Source of the DNA: Terriglobia bacterium | GTDB taxonomy: Bacteria > Acidobacteriota > Terriglobia > Terriglobales > Acidobacteriaceae | NCBI GenBank assembly: GCA_020073015.1 | Contig: JAIQFZ010000016.1 | Span: forward strand, 1-49,739 | Direction of reading: 5' to 3' | Length of the DNA stretch: 49,739 nt | In this document: positions 1 to 49,739 of the stretch, piece after piece | Layout: every line of letters starts with the position of its first letter | Numbering within the stretch: position 1 is the first letter of the stretch | Notes under the pieces: generated by a model | Seen by the model: the letters and a program-made list of their open reading frames with translations, nothing else | Database searches by the model: none | What the model was told of the DNA's origin: nothing | Made by a program: the position numbers and the translations under genes

Positions 1-2
1 AA

Positions 3-108
3 GACTTCGAGCGGCAGTTTGCCGCAAGGCGCTTCGATGTGGTCATCGACATGATCTGCTTCGGGCCCGAGCAGGCGGCCAGCGATGTCCGGGCCTTTGG
101 TGGCCGTT
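3..108 (+). pseudogene. NAD-dependent sugar epimerase/dehydratase fragment
   Basis: Reading frame 3 from the first base gives a short peptide containing VVIDMICFGPEQAASDVRAF. This is the pattern of the middle of extended-SDR nucleotide-sugar epimerases, where a stretch like 'DAVIDMICF..E.A...VRAF.GR' follows the cofactor domain. The match stops abruptly after FGGR at about base 108, and a GMC oxidoreductase begins in another frame. Neither the start nor the catalytic YxxxK part is present. What is seen is about 35 residues, so the family call is moderate. The fragment is the first piece of a three-part mosaic at this end. Confidence 0.55.
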
Positions 109-640
109 GCGTCTGGCGCCGCGGGTGGCGTGCTGGCGAAGGAGTTGTCGACCGCCGGGTTCGACGTCGTCGTGCTCGAGCAGGGGCCGTGGCAGCAGTC
201 GACCCAATTCACACACGACGAGCTGGCGGTGGAGCGGGAGCTCGCGATGCTCAACCGGGCGTTCGAGCCGAACCAGACGTTCCGCCCCACCGCCGCCGAT
301 CCGCTGCGGTTGACCACCTCGCGCGGACTGCTCTACCGCCGCGCGGTCGGAGGCAGCAGCGTGCACTTCGCCGCCAACTACTGGCGCTTCCGCCCGATCG
401 ACTTCAAGGAGCGATCGGTGCTCGGGCCGATCAGCGGCACCGGCTTCGCCGATTGGCCGATCACGTACGAGGAGCTCGAGCCCTACTACACGAAGGTCGA
501 CTGGGAGATTGGCGTCTCTGGCGCGCCGGGGCCGTTCGATCCGCCGCGCTCGCGCCCGTACCCGATGCCGCCGCTTCCCAACAAGTCGTCCGGAGTTTTG
601 CTCGAGCGCGGCGCGCGCTCGCTCGGTCTCCACGCGCAGG
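106..640 (+). pseudogene. GMC oxidoreductase, N-terminal fragment
   Basis: Frame 1 from about base 106 encodes the FAD-binding N-terminus of a glucose-methanol-choline oxidoreductase. It has the dinucleotide-binding run SGAAGGVLAKEL, the strand end VVVLEQGPW, the conserved RAVGGSSVHFAANYWRF segment that contacts FAD, and WPITYEELEPYYTKVDWEIG, followed by a PYPMPPLP stretch as in gluconate-2-dehydrogenase-like members. The usual start is missing: the first strand is replaced by epimerase sequence. The homology ends near LGLHAQ at about base 640, before the substrate domain and catalytic His-Asn pair. Downstream codons in this frame are only the antisense of the next gene. About 178 of the usual 500-560 residues remain. 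Confidence 0.75.
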
Positions 641-1437
641 TCGATCGCCGCCCCGGTCTCTTTACCTTCGATCTTGCCACCGGTGCTGGTCCAGTCGTAC
701 TTCAGTGTGTGCTTGGGGTTGAAGTTGCTGGGCGCGACGGTTACATGCAACGGCTCACCGACCAAGACTTCGTTGCGGTCGATGGAGCAGGCCGCGGCGG
801 GAGGCACTACGGGCGCTCCGCCGAAGTTGAACACCAGGCCGGTCTGCAAGCGAGCGCCGTTGTAGTTTTGGCGAACTAGATCGGCATTAGAAACGGGTAC
901 CGCGCTGGCAAAGTTGACGCGGCTGTAAACGTAATCAGCTTCGAAAAGACGGAGGCTCAGTGGCTTCCAGATTTTCAGATCCATGCCGCCACCGAGAATG
1001 GCGCCAAAGCCGTTGCCAGTGGCGATATCGGGTACCCCAAGGCGGCTTAAACCGACCAGTGTGTGTCCGAAGAAGTTTACGTTTTCGCCGCGCCAAGTGA
1101 TCTTGGGCCCGACGGTGAACGTGTTTTCATTGCCGATCTTGCCCCAACTTCCGCCGTAATTGCCTTCGAGAGCAAGGTACTTTGTGAAGTTGTAAGCAAT
1201 ACTAGTGCCGATGCCCTTGGGCATGGAAGGCAACTTGGTAGCTATGAAATTGCCCGTAGAGTCGACTCCGTTGGGGAAGTTGCCACCCGGGTTTAACCAC
1301 TGATAACCGAAAAACAATTCCGCTTTGGGGGGATTTTCATCCTGCGCATACATCAGGGCCGAAGCGGCCAAGAGCATGATCACCACAAGAGGCGCGAAGA
1401 ATGAACATTTCCGGCATGTTGCTTGACAAAGTGACAT
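638..1437 (-). CDS. OmpA-like outer-membrane barrel protein, truncated at its C-terminal side
   Basis: The start at 1437 is chosen because GGAGGA lies 5 bases upstream and a signal peptide follows directly (MSLCQATCRKC, then a hydrophobic run ending SALMYAQ). The mature part has alternating strands typical of an 8-stranded barrel (ELFFGYQWLNPGG, AYNFTKYLALEGNYGGSWG, LQTGLVFNFGG), a PxxP hinge, then a single Ig/PKD-like segment (CSIDRNEVLVGEPLHVTV...KYDWTSTGGKIEGKETGAAID). In Acidobacteriota this architecture normally continues into more Ig-like repeats and an OmpA peptidoglycan-binding domain. Here the homology breaks off after about residue 267, where GMC antisense sequence begins. The reading frame stays open by chance to base 43. 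It is probably a surface protein, broken by recombination or misassembly. Confidence 0.7.
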
Positions 1438-1728
1438 AGAGTCCTCCGAACTGAATCCATTACGCAACTATCTAGTAGACCAAACGGAACATCTATAGGG
1501 AACATGGATGGCGTGCAAGATTTGCCGCACTGGGAAACAGAAGATTCTACAGCAAGGCGGCGGTTCGGGTGAAGAGGAAGAAGTTGCTGACGTGGTATCG
1601 CATACCCGCCCACTGCCTGATGGTGGTGCCGGGTCCAGCGGGACGGGTTTCTGTTCTCAAATTGATATGCCCGTCGCGGACCGGGTTGCGGGGCGCGGCT
1701 TCAACCTGAATAATGATGGTTGGGGCCT

Positions 1729-3117
1729 ATGACACAGGAACGGGTACTGATCGTCGAAGACGAGGAAAACGAGCGCACGGGGCTAGCCGAATTAGTTTCC
1801 AGCTGGGGTTACCGCACGGATACGGCCGCCGACGGGGTTGACGCTTTGGAGAAGGTTACGGTGTTTAGCCCGTCGATCGTCATCACCGACATCAAGATGC
1901 CGCGCATGGGCGGGATGGAACTGGTGGAGCGGCTGGCGGATCTTTCTTCGTCGATTGCGGTGGTCATGGTGACTGCACAGAAGACGACCGAGACCGCGTT
2001 TCACGCCGGGCGGCTGGGGGTGCAGGATTACATCGAGAAGCCCATCGATTTCCGGCGTCTGCGCTCGATCCTCACCAACATCGGGGAAATTCTCCACGCG
2101 CGTACGGAAAATGAATCCCTGCGGAAGAGTTTGCGAGACAAGGGGGCACTGGGCCGATTGGTTGGTTCCTCCGCCCCGATGCAGGAAATCTTTCGTCTGA
2201 TTGAGATGGTGGCGCCGAGCACGGCTTCGGTCCTGATTACCGGATCGAGTGGCACGGGCAAGGAACTGGTGGCGCGCACCATTCACGATCTGAGTCCGCG
2301 GAAAAACAAACCCTTCGTGCCGATTAATTGCGCGGCCATTCCCGAGACGCTGATCGAGAGCGAGATTTTCGGCCACGAGAAAGGCGCCTTCACTGGGGCG
2401 CTCGAGCGCCGTACGGGCTGTTTCGAACTCGCCGAAGGTGGAACGCTGCTGCTGGACGAGATCGGCGAGATGCCGGTGGCCACACAGGCCAAGCTGCTGC
2501 GCGTGCTCGAAGATCACAAATTGCGCCGCTTGGGCAGCAAGGTTGAGACCGCAGTCGACGTGCGCGTCCTGGCCGCGACTAACAAGGTTCCGGAGGACGC
2601 GGTTGCCGAGGGGCTGCTCCGCCAGGACCTTTATTACCGCCTGAACGTTTTCAATCTCCATATGCCCGCGCTGCGCGAACACAAGGAGGACATTCGCGAA
2701 CTCGTCAAGCAGTTGCTCGCGGAGATGAATCAAAAACACAACCGCAAGGTGGCGGACGTCAGTGAGGCCGTGCTCAATCTATTTCAGAGTTACTCCTGGC
2801 CAGGCAATGTCCGCGAGCTGCGCAATACGCTGGAGCGCGCCGTCATCGTGTGTGAGGGTGGTTTGATCGAAACCAAGCATCTGCCGCCCGGCTTTGGGCA
2901 GAGTGTGCGCCCGGTCGTGAATGATCCGGACGCCTTGCACCTGGGAGTCGGGACCACCGTCGAAGAAGCTGAGAAACTGCTCATTCTGAAAACTCTGCAG
3001 TCCACACATAACAACAAGACGCGGGCGGCTGAGATTCTGGGCATCAGCCTGAAGACGCTCCACAATAAGTTGAAGGAATACGGCCGACCGCAAGATGCGG
3101 TGCTGGCGGAAGAGTAG
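1729..3117 (+). CDS. sigma-54-dependent NtrC-family response regulator
   Basis: This protein has the three-domain layout of an NtrC activator. Residues 1-120 are a receiver with acidic pocket E10-D11 and phosphoacceptor D54 (VITDIKMPRMGG). Residues ~140-370 are an AAA+ module with Walker A GSSGTGKE, the sigma-54 contact loop GAFTGA and Walker B GTLLLDEIGEMP. The C-terminus is a Fis-type helix-turn-helix (NNKTRAAEILGISLKTLHNKL). All key residues are present, so it should hydrolyse ATP and open sigma-54 promoters. ATG 1729 is preferred over the upstream in-frame TTG at 1720 because the receiver starts directly after it. The kinase follows 95 bp downstream, with an inverted heptamer array between. 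I see no clear -24/-12 element nearby, so its targets are unknown. The 291-bp gap upstream (1438-1728) holds no supported gene. Confidence 0.95.
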   Translation: MTQERVLIVEDEENERTGLAELVSSWGYRTDTAADGVDALEKVTVFSPSIVITDIKMPRMGGMELVERLADLSSSIAVVMVTAQKTTETAFHAGRLGVQDYIEKPIDFRRLRSILTNIGEILHARTENESLRKSLRDKGALGRLVGSSAPMQEIFRLIEMVAPSTASVLITGSSGTGKELVARTIHDLSPRKNKPFVPINCAAIPETLIESEIFGHEKGAFTGALERRTGCFELAEGGTLLLDEIGEMPVATQAKLLRVLEDHKLRRLGSKVETAVDVRVLAATNKVPEDAVAEGLLRQDLYYRLNVFNLHMPALREHKEDIRELVKQLLAEMNQKHNRKVADVSEAVLNLFQSYSWPGNVRELRNTLERAVIVCEGGLIETKHLPPGFGQSVRPVVNDPDALHLGVGTTVEEAEKLLILKTLQSTHNNKTRAAEILGISLKTLHNKLKEYGRPQDAVLAEE

Positions 3118-3206
3118 TTCTCAGTTCCCAGTTCCCAGTTCCCAGTTCTCAGTTAAGAGGGGTTCAGGACCGGTCTGAGAACTGAGAACCGGGAACTGAG
3201 AACTGG
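3116..3206. repeat. inverted heptamer array (AGTTCYC / CTGAGAA)
   Basis: Five consecutive 7-bp units (AGTTCTC or AGTTCCC) run from 3116 to 3150 with a decayed sixth. After a 24-bp spacer, four units of CTGAGAA (one decayed to CCGGGAA) run from 3175 to 3202. The second array is the reverse complement of the first, so the RNA can fold into a long hairpin. The first unit begins inside the TAG stop codon of the response regulator. The second array ends 7-10 bases before the kinase ATG, where a ribosome-binding site would normally be. Confidence 0.9.
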
Positions 3207-3212
3207 TCTTGC

Positions 3213-5072
3213 ATGAGCCGCAAAGCCATCATCGTGTTTGTCATCACCACGCTGTTCACGGCGATGGTGGTGGCTTTTTCATGGGTCTATCTCTCGCAAT
3301 TGCTGCGGCAGCGTCTGCTCTGGGCGGACGAAACCGCCTCCGGACTGACGCGCCAGATGGAATACACGGCATCGAAAGCCGTGCCCGATCTGACCAGCAC
3401 GCGCGTAGATACCGCGAACCCGAAGGCCCTGCGGGCGGCCATCACCGGCTACCTGCAGACCGACACGAATCTGAACGACATGCTGGAGTCGGTGGTTGGG
3501 AATTCGCAGATTATCTACGATGCCGCCATTGTCGATACCAGCGGCGTGGCGATTCTGGATACCAATCCGACGCTGAACGGCAAGCCGGTCCCATGGCGGC
3601 CCGCGTTGAATGTCCTACGAGACGCTGGTTTCCGCCGCCAACTGCGCCTGTTGTACGGCTCGTCCGCCGTGTATGACGTTAGCATCCCGCTGGAACTGGA
3701 CAGGCTGCCGTTCGGCAGCGTGCGAGTCGGCGTCTCAACGGTGTTTCTACGGAATGAACTGGCGACGAAGCTGCAGCAGGCAGCTTTTTTCTCAGTGGTA
3801 GCGATCTTTTGCTCGCTGCTGCTCTCGGCGGTAGTTTCAAACGTGGCGCTCGGACCGTTGAAAGCGATTGCCCGCAACCTGGACAGCGCAAGCGCCGGTG
3901 AAACCGATCTGCTGCCGGCGGAGGAATCGAGTTCGGACGAGGTGGGTCTGGTCTCCTTGAAGATCGCTCATCTGGGCCGGCAGATTCGCGACACCAACCA
4001 GATTTTCTCGGCGCTGAAAGACAACGTCGAGCAGGTGATGGCGAAGCTGCAGGACGGTCTCATGCTCTTCACGCGCGACTCTCGGGTCGTGCTGGTGAGC
4101 GCTTCGGCGGAAAAGTTCCTGGGACGGCCGCGGCGCGAAATCCTCGGACGGAGAGCGGAGGAAATTTTTTCCGACGGATCGGTGCTGGGGGCGGTAGTGC
4201 TGCCGGCGTTCCAGAAGCAGCGTCCGCTGGTGCAATACGACTTCGACGCTGCGGACGGCCGCCGCGTGCAAGTGTCGCTCGATTTTATCCAGGAAAAGGG
4301 AACCCCGATCGGAGCGTTGCTGACCATGCGCGATGCCGAATCGGTGCGCCGCATCGAGGACGAGATCGAAATCTCGAGGCGCTTGTCGGCGGCGGGACGG
4401 CTGACTCGCGGAGTCGCGCACGAGGTCAAGAACCCGATCAACGCGGTCGTGCTGCACTTGCAGTTGCTGCAGAACAAGTTGCAGCAGGATGACCCCGACA
4501 CGCGCCGGCACATGGAGATCATCGGCAACGAAATTCACCGCCTGGATCGCGTGGTGCAGATTCTGGTGGACTTCACCCGCCCGCGCGATCTTCATCTGGA
4601 AGAGATGGACATGCGGACGATCCTGGAAGAAGTTGGGGTGCTGGCCTCGCCGGAAGCGGGGCGGCACGGGATCCGGATGGACCAAGACCTGGCGGACGAG
4701 CGGTTGGTGGTGCGCGTGGACCCGGATCTGATGAAGCAAGCAATCCTGAACCTGGTGTTGAATGGTGTGCAAGCCATGACGCAGGGGGGAACGCTCACTC
4801 TGGCCGCGCGGCGCGACGAGGAGACGATCCTGATTGAAGTGCGCGATCAGGGCAGCGGCATTCCGCCCGAGGTACAGGAGAAAGTTTTTGAGCTGTACTT
4901 TACGACCAAGAAGGAGGGGAGCGGAATCGGGCTCGCGCAGACCTATCAGATCATGCAGTGGCACTATGGGTCGGTGGAATTCGAAACGATCGTCGGCTCG
5001 GGCACTACCTTTCGACTGCGACTGCCCGCGTTGAGCGCAAACCCAGCGACGCAGGCGGAAATAACGGCGTAA
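3213..5072 (+). CDS. membrane-bound sensor histidine kinase (NtrB/ZraS type)
   Basis: It is predicted to phosphorylate the NtrC-type regulator just upstream. An N-terminal membrane helix (residues 5-27) is followed by a ~165-residue extracytoplasmic sensor region. A second helix (FFSVVAIFCSLLLSAVVSNVA, about 191-211), a HAMP linker, and a PAS domain (MAKLQDGLMLFTRDSRVVLV...) come next. The HisKA domain has phospho-accepting H403 (GVAHEVKNPINAV), and the HATPase carries the N-box LNLVLNGVQAM, DQGSGIPPEV and GSGIGLAQTYQIM. The ligand is unknown. The start has no recognisable Shine-Dalgarno: the upstream bases belong to the heptamer array, so translation may depend on coupling or on that hairpin. 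The order regulator-then-kinase is the reverse of the commoner arrangement. Confidence 0.93.
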   Translation: MSRKAIIVFVITTLFTAMVVAFSWVYLSQLLRQRLLWADETASGLTRQMEYTASKAVPDLTSTRVDTANPKALRAAITGYLQTDTNLNDMLESVVGNSQIIYDAAIVDTSGVAILDTNPTLNGKPVPWRPALNVLRDAGFRRQLRLLYGSSAVYDVSIPLELDRLPFGSVRVGVSTVFLRNELATKLQQAAFFSVVAIFCSLLLSAVVSNVALGPLKAIARNLDSASAGETDLLPAEESSSDEVGLVSLKIAHLGRQIRDTNQIFSALKDNVEQVMAKLQDGLMLFTRDSRVVLVSASAEKFLGRPRREILGRRAEEIFSDGSVLGAVVLPAFQKQRPLVQYDFDAADGRRVQVSLDFIQEKGTPIGALLTMRDAESVRRIEDEIEISRRLSAAGRLTRGVAHEVKNPINAVVLHLQLLQNKLQQDDPDTRRHMEIIGNEIHRLDRVVQILVDFTRPRDLHLEEMDMRTILEEVGVLASPEAGRHGIRMDQDLADERLVVRVDPDLMKQAILNLVLNGVQAMTQGGTLTLAARRDEETILIEVRDQGSGIPPEVQEKVFELYFTTKKEGSGIGLAQTYQIMQWHYGSVEFETIVGSGTTFRLRLPALSANPATQAEITA

Positions 5073-5115
5073 CCCGCCGGTTCCTCCATCTACACTGGTT
5101 GCTACGAACCTAAGT

Positions 5116-5703
5116 ATGCCTCTGGCTCTGATCCTCGTGTTGTCGTGGCTGGTGAGCGCTCCGGCCTGGGGAACGGCCTTGTTTCCACAGGATATTCCCG
5201 CCCCTGGTTCCACTCAGTCCCCGGGCTCTTCTCCCACGGATCCCCCGCAGACTGCACCCACCAAAAGCGAGCCGCCTGCCACGGAGAAGGAAGCATCCGA
5301 GAGTGCAGCGAAGAAGAAGGCGGAAGGCGCACCTGCGAGCAAGGCCGCGAAGCGGCGTCGGGTGCGCAAAAAAGTCCCGAAGCCACCGCCTGCCGGGGAG
5401 CCCCGCAAGATCGTGGTACGCGAGGGGGGAGCGATCGAGCCTCCAGCACAGATTGTGCCTGGCATAGCTCCGCAGGAAGCCAGCCAAGAGCGCCAGCAAG
5501 CCGTGGAACTACTCAGTGCGACGGAGGAGGACCTTCGGCGGCTCGCGGAGCGCACCCTGGATTCCCGGCAACAGGAGACAGTGGCGCAGATTCACAATTA
5601 TATGGATGGTGCGCGTTCCGCCTTGAAGGATGGCGATACCCAGCGGGCGCACACGCTGGCGCTCAAGGCGCACTTACTGGCGGACGATCTGGTCAAGCAC
5701 TGA
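5116..5703 (+). CDS. secreted Pro/Lys-rich protein with helical C-terminal domain, unknown function
   Basis: I do not recognise a named family. The protein has a probable signal peptide (MPLALILVLSWLVSAPAWG), a low-complexity Pro/Ser/Thr/Lys linker (residues ~25-100, including a basic patch KRRRVRKKVPKPPP), and a C-terminal helical segment (~120-195: RQQAVELLSATEEDLRRLAERTLDSR ends in LALKAHLLADDLVKH) that looks like a TPR-like helical pair. A basic, extended linker suggests it could span to the cell wall or bind an acidic surface polymer; this is inference. It lies 43 bp after the kinase on the same strand and may be co-transcribed. A GGTTC...GAACC inverted repeat occupies the gap. The start lacks a strong ribosome-binding site. 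Confidence 0.7.
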   Translation: MPLALILVLSWLVSAPAWGTALFPQDIPAPGSTQSPGSSPTDPPQTAPTKSEPPATEKEASESAAKKKAEGAPASKAAKRRRVRKKVPKPPPAGEPRKIVVREGGAIEPPAQIVPGIAPQEASQERQQAVELLSATEEDLRRLAERTLDSRQQETVAQIHNYMDGARSALKDGDTQRAHTLALKAHLLADDLVKH

Positions 5704-5727
5704 CGACCTGGCCTTCAATTTCAAGAA

Positions 5728-6864
5728 TTACTTCGCCCTTGGGCGAGCGGTATTTACCTTGTTCAGCAAGTCGCGCGAGGGACCTTGCAATGGGCCGGGG
5801 ATCTTTACGGCTTCTTCCAGAATGGCCTTAGCCTCCGCAATCTTGTTGGTTTTTCCGTAAGCCCATCCCAGGCGGTAGAGTGCGGTCGCATACGCTACGT
5901 CGTCTTGACCCTTGAGCAGCGCGGCTGCCGATTGTAACTCTGGAATCGCCGCCACCGTTTTGTCCTGCTTCGCATACGCATAGCCCAGGGTAGAATGGGC
6001 AACTCCTCCCGAAAGGCGGCGCGATTTGTCGGCGTCGGGCGCGTCCGCCTTGGCCAATTCGATCACCTTCTGCGAATAGGTAACGGCCTTGGCCAGGCTC
6101 TCGGGGCGGGTGCTCTCGACGTAGGCGTTGGCGAGCAGCAGCAAGGTCGGCATGCTGTTGGGATTGGCGGCCAGAGCCTTCTCCCCATACGAGAACAAGC
6201 GGGCGGAGTCGTTCAACTGTCCGAGCGTGAACATGGCGTATTGCGTGACCGGTTCGTCAAAGCGGGAAACGGGAAACGCAGGGGTAAAGCGCTCGATGTA
6301 AGTCATGCGCATCTTGTCGTCTTTTTCGTCGATGATGGCGTTGAAGGCGGCCGTTTCCAGAAACTCGTAGGAACTTTTATTGCTCTCCTTGGCTTCGGCC
6401 AGGCGGGAAGCGTACTCGGCGTCCGCTACGCCTTCGGGCTTGGGCCGGTGCAGTGCAGTGTTGTAGGCCTTGCCGCCGCGGGTCGCATAGTCGAGGATCT
6501 TGGCGTTATTCTTCATCTGTTCGGCGACATTCGTCTGTGAAACCAGCACGTCGAGATCGTCGGGCCTGGCGGTGAGGGCCTTGTCGCCGTAGTTGAGCGC
6601 CTTCTCCAGGTCGCCCGAGGTTTGGTAGTACTGCGCGATCTGCCAGTCGCCGTACGCCACGGCCATGGGATTCGACGAGAAATTGCGCACAAAGTCCTCG
6701 TACAGGGCGAGTTTCTTCTGAGCGTCCGCTTCATTCGAGATCGCCTGCAGCGCCTTATCTTCGGGCGTCCCCGCTGGAATGGTGATTTTTTCGAGTTGGG
6801 CGAACGCGGGCGCGGTCAGCAACCAGGCGGACAAAAGCATGCGAGCAACAACGGCGGGGCTCAT
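5728..6864 (-). CDS. secreted tetratricopeptide-repeat protein
   Basis: The start at 6864 is favoured by a GAGG motif 6 bases upstream and by a signal peptide that follows at once (MSPAVVARMLLSAWLLTAPAFAQ). The 355-residue mature protein is all-helical with TPR-like pairs, for example YGDWQIAQYYQTSGDLEKALNYGDK cut across two helices, LFSYGEKALAANPNSMPTLL, and ATALYRLGWAYGKTNKIAEA. Such periplasmic TPR proteins are scaffolds; no enzyme motif is visible. It converges with the Pro/Lys-rich gene (24 bp between stops). An inverted heptamer array lies between it and glgC, which is on the same strand upstream, so it may be transcribed with glgC or alone. Confidence 0.85.
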   Translation of the reverse strand: MSPAVVARMLLSAWLLTAPAFAQLEKITIPAGTPEDKALQAISNEADAQKKLALYEDFVRNFSSNPMAVAYGDWQIAQYYQTSGDLEKALNYGDKALTARPDDLDVLVSQTNVAEQMKNNAKILDYATRGGKAYNTALHRPKPEGVADAEYASRLAEAKESNKSSYEFLETAAFNAIIDEKDDKMRMTYIERFTPAFPVSRFDEPVTQYAMFTLGQLNDSARLFSYGEKALAANPNSMPTLLLLANAYVESTRPESLAKAVTYSQKVIELAKADAPDADKSRRLSGGVAHSTLGYAYAKQDKTVAAIPELQSAAALLKGQDDVAYATALYRLGWAYGKTNKIAEAKAILEEAVKIPGPLQGPSRDLLNKVNTARPRAK

Positions 6865-6952
6865 GGGCAACCTCGGTCTGAAACGGAAAGCATTTTCAGC
6901 GCGAATCGTATCGCTGAAGCCAGTGTGACGCAAGCCCGCGTTCCTAAGAGAA

Positions 6953-7024
6953 AGGTCTTAGGTCTCAGGTGACAGAAAAATCCTATCGGGGATCGAGACT
7001 CTTCTGAGACCTGAGACCTGTGAG
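6953..7024. repeat. inverted heptamer array (AGGTCTC / CTGAGAC)
   Basis: AGGTCTT, AGGTCTC and AGGTGAC follow each other at exact 7-bp steps from 6953. CTGAGAC occurs twice from 7004, then CTGTGAG. The two arrays are reverse complements separated by about 30 bp, giving a potential hairpin downstream of glgC, whose stop codon is at 7035-7037. It is the same layout as the arrays at 3116 and 10554 but with a different heptamer. Confidence 0.85.
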
Positions 7025-7034
7025 AGCTGATCTC

Positions 7035-8288
7035 CTACTCGCTGGTGAAGTAGTCGACCGTGACCGGATTCTCGAACAGGGAGTAGTCGCGCGTCACGAC
7101 GGTGATGCCGCTGTCGGTTACAAAGTAGCGTTCGCGGTCGGCTTCCGCGTCGTAGCCGATGGTGGTCCCTTCGGGAATGTGCACGTCCCGGTCGACGATG
7201 GCGCGGCGAATGCGGCAGCGGCGTCCGACATTTACGTGCGAGAACATGATGGTTTGTTCGACCTCGGTGAACGAGTTCACGCGCACGTCCGGGGAAAGGA
7301 CGCAATTCTGCACCGAGCCACCCGAGATGATACAGCCCGAAGAAACCAGGGAATCGAGCGCGCGACCCACGCGGGGCGATTCGGCGAACACAAACTTGGC
7401 CGGCGGATATTGGCGCTGGTGAGTGCGGATGGGCCAGTGGTCGTCGTAGAGATTGAAGACCGGCGAGACCGAGACCAAATCCATGTTGGCTTCGTAGTAG
7501 GCCTCAAGCGTGCCAACGTCGCGCCAGTACAGCGCCTCCTCCTTTTTGTTTTCGTCCACGAAATTGAACGCGAAAACCCGATAGTCGTCGAGCATCTTCG
7601 GAAGGATATTTTTGCCGAAGTCGTGACTTGACTTCGGATCCTCGGCATCTTTCAGCAGCACCGGGATGAGCACGTCGGTATTGAAGATGTAGATGCCCAT
7701 CGAGGCAGAGATTCTGCTGGGATCGTAGGGCGACCGCAAATCGGTCTTAGGGGGTTTTTCCTGAAAGCCGACGATGCGGGTATCGCGGTCGATTTCGACC
7801 ACGCCAAAATGACGGCATTCGGCCGGGTCCATCAAAATGGTGGCCACCGTCACGTCGGCCGCGGCGTCCTTGTGCTGCTTGAGCATGCGGGCGTAGTCCA
7901 TCTTGTAGATGTGATCGCCGGAAAGGATCAGGACGTGCTTGGGCTGCTCAGAGCCGATCGAATAGATGTTCTGATAGACGGCGTCGGCAGTGCCCATATA
8001 CCAGTTTTCGCTGACGCGCTTCATGGGCGGCAGGATCTCGATGAACTCGCCGATTTCGCGGCCATAAATGTTCCAGCCTTCGCGGATGTGGCGGTTCAGC
8101 GACAGCGCCTTGTATTGGGTCAGAATATAGACGCGGCGCAAGCCGGAGTTCACGCAGTTGGAGAGCGTGATGTCGATGATGCGATAGATGCCGCCAAAGG
8201 TGACGGCCGGTTTGGCGCGGTCGCGGGTGAGTGGGTAGAGGCGCTCCCCTGCGCCTCCGGCCAACAAGACTCCGAGCATATCCTTCAT
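7035..8288 (-). CDS. glgC: glucose-1-phosphate adenylyltransferase
   Basis: GlgC makes ADP-glucose from ATP and glucose-1-phosphate, the committed step of bacterial glycogen synthesis, in the cytoplasm. The nucleotidyl-transferase signature GVLLAGGAGERLYPLT is at residues 6-21, followed by KPAVTFGG (substrate-binding Lys and Gly-rich loop), GTADAVYQN, the metal-binding LILSGDHIYKMDY and FQEKPP. The C-terminal part is a left-handed beta-helix domain (VQNCVLSPDVRVNS..., CRIRRAIVDRDVHIPEGTTIG) where allosteric effectors bind in known GlgC proteins. The length of 417 residues is normal for the family. No Shine-Dalgarno is obvious before the ATG. No other glycogen gene is in the window, so it is not in a glg operon here. 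Confidence 0.96.
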   Translation of the reverse strand: MKDMLGVLLAGGAGERLYPLTRDRAKPAVTFGGIYRIIDITLSNCVNSGLRRVYILTQYKALSLNRHIREGWNIYGREIGEFIEILPPMKRVSENWYMGTADAVYQNIYSIGSEQPKHVLILSGDHIYKMDYARMLKQHKDAAADVTVATILMDPAECRHFGVVEIDRDTRIVGFQEKPPKTDLRSPYDPSRISASMGIYIFNTDVLIPVLLKDAEDPKSSHDFGKNILPKMLDDYRVFAFNFVDENKKEEALYWRDVGTLEAYYEANMDLVSVSPVFNLYDDHWPIRTHQRQYPPAKFVFAESPRVGRALDSLVSSGCIISGGSVQNCVLSPDVRVNSFTEVEQTIMFSHVNVGRRCRIRRAIVDRDVHIPEGTTIGYDAEADRERYFVTDSGITVVTRDYSLFENPVTVDYFTSE

Positions 8289-8414
8289 CGGTGCACCGTT
8301 TTGGGTAGCGACTCCGGGAGACTTACCCCATCTTAACGCGGAATACTAGCACAGCCCGCGGCGTTTTATGGATGGGGCAAGGCACAAAAAAAGCGGCAAG
8401 GGCATGCCGGTGTA

Positions 8415-8436
8415 GCGCGGACACTCTTGTCCGCGC
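8415..8436. repeat. GC-rich tetraloop hairpin repeat
   Basis: GCGCGGACA, loop CTCT, then TGTCCGCGC form a perfect 9-bp stem. The flanking TGTAG is shared with the element at 14339, whose stem differs by compensating changes (GGACA to GGGCA on both arms). It sits between glgC and the nucleotide-sugar dehydrogenase. Confidence 0.85.
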
Positions 8437-8469
8437 ATGCTGTCCAGAAATCTGCTCTTCCCAGGCGCG

Positions 8470-9828
8470 CTAGCAGTGGACGATCTTGTCGCTCTTGATG
8501 CCGCGGGTTGCGTTCCGGGAGTCGACGACCAGCTTGGCCTCGTTCACGATCTTCTTATAGTCATAGTCGGAGTGGTCGGTGACGATCAGCACGCAGTCGT
8601 ACTGGCCAAGATTGTCGAGCGACGCGCATTTCATCTGCAGGTCGTATTTGCGGCCCCGGCCGACGAAGGGGAAATATGGGTCGTGATAGCTGACCTCGGC
8701 GCCTTCTTTCTGCAGCAGCTCGATGATGGTGAGTGCTGGGGACTCGCGCAGGTCGTCGATGTCTTTCTTGTAGGCGACGCCCAGCACGAGAACCTTGGAA
8801 CCGTTGATGGCCTTCTTGCTCTGGTTCAGCGCGCTGATGGTCGAGGCAATGACGTTGTAAGGCATGGCCACGTTGATTTCGCCGGCGAGTTCAATGAAGC
8901 GCGTGCGGAAATCGAACTCCTTCGCCTTCCAGGACAGGTAGAACGGGTCGACCGGGATGCAGTGTCCGCCGAGACCCGGGCCGGGATAGAACGGGTGAAA
9001 GCCGAAGGGCTTGGTGGCGGCCGCGTCGATGATCTCCCAGATGTTCAAGTCCATGCGCAGGCAGAGCATCTTCAGTTCATTGACGAGGGCAATGTTCACG
9101 CAGCGGTAGATGTTTTCGAGCAACTTGGTCATTTCGGCCGCGGCCGGCGACGAGACGGGAACGGTGCGGCGGAAAATGGAGCCGTAGAGCGCGGCTGCGA
9201 TTTCGCTGGCCTGGGGGTCGAGCCCGCCAATCACTTTCGGAATATCATGCCGCGCCACCTGGGTGTTGCCCGGATCCTCGCGCTCGGGCGAGAACGCCAC
9301 CCAGAATTCCTGGCCGCTGGCCGCGCCTTTGCGGGAAGCCTTCAGCCCGGCTTGGTTTTCGTTTTCAAGAATTGGGACCAAAACTTCTTCGGTCGTGCCG
9401 GGATAGGTCGTGCTTTCGAGGATCACGATCTGTCCGGCGCGCAGATGCGGCGCCACGGCGTGCGCGGTGTTGGTAATGTAGCTCAGGTCGGGCTCGTGAT
9501 ACTCGTTCAACGGTGTAGGGACGCAGATGATGATGGCGTCCATCGCGGTGATTTGGGAGTAGTTGGCGGTGGCCTGAAACCCGCTCGACTTCGCGGCCTG
9601 AATTTCTCTTGGCGTAATGCGGAAAATATACGAGCCGCCTTGAGCGAGGGTGTCGACCTTGCGCTGGTCGATGTCGAATCCGGTCACAGGGAATTTCTGT
9701 TCGCTGTAAAGCAGCGCCAGCGGAAGTCCGACGTAGCCGAGACCGATAATGCCGACTCTGGCTTTGCGGCCTTCGATGCGGCCTTTCAGATCAGTAAAGA
9801 AAGAAGAAGTGTTGAGTTGAGTCGTCAT
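8470..9828 (-). CDS. UDP-sugar 6-dehydrogenase (UDP-GlcNAc/ManNAc dehydrogenase type)
   Basis: This is a nucleotide-sugar dehydrogenase that oxidises C6 of a UDP-sugar to a uronic acid with two NAD+. The Rossmann motif GLGYVG is at residues 29-34. The central domain carries FSPEREDPGN, typical of the WbpA/TviB/CapL branch acting on N-acetylated sugars. The catalytic cysteine is C290 in GLGGHCIPVDPFYLSW. The C-terminal UDP-binding domain has KVLVLGVAYKKDIDDLRESP. ATG 9828 is chosen because it starts 25 residues before the Rossmann strand, as usual; upstream ATGs at 9852 and 9891 are less likely. The product would feed capsule, O-antigen or exopolysaccharide synthesis. The exact substrate cannot be fixed from sequence. 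Confidence 0.9.
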   Translation of the reverse strand: MTTQLNTSSFFTDLKGRIEGRKARVGIIGLGYVGLPLALLYSEQKFPVTGFDIDQRKVDTLAQGGSYIFRITPREIQAAKSSGFQATANYSQITAMDAIIICVPTPLNEYHEPDLSYITNTAHAVAPHLRAGQIVILESTTYPGTTEEVLVPILENENQAGLKASRKGAASGQEFWVAFSPEREDPGNTQVARHDIPKVIGGLDPQASEIAAALYGSIFRRTVPVSSPAAAEMTKLLENIYRCVNIALVNELKMLCLRMDLNIWEIIDAAATKPFGFHPFYPGPGLGGHCIPVDPFYLSWKAKEFDFRTRFIELAGEINVAMPYNVIASTISALNQSKKAINGSKVLVLGVAYKKDIDDLRESPALTIIELLQKEGAEVSYHDPYFPFVGRGRKYDLQMKCASLDNLGQYDCVLIVTDHSDYDYKKIVNEAKLVVDSRNATRGIKSDKIVHC

Positions 9829-9921
9829 AAGTTCGCAGGCAAATTCTAGCATCGAACCGCGCGGTTTCGACCGGCCGGGCCCTGGTTCCACACGATTCTT
9901 GCTCTGCCGATTCTCATTCGG

Positions 9922-10551
9922 ATGACGGCGGTAAGCCCGATTCGACCCAGGCGGGGTTTCCTTAGTAATATTCGCGATGAGATGCGCTTCTCTCGAGTTG
10001 TCATCCTTTTGCTAATTGTGGTTGGGCTGGCCAGTCAGGCAGCTCGATTTCTGGTGGTGGACGATCCGCAAAAGTCCGATGCCGTGGTCGTGCTGGCGGG
10101 CGAAACCAAGGTACGTCCGGCTCGAGCGCTCGCATTGCTGCGACAAGGAATGGCGCCGCATGTGTTCCTGGACGCTGAGGTCCGGGACGAGATCTTCGGC
10201 CAGCGCCTCACGGATCTCGCGCAGAGATATGTGGATAGCTTGCCGGAAGCGAAACAGGTTTTCGTATGCCCTATCACCGGTCTTTCGACCAACGCGGAAA
10301 GTGATGACGTGAACCGCTGTTTGCAGTCCGCGGGAGCGCATAAGGTACTGATCGTCACCTCGGAATTTCACACTCGGAGGGCCAGGATGATTTTCCGTCG
10401 CCGCTTGCCGCAGTATCAGTTCAGCGTGGCAGCCGCGTACGATTCCAATCAATTCGGCATGGCCTGGTGGAGCCACCGCGAGTGGGCAAAAGTTACGCTC
10501 GACGAGTGGATGAAGCTGGTCTGGTGGGAGGCAGTGGACCGGTGGCGGTAG
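9922..10551 (+). CDS. YdcF-like (DUF218) membrane-anchored protein
   Basis: A short basic N-terminus leads into one membrane helix (VVILLLIVVGLASQAARFLVV, residues ~26-46). After this comes a DUF218/YdcF Rossmann-like domain: SDAVVVLAGET, RPARALALLRQGMAPHVFLD, the STNAESDDV stretch and KVLIVTSEFHTRRARMIFRR, which carries the conserved His-Thr-x-Arg. Members of this family include SanA and ElyC, linked to envelope integrity and lipid-carrier metabolism; the chemistry is unresolved. At 209 residues it is full length. It is divergent from the nucleotide-sugar dehydrogenase, sharing a ~93-bp intergenic region. Its TAG stop codon runs straight into a heptamer array. Confidence 0.85.
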   Translation: MTAVSPIRPRRGFLSNIRDEMRFSRVVILLLIVVGLASQAARFLVVDDPQKSDAVVVLAGETKVRPARALALLRQGMAPHVFLDAEVRDEIFGQRLTDLAQRYVDSLPEAKQVFVCPITGLSTNAESDDVNRCLQSAGAHKVLIVTSEFHTRRARMIFRRRLPQYQFSVAAAYDSNQFGMAWWSHREWAKVTLDEWMKLVWWEAVDRWR

Positions 10552-10553
10552 TG

Positions 10554-10624
10554 AGTACCCAGTACTCAGAACAGGCGGCCGTCATCCTGCGCTCTCTCGA
10601 CTTCAACTGGGTACTGGGTACTGG
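10554..10624. repeat. inverted heptamer array (AGTACYC / CTGGGTA)
   Basis: AGTACCC and AGTACTC follow directly from 10554, with a decayed third unit. CTGGGTA occurs twice from 10607, then a partial CTGG. The second array is the reverse complement of the first, about 35 bp apart. The array starts 3 bases after the stop of the YdcF-like gene and ends about 50 bases before the CDGSH gene. Confidence 0.88.
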
Positions 10625-10675
10625 CAACTTCTTCTCTTCTGCGATAGCTTGAAAGCCATCTTATCCGGAGGTTTC

Positions 10676-10900
10676 ATGTCGCAAGTTACGATTACTGTCC
10701 GTAAGAACGGCCCGCTGCGGGTCGATGATCCCAATGGCGTTGTCGAAGTCGTGGATGCCGACGGCAATAAATACGATCTGACTGGCAAGGTTGCCTTTTC
10801 CTTATGTCGCTGCGCGGCCAGCGCGAACCGGCCATTCTGTGACGGCACGCACGGCAAGATCGGCTTCCAGGCACCCGATTGCGCGATCAAGACCAGCTAG
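10676..10900 (+). CDS. CDGSH-type iron-sulfur protein
   Basis: This 74-residue protein carries the CDGSH iron-sulfur signature near its C-terminus: CRCAASANRPFCDGTH, giving the 3-Cys, 1-His ligand set that holds a labile [2Fe-2S] cluster in the MitoNEET family. The N-terminal part (QVTITVRKNGPLRVDDPNG...) is the small beta domain seen in bacterial members. ATG 10676 is fixed by GGAGG 5 bases upstream (TCCGGAGGTTTC). The role is probably electron transfer or cluster storage in the cytoplasm; the partner is unknown. It is followed by a 158-bp gap to the PilZ gene. Confidence 0.93.
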   Translation: MSQVTITVRKNGPLRVDDPNGVVEVVDADGNKYDLTGKVAFSLCRCAASANRPFCDGTHGKIGFQAPDCAIKTS

Positions 10901-11058
10901 TCTCTGGCCTCTACCCATTGTCTAACTGGAAGCGGGGCGCGCGAAATCCTATGCTTACCGCATTCTCGTGATCTAGCATGGTGGGGAATCACCGCTCGTG
11001 AGACGGTGGATGACTTACAGTGAGCGTTTGCAGGCGAGGAAAAGGCTTGCTACACCAT

Positions 11059-12216
11059 ATGGGCCTTTCAGAGCAACCACAGCACGCCATTCGACGCAGC
11101 ACCCGGCTCCCGCTGGAAGTTCCTGTGCTTGTGACCAGCCTCGACCCGACGGTCTCGCTGTCGGAGGACTGCAACACCACGCTGGTGAATGCGCACGGAT
11201 GCGGAGTGATCGCGAAGCGGGAGATCCCGCGCGGGATGCGGGTGCGGTTGGAAATCGTTTCCGCGAAACGGCATACCACCGCGCAGGTGTCGGAGGTGGT
11301 TTCGCTGGGTGGTGTCCCGGAAACCTGGCTGATTGGCCTGGAACTCGACGTTCCGGGCAATTTCTGGGGAATCGACTTCGCGCCTTCTGACTGGAAGATT
11401 GACGAAACGCCGGCGCTACCCCTAAGCAAAGGTGAGGAGACGGAATCGGCGGCCAAACCGGCAACGCGTCGCTGGCGGCTGACGGACATCAGTACGGGCG
11501 CGTGCTATCTCGAAACCGTGACGCCATTTCCCGAGGGCACGCCGGTGCTGCTGAGCATTCGGGCCTCGAACCAGGAGTGCCTGCTGGACGGTATCGTGCG
11601 GGCTTCTCACCCGCAGGTGGGGATGGGAGTGGAATTTACGCATCCGGAGCACAAGACGCGAATTGAGGAATTGATCAGCCGATTGATGAGTACCCGCGAA
11701 GTCCCGCGCATTTTTGTAGGGCGCAAGGAAGGGCACCAGAAAGAGGAAGCCATCCGGCCGCCATCGACGTCACCGAGCCCGGATCCGCTGCTGGACCTGG
11801 TGCGAGAGGGGCCCATGCTGACGGTGGATCAGTTTTCGAGTGATCTGAGGGCGCAAAGGCTGGGCAAGCGGCGCGACCCGAGAATCGATGTGGCGTTGCC
11901 GGTGCTACTGACAGGGATCGACGAAAACGGACGCCCGCTCGATCAGCGGGTTACGACCGTGAACGTCAGCCGCCGGGGGGCATTGCTGGAGGGCGTTCAC
12001 GGGCGGCTGCGCCCAGGGGACCGGGTGACGCTGACGCACGGTCAGAAGAGAGAAATGTTTCGCGTGGCCTGGGTGGGCGAGGCGGGCACTCCGGGAGACG
12101 GGCAGATCGGCGTGGCCGCACTTGAGTCCAACAGTTCTTTCTGGGATCAGGATCTGGAAGGGGTGCAACCATCAATGGATTTGGCAAACTTGCGCGGACC
12201 CGGAGCGGGTGCCTGA
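11059..12216 (+). CDS. multi-PilZ-domain protein
   Basis: It contains PilZ-like beta-barrel domains, which in other proteins bind cyclic di-GMP. The first begins at QHAIRRSTRLPLEVPVLV (an RRxxR-like start), and a second segment spans ATRRWRLTDISTGACYLETVTPFPEG. A third, clearest copy is at the C-terminus: KRRDPRIDVALPVLL, then VNVSRRGALLEGV, close to the canonical RxxxR...DxSxxG pattern. In copy three the D/NxSxxG loop reads NVSRRG. No enzymatic domain is fused, so it is probably an effector acting by protein contact. ATG 11059 is taken; an in-frame GTG at 11020 is possible. Nothing around it (CDGSH, oxidoreductase) points to the controlled process. Confidence 0.8.
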   Translation: MGLSEQPQHAIRRSTRLPLEVPVLVTSLDPTVSLSEDCNTTLVNAHGCGVIAKREIPRGMRVRLEIVSAKRHTTAQVSEVVSLGGVPETWLIGLELDVPGNFWGIDFAPSDWKIDETPALPLSKGEETESAAKPATRRWRLTDISTGACYLETVTPFPEGTPVLLSIRASNQECLLDGIVRASHPQVGMGVEFTHPEHKTRIEELISRLMSTREVPRIFVGRKEGHQKEEAIRPPSTSPSPDPLLDLVREGPMLTVDQFSSDLRAQRLGKRRDPRIDVALPVLLTGIDENGRPLDQRVTTVNVSRRGALLEGVHGRLRPGDRVTLTHGQKREMFRVAWVGEAGTPGDGQIGVAALESNSSFWDQDLEGVQPSMDLANLRGPGAGA

Positions 12217-12314
12217 GTCAACACAAAGATCTCCCGAATGAGTTCTTGAGTTTGTAGAACCCACTCATCGCAAAGCACGTGATGAGTGGGGCGCCCCACC
12301 AGAGCACAACCCGT

Positions 12315-12341
12315 AAAGCCAGAGCCCAGAGCCGAAAGCCT
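12315..12341. repeat. heptamer array (AGAGCCC type)
   Basis: Four units, AAAGCC(6), AGAGCCC, AGAGCCG and AAAGCCT, follow at 7-bp steps except the first. Related units occur at 16719 and 34224. The array lies in the 160-bp gap between the PilZ and FAD-oxidoreductase genes. Confidence 0.7.
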
Positions 12342-12376
12342 ATCCAGAGTGATACACTCCCTCGCCGGAGGCCTTT

Positions 12377-14338
12377 GTGTCTGATCAACGGGACCGAGAA
12401 CTGGGCATGGGCGCGCGCATCACGCGCCGGGACTTTCTGAACGGAGTTGCCATCACGGCGGGAGCGGCCATGATTCCGCCGGAAATGTGGGCGGCGGCCG
12501 CTGCCGACCTCGAGGCGCAAGACGCACCCGGCTACTATCCACCCGCCAAGACTGGGTTGCGCGGCGACCACGCCGGGGCATTCGAAGCCATGCACAAGGT
12601 GCGCGACGGCGCCTTCTGGCAGGACGCACCAAAACCGGTGGATACGAGTGAATCCTACGACCTGGTGATCGTGGGTGGAGGCCTCAGCGGGCTGGCCGCA
12701 GCGCACTATTTCCGCAAGACCGCAGGCGACAAGGCGCGCATCCTGATTCTCGAGAACCACGACGACTTTGGTGGGCACGCCAAGCGCAACGAATTTCGTG
12801 CCGGCACGCGGACGATCCTAGGCTATGGCGGGACGTATTCGATTGAGAGTCCGGCACCTTACAGTGCGGTCTCAAAAGCGCTCATTGAAGAACTTGGGAT
12901 TGATGTGCCTTCGTATCCCAAGTACGTCAGCCGGGACCTTTACCGCTCCCTCGGCCTGCGCCCAAGGATCTTTTTCGACCAAGAGACCTTCGGCGCTGAC
13001 AAACTGGCCCTCAATCCCAGAACCTCCGGCTTCGATGAGAGTGGCGTCAATGAGAGTGCCGGGGAGGCGGGTTTGCAGGCCTTCCTGAAAGACGCGCCCC
13101 TCTCTGAGAAAGCCAAACAGGACTGCCTGCGGTTGTTCACTGAGAAGAAAGACTACTTTCCCGGCCTGAACTCCGACCAGAAGAAAGACCGTCTTGCCCG
13201 CATGAGCTACGCGAAATTCCTGACCGGGATCGCGGGCATGAGCGAGGAAATCGTCAAGCTCTACCAGGCCCTGCCGCATTCCTTGTTTGGCGTCGGCATC
13301 GACGCCGTTTCTGCGCAGGACGCCTGGGGTCTGGGCATGCCGGGCTTCGACGGCCTCAATCTCGAACCGGGGCCTGGTAAGGGCATGAACCGGGACGCGA
13401 TTCGCAACGAGGAAGCAGATAAATATTTCTTTCATTTCCCCGACGGCAACGGAACGATTGCGCGCCTGCTGGTGCGCAAGCTGATTCCGGCCGCGATTCC
13501 GGGAAGTTCGGCGACCGATGTTGTTCTCGCCAAGGCCGATTACTCGAGGCTCGACCAATCCTCGTCGCCGGTTCGCATCCGCCTGAACAGCACTGTGGTG
13601 AAGGTTAAGCACCTGGGCGATCCGGCGAGTGCGAAAGAAGTGGAGGTGACCTACTTCACGGAAGAGAAGCTCAAGACGGTGCGCGCCGCCAACTGCCTTC
13701 TTGCATGCTGGCACGTGGTCATTCCCTACCTTGCTCCGGAACTGCCCGACGCACAGAAAGAAGCCCTCGCTTCAGCACAAAAAGTTCCTCTGCTCTACAC
13801 CAACGTGCTGCTGCGCAACTGGTTGGCATTTCAAAAGCTGGGTGCCAACACCATCTACGCTCCGGGAATGTATTTCACTGCCACCACGCTCGATCTGCCC
13901 GTTTCGATCGGCGGCTACGAGTGCTCGAAGAAACCCGAAGAGCCGATTGTGATCCACATGATGAAAGCGGCCTGCAAGCCCGGACGCCCAGCGCGCGAGC
14001 AGCACAAGCTTGGGCGGATCCAGCTCTACATGACGCCGTTTGAGACGTACGAGCGCAATATCCGCGAGCAGTTGGCGCGCATGCTCGGGACCGGCGGCTT
14101 CGATCCGGCGCGCGACATCCTGGAGATCACGGTGAACCGCTGGCCGCACGGCTACGCGTACGAGTACAACTCGCTGTTCGATCAGTTCTGGCTCGAAGGC
14201 GGCGAGCAACCGTGCCAGGTGGCGCGCAAACCGTTTGGGCGGATCGCAATTGCCAATTGTGACGCCGATGCGTATGCCTATACCGACTGCGCAATCGATC
14301 AGGCGTACCGGGCCGTGCAGGAATTGACGAAAAAGTAA
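12377..14338 (+). CDS. Tat-exported FAD/NAD(P)-binding oxidoreductase
   Basis: The GTG start is supported by GGAGG 6 bases upstream. The N-terminus is a twin-arginine signal: ITRRDFLNGVAITAGAAMI, so the folded, cofactor-loaded enzyme should be exported. A dinucleotide-binding fold follows at about residues 95-125 (YDLVIVGGGLSGLAAAHYF, then LILENHDDFGGHAKRNEF), the pattern of flavin amine oxidase/phytoene desaturase-like enzymes. The C-terminus (FGRIAIANCDADAYAYTDCAIDQAYRAVQEL) is the usual closing FAD-contact segment. The length of 653 residues is long for the superfamily, with an inserted substrate region in the middle. The substrate is unknown. Its TAA stop directly abuts the repeat element at 14339. 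Confidence 0.88.
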   Translation: MSDQRDRELGMGARITRRDFLNGVAITAGAAMIPPEMWAAAAADLEAQDAPGYYPPAKTGLRGDHAGAFEAMHKVRDGAFWQDAPKPVDTSESYDLVIVGGGLSGLAAAHYFRKTAGDKARILILENHDDFGGHAKRNEFRAGTRTILGYGGTYSIESPAPYSAVSKALIEELGIDVPSYPKYVSRDLYRSLGLRPRIFFDQETFGADKLALNPRTSGFDESGVNESAGEAGLQAFLKDAPLSEKAKQDCLRLFTEKKDYFPGLNSDQKKDRLARMSYAKFLTGIAGMSEEIVKLYQALPHSLFGVGIDAVSAQDAWGLGMPGFDGLNLEPGPGKGMNRDAIRNEEADKYFFHFPDGNGTIARLLVRKLIPAAIPGSSATDVVLAKADYSRLDQSSSPVRIRLNSTVVKVKHLGDPASAKEVEVTYFTEEKLKTVRAANCLLACWHVVIPYLAPELPDAQKEALASAQKVPLLYTNVLLRNWLAFQKLGANTIYAPGMYFTATTLDLPVSIGGYECSKKPEEPIVIHMMKAACKPGRPAREQHKLGRIQLYMTPFETYERNIREQLARMLGTGGFDPARDILEITVNRWPHGYAYEYNSLFDQFWLEGGEQPCQVARKPFGRIAIANCDADAYAYTDCAIDQAYRAVQELTKK

Positions 14339-14497
14339 GTGTAGCGCGGGCACTCCTGCCCGCGCAGGCGGCGGGCGGAATTAATCTGGGGTTCGAAGTA
14401 TCTAGGATTTGATCCAAAGAACGACTCCGTCTGCTCTTAAACGCGGCGTGCGTAGCGCTCGCGTCAGCTAACGCGGGCAGGAATGCCCGCGCCACAC
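14339..14497. repeat. 159-bp element with terminal inverted hairpin repeats
   Basis: The left end reads TGTAGCGCGGGCACTCCTGC and continues to complete a 9-bp stem (14344-14365). The right end (14472-14497) is the same sequence inverted, ending GCCACAC. The two ends are thus terminal inverted repeats that are each palindromic. The ~105 bp between them has no gene. The left end begins on the base after the TAA stop of the oxidoreductase. The stem resembles that at 8415. Confidence 0.75.
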
Positions 14498-14516
14498 GAG
14501 TTCAGGAGGTTTCTAC

Positions 14517-15059
14517 ATGCCTGCGCGTTCTGCCAAGCGTCCTGTTGCAGGCACATCTGCTAACTCCCAATCCGCACCCCAGGCTGACCGGCCGTTTGCT
14601 CCGGGCTACGGCATTGTGGGCCCAGAAGACGGGAAGGGGTTGCTGCCATGGTCGTGGGTTGCCAAGCGGATGAGTCCCTGCCGGACGTTCTGGGTGGCCA
14701 CGATCCACGCTAGTCAAGCGCGTCCGCATGTCATGCCGGTGTGGGGCGTGTGGCTTGACGACGCGTTCTTTTTCTCAACCGGACGCAAGTCTCGCAAAGG
14801 GCAGAACCTCGCGGTGAATCCGGCGTGCACGGTGGTGAACGACGACGGGGAAGAGGCGGTGATTGTCGAAGGCTCGGCCGAGGAACTCAAAGACGCAACT
14901 GCTCTGGAGCGAGTGGCTGCGGCTTATCTGAAGAAATACAAGATGGATCCGCGCAGCATGGGCGAGCCAATTTTCAGGGTGCGTCCGAAGACGGTGTTTG
15001 GGCTGATTGAGAAAAGCTTTCCGAAGTCGGCGACGCGGTGGAAGCTGGAGAATTTGTAA
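14517..15059 (+). CDS. pyridoxamine 5'-phosphate oxidase-like flavin/F420-fold protein
   Basis: The split-barrel fold of the PNPOx superfamily is suggested by CRTFWVATIHASQARPHVMPVWGVWLDD, FFFSTGRKSRKGQNLAVNPACTVV and EEAVIVEGSAEELKD. These match the first strands, the phosphate-contacting S/T-G-R-x-S/R-K turn, and the family's central strand. Such proteins bind FMN, F420 or haem and reduce small molecules; the cofactor cannot be assigned here. The C-terminus (RVRPKTVFGLIEKSFPKSATRWKLENL) is also family-like. AGGAGG lies 8 bases before the ATG. An unstructured 25-residue N-terminus precedes the fold. The last codons and stop are part of an AATTTGY-like repeat. Confidence 0.85.
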   Translation: MPARSAKRPVAGTSANSQSAPQADRPFAPGYGIVGPEDGKGLLPWSWVAKRMSPCRTFWVATIHASQARPHVMPVWGVWLDDAFFFSTGRKSRKGQNLAVNPACTVVNDDGEEAVIVEGSAEELKDATALERVAAAYLKKYKMDPRSMGEPIFRVRPKTVFGLIEKSFPKSATRWKLENL

Positions 15060-15116
15060 TTTCGCAATTTGCAAAGCAACTCAGCGACCGAGTCAAATCA
15101 CCAATCACCAATCACA
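15051..15116. repeat. two short 7-bp-period arrays (AATTTGY and AATCACC)
   Basis: AATTTGT and AATTTCG step by 7 bp from 15051, then another AATTTGC after an 8-bp step; this covers the C-terminal codons and stop of the PNPOx-like gene. AATCACC occurs twice plus AATCACA from 15096 to 15116, covering the TGA stop of the BrkB gene on the other strand. Unlike the arrays at 3116, 6953 and 10554, the two parts are not reverse complements of each other. Confidence 0.7.
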
Positions 15117-15981
15117 GATTCCGCAGTATTCTCCGCGCCGACAGATGTGCCCCCGTCAGCAGCAGCATTCCCGAGAGAAAAGCCCAGAACATCAAGCTCA
15201 CTGAGATCGCGAAGGGGCCGTAGACTTCTCCGAAGTTGAGCCAGGGGAGAGCGAAGATGTAGGCGTATTTCAGCACTTCCGAGAGCAGGCCCATCAGAAT
15301 GGCGGTGGGCAGAACGCCTCGGGCGGGAACTTTTCCGTTCGGCAGCAACCAGTAGACCAAAAAGAAAACGGCAATGCTGGCCAGAATCGCGAATACCTTC
15401 ATGGTCACGAAGCCCACCAACTGCACGTACCAGGCGCCGTAACCGTGGAGAGCGCTTTTCACCACGGCGACGTTGCCCGCGGTCAGGGCGACGGATAGCA
15501 GGGCGAGTGATCCGCAGGCAAAGGCAAGGCCGAGCGCGATCAGTTGATTGCCGAGGTACGAGCGATTGTTGCGGAATCCCCAGACGCGGTTGAGCGCGAC
15601 CTCAAGGGGAAGGAAGATTCCCGTCGAAGTAATCAGCAGCATGACCAGTGAGAAGATCTGGGCGCGATGATGCGCGCTGACGAGCGCGTTCAGATTGCGG
15701 ATGACGAATTCCTGTCCGGTGGGCAGGTAGTCGCGCAGCAGGCTCTCCACGACGCTGTACATGATCTGCGAATGAAACACTCGCCGGATGAGCGTCAGCA
15801 GCAACAGCAGGAAGGGGAAAAAAGAGAGGATGGCGTTGGCTGCGACCGAGAAGGCAAAGGTGTGGACTTCGGTTCGGAGCATATAGCGCGCCGTTGAACG
15901 CAGCAGCCCCTCTAGGTGCGCCCGGCGAAACTCGCTGGCCCCGTGCTGTTCAGAAATTTCAACTGGAGTGATCGATGACAC
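15112..15981 (-). CDS. YihY/BrkB-family inner-membrane protein
   Basis: This polytopic membrane protein has about six helices and the YihY/BrkB pattern: TFAFSVAANAILSFFPFLLLLL near the N-terminus, LNRVWGFRNNRSYLGNQL in the middle, VFFLVYWLLPNGKVPARGVLPTAI, and the final FALPWLNFGEVYGPFAISVSLMFW segment. Family members were once named ribonuclease BN by mistake; the true role (transport or envelope maintenance) is unresolved. The start is GTG at 15981, with only a weak GAGAAAAG upstream. It converges with the PNPOx-like gene, 52 bp apart, and its stop codon lies inside a heptamer array. Confidence 0.9.
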   Translation of the reverse strand: MSSITPVEISEQHGASEFRRAHLEGLLRSTARYMLRTEVHTFAFSVAANAILSFFPFLLLLLTLIRRVFHSQIMYSVVESLLRDYLPTGQEFVIRNLNALVSAHHRAQIFSLVMLLITSTGIFLPLEVALNRVWGFRNNRSYLGNQLIALGLAFACGSLALLSVALTAGNVAVVKSALHGYGAWYVQLVGFVTMKVFAILASIAVFFLVYWLLPNGKVPARGVLPTAILMGLLSEVLKYAYIFALPWLNFGEVYGPFAISVSLMFWAFLSGMLLLTGAHLSARRILRNL

Positions 15982-16097
15982 CTTTTCTCAAATCTTATCA
16001 AATACTTACGCCTTTGCTCGCAGGACGTACCCGGGCCACACTGGCGCCGGTGCGTGGTCTGAGGCCCAAGGTCATGTTGTTTTCAATCACTTAACGC

Positions 16098-16125
16098 TTG
16101 CAAAGTGTGATCTTGCTGCTATTAT
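16098..16125 (+). promoter_or_regulatory. candidate sigma-70 promoter of the cold-shock gene
   Basis: TTGCAA (16098-16103), a 16-bp spacer, then TATTAT (16120-16125). Transcription would start near 16132, at the foot of a 12-bp hairpin, leaving a leader of about 280 nt. The assignment rests on hexamer match only. Confidence 0.45.
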
Positions 16126-16130
16126 CTTGG

Positions 16131-16413
16131 GCTCGTCAGCCGCACCCGGCTGACGAGCAAGGCTAAGGTTGACGTTTCTGTGGCAGGCTGTTCTACATCG
16201 CGCCTTCTTAACACGGCTCCCATCAGGTTCCGTCACGGGCAACCATGCGGCGGAACTCGCGGAGCCGTTTCTGTTGGAGCGATGTGGCCCGCGTGCGGTA
16301 ACCCGACCAAAATTCTTACCGTCCTTTGAGGGGGGGTGTCCCGCTTCCCCGGGACAAACGATCCATAGAGACGGAAGAATATTTTCAAGCGAAGAGACGA
16401 AAGGAGTTTTTTT
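16131..16413 (+). other. long structured 5' leader of the cold-shock gene
   Basis: The 432-bp gap 15982-16413 has no supported gene. From the predicted start site it contains a perfect 12-bp hairpin GCTCGTCAGCCG / CGGCTGACGAGC with loop CACC (16131-16158). Further on are a CGGTAA...TTACCG pairing (about 16296-16321) and a 7-bp stem TGTCCCG / CGGGACA with a 6-base loop (16337-16356). The stretch ends in AAAGGAG before the GTG. Long, foldable leaders control cspA-type mRNAs in Escherichia coli; a similar role here is inference. The first hairpin could also be one of the dispersed hairpin repeats. Confidence 0.5.
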
Positions 16414-16617
16414 GTGAGAGAGAAGGGTACTGTGAAGTGGTTTAACGGAGCGAAGGGATATGGTTTCATCCAGCGCTCCACCGGCGAGGATGTCTTCGTG
16501 CACTTCTCCGCCATCCAAGAGAACGGTTACCGCACGTTGAACGAAGGCGAGACCGTCGAATTCGATCTGCTCAAAGGTCCCAAAGGCTTTCAGGCGGGCA
16601 ACGTTGTGCGGGCATAG
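16414..16617 (+). CDS. cold-shock domain protein
   Basis: This 67-residue protein is a single cold-shock (OB-fold) domain that binds single-stranded RNA and DNA. Both nucleic-acid-binding motifs are present: RNP1-like KGYGFIQR and RNP2-like VFVHFSAI, after the standard opening [14 protein letters not shown]. The rest ([23 protein letters not shown]) matches the family to its last residue. The start is GTG with AAGGAG 7 bases upstream. It is a single-gene unit with a long leader and its own intrinsic terminator 24 bp after the stop. The function is probably an RNA chaperone, constitutive or cold-induced. Confidence 0.97.
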
Positions 16618-16640
16618 ACTTAGCTAAACCAGTTCGCAAA

Positions 16641-16667
16641 CCCTCTCGATCGTTGAGAGGGTTTTTT
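16641..16667 (+). terminator. intrinsic terminator of the cold-shock gene
   Basis: CCCTCTC, a 7-base loop, GAGAGGG, then a run of six T. It lies 24 bp after the stop of the cold-shock gene. Confidence 0.92.
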
Positions 16668-16676
16668 GTTGGAGAG

Positions 16677-16732
16677 GCTACGAGCTTCGAGCTGCGAGCG
16701 AGCAGGGCACAGATTCAAAGCCAAGAGCCAGA
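16677..16732. repeat. heptamer arrays (GCTNCGA and AGCCARG)
   Basis: GCTACGA, GCTTCGA and GCTGCGA step by exactly 7 bp from 16677, with a decayed fourth. After 14 bp, AGCCAAG and AGCCAGA follow from 16719. The array ends 9 bp before the end of the glycosylase gene. Confidence 0.75.
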
Positions 16733-16741
16733 CGCCGGCAC

Positions 16742-17341
16742 CTACATCGTCTTCACGTCCAGGCTCTGCCACAAATACCAGCACGCGATGGAGCGGTAGG
16801 GAGCCCACGGTTTGGCGATTCTCTCCATGACCGCGGGCTTGGGCCATTGGCGCTTCTTGTAGTGCTTCTTGATGGCAGCCTGCACGCCGTAGTCGCCAGT
16901 GGGCAAGATGTCGGGTCGGCGCAGGGTGAACATCAGGAACATGTGCGCGGTCCATACGCCTACGCCTTTAACCTGCGTCAGATGCTGAATGACTTCTTCT
17001 TCCGATAACCGGGCAAGGCGTTCGAATTCGACGAGGCCGGCTTTCGTCTTTTCTGACAGGTCACGTAAATAGGAAGTCTTCTGCTTCGAAAGGCCGACGC
17101 CTCGCATCTGGGCGTCGTTGAGCTTCAGGATTCCAGCCGGGGTCAACGGGTCTCCAGCCAGATCAGTGAAGCGCTTGAAAATGGTCACCGCCGCTTTGCC
17201 GTTCAACTGCTGATAGAGGATCGCCTCCGCCAGGCTGTGAAACGTGGGCTCACCAAACTGCATGCGGCACGGCCCAACCTGCTCAATAATCCCGGCCAGA
17301 ACGGGATCGGATTTCTTCAGGTGATTGATTGCTTTGCGCAT
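16742..17341 (-). CDS. DNA-3-methyladenine glycosylase, AlkA/HhH-GPD family
   Basis: The enzyme removes alkylated bases from DNA as the first step of base-excision repair. It has the helix-hairpin-helix LTQVKGVGVWTAHMFLMF and the catalytic aspartate D150 in PTGDYGVQAAIKK, the GPD loop of the superfamily. The N-terminal helices (SLAEAILYQQLNGKAAVTIFKRF) carry the conserved Q-Q segment. At 199 residues it lacks the N-terminal beta domain of E. coli AlkA, like the short bacterial and yeast Mag-type enzymes. There are no iron-sulfur cysteines, so it is not an EndoIII/MutY type. The ATG has GAGGAA about 9 bases upstream. It stands alone. Confidence 0.93.
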   Translation of the reverse strand: MRKAINHLKKSDPVLAGIIEQVGPCRMQFGEPTFHSLAEAILYQQLNGKAAVTIFKRFTDLAGDPLTPAGILKLNDAQMRGVGLSKQKTSYLRDLSEKTKAGLVEFERLARLSEEEVIQHLTQVKGVGVWTAHMFLMFTLRRPDILPTGDYGVQAAIKKHYKKRQWPKPAVMERIAKPWAPYRSIACWYLWQSLDVKTM

Positions 17342-17429
17342 CGTCTCGGGTTCCTCACCGACGGACAGTCAGTTTAGCACATAGGCGAACAAAGGGCGAA
17401 TCACAGGAGCGGTCCCGACTGGCTTCAGG

Positions 17430-18083
17430 TCAGGAAGGGAAATGAAAGTGGACGTCGTGCTTGCAGGCAACGGGCATGCCATCGAGCGTAGCGGGTTGGT
17501 AGTGCCACTGGCGGAGCGTTGCCTCGATCTTTTCGTCAATCCCGTGCCCGAGGGCTTGCAGGATGCGGGTTTCGACGACGTTGCCTTGAGAATCGATGGT
17601 CACCTCGATGACCACGTCGCCCTGCAGATCCCGGGGAAGTTCCGAGCGCGCGACTGGAGGATCGGGATACACGACGGGATAAGCCACATGCACTTCATGT
17701 CCGATGATCGGCCCGTCAATCATGGTGCCAAGGGGCGATCCAGCGCGGGAATTGTGCTCGGCTGCTTCTGCGTCCGCGGGAACCGGCTGATGGTCAGCGG
17801 CCGGCTTCGATGACTGGGACTTTGGTCGCGGGCGACGTGCACGCGATGCGCGCGGCAGAACTAACTTTGCTTCAGGAAGGGCATCCTCGCCGGCCGGAGG
17901 GAAGTAGGTGACGCGGTAGGAGTGATTGCCGTCTCCGTAGGCCAGCCAGGTGGGAACAAGTTCGATGACTCTGGGATGATGGAATACGATCCAGAGGAGC
18001 AGCACCAGATGCGCAGCCACCGACAGACCTACCGCGCGGTAGCTTTTCAAACGCGACGTCGCTGGCTGCAGTACGGTGAACAC
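17430..18083 (-). CDS. TonB-family energy-transducing protein
   Basis: A single N-terminal membrane helix (YRAVGLSVAAHLVLLLWIVF, residues ~15-34), containing the His typical of the TonB transmembrane segment, is followed by a Pro/Arg/Lys-rich periplasmic linker and a C-terminal TonB domain. The last has DLQGDVVIEVTIDSQGNVVETRILQ cut into two strands and IDEKIEATLRQWHYQPATLDGMPVACKHDVHFHF, matching the family's GxV.....i...G.v....v..s.g...ld.....a...w.f.PA....G.pv pattern. It would pass proton-motive-force energy to outer-membrane receptors such as the one at 41644. No ExbB/ExbD is adjacent. The start is GTG at 18083. Confidence 0.9.
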   Translation of the reverse strand: MFTVLQPATSRLKSYRAVGLSVAAHLVLLLWIVFHHPRVIELVPTWLAYGDGNHSYRVTYFPPAGEDALPEAKLVLPRASRARRPRPKSQSSKPAADHQPVPADAEAAEHNSRAGSPLGTMIDGPIIGHEVHVAYPVVYPDPPVARSELPRDLQGDVVIEVTIDSQGNVVETRILQALGHGIDEKIEATLRQWHYQPATLDGMPVACKHDVHFHFPS

Positions 18084-18151
18084 ACTTCTACCCTACCTAG
18101 GATCTGACGTGTAAGCACGGAAAAGGTTTCGAAAAACTCCAGGCAGGTTGC

Positions 18152-18169
18152 GCAGGCCTAAAGGCCTGC
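18152..18169. repeat. perfect hairpin repeat
   Basis: GCAGGCCT, AA, AGGCCTGC: a perfect 8-bp stem with a 2-base loop between the TonB-like and zinc-ribbon genes. It belongs to the same GGCYTTAGCC-type theme as the hairpins at 25121 and 37107. Confidence 0.75.
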
Positions 18170-18195
18170 TCCGCCCGATCGTGAATAATGACTGC

Positions 18196-18633
18196 CTAGA
18201 CCGTATTGGCCTGCTTCTCCGCCATGTCGCCGATGACCGGCAGCTTGTACTTTTGCCCCTGGTAAGCCTTTAGCGCCATGATTACCGCCAAGACAATCGA
18301 ACCGATCCAGATCACAAAATGGAGAGGAATAGTGAGGAGCCCGATGAAGGGAATCATGGCTACGATGGCCAGGGCGATGCCCACGGCAAACAGCGCACCC
18401 GTTAAGAACAGGCACTGAAACGCATGGAAGCGGATGAACCGGTTCTTGTTGTAGGGCTCCAGCACCAGAAATACGATCGCCGGAATAAATGTCACGTACG
18501 CCAGAGCACCTGCCATGTTGTCGGTGAGCCCGCCGCCAGCGGTAGTGGCGCCAACGCTCGGAGCAGCACCCGCACATTTCGGACAGGCTGCGCCATCGGC
18601 TATTTGCGTTCCACAGTTTGGACAAAATGCCAC
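18196..18633 (-). CDS. zinc-ribbon DUF4870-like membrane protein
   Basis: The N-terminus is a zinc ribbon (FCPNCGTQIADGAACPKC, two CxxC pairs). A Gly/Thr linker follows, then about three membrane helices with the DUF4870/Tic20-like pattern: AGALAYVTFIPAIVFLVLEPYNKNRFIRFHAFQCLFL cut across helices 1-2, and IPLHFVIWIGSIVLAVIMALKAYQGQKYKLPVIG at the end. Function is unknown. The GTG at 18633 is selected because AGGAGG lies 6 bases upstream and the codon starts exactly before AFCPNC; the longer reading frame upstream is not needed. The gene is a single unit divergent from the radical SAM gene. Confidence 0.88.
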   Translation of the reverse strand: MAFCPNCGTQIADGAACPKCAGAAPSVGATTAGGGLTDNMAGALAYVTFIPAIVFLVLEPYNKNRFIRFHAFQCLFLTGALFAVGIALAIVAMIPFIGLLTIPLHFVIWIGSIVLAVIMALKAYQGQKYKLPVIGDMAEKQANTV

Positions 18634-18791
18634 GAGAAGCCTCCTGAAAACGACGGATTCCGCACTCGCCCGAGGCAGCCGTGAGAAATGGACACTTCGC
18701 GGCGAGACTCCGCGATCGATGGCACGCACGTTATCAGAAACCCCGGGCAGGACGCAATGATAGTGCCGGAATGGTCGTTAATAAAAAGTAC

Positions 18792-18820
18792 TTTACAATA
18801 CAAAGTGCGATTGCTATTCT
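18792..18820 (+). promoter_or_regulatory. promoter of the radical SAM gene (nearly leaderless)
   Basis: TTTACA (18792-18797), a 17-bp spacer, then TATTCT (18815-18820). Only 9 bp separate the -10 hexamer from the ATG, so the mRNA would start within about 3 nt of the start codon. There is no Shine-Dalgarno. Confidence 0.6.
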
Positions 18821-18829
18821 AAGTTCGGT

Positions 18830-20308
18830 ATGCGAGTGAAGCTGATTCTGCCGGCGCTGACCGAGGCCAAGAGTCCTCTGTTCCGGCCGATCAAGTACTC
18901 TCTGTTTCCCCCGCTCGGACTGGTGACTTTGGCTGCTTACCTCGGTCCCGACGACGAAGTCACGCTCGTTGACGAGCACGTCGAGGCGCTCGATCTCCAC
19001 GACGACCCCGAACTCGTCGTGATTCAGGTCTACATCACGTCGGCGTATCGGTCTTACAAGATTGCCGACCACTATCGGAAACAGGGCGCTTTCGTGGCGC
19101 TGGGCGGGTTGCACGTGACCTCGTTGCCTGACGAAGCTGCCCAGCATGCCGATGCCATCTTACTTGGGCCGGGCGAGGATACGTGGCCGCAGTTCCTCCG
19201 GGACTTTCGCGCCGGGCATCCCGCGAAGCGCTATCAATCCAGGACACGCACCCTGCTGGGAGTTCCGCCGATTCGCCGCGACCTGGTCAAGCGCCACCTC
19301 TACTTGGTCCCGAACTCCATCGTGGTGTCGCGCGGTTGTCCGCACGTGTGCGACTTCTGCTACAAGGAGTCATTCTTCGCTGGAGGCAAGTCGTTCTACA
19401 CGCAGCAGGTTGACGACGCTCTCGCGGAGATTGAGCGTCTGCCGGGACGGCATCTCTACTTTCTCGACGATCACCTGTTCGGCAACGCCCGCTTCGCGGA
19501 AGCCCTCTTTTGTGGAATGAAGGGCATGGGACGCCTATGGCAAGCAGCCGGAACCGTGGATACTGTCCTCGCACCCAGGCTCCTGGAAAAGGCCGTTGAC
19601 TGCGGACTGCGCAGCCTGTTCGTCGGCTTTGAAACCACGAACCCCGTGAACCTGAAAGAGCAACGAAAGTTTCAGAACCTGCGTCGCGGTTACGGAGCCG
19701 CAGTGCGAAGGCTGCACGACCACGGAGTGATGATCAACGGCAGCTTCGTTTTTGGCATGGACGAAGACGATGACAGCGTCTTCGATCGTTCCGTGGAATG
19801 GGCCGTAACGCAGGGCATCGAAACAGCCACGTTTCATATCCTGACGCCTTACCCGGGCACAGCTCTGCATGCGCGCATGCGCGACGCGGGCCGCATCGTG
19901 CACGATAACTGGGACCTGTATGACACGCGCCATTGCGCGTTCATCCCGGCGCGAATGGACGGCGCCACGCTGGAGGAAGGTTACTGGCGAGCGTATCGTC
20001 AGTTTTATACATGGGGATCCATCCTACGAGGCAGTTGGGCGAAAACGGAATGGCGCGGTCGAATGCGGCACTTCGCCTACGCCGCAGCGTGGAAGAAGTT
20101 CGAACCCATGTGGGATTTCATCATCCGCACGAAGCGAGTGGCGCGCATGCTGCCGCTGTTGGAGACGATCCTGGATGGCAGGAAGAAGGCGAAACGGCAG
20201 AAGACTACCTCTCCGCCCGCATCGCCCAGGCCGTCGGTATCGGGCTTTCCGAAGGGCCAAGCCGAAACACCGGTGGTGGAGTTTGCCAGCGCCGATCTAT
20301 TTGACTGA
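18830..20308 (+). CDS. B12-binding-domain radical SAM enzyme
   Basis: The protein has the two-domain layout of cobalamin-dependent radical SAM enzymes. The N-terminal ~150 residues form a Rossmann-like cobalamin domain (MRVKLILPALTEAK..., PPLGLVTLAAYL, ALGGLHVTSLPDEAAQHADAI in two strands, GPGEDTWPQ). The radical SAM core follows with the cluster-binding cysteines C170, C174 and C177 in SRGCPHVCDFCYKE. The core ends with a family-typical TFHILTPYPGT segment. A basic ~90-residue C-terminal tail is of unknown role. The cobalamin-binding DxHxxG is not intact (the loop region reads differently), as is common in this group. Known relatives methylate lipids, hopanoids or chlorin rings; the substrate is not predictable. 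The 3' end overlaps the convergent cytochrome gene by 12 bp. Confidence 0.9.
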   Translation: MRVKLILPALTEAKSPLFRPIKYSLFPPLGLVTLAAYLGPDDEVTLVDEHVEALDLHDDPELVVIQVYITSAYRSYKIADHYRKQGAFVALGGLHVTSLPDEAAQHADAILLGPGEDTWPQFLRDFRAGHPAKRYQSRTRTLLGVPPIRRDLVKRHLYLVPNSIVVSRGCPHVCDFCYKESFFAGGKSFYTQQVDDALAEIERLPGRHLYFLDDHLFGNARFAEALFCGMKGMGRLWQAAGTVDTVLAPRLLEKAVDCGLRSLFVGFETTNPVNLKEQRKFQNLRRGYGAAVRRLHDHGVMINGSFVFGMDEDDDSVFDRSVEWAVTQGIETATFHILTPYPGTALHARMRDAGRIVHDNWDLYDTRHCAFIPARMDGATLEEGYWRAYRQFYTWGSILRGSWAKTEWRGRMRHFAYAAAWKKFEPMWDFIIRTKRVARMLPLLETILDGRKKAKRQKTTSPPASPRPSVSGFPKGQAETPVVEFASADLFD

Positions 20309-20686
20309 GAGTTGCCGCAGATAGAGCACAATCTGCCAGCGCTGCAGTTCGGGAAGGCGGCTGAACGATGGCATGCCACGGTCAGGATTGCCGTTTGTGA
20401 TCTTCCAGAAAAGCGCTCCATCGCTCTGCGCTTGTACCACGGGAAGCCGCAAATCGGCTGCTTTCTTCAAGCCTTCCCCCGATTTTCCGTGGCATTCGAC
20501 ACAGTTGCGCGTGAACAGTTTCTTGCCTCCCGCCGCAAGTTCCGGTTGTTCAGCCAGCGGATTCTTCTTTTCGGCTGCTTCTGCTGGCACTCGCCAGGCT
20601 GGGTCTTGCTGATAGTTCAGGTTCTGCGCCAGCACCATCGGAGCGATCAGCAACCCAAGCCAGAAGGGAATCCGAAGCTGCCTCAT
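20297..20686 (-). CDS. secreted monohaem cytochrome c
   Basis: A signal peptide (MRQLRIPFWLGLLIAPMVLAQ) precedes a class-I-type cytochrome c domain with one haem site, CVECH (C62, C65, H66), and a distal Met in DRGMPSFSRL. Length 129. It would carry single electrons in the periplasm. The ATG overlaps the stop of the outer-membrane barrel gene by 4 bases (ATGA), a sign of translational coupling, so barrel and cytochrome are made together. With the di-haem oxidase upstream it forms a redox set. Its 3' end overlaps the convergent radical SAM gene by 12 bp. Confidence 0.92.
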   Translation of the reverse strand: MRQLRIPFWLGLLIAPMVLAQNLNYQQDPAWRVPAEAAEKKNPLAEQPELAAGGKKLFTRNCVECHGKSGEGLKKAADLRLPVVQAQSDGALFWKITNGNPDRGMPSFSRLPELQRWQIVLYLRQLSVK

Positions 20687-21585
20687 GGCCTGCCCCCGAA
20701 CATGCGAGCGACCTTACGGCCAAAGGCTTGGATCTCGTAGCTATAACCGAAGCGCAGCAGGACCGGGTTGCTGGCGTGCGTGAGCCCGACGGCGGGCGAG
20801 AAGTGGATGCTCGAGGTATCGCTGATCTGCCAGCGGATCACCGGCGCGAGGTAGTGGGCGGTATCGTGGAGCGAGAGATCGAGCGTGCCGCCCAGTCCTC
20901 CGTACATTTCAACGCCCGCCGCGAAGTTTTCGCGGCACCAGCGGCACTCACCCCCCGTCGCGATTTTGGCGAGTGGCCGCGAGACGCCCAGCGAGTAGCC
21001 GAATTCGAATCCTTCGCTGGCGGAGAGGTTCTTCTCCACAATGAAATTGCCAGCCAGATTCCAATCGTGCAGGTTGCTCGAAAGAATCAGCTTGGTTTCC
21101 AGTTCGCGCGCGCGCGTGTCGGCCAGTTCGGCATTGTGCTCATCAGACAGTTCGGAATGTCCGACGATTTCTTTTTGAATCCGGCTGGCCTCGTTCACGC
21201 CTTCGTATTCGAGGTAGAGCACGGGATTGATCCAGTGCTCGCGCTTGAGGGGGCGGAAACGGTTTTCCAGCCGCCAGCCGGTGAAGACGGCGCTATCGCC
21301 CGAGGTGCTCTGACCTTCGAAGTAGAGTTCGGCCGTCCAGCGGCCGGTCACACCGTATTCGATTTCGGAGTACGGGGCAAAGAACAACCGCTGGCCGGAG
21401 CGGGGAATACCGAGCGTGCTGCTGGTCTCGAGTTCGAGGTTGCCCGGTTCTTCCAGATGATGATCGTAGGTGACGAAATAAGGAGCTTCTTGCGCGCGGA
21501 CGATCGACGCCGCCGCGAGGAGAAGGAAGAGAGGAAGTGCCCGTAGCAGAGCGGGCCGGATGCGGGGAACGGGAGAAAAGTCCAT
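20683..21585 (-). CDS. outer-membrane beta-barrel protein coupled to a cytochrome
   Basis: A signal peptide (ALLRALPLFLLLAAASIVRAQ) is followed by about 270 residues of alternating amphipathic strands with aromatic girdles: NLELETSSTLGI, EIEYGVTGRWTAELYFEGQ, NRFRPLKREHWINPVLYLEYEG, NLAGNFIVEKNLS, EFGYSLGVSRP, VLLRFGYSYEIQAFG. This reads as a 12-14-stranded barrel. An unusual CRWC pair sits between two strands (GGECRWCRENFAAG). I do not recognise a named family. Position after the di-haem oxidase and translational coupling to a cytochrome c suggest a porin-like partner for electron or metal passage; this is inference. A Fur-like palindrome lies just upstream of the ATG. Confidence 0.75.
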   Translation of the reverse strand: MDFSPVPRIRPALLRALPLFLLLAAASIVRAQEAPYFVTYDHHLEEPGNLELETSSTLGIPRSGQRLFFAPYSEIEYGVTGRWTAELYFEGQSTSGDSAVFTGWRLENRFRPLKREHWINPVLYLEYEGVNEASRIQKEIVGHSELSDEHNAELADTRARELETKLILSSNLHDWNLAGNFIVEKNLSASEGFEFGYSLGVSRPLAKIATGGECRWCRENFAAGVEMYGGLGGTLDLSLHDTAHYLAPVIRWQISDTSSIHFSPAVGLTHASNPVLLRFGYSYEIQAFGRKVARMFGGRP

Positions 21586-21595
21586 CGGTACCTAA

Positions 21596-21626
21596 TTGAA
21601 AATGAAATTCAATTTCAATTTCAATC
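21596..21626 (-). promoter_or_regulatory. Fur-family operator candidate
   Basis: TGAAATTCAATTTCA (21603-21617) is a perfect 7-1-7 palindrome, the geometry of a Fur box (consensus TGATAATNATTATCA), embedded in a longer run of hexamers of the GAAATT type, as Fur sites often are. It lies 11-41 bp upstream of the barrel ATG. A plain hexanucleotide repeat is the alternative explanation. Confidence 0.55.
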
Positions 21627-21722
21627 TACCGGAATTTCCTCCCGGTTGGCTAGAGTTCTGCGTCACATTTTTGTAACAGAGAGACGCGGGCGCCGATTGG
21701 CAGGAGCCCGCTGACCAGACGC

Positions 21723-23183
21723 TCAAAGCGATTGGAGAAACGCCAGCAGTGCCTTTTGTTCCGCGGGCTTCAGCTTCGAAAAGCGCTCCGTCGCTTTCTC
21801 GGCTTCTCCCTGGTGACGGCGAATGGCATCGCCGAGTTCGACCGATGCGCCGTCGTGCATCAGGCGCGAGCGCAGCCGTAATCCCCAGAGGGGGGCGGTC
21901 CGGACCTTGTTGCGTGCGCAGAGCGTATCCCGCAACAGATCGGGGTGTTTTTCTCCCTCGAGCACGGCGCTCTGGTAGCTCTCGCTGCATTCGTCCTCTG
22001 TCTTTCCTTTTTGGCGCTCCGACGTTTCCGCAGCCCGCGACGCCGCCAGTTCCCGCATGCGCCTCTCGACTCGCTCGCGGCCGAAGTGCTCAACCAGCGC
22101 AACCGGAATTCCGTCTCCCGTGCCCACGTTATGGAGCAGGAAGTCGCTGAAAGGATGAATGGTCCGATTTTCGAGCGCGTCGGGATGGAGACCCGGGCCT
22201 CCCGGGGCGGCCGGACTCTTACCGGTCACGATGGTTTCGACGTGGCAGCTACCACAGCCGATTTTCGCGAACAGCTGAGCGCCCTGCTTGGCCTCCGGAG
22301 TTGCCGCAGCGGTTTCGTCCCGGGCAGGCGCCTTTAGGGAGCGCATGAAACTGGCGAAATGGTCGATGTCTTCCAGGTTGTTGTCGGTGGGGTCGGGCAG
22401 ACTGTTGGGCTCGGTGATCTTCGCGGGGTCGGTATTCGGAACGGTCGTGCTCACTGGCGGATTGCATATGGCCGTCACCTCGGTCTTCTGCAGGCTGCTA
22501 GTGATTCCCATCTCGTTCAAGTATGCATCGGCGGCAAACGCCAGCAGGCTGGCGTGCTGGTCTTTCCAGCCAAAGCGTCCGATGCGGTCTTTGCCTTCGC
22601 TTTCGGGAACCAGCACCTTGATTGCTTGCCCGCAAATCTTTCCGTGCGACGCTCTGCATTGTTCCTTGCGAATTGTGAGCAGAGTCTGGTCGGCGATGGC
22701 TTCCACATATCCGTCCCCGAGCGTGTTGGTGGTGATGCGAGTGGTGCGCACGGTCTCAGTCTCAGGTACCCGCTCCTGGATCTCGGGGCAGATGGCGCGG
22801 TCATTCACCAGGGTCCGATCCTTGACGATCTCCGCTCCGTGATGGATCGGGATCTGCGGATTCTGAAACTGGCCGTGCGAGTCGAGATGTCCCACGCGCA
22901 ACTCGGTAACCTGGCTCGCGGCTCCCGTGACCGGGGTCTGGTGACACTCGCGGCAGGACTGGGCGTTGTAGAGGGGCCCGAGTCCATCGGGGGCGATGTC
23001 CTCGACCTCCTCGAAGAAGTTCTGGTCGGCCTTGCGCCGGTCAGGATCGGAAAATCCGTTACTCTGGCCGTCGAATCCGGTGACTGCCTCTGGGGGCTGC
23101 GTGGGCGATTGTCCGCGAGAGTGGGCCGCCAGACCCAGCAGGACGGACCCAGCGATCAAAACTGACAGCATCAGGGGCTTCAT
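21723..23183 (-). CDS. di-haem oxidoreductase, DHOR/DUF1111 ('thiol oxidoreductase') family
   Basis: Exported cytochrome (signal MKPLMLSVLIAGSVLLGLAA) with two CxxCH haem sites, CRECH at 77-81 and CGSCH at 310-314, spaced as in DHOR proteins, which are related to bacterial di-haem peroxidases. Diagnostic segments include GLGPLYNAQSCRECHQTP, FGWKDQHASLLAFAADAY, HPFSDFLLHNVGTGDG and KVRTAPLWGLRLRSRLMHDGAS cut at the arginine pair. Length 486 is usual. GAGGAG lies 7 bases before the ATG. In other bacteria DUF1111 genes often sit in iron-regulated loci with imelysins; no imelysin is here, but a Fur-like site and an outer-membrane barrel follow 137 bp downstream. The physiological substrate is unknown. 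Confidence 0.92.
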   Translation of the reverse strand: MKPLMLSVLIAGSVLLGLAAHSRGQSPTQPPEAVTGFDGQSNGFSDPDRRKADQNFFEEVEDIAPDGLGPLYNAQSCRECHQTPVTGAASQVTELRVGHLDSHGQFQNPQIPIHHGAEIVKDRTLVNDRAICPEIQERVPETETVRTTRITTNTLGDGYVEAIADQTLLTIRKEQCRASHGKICGQAIKVLVPESEGKDRIGRFGWKDQHASLLAFAADAYLNEMGITSSLQKTEVTAICNPPVSTTVPNTDPAKITEPNSLPDPTDNNLEDIDHFASFMRSLKAPARDETAAATPEAKQGAQLFAKIGCGSCHVETIVTGKSPAAPGGPGLHPDALENRTIHPFSDFLLHNVGTGDGIPVALVEHFGRERVERRMRELAASRAAETSERQKGKTEDECSESYQSAVLEGEKHPDLLRDTLCARNKVRTAPLWGLRLRSRLMHDGASVELGDAIRRHQGEAEKATERFSKLKPAEQKALLAFLQSL

Positions 23184-23343
23184 AGGACACTCCTCACTGG
23201 GGCCAGAGGTCTTTCGAACAACGAAGCCGCGGTCTGCAAAAGTTCTACGCGAGGTTGTGGCTAGCTAGAACGGTGGCCCATCATAGCAAGGAAAAGCTTC
23301 AGCACCAAAGAAACGGCACAAGTTAGTAATGGGTGTTTGCGGC

Positions 23344-24291
23344 CTACGTCAGGAACCTCATAGTTTTCGCGATCAGTTCCTCGGTTTCCTTGTAAGGATC
23401 GCCCGAGTTGTCGTACTCCATCGAGAGGTACCCGCGGAATCCGGTCTTCTTCAGGATCCCGAATACATACGCCAGATCGACCTGCACATTGGCGCCCTTC
23501 TCCGTTGCTCCCGATGGTTTGACGTGGCAAATCCCGTAAGCGTGGTTGAACATGGCCTCGACCCCAGCGTAGGCATCTTCGGGAGCCTTGTGCATCAGTG
23601 AGTTTCCGAAATCAGGCAGGCTGCGCAGCCACGGGCTGTTCACCTTTTCAATCAGCTTTACCAGAAACACCGGGTCCTCGGTCACTCCGTCATCGTTTTC
23701 CAGATGAATGACGACGTTGCGCGCGGCGGCATGCTCTACGATCCGGAGGAGCGTGTCAGCGCACCGGTCGAGATCGGGAGGTTGCTTGTCAGCCGAAGCG
23801 ATGTGGGTGCGAATGCTGGGAGAGCCGAGTTTGGCAGCAGCATCAATCCACTGCTTGTTGTCGGCAATGGCGCGCTCACGCTCAGCACGGTCCAGGGCGT
23901 AGAAGCTGTGCTGTCCATCGAACGCGATGTTGACGACCATGGCCTTCGCCTGGTCGAGCGCCGTGCGAAACTCGTCCAGATACTTCGGTTCCAGCGACCG
24001 GAAATGGCTGCTCCAGGGCTCGATCTTGTTGACGCCGAATCGGGACTTTACATGCGCAGCGAATTCGGTCAGCTCCATTTTCGGCTTTGCCGTGGAGACG
24101 GTTGCGCTCACGTACTCCGCTGGCAGAACGAAGTCACGAAATGGATAGGAGGCCACCGCGATACGGTCGCGTGCGTCGGCCGGGAAAATGATGTTTGGTT
24201 GAGCAGGAGAGGCCTCGGTATGCGGAGACGCTAACAGAACACTGGCGGCCAGCATCGCGGATCCAGACAGGAATTCTCTGCGCGTTGTCAT
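23344..24291 (-). CDS. Tat-exported sugar phosphate isomerase/epimerase-like TIM-barrel protein
   Basis: The ATG at 24291 has GAGGGAAG upstream and starts a twin-arginine signal (MTTRREFLSGSAMLAASVLLAS). The rest is an AP-endonuclease-2/xylose isomerase-like barrel: IAVASYPFRDFVLP, NKIEPWSSHFRSL, CADTLLRIVEHAAARNVVIHLENDDG (metal-ligand Glu after strand 5), LPDFGNSLM (Asp), ICHVKP (His), and GYLSMEYDNSGDPYKETEEL (Glu). These match the metal-binding positions of the superfamily, so it is probably active on a sugar or polyol outside the cytoplasm. The substrate is unknown. It lies 160 bp upstream of the DHOR gene on the same strand, though no direct link is evident. Confidence 0.88.
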   Translation of the reverse strand: MTTRREFLSGSAMLAASVLLASPHTEASPAQPNIIFPADARDRIAVASYPFRDFVLPAEYVSATVSTAKPKMELTEFAAHVKSRFGVNKIEPWSSHFRSLEPKYLDEFRTALDQAKAMVVNIAFDGQHSFYALDRAERERAIADNKQWIDAAAKLGSPSIRTHIASADKQPPDLDRCADTLLRIVEHAAARNVVIHLENDDGVTEDPVFLVKLIEKVNSPWLRSLPDFGNSLMHKAPEDAYAGVEAMFNHAYGICHVKPSGATEKGANVQVDLAYVFGILKKTGFRGYLSMEYDNSGDPYKETEELIAKTMRFLT

Positions 24292-24438
24292 GAGAGACTT
24301 CCCTCGCACCTGACGTTGTATCAGATCTCGGCCATCGAAGTCTGCGGCAGTTTTGCGCGAGGCGCCGCGTTACTCTTATGATCGTGACAGAGCGGAGCGG
24401 GGAACTTCCTCTGCGCCTTTTCATTGGCGAAAGGAATC

Positions 24439-25002
24439 ATGATCGCAATTGTTTCGGGGCTGCCGCGGTCGGGGACTTCTTTGATGATGCAGATGCTGGC
24501 GGCGGGTGGGCTGCCCGTGCTGTCCGATGGCGAGCGGAAAGCCGATGCCGACAACCCCAAGGGCTATTTGGAGTGGGAGCGAATCAAGCAACTTCCAAAG
24601 GATCCAAGCATCATCGCGGAGGCGGAGGGCAAGGTGGTGAAAGTCATCTCGCAGTTGCTGCTCTCGCTGCCGGAGGGTCATGAGTATCGCGTGATCTTCA
24701 TGCAGCGTCCGCTGCCCGAGGTGATGAAGTCGCAGGAAGAGATGCTGCGGAGGCGGGGAACATACGATCCAGCGGCCGACACGTCTCCCATCGAGCAGGC
24801 CTTTCAGCGTCACCTGATCGAGGTCAACAAATGGCTGGCGGGCAAGCCAGGCGTGCAGGTCATGCGCGTGCACTATCACCGCGTGCTGCGGGAAGCGAAG
24901 ACGGTGGCCGAAGAGTTGGTCCAGTTCCTGGGAGTCTCGCTCGACGTCGCCTCCATGGCGCAGCAGGTGGACGGCGCCCTTTACCGGAATCGGATGAAGT
25001 AG
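24439..25002 (+). CDS. sulfotransferase-like P-loop protein
   Basis: The N-terminus IAIVSGLPRSGTSLMMQML is the PAPS 5'-phosphosulfate-binding loop of sulfotransferases, followed by NPKGYLEWE. The 3'-phosphate side is suggested by HEYRVIFMQRPLPEVMKSQ, where the family has an Arg and Ser. At 187 residues it is shorter than typical sulfotransferases (250-300), matching small 'sulfotransferase family' proteins of bacteria. The ATG at 24439 has AAAGGA close upstream; an in-frame TTG at 24424 is less likely. It is divergent from the isomerase gene. The acceptor is unknown, and PAPS use is inferred from the loop only. Confidence 0.82.
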   Translation: MIAIVSGLPRSGTSLMMQMLAAGGLPVLSDGERKADADNPKGYLEWERIKQLPKDPSIIAEAEGKVVKVISQLLLSLPEGHEYRVIFMQRPLPEVMKSQEEMLRRRGTYDPAADTSPIEQAFQRHLIEVNKWLAGKPGVQVMRVHYHRVLREAKTVAEELVQFLGVSLDVASMAQQVDGALYRNRMK

Positions 25003-25036
25003 AACTGGTTTCAAGAATCGGTTAAGGGCGCGGCTT

Positions 25037-25181
25037 CAGAGGCTGCGGGAAAAGTCGATGTTGCACCTGGTTTTGGGTGGCGCAGCGCTTCAGCGCTGCG
25101 ATAACCGGTCTGTGTTTAGTAGCGGCTTTAGCCGCTGAGGTCAAGATCCAGGAGCGAAAGGGGTTTGTCCGCAGCCTGTTC
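25037..25181. mobile_element. MITE-like element, copy 1
   Basis: About 145 bp bounded by inverted ends: AGGCTGCGGGAAAA on the left (25040-25053) and GTCCGCAGCCTG on the right (25167-25178). Inside are two perfect hairpins, CGCAGCGC-TTCA-GCGCTGCG (25081-25100) and AGCGGCT-TT-AGCCGCT (25121-25136). The same parts in the same order occur at 37527-37674. It has no transposase. A spurious reading frame starting MAQRFSAAI runs through both copies. Confidence 0.8.
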
Positions 25182-25466
25182 AGCCGTGCCGTCAAGTCGC
25201 AAAAATCGGGGCTTCAGCCCTGCTGGTCGCATTTTTCAATCCTCAAAAGCGATTTTGAAAACGGTTTTAGCTACTGCGCAACCGTCAGATCGCGCGCTGA
25301 AAGCGCAAGCGTCGCCCAAAATCAAGTGCTGATCGGAATCCAGACGGATTCAAAATTCCGATTGGCCAAATCACAAAATCCGTGGCTTTGCGTGTTCCCG
25401 GCCCTCTGGTATAGTCGCCGGATTCCTGGAGCGCATTAGTGCGGGCTTGGCGGTCCCCGCTTCCGG
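25182..25466. other. gene-free, hairpin-rich stretch after the MITE
   Basis: No supported gene. It contains GGGGCTTCAGCCC (about 25208-25220), GCGCT-GAA-AGCGC (about 25295-25307) and an 8-bp stem ATCGGAAT / ATTCCGAT (25332-25362). An extended -10 promoter candidate, TGGTATAGT, lies at 25408-25415 before the RCK gene. The hairpins may be decayed repeats of the same class as in the MITE. Confidence 0.5.
25408..25415 (+). promoter_or_regulatory. extended -10 promoter candidate for the RCK gene
   Basis: TGGTATAGT at 25407-25415 matches TGnTATAAT in all but one base; the -35 (TTGCGT, 16 bp upstream) is poor. A similar CTCTGGTCTAAAC precedes the aldehyde dehydrogenase start at 34303. Confidence 0.4.
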
Positions 25467-25490
25467 GTGAAGCCAGAACTGGGCAGTTCT

Positions 25491-26240
25491 ATGGGCCGCA
25501 TCACACTCTTATTTCTTCGCCGGCTGTGGCTGCCTGCACTGCTGTTTGCGGGATTCAGCGCGGTGTGCGTGGCCGTGTACATGAGGACAGAGGGACTGCG
25601 CGCGCTGGACGCATTTTTCTGGATCATTCATCCGCATTCGATCGAGTACCGCTCCGTACACAACGCCACCAAGATATTTTCGATCTTTGTGTATGTGGGA
25701 GTGTTTGCATTCCAGGTTTGGATCGCGGAGCGGGTTCTGGTCACGATTTTCAACCGGCAGGGACTGGAGGCATGGAAGTCCATGGTCAACGACGCGAACA
25801 TTGCGAAGCTGAAAGATCATTTCATCATTTGCGGATACGGGCAGGTTGGCCGAACCGTGGTGGATCAGTTGAAGCGCTGGGAGATTCCGTTCGTGCTGAT
25901 CGAGACCAACGAAGGCCTGTATCGCGAACTTTTGAACGACGGCGTGCCGGTGATCCAGGGAGACGCCAAGCGGCATGATGTGCTGCTGCAGGCAGGCATC
26001 CAGCGGGCGCGTGGGATCGGCATCGTGATCGATAGCGACGCCGACAATCTCTACATTACGGTGACGGCGCGGTCGCTGAACTCGAAGGCGCGGATTATCA
26101 CGCGCGCAGGGCAGCAGCGCTATGCGAATGCGATCCGGAACTCGGGAGCCGATGAGGTGATCATTCCGGAATACGAAGGCGGCCTGATGACCGGCCGGAT
26201 GATCCAGAAGTACTACCCGGAGCAGAGCAGTCTGGAGTAG
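25491..26240 (+). CDS. RCK/TrkA-N protein with two membrane helices and no recognisable K+ filter
   Basis: The layout is that of a two-helix potassium channel with a cytoplasmic regulatory (RCK) domain. Helix 1 is about residues 10-30 and helix 2 about 60-85. The NAD-binding RCK domain has HFIICGYGQVGRTVVDQL, the acidic LIETNE at the end of strand 2, PVIQGDAKRHDVLLQAGI and the closing GADEVIIPEYEGG. Between the helices one expects a pore loop with TxGYG; here the region reads ALDAFFWIIHPHSIEYRSVH, with no such motif. It may not conduct K+, or may have another role. The start is uncertain: ATG 25491 or in-frame GTG 25467, neither with a good ribosome site. Confidence 0.85.
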   Translation: MGRITLLFLRRLWLPALLFAGFSAVCVAVYMRTEGLRALDAFFWIIHPHSIEYRSVHNATKIFSIFVYVGVFAFQVWIAERVLVTIFNRQGLEAWKSMVNDANIAKLKDHFIICGYGQVGRTVVDQLKRWEIPFVLIETNEGLYRELLNDGVPVIQGDAKRHDVLLQAGIQRARGIGIVIDSDADNLYITVTARSLNSKARIITRAGQQRYANAIRNSGADEVIIPEYEGGLMTGRMIQKYYPEQSSLE

Positions 26241-26303
26241 AAGACCTGGCGTTCTGGCGCCCAGGGATCGGAAGTAGCTTGTTTTTCTCTGGCCGGTGGT
26301 GAT

Positions 26304-26423
26304 GGCGGCCGTGTCCGATTGCTGAGGATGTCGCCCCCCTCAGACTGCCTTGGACATCCAAAAGCAATTGGACACTGGCCGCGCCGAAGAAAGGAGGATT
26401 CCAGGGAGCAGAGCGAATCCTCC
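26304..26423. repeat. ~79-nt nested long hairpin plus a second stem
   Basis: The left arm GGCGGCC-GTGTCCGATTGCT (26304-26323) pairs with AGCAATTGGACAC-TGGCCGC (26363-26382) with one mismatch and one bulge. The inner arm GGATGTC pairs with GACATCC, closing a ~20-nt loop. It is followed at 26393-26423 by GGAGGATTC / GAATCCTCC, a perfect 9-bp stem. No gene covers it and no T-run follows, so it is not a simple terminator. It lies between the RCK gene and a convergent small gene. Confidence 0.7.
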
Positions 26424-26439
26424 ATTCCTGGCCCGACCA

Positions 26440-26754
26440 TCACGAGTAGTCTTGGGGCGGTGAGCACTCCGGATGGATCGCTTCCAAAACTTCAGCAATC
26501 ACGATGCGCGCTTCGGTTGGATCGTCAAAACCGCACGCCAGAATTGCTTGGCCAACCAGTTCGCTAAGCTGAGGCTCGGAAAGGTCTTCCAGTCCTTCTA
26601 CACATTCGTCGATCTCATGCAGGACGATTAGCAGTTGGGCTACTCGCTGGTCCGTAATTCGTACTTGGAATTCAGGCGGAGTCTTGTCGGACGCCTGGTT
26701 TGGCCACACGCCTTCGGTGGCGGAGTTAAGAAATAATTTGTTTGTCTTGTGCAT
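26440..26754 (-). CDS. small acidic hypothetical protein
   Basis: I do not recognise a family. The 104-residue product is acidic and mostly helical (RVAQLLIVLHEIDECVEGL, QLSELVGQAILACGFDD, EARIVIAEVLEAIHPE) after a polar N-terminus. It has no signal peptide or membrane segment. Two features argue that it is real: GGAAGGAA lies about 9 bases before the ATG, and its sequence composition looks like a soluble helical protein rather than an antisense shadow. It ends 17 bp from the hairpin region downstream. It might be a regulator or small adaptor, but nothing visible decides this. Confidence 0.6.
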   Translation of the reverse strand: MHKTNKLFLNSATEGVWPNQASDKTPPEFQVRITDQRVAQLLIVLHEIDECVEGLEDLSEPQLSELVGQAILACGFDDPTEARIVIAEVLEAIHPECSPPQDYS

Positions 26755-26905
26755 GGTGTTCGGTTCCTTCCGTTGTTCGCATGCGCTCGCACCATGGCGA
26801 GTCGAGTCGTCTTTGACGACGTTCGAGTGATCGCCCGCGCCCCCTGCCGAAGAGCAAACATCTACCCTTGCAGGTCGAGGCGAAGTGGTCGCTGTGGAGT
26901 GCTTC

Positions 26906-27214
26906 TCAGATCAGGAAGGTACAAAGAAGATCTTGCATCGAATGGGAATGACGCTGCGCTTCCCGCGGTCCCGACATCCGTCCGAAGACTCGCGCGTCAG
27001 CGCCGCAATCTGGCTTGGAAAACTCCCGCGGCTGAGGGAGAGGGCAACTGCCAGGACGAACCAATCGTACGCCCGGCAGCACCCGCTGAGCCTGATTTAC
27101 GGGCGTATCGACTTCATTGTAGGCAGTTTCCGGGAGATCGACGCGAGGGACCGCAGAGACGCATGCCACGGCAGCGAGTAAAACCACGGCGAATGTCCAG
27201 AGCGCTCGCTTCAA
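26906..27214 (-). CDS. small secreted hypothetical protein
   Basis: A TTG codon at 27214 has GAGGTGG about 5 bases upstream and begins a clear signal peptide (MKRALWTFAVVLLAAVACVSA). The mature N-terminus VPRVDLPETAYNEVDTPVNQAQ resembles small exported proteins I associate with Acidobacteriota; this is recollection, not a search. The second half (GPREAQRHSHSMQDLLCTFLI) looks less constrained and could follow a frameshift. The product is about 102 residues. Overlapping plus-strand frames in this interval (26749-27303) have no ribosome site or domain and are rejected. The function is unknown. Confidence 0.55.
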   Translation of the reverse strand: MKRALWTFAVVLLAAVACVSAVPRVDLPETAYNEVDTPVNQAQRVLPGVRLVRPGSCPLPQPREFSKPDCGADARVFGRMSGPREAQRHSHSMQDLLCTFLI

Positions 27215-27334
27215 GGCCACCTCGACCAATAAGTAGCAGTACGATAGCGAAGCTTGCGCCTGCTGTCAATGAACTGGAGGTGGGCTACTACGGGCGGTCG
27301 TAACTAATAGTTTTCGGTCAGGTTTGGTCAGAGT

Positions 27335-29143
27335 CTAGGTGATGCTTACTTCCGTATACGTCCCGTAAACCTGCCGCAGCGCTTCGCAAATTTCGCCCAC
27401 CGTAGCATAGGTCCGGACGGCGTCGACGATGTAAGGCATGGTGTTGGCGTCGGAGATATTGCCGTTCGTCCCGGCCGAGGGATTTTTCGCGGCCGCCTGT
27501 TTGAGCGCATCCAGCCGGCGCTGGACTTCTTCATTCGAGCGGCGGGCCCGCAAGGCCTTGAGTTTCTTCTCCTGCGCGCGCGCGACGGATTCGTCAATGT
27601 AGAGAATTTTCGGCGACTCTTCCTCAACCACAAAGTCGTTCACGCCGACCGTGATCTTTTCATTGGCTTCGACGGCGCGCTGGTACTGGTAGCTGGCCTC
27701 GGCGATTTCCTTCTGCGGATATCCGCGCTCAATGGCTTTGACCATGCCTCCCATCTGGTCGAGTTTCTCGAAGTAATTGAAGGCGCCTTGCTCCATGTCG
27801 AGAGTTTGCCGCTCGACGAAGTACGAGCCGCCCAGCGGATCGACAGTCTGGGCCACGCCGGATTCGTAGGCGATGATTTGCTGGGTGCGCAGCGCGATGC
27901 GGGCGGCTTCTTCCGTGGGCAGGGCAAGGGCTTCGTCGTAGGCGTCGGTGTGCAGCGACTGCGTGCCGCCCAGCACCGCCGCCAGCGCCTGCAGAGCCAC
28001 GCGCGCGATGTTGTTCATCGTCTGTTGCGCGGGCAGCGACACCCCGGCGGTCTGCGAGTGGAAGCGCAGCAGCCGGGTGCGGTCGTTTTTCGCGCCGAAG
28101 CGGTCCTTCATCAGTCGATACCAGATTTTGCGGGCGGCGCGGTACTTGGCAATTTCTTCGAAGAAATCGTTGTGCGCGTTGAAGAAGAAGCTCAGGCGCT
28201 GCCCAAATTCGTCCACGTCCAGTCCGCGGCGGCGGGCCCACTCGACATATTCGACGCCGTCGTAAATGGTGAAAGCCAGTTCCTGCAGCGCGGTCGATCC
28301 GGCTTCGCGAATGTGATAGCCGCTGATGGAAATGGTGTTGAAGCGCGGGGTAAACTTCGATCCGAACTCGAAGGTGTCGATCACCAGGCGCATCGAAGGC
28401 GCGGGCGGATAGATGTACTCCTTCTGCGCGATGTATTCCTTCAGGATGTCGTTCTGGATGGTGCCCGAGATCTTCTTCCAGTCGGCGCCCTGCTTTTCCG
28501 CCACCACTAGGTACATCGCCCACAGCACCGAGGCCGGGGAATTGATGGTCATCGAGGTCGTGATCTTCTCCAGATCGATGCCGTCGAACAGAATTTCCAT
28601 GTCCTCGAGCGAATCGATGGCCACGCCGCACTTGCCGACCTCGCCTTCGCTGGCCGGGTGGTCGGAGTCGTAGCCCATCAAAGTAGGCAGATCGAAGGCA
28701 ACCGACAGCCCGCCGCCGCCGTGTTCCAGCAGGTACTTGTAGCGCTGGTTGGTTTCCTCCGGCGAAGCGAAACCGGAGAACATGCGCATCGTCCAGAGCT
28801 TGCCGCGGTAGCCGGTCGAGTGAATGCCGCGCGTGTAGGGCGGTTGTCCGGGATAGCCGAGGTACTGATCGTAGTTCCAGTCGGCGGGCAGATCGGCCTG
28901 CGTGTAGAGGCGACGAATCGGGACGTTTGAAATCGTGCTGAAACGAGCCTGTCCACGCTCGTCGACGTTCGTGCCCGTGGGCGCGCCGATCGGTTTCTCG
29001 GGGGCCTTGTCGAGCGTAGGAGCAAGGGTTTTCTCGGCCCAATTCTTTTCAGCCGCCGCCGGCTGACGGCCTTCAAAGACATCGGAAATCGGGCTTTCAG
29101 CGACTCTCTCGGACAGATCGGCTTGCGGCTTGTTCTCAGGCAT
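27335..29143 (-). CDS. acyl-CoA mutase large subunit (methylmalonyl-/isobutyryl-CoA mutase family)
   Basis: This is the substrate-binding TIM-barrel subunit of a coenzyme-B12 carbon-skeleton mutase: [70 protein letters not shown]-like [47 protein letters not shown]. At 602 residues it has no cobalamin-binding domain, which must be a separate small subunit not found in the window. At the position of MCM Arg207 this protein has Q240 ([14 protein letters not shown]), and at the MCM Tyr89 position H108 (GIHSTGYRG). Gln is the isobutyryl-CoA mutase state, so methylmalonyl-CoA may not be the substrate. A promoter lies just upstream. Confidence 0.92.
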
Positions 29144-29165
29144 TCAGTTCCATACTCTGACTTTG

Positions 29166-29194
29166 ATGATAGAAGGACTCCGAGACAGGAGCAA
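29166..29194 (-). promoter_or_regulatory. promoter of the acyl-CoA mutase gene
   Basis: Read on the minus strand: TTGCTC (29194-29189), a 17-bp spacer, TATCAT (29171-29166). Transcription would begin about 15 nt before the ATG at 29143. The remaining gap to 29393 shows no gene. Confidence 0.5.
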
Positions 29195-29393
29195 GGCGGC
29201 CGAGGCCAGCTTGATTACTCCTGGACAAACTAGTCGCGAGTCCATCTCTACGCGACTCCGCAGATGTCGCCAGCGATTTCGACTTTGCGGTCGGGGTTCT
29301 CCCGCTCCATTCCGGATAATGGCCCACACGTTTGACCTTGTTGCACACGCGTTCGCCAAGCAGACGGCGCACGAATCGAGCAATATTTTTGTT

Positions 29394-30551
29394 CTAGTGT
29401 TTGCGCCGAGAATGCTTCGCTGAGAAGTGTGCGGTTGTGGTCGACTCCTCGAGGATGACTCGGTAATACGCTTCCGTTTCATCGACCATTCTGCCGACAA
29501 GGAATTGCTCGATGGCGGTGCGGTGTCCTGCTTGCGCGAGTTGCTGCCTCAAGTTCGCGTCGCAGACCATCTGCCCGATTAGCGTAGCCAGAGTTGGGAT
29601 GTCGCCGGCCTGGAATAGGAGCCCGTCCTTGCCGTGAGTGATGATCTCCGGAATGCCTCCGGCACTGGCGGCGATCACGGGAACATGGGAGAGCATGGCT
29701 TCGACGATCGATAGTGGCAGACCTTCACGGTGCGAGGGCAGCAACATGACGTCCGTGGCAGCGAGCACGACCGGAATGTTGGACTGGTAACCGCAGAACG
29801 TCACCTTCCGGCTTAGCCCGAGGGATTCGGCAAGACGTTCGAGCTTGGCGAGTTCTTTGCCTTCGCCGACGATGAGGCAGCGGTACGGAAGATCTGGCGC
29901 AAGCAACTTGAGTGCGTTGAGCAGGTCAAACTGGCCTTTTGCTTTCGCAATGCGGCCGACCTGGCTGAGCACGATTTCATCGGCGCCCACGCTGAATGCG
30001 GAACGGAAGCGCGCCGCCTCGCCGCGGGCAATCCCTTCGAACCGGCTCGGATCGACTCCATTGCGGATCGTACGTATGTGGTCGGGTGGAACGCGGAAGC
30101 GGGTGATCAAAAGCTGCCGCAGGGAGTCGCTGACCGCGATGAGGCGGCGGAACGCCTTGTAGTGCGATTTCTTGAATGGAGTGCTGTGCCAAGGGCCGTG
30201 GACGGTGACGACGTAAGGGATGTGTTTCCTTCGCCAGAGTAGTTCGGCAAAGTAGCCCGCCGTCTGGTGATGTGCGTGGCTGATTTCGATTCGATGTTCG
30301 GCGACAATCTCCGCCAGGCGGCGATAGGTCTTGAACTTGTCGAGTGGGTTGATGGTTTGGAAGGGTAGCTCGAAGTGTGCAGAGACACCGTCGCTGAGGC
30401 CGGGGCGGCATCTGTCATCTGCCTTGCCGGTTACCAGGACGATGGAGCAACCCTTCGCGGCCAGGCCCTTGATTAAGTCTATGGTGTGGGTTTCGGCGCC
30501 GCCCGCTCTGCCTCCGCGCCAGCGGTGCGAAAACAATATCAGGACATTCAT
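29394..30551 (-). CDS. glycosyltransferase family 4
   Basis: A retaining GT-B glycosyltransferase of 385 residues. The N-terminal domain starts MNVLILFSHRWRGGRAGGAETHTIDL, with the Gly-rich acceptor loop. The C-terminal domain has VLSQVGRIAKAKGQFDLLNALKLL, a CLIVGEGKELAKLE strand-turn, and the donor-binding E-x7-E motif in HREGLPLSIVEAM, followed by PVIAASAGGIPEII. It would add a sugar to a lipid- or protein-linked glycan at the cytoplasmic membrane. Its ATG overlaps the stop of a truncated family-2 transferase by 4 bases, so the two were an operon. Only the second gene is intact. Confidence 0.92.
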   Translation of the reverse strand: MNVLILFSHRWRGGRAGGAETHTIDLIKGLAAKGCSIVLVTGKADDRCRPGLSDGVSAHFELPFQTINPLDKFKTYRRLAEIVAEHRIEISHAHHQTAGYFAELLWRRKHIPYVVTVHGPWHSTPFKKSHYKAFRRLIAVSDSLRQLLITRFRVPPDHIRTIRNGVDPSRFEGIARGEAARFRSAFSVGADEIVLSQVGRIAKAKGQFDLLNALKLLAPDLPYRCLIVGEGKELAKLERLAESLGLSRKVTFCGYQSNIPVVLAATDVMLLPSHREGLPLSIVEAMLSHVPVIAASAGGIPEIITHGKDGLLFQAGDIPTLATLIGQMVCDANLRQQLAQAGHRTAIEQFLVGRMVDETEAYYRVILEESTTTAHFSAKHSRRKH

Positions 30552-30694
30552 TGCGAGTCACGGCGGTCGGTCGAGCCGGAGTCGACGACGATGATCTCGC
30601 CTTTGCCGTCGGCAACCAGCGGCTGCGCGCTCTCCAGCGTGCGTCCGATGTTCGCTTCTTCATTAACAGGGATGATCACGACCGAGAGCGGCAT
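30548..30694 (-). pseudogene. glycosyltransferase family 2, N-terminal remnant (48 codons)
   Basis: The frame from ATG 30694 encodes PLSVVIIPVNEEANIGRTLE and then EIIVVDSGSTDRRDSQ before TGA at 30550-30548. This is the first beta-alpha-beta unit of a GT2 enzyme, including the nucleotide-binding DSGSTD, after which about 200 residues are missing. The TGA overlaps the next gene's ATG as ATGA, as an intact operon pair would. A deletion removing the body but preserving the junction, or a genuine mini-protein kept for coupling, are both possible. It is shorter than usual gene-finder limits. No Shine-Dalgarno is visible. Confidence 0.75.
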
Positions 30695-30720
30695 GGGTGA
30701 AGAATACTAGTAGGGAGCGC

Positions 30721-30741
30721 TGGTCGCTAGTCGCTAAGCGG
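30721..30741. repeat. short heptamer array (TGGTCGC / TAGTCGC)
   Basis: TGGTCGC, TAGTCGC and TAAGCGG step by 7 bp. The TAG stop of the disrupted small membrane gene (minus strand, 30729-30727) lies in it. Confidence 0.5.
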
Positions 30742-30900
30742 CTGCCGTGAAGGCATGTACCAGAGACAGGCCACACCGTTCAGAACGTCAGAGCCTTCGA
30801 ACTTCAGAACAAGCTTGGCAACGACCACGGCCACAACCAGGACGATACCGATCCCGTAACCGATCAGGCGGGCTTTGTTGGTTTTCTACCGCTCATGCAT
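30727..30900 (-). pseudogene. small single-helix membrane protein with in-frame TAG near its start
   Basis: ATG 30900 has a good GGAGG 5 bases upstream, then reads MHER, TAG, and continues open for 52 codons: KTNKARLIGYGIGIVLVVAV and onward VVAKLVLKFEGSDVLNGV before a final TAG. The open part holds one strong transmembrane helix and a short hydrophilic tail. A second ATG (30896) in another frame gives MSGRKPTKPA before a stop; one frameshift in the A-rich stretch would join MSGRKPTK to ARLIGYGIG and restore a typical tiny membrane protein. It is probably a mutated or mis-sequenced gene; programmed readthrough is a remote option. Confidence 0.5.
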
Positions 30901-30983
30901 GAGGGCCTCCGATTCCAAGGATAGTGCTGGTGGTCGCCCGAGAGAGCACCAAGAGCATGGAAGCCCTACTACCCAAGGAGCGT

Positions 30984-31018
30984 AAAGAAAAACGGCCCAG
31001 ATTATCCTGGGCCGTTTC
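30984..31018 (-). terminator. intrinsic terminator of the TolC-family gene
   Basis: Perfect 11-bp stem AAACGGCCCAG / CTGGGCCGTTT with a 6-base loop. On the minus strand it is followed by a T-rich tract (TTTTTCTTT). It lies 18 bp after the TolC-family stop. Confidence 0.9.
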
Positions 31019-31035
31019 GTGCCTTGGATTTCGAA

Positions 31036-33117
31036 CTACTGTTGCGGTTGGGCCGGTGGTTGCACCGGCTTCTCCTGCTCCGCGGGCCGCGGGGCCACAT
31101 ACGGCACCGCCGGCATCTTTGTAACCTGCCCGCGTTCCGCGTCGTTCATCAGGATGCCCAAACGGTCGAGCGTCGCGCCAATCGAGCGGTCGAGTTCGAC
31201 CCGCGATTTTTCATAGGTGGAGTTGGCTGTGACCAAATTTGACTTTGCCTGCGTCAGGTCGCGTTCGGTCTGCAGAACCGCCGTCGTGGTGGATGCGCCG
31301 AGAGCGTACTTCTTCTGCTCAGCGTCGAGCGACTGCTTGGCCAGTTCGACCGCGGCGCGCGCCGCTTCGACGGCCGCCCGGCTCTGTTGCACGGAAAACT
31401 GCGCCTGCCGGACTTCGATTCGGATCTTGTTTTCCTGCTGCTGCAAACTCATCTGCGCCTGTCGATATTCCAGCTGCGCGCGGACTTGGTCAGCCTGCGC
31501 GGAACGATTGCGCAGCGGGATATTCAACTGCAGGCCCGCACCCTTGTCGGGAGCGGTGGAATCGAACATCTGGCCGAAAGTCGCCCCATAGCTAACATTG
31601 CCGTTCTTGAATGTAGGAGGAATCTTGGTTGGATCAACACAAAAGCCCGTACTCGTCGGAGTGCAGAGCGGTGCATTGGGGTTGAGATTGCCGCCCGCAC
31701 CCGTGCCCCCGTAGTAGGCAAACACGCTCAGTGTAGGCAGAAGGGCGTTCTTGGCAGATCGATTGGTAATATCCCGATTCGTAAGGTCAATGCGCGACTC
31801 GGCTAGTTCAGCTCGGTGAGCCAGGGCCTCGTTTAAGAGATCTTGCGTGGGGATGATCGGCTCTTTGTCCGGTACCGACATCGTGTCGGTAGGAATCACC
31901 TCTGCATCCCCCAGCGCCGGATCAGCCAGCGTACGGCTGAGGGCGTTCTTGATCAGCAGTTGCTGTAACTGAAGATTGGTCTGCGCCACGATGAGTGATT
32001 GCTGGTTGGTCGCGACCACGCTTTGCGCGCGGACAACCTCGATCGGCGCGAGGGTCCCGATTTCGACCTGTTTCTGGTTGTCCGACAGCGTTTTCTGTGC
32101 CAGCCCCAGCGAGTCCTGCTGTACCTTTACGTTTTCGTAAGCGTTGACTAGGTCCCAGTAGATGTTTTGAATCTGGTTGACGGTGGTGATCACCTGCAGC
32201 CGAAAAGCGACGTCGGAGATCTCGCGGTTGTTCTTGGCGATCTTAATGAAGCGGGTGTTCGACAGAAACCCGAATCCCGACAACAGTGGCTGGCTCAGAG
32301 TGAAGCGAAAGTTTGAAGCGAGTTGCGGTGTCAGCAGCGAGTACGGGGAGTTGGTCGTGGTCCGAGTGTTGTTGAACCCGACTGAAAGGTTGGTACCCCA
32401 ATGAAAACCTTGCGTGTAAGCGAGATCCGCCGTGCCTGTATTCTGACTTGTGAACGGATTGCCGCTAAACGCGCTGGTCGCCTGGATCGTGTTGCGGTCC
32501 AGTTGGAAGGTACCAGTGATCATCGGATCAAACGACGGCACCAGAGCACCGACACCGGTAGTCGAGGTTACCAGTCCGGCGGTTCCCGTGCCAGCGCCGC
32601 CGGTTCCGGTTGTCGTGCCTCCTGCTCCTCCGCCCGTGGAAGTGGTACCAACGCCGGTGCCTGTCCCACCCGGCGTACCCTGCACGATGCCGGTGTTTAC
32701 GCCGCGGGTGGAGGACCCCGCTTGCGCCCGCCAGATATCCGTATCCGCAATATTCAGGTTGTAGCGCGCAATCGCAATATCGAGGTTATTCTCCAGCGCC
32801 AAGGCCACCGCGTCATTCATCGAGAGATACAGCTTGCCATCGCGCATGAGTTGATCGATGCGAGCAGTGTTGGCCAGGTTCGGCGGCGCCACCGTGCGCG
32901 GGGTATACGGCGCCAGCGGGTTCGGAAAGTGCGAGCGCGGCTGCGAGTACTCCTTTAGATCGAACGGCTGCGATGAGGACGGAACCGCCTTTTGCGCCTG
33001 CGAAGGGGCATTGGGCGCCGAGGAGGAATCCTGGGCCCATCCTGCGGGCACCATAACGGCAGCAAGCAGCAGGGCCGAGGCCTGCCGCAGGGAGGAAAAC
33101 ACACTAGAACGCTGCAT
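31036..33117 (-). CDS. TolC-family outer-membrane efflux protein with Gly/Thr-rich insert
   Basis: This is an outer-membrane channel component of a tripartite efflux or type I secretion system. A signal peptide (SLRQASALLLAAVMVPAGWAQ) is followed by a Pro/Ser-rich stretch and two OEP repeats of coiled-coil helices: LSMNDAVALALENNLDIAIARYNL, YWDLVNAYENVKVQQDSLGLAQ, SAQADQVRAQLEYRQAQMSLQQ, AVELAKQSLDAEQKKYALGAST. A low-complexity Gly/Thr insert (residues ~150-190) interrupts the first repeat, unusual for TolC proteins. Length is 693, longer than the usual 420-500. ATG 33117 is taken because GGAG lies 8 bases upstream; two in-frame ATGs precede it. No inner-membrane pump is adjacent. Confidence 0.9.
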   Translation of the reverse strand: MQRSSVFSSLRQASALLLAAVMVPAGWAQDSSSAPNAPSQAQKAVPSSSQPFDLKEYSQPRSHFPNPLAPYTPRTVAPPNLANTARIDQLMRDGKLYLSMNDAVALALENNLDIAIARYNLNIADTDIWRAQAGSSTRGVNTGIVQGTPGGTGTGVGTTSTGGGAGGTTTGTGGAGTGTAGLVTSTTGVGALVPSFDPMITGTFQLDRNTIQATSAFSGNPFTSQNTGTADLAYTQGFHWGTNLSVGFNNTRTTTNSPYSLLTPQLASNFRFTLSQPLLSGFGFLSNTRFIKIAKNNREISDVAFRLQVITTVNQIQNIYWDLVNAYENVKVQQDSLGLAQKTLSDNQKQVEIGTLAPIEVVRAQSVVATNQQSLIVAQTNLQLQQLLIKNALSRTLADPALGDAEVIPTDTMSVPDKEPIIPTQDLLNEALAHRAELAESRIDLTNRDITNRSAKNALLPTLSVFAYYGGTGAGGNLNPNAPLCTPTSTGFCVDPTKIPPTFKNGNVSYGATFGQMFDSTAPDKGAGLQLNIPLRNRSAQADQVRAQLEYRQAQMSLQQQENKIRIEVRQAQFSVQQSRAAVEAARAAVELAKQSLDAEQKKYALGASTTTAVLQTERDLTQAKSNLVTANSTYEKSRVELDRSIGATLDRLGILMNDAERGQVTKMPAVPYVAPRPAEQEKPVQPPAQPQQ

Positions 33118-33225
33118 TCGTATCATCTCCATTGATCAGGTCTGAGAGAAACGGACGTAGTTATCAGGACATCTCGTAATACGTAGAACGCGAGGCAAGA
33201 GTTCCTTCGTCAGAGAAGCATTTTT

Positions 33226-33253
33226 TTGCATGCAATCGTGAGTGAACTAGTAT
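33226..33253 (+). promoter_or_regulatory. candidate promoter of truA
   Basis: TTGCAT (33226-33231), a 16-bp spacer, TAGTAT (33248-33253). It is 55 bp before the truA start, in the 191-bp divergent gap. Confidence 0.35.
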
Positions 33254-33308
33254 AGCTGACGTGTTCCGGGCCGTTTTGTGACGACCCGCGTAAAACTTTG
33301 TAAAACTT

Positions 33309-34184
33309 ATGGATGAAGCTGGCACGCCGGAGGACTCGAAAAAGCTCGTGCGCACTCTCAAACTGATCCTTTCTTACGACGGCTCCGAGTTTGCGGGCTG
33401 GCAGGTGCAGCCCGGACGGGCCACGGTCCAGGGCACACTCGCTTCTGCCATTGGACGGCTCACCGGCGAAAACGTACTGCCCCAGGGCTCGGGTCGGACC
33501 GACGCCGGAGTGCACGCCCTGGCGCAGGTGGCCAGCTTCCCGACCGCATCACCCATTCCGATCGACAACTGGATCAAAGCGCTCAACGATATTCTGCCCG
33601 CTTCCATTCGCGTGCTGGAGGTCAGCGAAGCCGCGGCGGACTTTCATGCGCGCAAGTCCGCTCGAGCGAAGACCTACCGCTACCGGATGTATCGCGGGGC
33701 CGTTTGCCCGCCGTTCCTGGCGCGCTATGTCTGGCATTACCCGTTCCCGCTGCAAGAAGATGGGATGGCGGAAGCGGCCGGGTTGGTGGTCGGAGAGCAC
33801 GACTTCACATCGTTTGCGGCCGTGGATCCGGAGCGGGTCGAGCGCATGGAAAAGGGCAGCCACAGCGGACACGGAAGTGCACAGGGGAACGCCGAGGGCG
33901 AGGTGATCAATGTACGAACGATTTTTTCTTCAGCCTGGACTCGCGAAGGCGACGAACTGATCTACACGGTTCGCGGAAACGGGTTTCTTCACCACATGGT
34001 GCGCAACCTGGTAGGAACTGTCCTGCTGGTGGGTAAGGGCACACTCACACTCGAAGACTTCCGGCGCATCCTGGCATCGCGCAACCGTTCTGCCGCCGGG
34101 CCGACCGCTCCGGCGAACGGTTTGTATCTGGTCAGCGTCGAATACGATCAGGCCGTGGAGCGCCGGGCGTCCCCGCCCGGCTGA
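33309..34184 (+). CDS. truA: tRNA pseudouridine synthase A
   Basis: TruA converts uridines 38-40 of the tRNA anticodon arm to pseudouridine. The catalytic aspartate is D65 in GSGRTDAGVHALAQVASF. Other family blocks are LILSYDGSEFAGWQVQ, FHARKSARAKTYRYRMY, GEHDFTSFAA and FLHHMVRNLVGTVLLVGKG. It is 291 residues against ~270 in E. coli, with an extra polar loop (KGSHSGHGSAQGNAEG). A 15-residue N-terminal extension precedes the first strand. The last codons (RRASPPG) are encoded by a hairpin repeat, so the C-terminus has probably been altered by that repeat. Confidence 0.95.
   Translation: MDEAGTPEDSKKLVRTLKLILSYDGSEFAGWQVQPGRATVQGTLASAIGRLTGENVLPQGSGRTDAGVHALAQVASFPTASPIPIDNWIKALNDILPASIRVLEVSEAAADFHARKSARAKTYRYRMYRGAVCPPFLARYVWHYPFPLQEDGMAEAAGLVVGEHDFTSFAAVDPERVERMEKGSHSGHGSAQGNAEGEVINVRTIFSSAWTREGDELIYTVRGNGFLHHMVRNLVGTVLLVGKGTLTLEDFRRILASRNRSAAGPTAPANGLYLVSVEYDQAVERRASPPG
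34162..34181. repeat. GC-rich tetraloop hairpin inside the end of truA
   Basis: GCCGGGCG, loop TCCC, CGCCCGGC: a perfect 8-bp stem. It encodes the last residues of TruA and ends exactly before its TGA. It is near-identical in design to the hairpin at 45381. Confidence 0.8.
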
Positions 34185-34223
34185 ACACGCAATGAATCAT
34201 CGAGCGGTCACGCACCGGAAACC

Positions 34224-34258
34224 AAGAGCCATGAGCCCAAAGCCCAACTGCCAACTGC
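34224..34258. repeat. heptamer array (AAGAGCC to CAACTGC)
   Basis: Five units step by 7 bp from 34224: AAGAGCC, ATGAGCC, CAAAGCC, then CAACTGC twice. The unit drifts along the array. It is related to the arrays at 12315 and 16719. Confidence 0.75.
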
Positions 34259-34302
34259 CGCTTCCCCGCCGCCTCCCTCTGGTCTAAACTGTCCCTGAGT
34301 TC

Positions 34303-35874
34303 ATGGCCACTGATGTCCAAATTGCCGTCTCACGTCTCGCGTCTGTGAACCCCGCCACAGGCGAAGTTCTGGGAGAACTGGATTGCGCCGGACCGACCGA
34401 AGTGCGCGCTGCCGTGGCTCGGGCGCGCGCCGCACAGCCGGATTGGAATGCCTGCGGCATTCGTAATCGCGTTCAAGTACTGCGCCGTTTCCAGCAAAAT
34501 CTTCTCGCTTCCAAAACGGACATCGCGCGCCGCATTACGCAAGAGGCTGGGAAGCCCTACGTCGAGGCGTTGCTCACAGAAGTATTGGTCGTGCTGGATA
34601 ACGCCCGCTTCCTTATCGAGAATGCGTTCGCCGTCCTGCGTGAAGAGAAACTGCCGCACGGAAACCTCGCGCATAAAACCAAGTCCGGACGCATTTTGCA
34701 CGAACCGTATGGCGTGATCGGAATCATCTCGCCCTGGAATTATCCGTTTTCAATTCCCGCGACCGAGACCATGGCGGCGCTGGTGGCCGGCAACGCGGTG
34801 ATCCTCAAGCCCTCGGAATTGACGCCCCTGATCGCGATGGAACTGCAGTCCCTGCTGCGCCAGTCGGGTGTTCCCGACGACATTTTCCAGGTGCTGCCCG
34901 GCGAGGGTGCGACGGGCTCTGCGCTCGTTAACAGCGAGATCGACAAGCTGGTTTTCACCGGAAGCGTCGCGACCGGACGGCGAATTGCGCAGGTGGCGGC
35001 CGAGCGCCTGCTCCCCGTGGTGCTCGAATTGGGTGGCAAGGATCCGATGCTGGTGCTCGACGACGCGGACGTCGACGTTGCCTCGAGCGCCGCCGTCTGG
35101 GGAGCCTTTGTGAATTGCGGCCAAACCTGCCTGTCGGTCGAGCGTTGTTATGTGCATGCCAGCCTGTATCCGGCGTTCGTCGAAGCGTGCGCTGAGAAAA
35201 CCCGTAAGCTGCGCGTGGGAAACGGAATGGAAGCATCGACCGAAGTGGGCCCGATGATCCACGAGCGCCAGGTGCGGATTGTGGAAACGGATGTCGAGGA
35301 TGCTCGCCAGCGCGGCGCGCGCGTCGTCGCCGGAGGCACGCGTCTGCGCGACTTGGGACCGACATTTTACGCGCCTACCGTACTCGCCGACGTGGACCAT
35401 GGCATGCGCGTGATGCGCGAAGAGACGTTCGGCCCCGTGCTCCCCATCGCACGCTTTGCCGACGATGACGAGGCAGTGCGGTTAGCGAACGAGTCCGAGT
35501 ATGGTCTCGCCGCCAGCATCTGGACGCGCGATCGTGCGCGCGGTGAACGTCTGGCCCGCCGGATCCAGGCGGGTACCGTGATGGTGAACGACACCGTTTC
35601 CTGTTTCAGCATCAGCGAAGCTCCGCACGGCGGGGTGAAGTCGACTGGGCTGGGGCGCACCCACGGCCGCTGGGGCCTGGAAGAAATGGTGCGTGTGAAG
35701 TACGTTGATTCCGACCTCCTCCCGCGCATCAAGAAACCCTGGTGGTTCGGTTACGGCAGTGGATTGACCCGCGAGATGGAGGGTCTCATGGGCCTGCTTT
35801 ATGCGCGTCCGCTGCGGGAGAAAATGAAGGCCGCAGTGCGCGCCGTGGGAGCGCTGTGGCGCAGGAAGTTGTAG
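34303..35874 (+). CDS. NAD(P)-dependent aldehyde dehydrogenase
   Basis: This enzyme oxidises an aldehyde to a carboxylic acid. The catalytic cysteine is C276 (FVNCGQTCLSVER) and the general base E242 (VVLELGGKDPMLV). Cofactor-site segments IISPWNYPFSIP, NAVILKPSELTP and FTGSVATGRRI are all present, as is the late EETFGPVLPI. After the ALDH fold ends (about residue 475) there is a ~45-residue tail with KKPWWFGYGSGLTREMEGLMGLL, amphipathic and basic, perhaps for membrane contact as in long-chain fatty aldehyde dehydrogenases; that is inference. Only a weak ribosome site is seen. CTGGTCTAAAC just upstream may be an extended -10 giving a very short leader. Confidence 0.94.
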   Translation: MATDVQIAVSRLASVNPATGEVLGELDCAGPTEVRAAVARARAAQPDWNACGIRNRVQVLRRFQQNLLASKTDIARRITQEAGKPYVEALLTEVLVVLDNARFLIENAFAVLREEKLPHGNLAHKTKSGRILHEPYGVIGIISPWNYPFSIPATETMAALVAGNAVILKPSELTPLIAMELQSLLRQSGVPDDIFQVLPGEGATGSALVNSEIDKLVFTGSVATGRRIAQVAAERLLPVVLELGGKDPMLVLDDADVDVASSAAVWGAFVNCGQTCLSVERCYVHASLYPAFVEACAEKTRKLRVGNGMEASTEVGPMIHERQVRIVETDVEDARQRGARVVAGGTRLRDLGPTFYAPTVLADVDHGMRVMREETFGPVLPIARFADDDEAVRLANESEYGLAASIWTRDRARGERLARRIQAGTVMVNDTVSCFSISEAPHGGVKSTGLGRTHGRWGLEEMVRVKYVDSDLLPRIKKPWWFGYGSGLTREMEGLMGLLYARPLREKMKAAVRAVGALWRRKL

Positions 35875-35880
35875 TCTCGG

Positions 35881-35956
35881 TGGTCATCCGTAGACCCTGT
35901 GGTCATCCTGAGCGAAGCGTCCGTTGTCATCCTGAGCGAAGCGAAGGATCTCTACC
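35881..35956. repeat. dispersed repeat GTCATCCTGAGCGAAGCG, two copies and a fragment
   Basis: The 18-base string GTCATCCTGAGCGAAGCG occurs at 35902-35919 and 35926-35943, the second continuing AAGGATCTCTACC. A fragment (GGTCATCC) is at 35882. I recognise this string as a very common intergenic repeat in environmental bacterial genomes; its function is unknown. It fills the gap between the aldehyde dehydrogenase and DinB genes. Confidence 0.85.
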
Positions 35957-35974
35957 TTATCGAGGTTAGGTTCC

Positions 35975-36451
35975 ATGACTGACGCCCGCACTCTGTTGCG
36001 CCATACCCTGGCCACACTCGCCTATCGAGGCGGCAAAGCCGTCCGAAACGCACCCGCCAGTTTCGCTAACTACGGTTCCCCCGACACGTCGCGCACACCG
36101 GCAAAAATCCTGGCCCACATCGGCGACGTGCTGGATTGGGGTCTCAGCATGGCGGAAGGCCAGCAGAGATGGCACGATTCCACTCCGCTAGAGTGGGAGA
36201 AAGAATGTGTCCGCTTCTTCGCAGCCCTCAAGAAATTCGATGACTTCCTCGCCTCGAACCAGCCTTTGCAGGCCCCGCCTGAGAAATTGTTTCAGGGACC
36301 GATCGCCGACGCCCTGACCCATGCCGGCCAGATTGCCATGCTCCGCCGCATGTCGGGTGCTCCCATCAAAGGCGAGAATTACTACGTGGCCGACATCGCA
36401 GTCGGGAGAGTGGGGTCGGATCAAGCGCCACCACGCAAAGAGTTCGATTGA
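35975..36451 (+). CDS. DinB-like four-helix-bundle protein
   Basis: This 158-residue all-helical protein fits the DinB/YfiT superfamily of metal-binding four-helix bundles. The three His-type metal-site positions could be H49 (KILAHIGDVLDWGL), a second in the middle helix and H116 (DALTHAGQIAMLRRM), the last being the family's H-x3-Q/H pattern. AGGTTAGG lies 5 bases before the ATG. Relatives are thiol transferases or stress-induced proteins; the substrate is unknown. It stands alone between two repeat-rich gaps. Confidence 0.8.
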   Translation: MTDARTLLRHTLATLAYRGGKAVRNAPASFANYGSPDTSRTPAKILAHIGDVLDWGLSMAEGQQRWHDSTPLEWEKECVRFFAALKKFDDFLASNQPLQAPPEKLFQGPIADALTHAGQIAMLRRMSGAPIKGENYYVADIAVGRVGSDQAPPRKEFD

Positions 36452-36537
36452 GAGCCGAACCTTCGCGGTCAATTTTCCTTCACGATCGCCGTGTTTAGAT
36501 AACTCCGATTGCAAATCTCAAGTCTCAAGGACTCCTC

Positions 36538-36945
36538 ATGCGCCGATTTCTGCTCGCCGCGTTTCTGGCGGCTGCTACCCTGATGCACGCTCAAGGCAAA
36601 CCCGCAGTCAGCAACGTGCAAGTGAACCGGAACGCGAATCTTGCGCGAGCCATTCAGGTAGACCCTGTAGTCGTGCTGCAACACCAGGTTGCCCAGTTAC
36701 AGGCGCAGGTGAAGGAACTAAGACGCCAGCTTGACTTGGTCGTCAAAGACGCCAATGCGGCCCGCAACAGCATCCCCAAGTGCAGCGCCGACTACCGCCA
36801 AAGCTCCAGTCCAAGCGGCACCCGCGAATGTGAGCCCTATCTTTGCGACGCGGTCTCGGGAAGTTGCCTGATGTCCTGCGCTACGACTTCGGATTGCACG
36901 CCCGGCACCAACTGCAACATGGAAATTGGACGTTGCGAGCGCTAG
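36538..36945 (+). CDS. secreted protein with coiled coil and Cys-rich C-terminus
   Basis: A signal peptide (MRRFLLAAFLAAATLMHAQ) is followed by a coiled coil (residues ~45-75: VLQHQVAQLQAQVKELRRQL). The last ~50 residues hold eight cysteines (CSADY, CEPYLCD, SGSCLMSCATTSDCTPGTNC, IGRCER). The spacing C-x4-DC-x4-C resembles the Dickkopf-like or myxobacterial Cys-rich repeats, which form disulfide-bonded knots outside the cell. The coiled coil suggests oligomerisation. AAGGA lies 7 bases before the ATG. I do not recognise a named family; an extracellular, disulfide-stabilised protein is the safe reading. Confidence 0.75.
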   Translation: MRRFLLAAFLAAATLMHAQGKPAVSNVQVNRNANLARAIQVDPVVVLQHQVAQLQAQVKELRRQLDLVVKDANAARNSIPKCSADYRQSSSPSGTRECEPYLCDAVSGSCLMSCATTSDCTPGTNCNMEIGRCER

Positions 36946-37065
36946 CGGACCAACTGCGCGGGGAAGGCACAATGGTCAGGCTGAAGCCCGCCCTTGGTCT
37001 TCTTCGCTTACCTAGGTAAAATGCACTCGTGATCTCTAATTGGTCTGATAAACAGGTTTGTGGGA

Positions 37066-37118
37066 GGGCACGGCTTTAGCCCTGCCGCCGAGGCCGCAAG
37101 AAATATGGGCTTTAGCCC
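37066..37118. repeat. pair of GGCTTTAGCC-type hairpins
   Basis: GGCACGGCTTTAGCCCTGCC (about 37067-37086) and GGGCTTTAGCCC (37107-37118) are both palindromic. They belong to the same theme as the inner hairpins of the MITE at 25121 and 37613, but no terminal inverted repeats are seen here. A false upstream extension of the next gene reads through them. Confidence 0.7.
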
Positions 37119-37177
37119 CTGCGGGCGGTTCGTTGATTTCTCGAATTATTTATCAGGCCTTCCATCGGGGGAAATCC

Positions 37178-37528
37178 GTGGCTTCAGGTGAACCGGTCGC
37201 AACCCAAACAACAGACGTTCCACAGCTTCCCAATCACAAAGTCAAGCTCAAGAAATCGGGCCAGCGCGCCTGCAACGAGAAAAACGACAAGGGCAAATTC
37301 TGCGGCGGACACCTGAAGCGCTGGTTCTATACCGCCGACGTGCTCGAGCAGGAATGCGGTTGCGCGGAAAAGGCCTGGGGCGCCGACCGCGAAGTGTATC
37401 GTTGCGAATTCTGTCAGACGCTGTACCTGCCCCATCCCGAAGATGCGCGTGGGGTCAACGTCGCCGGGACCGGCCAGCTTTCAGTGTTCGGGCTGACCGT
37501 TCCTCCGAAGGAAGAGAAGAAAGCCTAG
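37178..37528 (+). CDS. small Cys-rich, probably metal-binding protein
   Basis: I do not recognise a family name. From the GTG at 37178 (GGGGGAAA 4-5 bases upstream) it encodes 116 residues. Six cysteines are arranged as RACNEKNDKGKFCGGHLKRW, LEQECGCAEKAWG and REVYRCEFCQTLYLP. The CxxC and CxC pairs with a nearby His look like one or two zinc-binding knuckles. There is no signal peptide or membrane helix, so it is probably cytoplasmic. A longer frame from 37058 passes through hairpin repeats and is not used. The TAG stop (37526-37528) coincides with the edge of MITE copy 2. Confidence 0.75.
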   Translation: MASGEPVATQTTDVPQLPNHKVKLKKSGQRACNEKNDKGKFCGGHLKRWFYTADVLEQECGCAEKAWGADREVYRCEFCQTLYLPHPEDARGVNVAGTGQLSVFGLTVPPKEEKKA

Positions 37529-37674
37529 CAGGCTGCCGAAAGATTAGATTTCGCGCCTGATTTCGGGTGGCGCAGCGCTTCAGCGCTGCGATAATTGGCT
37601 TGTTTTCAGGACCGGCTTTAGCCGCCGCAGTCAAACTGCTGCGCGGAAGAGAACACTTTTTCAGCAGCCTGCCA
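37527..37674. mobile_element. MITE-like element, copy 2
   Basis: About 148 bp. The left end AGCAGGCTGCCGAAAG (37527-37542) and right end CTTTTTCAGCAGCCTGCC (37656-37673) are inverted repeats with one mismatch over 13 bases. Inside are the same CGCAGCGC-TTCA-GCGCTGCG hairpin (37571-37590) and a CGGCTTTAGCCG hairpin (37613-37624) as in copy 1, in the same order. A 30-bp block around the first hairpin is identical in both copies. Confidence 0.85.
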
Positions 37675-37690
37675 GGCGAGAGTGGGGAAG

Positions 37691-37710
37691 GGCACGAGTT
37701 CCCTCGTGCC
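37691..37710. repeat. tetraloop hairpin repeat
   Basis: GGCACGAG, loop TTCC, CTCGTGCC: a perfect 8-bp stem, 17 bp after the MITE. With the MITE it accounts for much of the 306-bp gap before the DRE-TIM gene. Confidence 0.75.
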
Positions 37711-37834
37711 GCTGGGTCGCCAAGAATGTACTCGTGCTTGAGCGCCTGAGGGCTGCCTCTGACGCCCTCGATGAATCTTTTGTGTTCGGGTTTGAGTGGG
37801 ACAACCGAGAGCCGGAGGGGTGCCGGCGCCGCCT

Positions 37835-39073
37835 GTGAACATTTCCGAACTGATTTACGACTGGAACCGCCTCTATCCGCAGTCGCTGCGTCCACCGGGA
37901 CCGGTGCTTCTGACCGACGAGACGCTCCGCGATGGCCTGCAATCGCCCTCGGTGCGCGATCCTTCCATTGAACAGAAAATCGAAATCCTCCACCTGATGG
38001 AGTCGCTCGGCATCAACTCGCTCGACCTCGGGTTGCCCGGCGCGGGCCCGCGCGCGGTCGAACATGTGACCGCCCTGGCACGGGAGATTGTCGCGCACAA
38101 AATGAAGATCCGCCCCTACTGCGCGGCCCGCACGCACGAGAACGATATTCGCCCCATCGCCGAGATCGTGCAGAAAACCGGCCTGCCCATTGAAGCCGCC
38201 ACGTTTCTCGGATCGAGCCCCATCCGCCGCTACACCGAAGGTTGGACCAGCGACTTCCTGCTCCAGACCACGGAGAAGGCCGTCAAGTGCGCCGTCTCGC
38301 TGGGTCTGGAAGTCATGTACGTCACCGAAGACACCACGCGTTGCGATCCGGAGACAGTGAAACTCCTGAACTCGACCGCGATCAGCTGCGGCGCCCGCGC
38401 CATCGTGCTCTGCGATACCGCTGGACACGCAACTCCCATGGGCACGGTCGCACTGGTGAAGTTCGTCGTCGAGGAAGTGATCAAGCCCGCAGGCGGAAAG
38501 ATTCGCCTCGACTGGCACGGCCACTGCGACCGCGGCCTGGCGACCGCCAACGCCATGGCCGCCTTGGTGGCGGGCGCAAACTGTGTCCACGCCACGGCCC
38601 TCGGCATCGGCGAACGCGTCGGCAACACGCAAATGGACCAGATGCTCGTCAACCTCAAACTGATGGGAATTGCGCCCTGGGATCAGCAGGACCTGACGAA
38701 ACTGAAGCGCTACTGCGAAGTGGTTTCGATCGCGACCGGCATTCCCATTCCCGCCAACTATCCCGTGGTCGGCGATGACGCCTTCCGCACCGCGACCGGT
38801 GTGCACGCTGCCGCAGTAATTAAGGCTTACAAGAAGAAAGATGTCGAACTCGCGAACACGGTATATTCCGGAGTCCCGTCGCACGTATTCGGCCTGGAGC
38901 AGGTGATCGACATCGGCCCCATGAGCGGAAAATCAAACGTGCACTTCTGGTTGGAGCGTCGCGGTTTGCAGGCGAGTGACGAAGTGGTTGAGCGTATCTT
39001 CAAGCGCGCCAAGTCGAGCGACCACACCCTGACCGAAGCCGAAATTCTGGAGTGCGTGCAAGCACTGCCGTAG
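37835..39073 (+). CDS. DRE-TIM metallolyase-family enzyme (isopropylmalate/homocitrate synthase-like)
   Basis: This is a TIM-barrel enzyme of the HMG-CoA lyase/2-isopropylmalate synthase superfamily, which makes or breaks C-C bonds next to an acyl-CoA. It has the signature LTDETLRDGLQSPS, the metal-binding His pair in WHGHCDRGLATAN, the ERVGNTQMDQM segment, and a post-barrel FGLEQVIDIGPMSGKSNV, like the G-x-HSG subdomain of the synthases. At 412 residues it lacks the C-terminal LeuA regulatory domain, so leucine feedback is not expected. The reaction is undetermined: a synthase on a 2-oxo acid seems likeliest. The start is uncertain (GTG 37835; GTG 37820 or 37796 also in frame). A hairpin begins in its stop codon. 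Confidence 0.82.
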   Translation: MNISELIYDWNRLYPQSLRPPGPVLLTDETLRDGLQSPSVRDPSIEQKIEILHLMESLGINSLDLGLPGAGPRAVEHVTALAREIVAHKMKIRPYCAARTHENDIRPIAEIVQKTGLPIEAATFLGSSPIRRYTEGWTSDFLLQTTEKAVKCAVSLGLEVMYVTEDTTRCDPETVKLLNSTAISCGARAIVLCDTAGHATPMGTVALVKFVVEEVIKPAGGKIRLDWHGHCDRGLATANAMAALVAGANCVHATALGIGERVGNTQMDQMLVNLKLMGIAPWDQQDLTKLKRYCEVVSIATGIPIPANYPVVGDDAFRTATGVHAAAVIKAYKKKDVELANTVYSGVPSHVFGLEQVIDIGPMSGKSNVHFWLERRGLQASDEVVERIFKRAKSSDHTLTEAEILECVQALP

Positions 39074-39092
39074 AGACGGCTTGCTCCGTCTC
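39073..39092. repeat. hairpin repeat at the DRE-TIM stop codon
   Basis: GAGACGG, loop CTTGCT, CCGTCTC: a 7-bp stem beginning on the G of the TAG stop. It lies between two convergent genes and may serve as a terminator for either, though no T-run follows. Confidence 0.75.
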
Positions 39093-39095
39093 GCC

Positions 39096-40295
39096 CTACT
39101 CCGGCTCGCGTGCCAGTTCCGGACTCGGCAGCCCCTCGCCCTCCAGTTCCTTCTGCCGAGCCGCGCGCTGCTGATTGAGCATTTTCGTTGCGGCCGCTAA
39201 CTCCTGCCGCCCTTCCTTTTCACGCCCCATCCGCATCAGCACTTGCCCGCGCAAATACCGCGCGCTGGCGTTGCCCGAATCCAACCGGATGATCTGATCC
39301 AACTCCGCCAGTGCTGCGGCATAGTGCCGGCGATGTTCTTCGATCTTCGCCAGCCCCATGTGCGCGCTGACCAACTGCGCGTTTAACTTCAAAGCCTGCC
39401 GGTAGTTCTTTGCCGCCTCTTCCTCATTCCCAAGTGTCGCCTCTACAGCACCGAGCTGCTCGTAGGCGAACGTGACGTCCGGCTCGATCGCAATGTCTTT
39501 CTGAAACTCGCCGCGCGCCTGTTCAAACTGTTGCTTGTGCATATACGCCAATCCCAGGTTGAAGTGCACAAACGGCAGTTTCGGATCGGCCTTGGCCGCC
39601 ACTTCCAGTTCGCGCACCGCATCGTCGTACTCTTCGCGATTCAAGTGCGCCTTACCCATCAGCAGATGAAACTCCGGCGAGTTCTCCCCGATCTCCACCA
39701 GTCGCCCGAGCGCTTTCTCCTCGAGCGCAGAATTCTTCGACTTGTAAGCCGCAATCCCAAGCACATACAGATAATTCAGCTGATCCGACGCCTGCCCCCA
39801 CAGGGGTGCGAGCGTCGCGATCGCATCCGTCCATCGATCGTTGAAAAAGTAGCAGAGCCCAAGCAAGTGTTGCGCCTGGTAGGAATCCGGGACGTCTCGG
39901 ACCACCGACTCAAATGGCTTGATAGCCGAGCGAAAGTCGTTCTGCCGGAAATAAACCAGCCCGATATTCAACCGGATTCCCGGAATGTTCGGCGCCAGCT
40001 TTTCCGCCCTCTGCAGCATTGCCAAAGCCTGCGGCCACTGTTTGCGTCGCATATGAATCACGCCCAGATTCGCGTACGCTCCCGCCACCCCGGGATCGAC
40101 CGCCAGCACCTGCCGGAAATCATGCTCCGCTATGTCGAGCTTGCCCGCTTGCAGGGCGGCTTCTCCTGCCGCGAAAATCTTCTGCGGATTCACCGCTACG
40201 CGTGTTTGCCCTTGGCCTTGCGCGCCCGCGCACAGGGGCAAAAACAGTAGGATTAAAACGGTTAATCCCGCGCTCGTGCTTGACAGTCGATTCAC
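39096..40295 (-). CDS. secreted TPR protein
   Basis: From GTG 40295 the protein has a signal peptide (AGLTVLILLFLPLCAGAQ) and about ten tetratricopeptide repeats covering almost its whole length. Examples are AAGEAALQAGKLDIAEHDFRQVLAVDP, AYANLGVIHMRRKQWPQALAMLQRAE, VHFNLGLAYMHKQQFEQARGEFQ and ARYLRGQVLMRMGREKEGRQEL, each with the W/L-G-Y/A-F-A-P pattern. A short acidic C-terminal tail follows. It is a scaffold in the periplasm; the partners are unknown. It is divergent from the LacI-type regulator with only 45 bp between starts, so the two may share control. A longer upstream frame is only antisense of the regulator. Confidence 0.85.
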   Translation of the reverse strand: MNRLSSTSAGLTVLILLFLPLCAGAQGQGQTRVAVNPQKIFAAGEAALQAGKLDIAEHDFRQVLAVDPGVAGAYANLGVIHMRRKQWPQALAMLQRAEKLAPNIPGIRLNIGLVYFRQNDFRSAIKPFESVVRDVPDSYQAQHLLGLCYFFNDRWTDAIATLAPLWGQASDQLNYLYVLGIAAYKSKNSALEEKALGRLVEIGENSPEFHLLMGKAHLNREEYDDAVRELEVAAKADPKLPFVHFNLGLAYMHKQQFEQARGEFQKDIAIEPDVTFAYEQLGAVEATLGNEEEAAKNYRQALKLNAQLVSAHMGLAKIEEHRRHYAAALAELDQIIRLDSGNASARYLRGQVLMRMGREKEGRQELAAATKMLNQQRAARQKELEGEGLPSPELAREPE

Positions 40296-40340
40296 TGTGC
40301 TGTAGTGTCCGCCAGCAAGAGGCAGAAATTCAAGGAGTCC

Positions 40341-41483
40341 ATGGCGCCGCCTGATTCGAAATCTACCAAAGCCACCCCGTCCGCGTCGAAATCTCGTCGT
40401 GAGCCCGAGTCTTCCCGCAGAACCCAGCCGCCGACCGCCGTCACCATTCGCGACGTTGCCAAGCGCAGCGGATTCTCTTCCGCCACCGTCTCCATCGTTC
40501 TGAACAACGCTCCCCTGTCGCGCTATATCCCCGACACGACCAAGGCCCGCATCCAGCGCGCGGCCTCCCATCTGGGATACCGGCCCAACCTGTTTGCCCG
40601 CTCGCTCCGCAGTCGCCGCAGCCACACCATCGGTGTCATGGTTTTCGACATGACCGATCCCTACTGCACGCTCGTCCTCCGCGGAATCGAGAATACTCTC
40701 TACCAGTCCTCGTTCCTGCCCATCCTCACCGACGTACACAACGAGCGCAGCCGTTTCGAGCGTTACCTCGAAATGCTCCTCGATCGCCGCATCGAAGGTC
40801 TGGTCGTTCTCGCCAACTGGTTGTTCGTGGACATTAACGTCCTCGCCGACCTGGAAAAAAACAACATTCCAACGGCCACCGTGGGACGGCAGCTTAAAAG
40901 TGACAACATCAGTTCCGTGATCGTCGACAACACCAGTGGAGCCCACGCCGCCCTCGAACACCTGTACTCGCTCGGCCATCGCAAGATCGCGTTCATCCGC
41001 GGCCCGCACCAGTTGTCCGATACCGAACCCCGCTGGCGGGGTGTGCGAACGCTGGCCCGCGAATACAACCTCGAACTCGATCCCCGGCTGGTCGTCGACC
41101 TACCAGAATCGGGAGATCCGTTTTCAAGTTTTGAACAAGGATACAAATTAACGGAGGAATTGCTGCAACGGAGCCGTCCCTTCACCGCCCTGATGGCTTT
41201 CGATGACATGACCGCCTTCGGCGCCATCCGCGCGCTCGGCAAAGCCGGCATTCACGTTCCCGAACACTGCTCGGTGGTGGGCTTCGACGACGTTTCACCC
41301 GCCGCCATCTATTCTCCCGCCCTGACCACCGTTCGACAGCCCATGGAAGTCATGGGAGCGACCGTCGCCAACATCGTGGTCGAGGCCATCAACGGCCGGC
41401 TCGAAAAGAAATCCGTGCGCCCTATTCACCGCAAACTTGCCCCGGAACTGATCGTACGCGAATCCACCCGCAGCGTCATCTAG
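40341..41483 (+). CDS. LacI-family transcriptional regulator
   Basis: A polar ~30-residue N-terminal extension precedes the LacI helix-turn-helix and hinge: VTIRDVAKRSGFSSATVSIVLNNAP, then ARIQRAASHLGYRPNLFARSLRS. The rest is a periplasmic-binding-protein-like effector domain (HTIGVMVFDMTDPYCTLVL, RIEGLVVL, HAALEHLYSLGHRKIAFIRGP, ALMAFDDMTAFGAIRALGKAG, VVGFDDVSPAAIYSPALTTVRQP). AAGGAG lies just before ATG 40341. It would bind a sugar-like ligand and control transport genes; the TonB-dependent receptor 160 bp downstream, with a LacI-like palindrome in its promoter region, is the obvious target. A TTGACA at 40280-40285 may be its own -35. Confidence 0.95.
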   Translation: MAPPDSKSTKATPSASKSRREPESSRRTQPPTAVTIRDVAKRSGFSSATVSIVLNNAPLSRYIPDTTKARIQRAASHLGYRPNLFARSLRSRRSHTIGVMVFDMTDPYCTLVLRGIENTLYQSSFLPILTDVHNERSRFERYLEMLLDRRIEGLVVLANWLFVDINVLADLEKNNIPTATVGRQLKSDNISSVIVDNTSGAHAALEHLYSLGHRKIAFIRGPHQLSDTEPRWRGVRTLAREYNLELDPRLVVDLPESGDPFSSFEQGYKLTEELLQRSRPFTALMAFDDMTAFGAIRALGKAGIHVPEHCSVVGFDDVSPAAIYSPALTTVRQPMEVMGATVANIVVEAINGRLEKKSVRPIHRKLAPELIVRESTRSVI

Positions 41484-41542
41484 CCAGGCGGGCAGAAAAA
41501 CCATCCAATTGTTCTTGACAGCCAAGAGCGACTGAAGCACCA

Positions 41543-41556
41543 TTGACACGTTTTAA
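41543..41556 (+). promoter_or_regulatory. LacI-type operator candidate before the TonB-dependent receptor
   Basis: TTGACACGTTTTAA is an imperfect palindrome centred on CG (half-sites agree at 5 of 7 bases), the form usual for LacI-family sites. The TTGACA in it also looks like a -35 hexamer, so binding could block RNA polymerase. It lies 88 bp before the receptor ATG. A second TTGACA is at 41515. Confidence 0.45.
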
Positions 41557-41643
41557 TAAAGGCATTTGTCTGGTTCGACGAAGGTCCGCCGTTCTGGACG
41601 TCTGGCTGTGGTGCTTCTAGAAAAGGCGAAAGGGAGTCAGATT

Positions 41644-44600
41644 ATGAGAATCCGTCTGCTATGCGGAATCGCGATGTGCGTCGCCATCGCCGCCGTCAGT
41701 CTTCAGGCACAGGACACCGGCGTAATCACGGGCACGGTCCGCGATAATTCCGGCGCAGTGATTCAGGGAGCTGACGTCAAAATCACTGGCACCGCTGGCG
41801 GAAACGCAAGAACAACCACCACGAACTCCGACGGCGAATACCTCGCCGCCGGCTTGCCGGGCGGAACTTACAATCTCACCATTTCGTCCAAAGGTTTCAA
41901 GACGTACAAGGCCGACGGCATTGTTCTGCGCATCGGGCAAAAAGCTCGCGTCGATGCCACGCTCGCCGTCGGAAATGTTCAAACTGAAGTCGTCGTCCAA
42001 GGCAGCGAACTCAATCAGGTCGAGACTCAGTCCTCCGAACTCGCCGGCACTGTGACCGGGAAGCAGATAACGCAGCTCCAATTGAACGGTCGTAACTACA
42101 CGCAATTGCTCGCTCTGACTCCCGGTGCAACTAATCAGTCAGGACAGGACGAACCGGGCACAGGTTTGGCAACGGTGGCGTACAGCGTGAATGGTGGCCG
42201 CACGGAATATAACAACTGGGAGATCGATGGTGGCAACAACATGGATGACGGCAGCAACCTCACGTTATTCACCTACCCCAGTCTGGAGGCGATCGCTGAA
42301 GTCCGCGTGCTGAGCTCGAACTACGGCGCGCAGTATGGCAGAAACAGCTCCGGCACGGTCGAGGTTGAGACCAAGTCCGGTACCGCAAAATTCCATGGCG
42401 TTGCGTACGAATTTGTTCGCAACGACGTTTTCAATGCTCGCAATTATTTCTCGCCCGATGTCCCGGCTTACAAGAAAAATGATTTTGGCTATACCATCGG
42501 CGGTCCGGTGACGATTCCTGGTCTCTACAACCAGGATCGAACCAAGACCTTCTTTTTCTTCTCTCAGGAATGGCGGCGCGATAGAGTGCCGGGCCAGGTG
42601 TTCAACGTCGCCGTCCCGTCTTGCGCGGAGCGCGGCTTAGGCGCCGATTGCACACAGTCACAAGGCAGCTTTGGGGATTTCAGCGAACTTTGTCCCGGCG
42701 CCGACTGCCCGATCAATCCAGCGACAGGCTCGAATTTCCCCAATAACCAAGTCCCAATCGATCTTGATAGTAGTCATGGCGTAGTGCCGCTCTTGGCCAT
42801 GTTCCCGCTTCCAACTGGCCAGGATCCAGACACCGGGGTGTCGGTTTACAACGCCGCATTCCCAAGCCCGACCAATTGGCGGCAGGAACTGTTCCGCATT
42901 GATCACAACATTAACTCCAAGTTGCACGCTTCGGTGCGCTACATCCATGACTCCTGGAACTCCGTGAGTCCGGTTCCTCTCTGGACCAATGCCGGCAGCT
43001 ATCCCACGATTCAGAACGCCTATGGACAGCCGGGAACCAGCCTGGTCGCGCATCTCACCGCGACGATTACTCCTACCCTGTTGAACGAGTTCGTTGCCAG
43101 TTACTCCGCCAACCACATTACATTTCAAAATCTCGGGGCGTGGAAGCGGCCCGACGGATATAACCTCGGCATCTTCCAGAATGGCTTCGGTGGGGGAAAG
43201 TTGCCGGGATTTTCCCTGGCCGGAGGCGGCGTGTTCGACGGGCTCGGGGAAGACGCCGGTTACGTGCCCAATGGACCGGTGAATTCCAACCCGAGCTACA
43301 CGTACCGCGACAACGTCTCCAAAATTATCGGCAAGCACAATCTGCAATTCGGCGCCTATTTCGTAGCCTCCCAGAAGAACGAGCTTCCACAATTCGATCC
43401 TTCCGTCCCTGGCTTTGCCAGCTTCGATGTCGGCCTGGCCGGTTCTACGGGCAACCCGTTTGCGGATATGCTGTCCGGAAACATCTCCACCTTTCAACAG
43501 GCCAGTGGCCAGCCCAAGTACTACTTGCGTTACAAAATCTTTGAGCCTTACTTCCAGGACGATTGGCGCATCACCTCGCGCCTGACCCTCAATTTGGGCT
43601 TGCGAATCAGCTTGTTTGGCACCATCTACGACAACAAGCATCAAGCCTATAATTTCGATCCGACGAAATACCTGAATGATAACGGGCAAACCGTGATCAA
43701 TCCCGACGGCACCGTCGGCGGAACCATAGGCCTCTTCAACGGAATGGTGCAATGTGGAGCCGGCGGAGTCCCAACCGGCTGCGCCAAAGGGCATTTATTT
43801 AATCCCGCTCCGCGGATCGGTTTCGCCTACGACCCATGGGGCGATGGCAAGACAGCCATCCGGGGCGGCTATGGCGTCTTCTTCGAGCACACCAATGGCA
43901 ATGAGGCGGTCGCGACCGCGCTCGAAGGCTCACCGCCGCTGGTTCAGAATCCAGTCCAGGGTCCAATCGCGACGACGTTCAATCCCGACGGCACTATCGA
44001 GACCTCCGGCTATTCGCTGGTGGGCGCCAACATTGGTGCGCAACTCCCGCAGAGTGTGGTCTCGATCCCCCAAAAGCAGATTTGGCCCTACGTGCAGCAA
44101 TGGCACTTCGACATCGAGCACCAACTGCCCGCGCACATCGTGGGCATTGCTTCCTATGTCGGGAGCAAGGGCACTCATTTGGGCAGGCGGAGGGATCTCA
44201 ATCAGCTCACGCCAGTACCTTTGAGCGAGAATCCGTACAAACCAGGCGAAGCCATCGGCCCTGACGATTGCGACACAGGAATGACACCGAGCGGCGTCGT
44301 CATCCCTGGTTACACTCCTGGTGGCGATCCAACCCTTCAAACCCCTGGTACGCCCGGCGTGAACATGTTCATTGCCTGCGGAAATACCATCGCGCCTTTC
44401 CGGCCATTTCTTGGGTACTCGGATATCCGGCGCCAGGAAAATGCTGCTTCGTCCATTTATCACGCGCTCCAGCTCTCCGCAAGAAAAACAGTCGGCGCCG
44501 CCCAGATCAGCGCCTCCTATACCTACGGCCACTCCATCGACGACGCATCGTCCGGCGGAGACGGCTCGTTTGTCAACTCGTACGATTTTCATAGCAATCG

Positions 44601-45312
44601 GGCCAGTTCCAATTTCGACCAGCGACAGGTCTTCACCCTGAGCTACATCTATGATCTGCCGTTTTTCAAAGGTCACGGCCTGACTAACACGCTTCTTGGA
44701 GGATGGCAATGGTCTGGCATTACCACGATTCAGACCGGAGCGCCTTTTAGCGTCACGAATGGCGGCGCAGCGTGTACTAGTGTGCCAGATTGTCCGGCAC
44801 TCTTCAGCTCTCCCTCCGACAACGCGGGGGTTGGTAACGGAGTCGGGACTGGTTCGCGCCCGGACCTTGTCGGTAACCCGAATTCCTCAATCGCCAACAC
44901 GGGTAATGCCGCTCCCAACAGTGCGGGCCCGCTGCTGGTCAATCCCACGGCCTTCGCTGCGCCCCAGGGACTGACCTTCGGCAATTCACCGCGGAACGTT
45001 GCCAGGAACCCTCGTCAGACCAACTTCGATATGTCGCTCTTCAAGCGTTTCGCGATTCGCGAAAGTGTGGCGTTTGAATTCCGCGCGGAAGCGTTCAACA
45101 TTTTCAACCATACCGAGTGGGGTTACATTGCCGGTGATGCAGGTTCGGCCGGCGGAAATGGCTCGTACACCGGAGGGAGCAACTCGGTGGGTTGCTACGG
45201 GGCGGATCTGAACGCAGGTGACCCAAATGCCTGCTTGACGGATAACTTCCTGCGTCCGGGAGCCGCCCACAACCCGCGTATCCTGCAACTCGGCTTGAAG
45301 TTCATCTTCTAG
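41644..45312 (+). CDS. TonB-dependent outer-membrane receptor with carboxypeptidase-regulatory-like domain
   Basis: This large outer-membrane transporter is of the Oar-like/SusC-like kind expanded in Acidobacteriota. The order is: signal peptide (residues 1-24, ending SLQAQ); a carboxypeptidase-regulatory beta-sandwich (~27-105: GVITGTVRDNSGAVIQGADV, AGLPGGTYNLTISSKGFKTY); a plug (~115-270, with QLQLNGRNYTQLLALTPGAT and SSNYGAQYGRNSSGTVEVET); and a barrel to the C-terminal F (LQLGLKFIF), as the BAM complex requires. No clear TonB box is seen. AGGGAG lies 8 bases before the ATG. It probably imports an oligosaccharide or other large nutrient under control of the adjacent LacI regulator. A strong terminator follows. 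Confidence 0.95.
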   Translation: MRIRLLCGIAMCVAIAAVSLQAQDTGVITGTVRDNSGAVIQGADVKITGTAGGNARTTTTNSDGEYLAAGLPGGTYNLTISSKGFKTYKADGIVLRIGQKARVDATLAVGNVQTEVVVQGSELNQVETQSSELAGTVTGKQITQLQLNGRNYTQLLALTPGATNQSGQDEPGTGLATVAYSVNGGRTEYNNWEIDGGNNMDDGSNLTLFTYPSLEAIAEVRVLSSNYGAQYGRNSSGTVEVETKSGTAKFHGVAYEFVRNDVFNARNYFSPDVPAYKKNDFGYTIGGPVTIPGLYNQDRTKTFFFFSQEWRRDRVPGQVFNVAVPSCAERGLGADCTQSQGSFGDFSELCPGADCPINPATGSNFPNNQVPIDLDSSHGVVPLLAMFPLPTGQDPDTGVSVYNAAFPSPTNWRQELFRIDHNINSKLHASVRYIHDSWNSVSPVPLWTNAGSYPTIQNAYGQPGTSLVAHLTATITPTLLNEFVASYSANHITFQNLGAWKRPDGYNLGIFQNGFGGGKLPGFSLAGGGVFDGLGEDAGYVPNGPVNSNPSYTYRDNVSKIIGKHNLQFGAYFVASQKNELPQFDPSVPGFASFDVGLAGSTGNPFADMLSGNISTFQQASGQPKYYLRYKIFEPYFQDDWRITSRLTLNLGLRISLFGTIYDNKHQAYNFDPTKYLNDNGQTVINPDGTVGGTIGLFNGMVQCGAGGVPTGCAKGHLFNPAPRIGFAYDPWGDGKTAIRGGYGVFFEHTNGNEAVATALEGSPPLVQNPVQGPIATTFNPDGTIETSGYSLVGANIGAQLPQSVVSIPQKQIWPYVQQWHFDIEHQLPAHIVGIASYVGSKGTHLGRRRDLNQLTPVPLSENPYKPGEAIGPDDCDTGMTPSGVVIPGYTPGGDPTLQTPGTPGVNMFIACGNTIAPFRPFLGYSDIRRQENAASSIYHALQLSARKTVGAAQISASYTYGHSIDDASSGGDGSFVNSYDFHSNRASSNFDQRQVFTLSYIYDLPFFKGHGLTNTLLGGWQWSGITTIQTGAPFSVTNGGAACTSVPDCPALFSSPSDNAGVGNGVGTGSRPDLVGNPNSSIANTGNAAPNSAGPLLVNPTAFAAPQGLTFGNSPRNVARNPRQTNFDMSLFKRFAIRESVAFEFRAEAFNIFNHTEWGYIAGDAGSAGGNGSYTGGSNSVGCYGADLNAGDPNACLTDNFLRPGAAHNPRILQLGLKFIF

Positions 45313-45329
45313 CGGAACTGACTCCGACA

Positions 45330-45365
45330 AGAAATCCTGGCTCCGCGAGCCAGGATTTCTTCTTT
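45330..45365 (+). terminator. intrinsic terminator of the receptor gene
   Basis: A perfect 13-bp stem AGAAATCCTGGCT / AGCCAGGATTTCT with loop CCGCG, followed by TCTTT, 17 bp after the stop. Confidence 0.9.
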
Positions 45366-45380
45366 GCATCAAGATGGAGA

Positions 45381-45400
45381 GACGGGCGCCCCCGCCCGTC
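45381..45400. repeat. GC-rich tetraloop hairpin repeat
   Basis: GACGGGCG, loop CCCC, CGCCCGTC: a perfect 8-bp stem. It is the same design as 34162-34181, with one compensated base-pair change and a different loop base. Confidence 0.8.
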
Positions 45401-45441
45401 CCAGTAATGGCAGTCAATAGGCGGGCCTGCTGACGACCAAC

Positions 45442-45474
45442 CACTGAACTACTGACTACTGACTACTGACTCTG
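45442..45474. repeat. heptamer array (CTACTGA) overlapping a gene end
   Basis: CTACTGA occurs three times from 45449 to 45469, flanked by the decayed units CACTGAA and CTCTG. On the minus strand the units read TCAGTAG and supply the last seven codons (ESVVSSQ) and the stop of the trans-sulfuration gene. Confidence 0.88.
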
Positions 45475-46669
45475 CCCCCACGCGCACGCGTTCCCGGCTG
45501 AGCACCGTCAGGCCCTTCTCCAGGTCAGCAACCAGGTCCTCGACACTCTCAACTCCAACCGACAACCGGATCATCTGCTCGGTCACGCCCATCTTCCGGC
45601 GCAACTCGGGATCGATCATGGCATGCGACGTCAGCACCGGGATCGACACCAGCGAGTCCACTCCGCCCAGACTGGGCGCCAGCGTAAACAGGTTCAGCGC
45701 CTCAGCCACGCGGCAAGCGTCTTCACCGCTCCCGTCGATTTCGAAGCTCACCACGCCCCCGGCTCCGGCCATCTGCTTCTTCGCCAGCGCATATTCGGGA
45801 TGCTTCTGCAGCATCGGGTAATGCACCCGCGTCACCTTCGGATGCCGGCTCAGAAACTCCGCCACCTTCAGCGCGCTTTCATTCTGCCGCTGCACGCGCA
45901 CTGCCAGCGTCTTGATGCCGCGCAAGAGCAGAAATGCGGCGTGCGGGTCCATCGAGCAACCCAGCGTGGTGCGCACGTGGTGAATCTGGTCGATTAGGTC
46001 GCGCCGTCCAGTAGCGATGCCGCAGATCAAATCGGAATGTCCGCCGAAATATTTCGTGCCCGAGTGCAGCACCAGGTCGATGCCCCACTCCGCCGGGCGG
46101 CAATTGATGGGAGTGGCAAAGGTCGAGTCAATCGTCGAGATCAACCTATGCTTGCGGGCCAGGGCTGCGATTTTTTCGAGGTCAACCACGCGCACCGTCG
46201 GGTTGGTCGGCGACTCGATATGCAGGATCCTCGTATTCGGCCGGATCGCCCGCTCGTGCTGCTCGATGTCATTGGTATCGACGAACGTCGTCTCGACGCC
46301 CAATTTCGGCAGCCACTCGGAGAGAAACTTCGTCACGCCGCCGTAAATGTCGCGCTGCGCGACGATGTGGTCGCCCGCCTTGACCAGCGCGAGTATCGAC
46401 GTAGTGATCGCCGCCATGCCTGAAGAGAACAGCAAAGCGGCGTCCGTGCCCTCGAGTTGGGCGATGGCTCGCTCGGCGACTGTGTGCGTCGGGTTGCCAT
46501 AGCGAGTGTAATAGTGGTCAGTTCCCGTGGCGCGAACCTGCTCCTGGTTATCCGTGACTTCAAAGGTCGAAGTCTGATAGATCGGCGTCGAGAGCGGACC
46601 GTTCTTCTTATGCAGGCTGGTGCCCCCGCGCACGGCTTCAGTTTCCTGGCGATATTCGTGCTTCTTCAT
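45449..46669 (-). CDS. PLP-dependent trans-sulfuration enzyme (cystathionine gamma-synthase/lyase family)
   Basis: The fold-type I PLP enzyme has YYTRYGNPTHTVAERAIAQLEG (conserved Tyr and Arg for the partner subunit's PLP phosphate), LLFSSGMAAITTSIL, the HIESPTNPTVRVVDL aspartate region, and the Schiff-base lysine in LVLHSGTKYFGGHSDLICG. These are the hallmarks of the Cys/Met metabolism family. Cystathionine synthase, cystathionine lyase and methionine gamma-lyase are not separable here. GGGAG lies 8 bases before ATG 46669. It follows ilvE by 26 bp on the same strand, so they form an operon. The last seven residues come from a heptamer repeat and are unlike the family, whose C-terminus normally ends near DLEKGL. 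Confidence 0.93.
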   Translation of the reverse strand: MKKHEYRQETEAVRGGTSLHKKNGPLSTPIYQTSTFEVTDNQEQVRATGTDHYYTRYGNPTHTVAERAIAQLEGTDAALLFSSGMAAITTSILALVKAGDHIVAQRDIYGGVTKFLSEWLPKLGVETTFVDTNDIEQHERAIRPNTRILHIESPTNPTVRVVDLEKIAALARKHRLISTIDSTFATPINCRPAEWGIDLVLHSGTKYFGGHSDLICGIATGRRDLIDQIHHVRTTLGCSMDPHAAFLLLRGIKTLAVRVQRQNESALKVAEFLSRHPKVTRVHYPMLQKHPEYALAKKQMAGAGGVVSFEIDGSGEDACRVAEALNLFTLAPSLGGVDSLVSIPVLTSHAMIDPELRRKMGVTEQMIRLSVGVESVEDLVADLEKGLTVLSRERVRVGAESVVSSQ

Positions 46670-46695
46670 GCTGGAACTCCCTTCAGCTGCGAACC

Positions 46696-47634
46696 TCAAC
46701 GTACCGCGGCTGCGTCCATCGCCGGCACCGGTGCCAGCCACTGTGCGGAGCGCGGGTGGCGCCCGGCAACCAGTTTGTCGAACTCCTGCTGCAGGGCCCG
46801 CGTGATGGGGCCGGTCTTGCCGTTGCCGATGGTGCGGAAATCGATCTCGCGCAGCGCGACGACCTCGGCCGCCGTTCCACACACGAACACTTCGTCGGAA
46901 ATATAGAGTTGGTCGCGCGAAATCGGCTCCTCAACCACCGTGTAGCCCAGGTCGCGAGCGAGCGCGAGCAGGCTGTCGCGGGTGATGCCTTCCAGAATTC
47001 CAGCCCGAGGCGTAGTGTAAATAACCTTATTCCGCACCACGAACAGGTTCTCGCCGGTGCATTCGGCGACGTATCCGTCGGGCCCGAGCATAATGGCTTC
47101 ATCGAATCCCGCCCGCTGCGATTCCGTCTTCGCCAGAATCGAGCTTACATAGTTTCCCGAAACTTTGGCCTTGGTCATCATGATGTTCGGGTGCAGGCGA
47201 GTGAACGAGGCGATGTTGGCTCGGATCCCGCGCTCTTTCGCTTCGGCGCCGAGAAATGCCTTCCACTCCCATACCGCAACCACGAAGCGCGGCTGACCGG
47301 CTTCCACGGTCAGGCTCATGGCGCCGTCCAGATAGATCATGGGACGGATGTAGCACGCAGAGAATTCGTTCGCCGCGATGGTCTTGTTGATCGCAATCCT
47401 GACCTGTTCGGCCGTGACGGGCAATTCACGAAAGCCCACGATGTGGGCCGAGTCGAGCAGGCGCTCGACGTGTTCATCGAGGCGGAAAACCGCAGGACCC
47501 TTGTCGGTTGCGTAGCAACGAATGCCTTCAAACACGCTGAAGCCGTATTGCACGGCGGCACTCACAAACGGCACAACCCCCTCGCTGGCGGGTTTCAAAG
47601 AATCATCGATCCAGATGTAGCGAGCGGCTCCCAT
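46696..47634 (-). CDS. ilvE: branched-chain amino acid aminotransferase
   Basis: A fold-type IV PLP aminotransferase that makes or degrades Val, Leu and Ile. The first block YIWIDDSLKPASEGVVPFVSAAVQYGFSVFEGIRCY is family-specific, as are RLLDSAHIVGF and AYVRP-like CYIRPMIYLDG. The PLP lysine is in IMMTKAKVSGNYVSSILAK, followed by DEAIMLGPDGYVAECTGENLFVV and RDSLLALARDLGYTVVEEPI. Length 312 is standard. GAGGAG is just upstream of ATG 47634. It is first in a two-gene unit with the trans-sulfuration enzyme, joining branched-chain and sulfur amino-acid metabolism. Confidence 0.95.
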   Translation of the reverse strand: MGAARYIWIDDSLKPASEGVVPFVSAAVQYGFSVFEGIRCYATDKGPAVFRLDEHVERLLDSAHIVGFRELPVTAEQVRIAINKTIAANEFSACYIRPMIYLDGAMSLTVEAGQPRFVVAVWEWKAFLGAEAKERGIRANIASFTRLHPNIMMTKAKVSGNYVSSILAKTESQRAGFDEAIMLGPDGYVAECTGENLFVVRNKVIYTTPRAGILEGITRDSLLALARDLGYTVVEEPISRDQLYISDEVFVCGTAAEVVALREIDFRTIGNGKTGPITRALQQEFDKLVAGRHPRSAQWLAPVPAMDAAAVR

Positions 47635-47697
47635 GGTCTCCTCAGAAGAACTGCAATCTCTTAAGAGTACCTGCGCGGCCATGCCGCAGCAAGACGC

Positions 47698-47726
47698 AAG
47701 ACAGCGCTCCACACAGACTTTATAAT
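47698..47726 (+). promoter_or_regulatory. promoter of the SDR gene (nearly leaderless)
   Basis: AAGACA (47698-47703), a 17-bp spacer, perfect TATAAT (47721-47726). Nine bp separate it from the ATG, exactly as at the radical SAM gene, and there is no Shine-Dalgarno. Confidence 0.6.
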
Positions 47727-47735
47727 CAGCCGTTC

Positions 47736-48524
47736 ATGGAAACCGGGCTCAAGAATCGTGTCGCCATCGTGGCCGCGTCCAGTCAGGGACTCGGCCGAGC
47801 CACCGCCGAAGCCTTCGCCGCCGAAGGCTGCCGTCTCGCTATGTGCGCGCGCAACCGGGAAACGCTGGCGGAAGCCACCGAAAGCATCCGTGCTCGCTAC
47901 AAAACTGAAGTACTGGCCGAACCCTTCGATGTGACAGATGCGAACGCCGTCCGGGATTTCGTCACCGCCGTGGTTCAGAAGTTTGGCGGCGTCGATATCT
48001 GCGTCACCAACGCCGGAGGCCCGCCCGCCAAAGGTTTTCTCGCCACCACCATTGAGGAGTGGCGTCGTGCCATCGACCTGAATTTCATGAGCACCGTGTA
48101 CTTCGCGCACCAGGTCATCCCCCACATGCAGAAGAAAAAGTGGGGGCGCATTATCACCATCACCTCCGTGACCACAAAACAGCCGGTGGGTGATCTTGTC
48201 TATTCGAACGCCGTGCGCGCCGCCGTGGTCGGGTTGGTGAAGAGCCTGGCAAACGAATTTGGCAAGGATGGAATTCTGGTCAACAACGTCGGCCCCGGCT
48301 TTACGGCGACCGATCGCCTTAAGGAACTCGCAAGGTCTCGTTCCGTTGCGCTGAACAAAACCGAAAAGGAAATCTTCGAGGGCTGGGCTGCGGACGCTCC
48401 CCTGAAACGCCTGGGTGAGCCGCGGGAACTGGCCGACACGATTGTCTGGCTCGCCAGCGAGCGCGCTTCCTACATCACCGGACAGACTGTGCTGGTCGAT
48501 GGTGGTCTCTACAAAGGGCTGTAG
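47736..48524 (+). CDS. short-chain dehydrogenase/reductase-like protein with altered active site
   Basis: A Rossmann-fold SDR of 262 residues (VAIVAASSQGLGRATAEAFA; CVTNAGGPPAKGF; RIITITSVTTKQPVGD; a C-terminal ITGQTVLVDGGLYKGL). The family's YxxxK motif reads Y156-S-N-A-V160, so the catalytic lysine is absent; the following residue is Arg. The usual Ser in ITITSV is kept. This pattern occurs in a subgroup annotated as 3-oxoacyl-ACP reductase homologues, whose reaction is not established. The N-terminal glycine motif also has Ala for the first Gly. It is divergent from ilvE, 101 bp apart. Confidence 0.9.
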   Translation: METGLKNRVAIVAASSQGLGRATAEAFAAEGCRLAMCARNRETLAEATESIRARYKTEVLAEPFDVTDANAVRDFVTAVVQKFGGVDICVTNAGGPPAKGFLATTIEEWRRAIDLNFMSTVYFAHQVIPHMQKKKWGRIITITSVTTKQPVGDLVYSNAVRAAVVGLVKSLANEFGKDGILVNNVGPGFTATDRLKELARSRSVALNKTEKEIFEGWAADAPLKRLGEPRELADTIVWLASERASYITGQTVLVDGGLYKGL

Positions 48525-48601
48525 AATTCACAAATTCAGCGGAAAGCCGGCGCAGGCAGTCGACAGCGGTCGCAAGTAAGCGCAATGATGGAGCAACACC
48601 G

Positions 48602-49739
48602 ATGAAATCAACTCTGGCATTCGTCCTGTGTCTAACTACTCTCCCTGCCTGGAGCCAGGCTCGTCCCTACCCTGGCCCCGACGTGCAGCAACTCTACCAA
48701 CACTATCTGGATGTGGTGAGCAACATCGCAGCCTTCGACCACCACGCGCATCCCGGATTTGCGGATGATCCGGATGTGGATGCCATGGCTGCGCCTCCCG
48801 GAAGTGCCGCGCTCCGCGAGCGAGAGACCAATCCCGAACTCGTGGCCGCCGCCAAGGCTCTCTGGGGATATCCCTACAGTGATTTTTCCGCGGAGCACGC
48901 AAAGTGGCTCGTGCAGAAAAAAGCCGAGGTGAAGAAGCAGTATCCGGGCACCGCGTACTTCAACATGCTGCTCGACAAGCTGAACTTTGATAAGGGCGTC
49001 GCCAACCGTGCCATGATGCCGGACTACCTCGACGCCCAGCGCTTCCCCTGGGTCTTCTTCGTCGATTCGTTCCTGTGGCCGTTCGATAACGCGAAAGAGC
49101 GAGCCCGCAACGGCGATCAGCAGGTTTACATCCCGCTGCAGGAGAAAATGTTTCATCGCTGGATGCAGCAGGAAAAAATCAGTCAGCTGCCCGCAAGCTT
49201 CGACGACTATCTCAAATTCATCCGCCAGGTGCTCGAAGACAATCAGAAGAACAAGGGCGGCATCGCGATGAAGTTCGAGGTCGCTTACTTCCGGCCACTG
49301 CACTTCAGCGACCCAAGCCGCGAAGAGGCCGAAGCAATCTACCGGAAGTACGCGCGCGGCGGCGTGCCCAGCGAGCCCGAATATCGCACGTTCCAGGACT
49401 ACATCTTTCGCTACCTGATCACCGAAGGTGGCCGCCTGAAACTTCCCGTGCACATTCACTCTGCAGTCGGCGTCGGCGACTACTTCAACATTTCCGAAAG
49501 CAACATCATGCAACTCGAAAACATTCTGCGCGACCCGCGCTACTCGAGCACGACCTTCGTCATGATTCACGGCGGATATCCGCTGGAGCGCGAGGCGATC
49601 TGGCTGGCGGCGATGAAGAACGTGTACATGGATTCTTCGCTGATGGACGTCTGGATGTATCCGGCAGCTTTCAAGGAAACGCTGCGCCAGTGGCTGGAAA
49701 CGTTCCCCGACAAAATCACGTTCGGCACCGACTGCTTCC
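48602..49739 (+). CDS. secreted metal-dependent amidohydrolase (amidohydrolase 2-like), cut off by the window end
   Basis: The frame from ATG 48602 (GGAG about 9 bases upstream) stays open to the last base; the stop is outside. A signal peptide (MKSTLAFVLCLTTLPAWSQA) precedes an amidohydrolase TIM barrel with metal ligands at the expected places: HxH in AFDHHAHPGF, a His in LPVHIHSAVG, another in TFVMIHGGYPLERE, and the catalytic Asp in ITFGTDCF at the edge. Conserved MDSSLMDVW follows the second His block. It is therefore probably an exported hydrolase or decarboxylase. The substrate is unknown. It lies 77 bp after the SDR gene on the same strand. Confidence 0.88.
   Translation, partial: MKSTLAFVLCLTTLPAWSQARPYPGPDVQQLYQHYLDVVSNIAAFDHHAHPGFADDPDVDAMAAPPGSAALRERETNPELVAAAKALWGYPYSDFSAEHAKWLVQKKAEVKKQYPGTAYFNMLLDKLNFDKGVANRAMMPDYLDAQRFPWVFFVDSFLWPFDNAKERARNGDQQVYIPLQEKMFHRWMQQEKISQLPASFDDYLKFIRQVLEDNQKNKGGIAMKFEVAYFRPLHFSDPSREEAEAIYRKYARGGVPSEPEYRTFQDYIFRYLITEGGRLKLPVHIHSAVGVGDYFNISESNIMQLENILRDPRYSSTTFVMIHGGYPLEREAIWLAAMKNVYMDSSLMDVWMYPAAFKETLRQWLETFPDKITFGTDCF

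What the first reader, a model, noticed from the sequence alone, without database searches (positions are those of the whole stretch)
3116..45474. A family of locus-specific 7-bp-period intergenic arrays
At least nine gaps hold 2-5 tandem units with an exact 7-bp step: 3116 (AGTTCYC), 6953 (AGGTCTC), 10554 (AGTACYC), 12315 (AGAGCCC), 15051/15096, 16677, 30721, 34224 and 45449 (CTACTGA). Each locus has its own heptamer, but those at 3116, 6953, 10554 and 45449 are variants of TCAG plus three bases. The constant period with changing sequence suggests one generating mechanism rather than chance. Short tandem heptamers (STRR) are known from cyanobacteria; I know of no described counterpart in Acidobacteriota. 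This is my best candidate for an undescribed system.
Basis: partly seen in the sequence, partly recalled or inferred. Interest (0 to 1): 0.8.

Follow-up and report, generated by a model that had tools for sequence, protein, structure and literature searches.

The report
Ever-changing seven-base repeats between genes
Gaps between genes in many Acidobacteriota carry short repeats with an exact seven-base step, often as two mirror-image halves of a hairpin, and the repeated word changes from gap to gap and from species to species, which points to an ongoing process that keeps rewriting these gaps.

Summary
Window gaps hold 7 exact period-7 runs (>=8 matches) against 0.16 expected (maximum 2 in 200 shuffles); besides the harmonic 14 (2 runs) no period from 4 to 15 exceeds 1. 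In 380 kb of the genome it is 28 against 0.8. The signal recurs in 23 of 24 genus genomes and in other families.

Three window loci (3116, 6953, 10554) are paired inverted arms, 5'-(YAGNNNY)n-loop-(RNNNCTR)n-3'. In 171 such stems TCAG lies in the 5' arm 194 times, in the 3' arm once.

At the same gap, relatives carry different heptamers, yet the arms still match. 32 of 80 orthologous gaps are no more alike than shuffled sequence at 91-94% gene identity. G.U and A.C mismatches are equal, 147:144: no sign of selected RNA pairing. Y1 transposases, SbcD and Ku do not explain presence.

Best reading: a DNA-level process (7-nt duplication plus fold-back copying) keeps rewriting these gaps; its enzyme is unknown. 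Print knows close relatives: Xanthomonas GGGAATC pairs, Beggiatoa TAACTGA arrays, the Nostoc trnL P6b hairpin. New variant of a known kind.

The parts
3116..3154 (+). 5' arm, AGTTCYC x 5.6, begins in the stop codon of the response-regulator gene 1729-3117
   Evidence: pairs with 3175-3206 (z -5.75)
3175..3206 (+). 3' arm, GRGAACT units, ends 6 nt before the histidine-kinase start codon at 3213
6953..6969 (+). arm AGGTCTT/AGGTCTC
   Evidence: z -3.53
7004..7019 (+). partner arm, CTGAGAC units
10554..10569 (+). arm AGTACCC/AGTACTC
   Evidence: z -2.70
10607..10622 (+). partner arm, ACTGGGT units
12317..12340 (+). single degenerate AGCC array, no partner arm seen
   Evidence: run of 8
15051..15074 (+). 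degenerate AATTTGC array with an indel, weak
15096..15115 (+). single array AATCACC x 2.9
   Evidence: run of 13
16677..16699 (+). degenerate array GCTNCGA, weak
30718..30736 (+). CGCTAGT x 2.7, weak
   Evidence: run of 7
34224..34260 (+). degenerate AGCC array running into CCAACTG x 2.3
   Evidence: runs of 7 and 9
45443..45471 (+). CTACTGA x 4 with one indel, overlapping the 3' end of predicted minus-strand gene 45449-46669

Best explanation
These are heptad hairpin elements and their halves: tracts between genes with a 7-bp step, often as two inverted arms (median 25 nt) around a loop (median 24 nt, range 3-160), that are continually rewritten at the DNA level. Most likely steps: (1) short duplications or deletions in 7-nt steps (polymerase slippage or template misalignment) extend and homogenise an arm; (2) fold-back or template-switch synthesis copies one arm into its mirror image; (3) whole arrays are lost or replaced by another unit, or by a REP-like hairpin, between sister species; (4) gaps between co-directional genes tolerate this. 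Shown here: period, paired arms, fixed arm polarity in the window's genus and its near relatives, turnover, strand-symmetric mismatches. Inferred: slippage, fold-back copying, tolerance rather than function.
For: Period 7 with harmonics 14 and 21. Indel lengths between orthologous array gaps have a local peak at 7 (56, against 20 at 6 and 20 at 8). Arms repeat variable triplets in mirror order: 62 of 85 stems score above the mean of unit-permuted versions (modest effect), with striking single cases such as L130, 36 nt per arm. Mismatches within 171 stems are strand-symmetric, G.U 147 and A.C 144 (a 3:1 excess would be excluded). Turnover is saltatory: of 80 orthologous gap pairs at 91-94% CDS identity 32 align below 60%, inside the shuffled range, while 16 exceed 80% (six genome pairs, some sharing a genome). 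One same-genus genome, G318, has 0 pattern matches and no operon gap with a run >=8 (0 of 24), with a weak period-7 signal left (match fraction 0.301 against 0.248-0.261 at distances 5, 6, 8 and 9), as expected of arrays no longer renewed. Loop and arm medians.
Against: Plain slippage does not predict the polarity (TCAG 5' arm 194, 3' arm 1), the dominance of YAGNNNY units, or a sister genome without arrays. A strand asymmetry exists that neutral rewriting does not predict: exact runs of CTR type on the sense strand outnumber YAG type 124 to 58. The 7-nt indel peak is partly built in, since alignments of periodic DNA favour multiples of 7, and the 1,402 gap pairs are not independent. The mirror-order effect is small: on average 54% of permutations tie or beat the real score. 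The faded signal of G318 is not unique: L137 and L138, from other genera with almost no arrays, show 0.299 and 0.296, so it may not be decay. No strain-level pair was available to watch a change happen.
Confidence: 0.5

Rival explanations
1. Mobile hairpin elements (MITE- or REP-like) moved in trans by a transposase, with heptad arms as a by-product of their replication.
For: The same heptamers recur at unrelated gaps and in distant families. Two gaps in one genome share a unit more often than expected, 0.142 against 0.095, 0 of 300 permutations. Saltatory replacement. Strong Y1 transposases (E<=1e-17) are in 26 of 40 array-rich and 3 of 40 array-poor genomes, and within the genus the 8 genomes that have them hold more pattern matches than the other 16 (p=0.013); neither is corrected for phylogeny or genome size. 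A few stems share an apex of the AAAAC...GTTTT kind (7 of 171).
Against: Array-rich G116, G156, G190 and G290 have no Y1 match; they are called array-rich by pattern counts alone, and G156 and G290 are 85% and 65% complete. Of 14 strong Y1 genes inspected, 10 have 400-nt flanks with no period-7 run >=8 except one GCCGGCT run (L176), and for the other four the whole 3.3-kb locus has none. In the 60 of 171 stems printed I saw no common ends by eye; target-site duplications were not tested systematically. G103's single array gave no clean empty site.
Confidence: 0.2
2. Selected RNA elements: arms act in mRNA between cistrons, or the CTGA-type arm before the start codon acts on translation initiation, as proposed for TAACTGA in Beggiatoaceae.
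For: Array gaps are mainly co-directional (28 of 33, against 370 of 532 gaps overall; p=0.05). Operon gaps keep hairpins despite unit change. Exact CTR-type runs outnumber YAG-type 124:58 on the sense strand, in the same direction in four subsets, CTR near the start codon and YAG near the stop codon also where no stem remains. Array gaps carry stops in all three frames in the last 60 nt before the start codon in 43% of 162 against 21% in shuffles; 418 gaps without arrays 15% against 15.5%.
Against: No excess of G.U over A.C in the sense strand (147:144); 12 tRNAs gave 12:0 (small, and the program's bracket marking may favour pairs). The period-7 match fraction is not higher on the start-codon side (0.40 against 0.44 in the operon set). 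Units are replaced wholesale between sister species. One sister genome (G318) and most sampled members of genus g4 have few or no matches.
Confidence: 0.2
3. Chance or ordinary low-complexity DNA.
For: Individual weak loci (15051, 16677, 30721) are within what chance allows.
Against: Period-7 specific excess; (YAGNNNY)3YAG matches 4,975 times in 24 genus genomes, its 8-bp version 5 times.
Confidence: 0.01

Closest known systems
Nostoc/Calothrix trnL group I intron P6b stem-loop (Class I TDNGATT, Class II NNTGAGT)
   Same: Degenerate 7-nt repeats on both arms of a hairpin, different copy numbers of the repeat, whole-region replacement of one heptad class by another in related strains (PMC4476775, passages and section 18; PMC3488679, passages).
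   Different: One locus inside an intron and two unit classes; here many gaps, many classes, no intron (0 Rfam matches at gathering threshold in the window).
Xanthomonas GGGAATC / (GGGANTN)n heptamer repeats
   Same: Intergenic heptamer arrays, many as convergent inverted pairs (70 cases in Xcc, 75 in Xac), mostly between co-directional genes and nearer the upstream gene; most lie between the same genes in both species but with extensive length and sequence variation (PMC4692102, section 10 and passages).
   Different: One unit family with G-runs (quadruplex); here the common units have no G-run and differ by locus.
TAACTGA direct repeats of Beggiatoaceae, Cyanobacteria, Bacteroidetes
   Same: Intergenic 7-bp arrays; TAACTGA read on the other strand is CAGTTAT, which fits YAGNNNY; mostly just upstream of start codons in Beggiatoa; 7-nt indels between two Cyanothece strains; Microcystis has 'a range of repeating heptamers' (PMC4679880, abstract, sections 8 and 11, passages).
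   Different: In the Beggiatoa genome one fixed heptamer, related heptamers rare as arrays, a single inverted case; here 119 heptamers and many inverted pairs. The Microcystis range was not analysed in that paper.
Cyanobacterial STRR heptamers
   Same: Short tandem 7-bp repeats (name recalled; PMC4692102 cites three tandem heptanucleotides in Calothrix; no STRR paper read).
   Different: A few fixed units; no paired-arm architecture that I know of (recalled).
REP/REPIN elements with RAYT transposases
   Same: Intergenic hairpins at many loci; REP-like elements occupy neighbouring gaps of the same operon here (criteria recalled).
   Different: REPs have a conserved sequence and a cognate transposase; heptad arms vary by locus and no heptads flank the Y1 genes inspected.

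Membership tests
TAACTGA direct repeats | One fixed heptamer, related heptamers rare | tested here: not met
   119 distinct canonical heptamers in 334 arrays
[quoted passage not shown]
   CTR-type runs favour the start-codon side and outnumber YAG-type 124:58, but 98 of 188 array gaps are hairpins with both arms
Xanthomonas GGGAATC repeats | G-run heptamer able to form quadruplexes | tested here: not met
   Commonest units CAGTTCT, CAGGTCT, CAGCTCT have no run of three G
Xanthomonas GGGAATC repeats | Convergent inverted pairs | tested here: met
   171 heptad stems in co-directional gaps, TCAG 5' arm 194 / 3' arm 1
Nostoc trnL P6b heptad hairpin | Degenerate heptads pairing across a stem | tested here: met
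Nostoc trnL P6b heptad hairpin | Lies in a group I intron | tested here: not met
   No Rfam match at gathering threshold in the window
Cyanobacterial STRR | Tandem 7-bp units at many intergenic loci | tested here: met
Cyanobacterial STRR | The published STRR unit sequences | not tested
   No STRR paper was read
REP/REPIN | Conserved palindrome sequence shared between loci | tested here: not met
   Unit differs by locus and by species
REP/REPIN | RAYT (Y1) transposase gene flanked by the element | tested here: not met
   No heptad array beside the 14 strong Y1 genes inspected, apart from one GCCGGCT run at L176; 4 of 40 array-rich genomes have no Y1 match

The most novel reading that the evidence does not exclude
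A dedicated but unidentified activity writes heptads: it extends the YAG-type strand from its 3' end in 7-nt steps at breaks or stalled forks (telomere-like), on both sides or on one side followed by fold-back, leaving 5'-(YAGNNNY)n-loop-(RNNNCTR)n-3'. This would give the near-absolute polarity in this genus, locus-specific units, genome 'dialects', wholesale replacement, and a sister genome (G318) without fresh arrays after loss of the activity. (Probability lowered from 0.13 to 0.11 on checking, because the residual signal of G318 is matched by two genomes that hardly have arrays.)
Probability: 0.11. Interest if true: 0.88.

Novelty: new variant of a known kind. Interest (0 to 1): 0.62.

Why it matters
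An excess of heptamers in bacterial genomes was reported in 2007 and ascribed, as a hypothesis, to polymerase slippage (as told in passages of PMC4692102 and PMC4679880). This phylum offers many loci per genome, many units, fixed arm polarity within a genus, fast replacement at known gaps of the ribosomal-protein operon, and a sister genome without fresh arrays. That makes the old question of why seven bases, and what makes them, directly testable. It also warns that a hairpin between genes in these genomes is not by itself evidence of a conserved RNA function.

Tried and rejected
Y1/RAYT transposase as generator: associated (26 of 40 array-rich against 3 of 40 array-poor genomes with a strong match) but without a match in four array-rich genomes, and no heptads beside the genes (in one search the gene frame of L141-L144 was taken wrongly, so one search checked their whole loci). 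Absence of SbcD as a permissive condition: over-cut-off SbcD in 6 of 40 array-rich and 3 of 40 array-poor genomes, no pattern. Ku end-joining: 20 of 40 against 21 of 40, no pattern; G318 has Ku. Against that labelling: stretches of four of the array-rich genomes (G241, G139, G030, G116) gave no period-7 run >=9 between genes, nor did five more stretches of G241 and three of G139, so their matches may be clustered or coding. Empty-site test: G103's lone array (about 12 copies) against six relatives gave unalignable gaps, so no insertion boundary or target duplication could be read. G249's array was searched in its genus, but most matches covered only one flanking stretch and I did not analyse those loci further. 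A universal YAG polarity across the phylum was rejected: in G063 and G029 some 5' arms are CTGA-type; over 38 stems from other genera 18 are YAG-rich, 6 CTR-rich, 14 tied. RNA-pairing selection was tested by G.U against A.C and found no support. Rfam found nothing in the window. Dropped before counts: gaps with N; gaps outside the stated length limits; loci L067-L070 (not Acidobacteriota) from the totals; L132 and L137-L139 (other genera) from the 351 gaps.
Full report
Observation. The window is one whole contig (C142) of a 5.5-Mb, 245-contig genome. Close relatives of its histidine kinase come from MAGs labelled Acidobacteriaceae, Terriglobia, Terriglobales or Acidobacteriales. The named arrays are there. 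In 40 window gaps (8,192 nt) exact period-7 runs of >=8 matches number 7 against 0.16 in dinucleotide shuffles (maximum 2 of 200); no other period from 4 to 15 exceeds 1 except the harmonic 14 with 2. In 380 kb of the genome: 28 against 0.8, periods 14 and 21 follow, other periods 0-6, and coding DNA shows little (15 against 8.3). Besides the window, five of those seven contigs were chosen for carrying an AGTTCYC array, so density there is inflated.

Anatomy. At 3116, 6953 and 10554 the array has a reverse-complement partner in the same gap; single-strand DNA folding gives z = -5.75, -3.53 and -2.70. The other places folded are single arrays, or (12255-12345) contain a separate hairpin without heptads; 16677 was not folded. 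In this genome's ribosomal-protein operon (C183), by eye, many gaps hold either a heptad tract, some paired, or a different, sequence-conserved hairpin of the form GTAGAGACGCGGC...GCCGCGTCTCTAC. Exact runs >=8 are in only 3 of its 22 gaps, but the match fraction at distance 7 is 0.377, so most tracts there are degenerate.

Relatives, same gaps. Upstream of the histidine kinase (window 3118-3212), 32 of 39 fetched loci (L032-L063) were read. Many carry paired heptad arms with another unit: TCAGCCA in L040, AGGTCTT in L034 and L036, AGTACCC in L039, AGGTNNC in L063. Some have the other hairpin (L033, L038), and the more distant L051-L059 have none. For 20 relatives plus G000 the ribosomal-protein operon was taken, partial in some. 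Over 17 genomes of the window's genus, 351 gaps of >=30 nt gave period-7 runs in 99, period 14 in 126, period 21 in 90; periods 8, 16 and 24 in 17-18; all others in 0-6. The match fraction at distance 7 is 0.379 against about 0.25 at most other distances. Stems scoring >=24 occur in 44% of 323 gaps and in none of their single-base shuffles.

Sequence rules. From 298 kb of intergenic DNA (G000, G084, 54 loci) 334 arrays gave 119 canonical heptamers of about 1,170; the commonest, CAGTTCT (66), CAGGTCT (17) and CAGCTCT (14), are one step apart; 75 occur once. In 171 heptad stems of co-directional gaps TCAG is in the 5' arm 194 times and the 3' arm once, CTGA 0 and 191. The two counts are one fact, since the arms are complementary. 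Outside the genus the rule is looser: 43 TYAG against 14 CTRA in 5' arms over 38 stems, with some of the opposite type in G063 and G029.

Spread. (YAGNNNY)3YAG matches 4,975 times in 24 genus genomes (23 of 24 positive), its period-8 version 5 times; the reversed-pattern controls gave 1,061 and 146, which I take to include heptads and octads of other kinds. Matches overlap within one array and were not split into coding and intergenic, so these are not array counts. Phylum-wide 173 of 297 genomes have at least one match, many of them only one to five, as chance could give; by my hand count about 85 have 20 or more, up to 2,643 in G051. The reversed control is also high in many of these. The stricter CAGTTCYCAGTTCYCAG is in 17 of 297, its reversed control in 4. 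Stretches from 18 genomes outside the genus, partly chosen for matches, give 116 period-7 runs of >=9 against 0-16 at non-harmonic periods; 4 of the 18 (G241, G139, G030, G116) gave none, and more stretches of G241 and G139 gave none. Dominant units differ: TAGACGT in G083 and, after AAATTCC, in G288; CAGTCCT in G063; CAGGGTT and CAGTAGT in G051.

Dynamics. Six genome pairs at 91-94% CDS identity, some sharing a genome, gave 80 comparable gaps: 32 align below 60%, the range of shuffled sequence (5-95%: 36-62%), 16 exceed 80%, and 32 lie between. Many gaps are thus either conserved or replaced. Indels in alignable array gaps have a local peak at 7 nt (56; 20 at 6; 20 at 8), though periodic alignments favour this. 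Gaps of the same genome share a unit more than label-permuted ones (0.142 against 0.095, 0 of 300), and orthologous gaps share more still (0.264). G318 has no match and no operon gap with a run >=8; its residual match fraction at distance 7 is 0.301, but L137 and L138 from other genera, nearly without arrays, show 0.299 and 0.296, so decay is only one reading.

DNA or RNA? If mRNA pairing were selected, G.U should exceed A.C on the sense strand. Observed: 147 and 144 in 171 heptad stems, 56 and 45 in 76 other stems, under a scoring that treats both alike. Twelve tRNAs gave 12 G.U and 0 A.C, a small control possibly helped by the program's notation. There is however a sense-strand asymmetry: exact CTR-type runs 124, YAG-type 58, same direction in all four subsets, with CTR near the start codon and YAG near the stop codon even where no stem remains. 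The period-7 match fraction itself is not higher on the start-codon side, so the 3' arm is more uniform rather than more periodic. I cannot explain this by neutral rewriting; it recalls the placement of TAACTGA before start codons in Beggiatoaceae.

Candidate machinery. Y1 transposases, SbcD and Ku were profiled over 40 array-rich and 40 array-poor genomes; none is present in all of the first and absent from the second, though strong Y1 genes are associated (26 against 3). Fourteen strong Y1 genes were inspected: no heptad array beside them apart from one GCCGGCT run, while 6 of the 10 with resolved genes have a stem scoring >=24 in a 400-nt flank.

Known things. After the tests I compared with print: Nostoc trnL P6b, Xanthomonas GGGAATC, Beggiatoa TAACTGA, with a range of heptamers in Microcystis. 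Each shares several features; none of the passages that I read describes many units with paired arms and unit switching at many gaps. Searches for Acidobacteriota with heptamer repeats listed no description; the Solibacter genome paper mentions numerous short repeats without naming them in the section read. The library is open-access only, so this is weak evidence of absence.

Verdict. A real, widespread and fast-changing feature, wrongly drawn as simple direct arrays. Best read as DNA-level rewriting with fold-back, with an unproven possibility of a dedicated writer. New variant of a known kind.

Noticed in passing
C183 of this genome (L019), operon gaps 2941-3033, 4587-4660, 15648-15804: A second, sequence-conserved hairpin family GTAGAGACGCGGCTTGCCGCGTCTC...CTAC, two palindromes head to head with GTAG at the ends, REPIN-like by recalled criteria; in relatives it stands at gaps where others have heptad hairpins.
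   Followed up: partly
L129 rpoA-rplQ gap; L121 and L128 rpsM-rpsK gaps; G051, G029: A minor class of arrays with an 8-bp step (CATTGAGT, TTTCAAGG, GATCGGGT), some as inverted arms.
   Followed up: partly
G318 (L131 operon stretch): Same-genus genome, 95% complete, with no heptad pattern match and no exact array in 24 operon gaps: a possible natural loss that could identify the machinery.
   Followed up: partly
co-directional gaps: CTR-type runs before start codons go with stop codons in all three frames (43% of 162 array gaps against 21% in shuffles), as a stop in a 7-nt unit visits every frame.
   Followed up: partly
L142, L143, L144 (G297, G304, G000): Y1 transposase loci with their own palindrome GCCCAGCGCTTCAGCGCTGGG on both sides; the G000 copy has an in-frame TGA.
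   Followed up: no
G083, G288 (L150-L152, L157): Another heptad family AAATTCC/TTTGGAA in large inverted pairs.
   Followed up: no
window 12260-12290: A 12-bp hairpin (one G.T) just upstream of the 12317 array.
   Followed up: no
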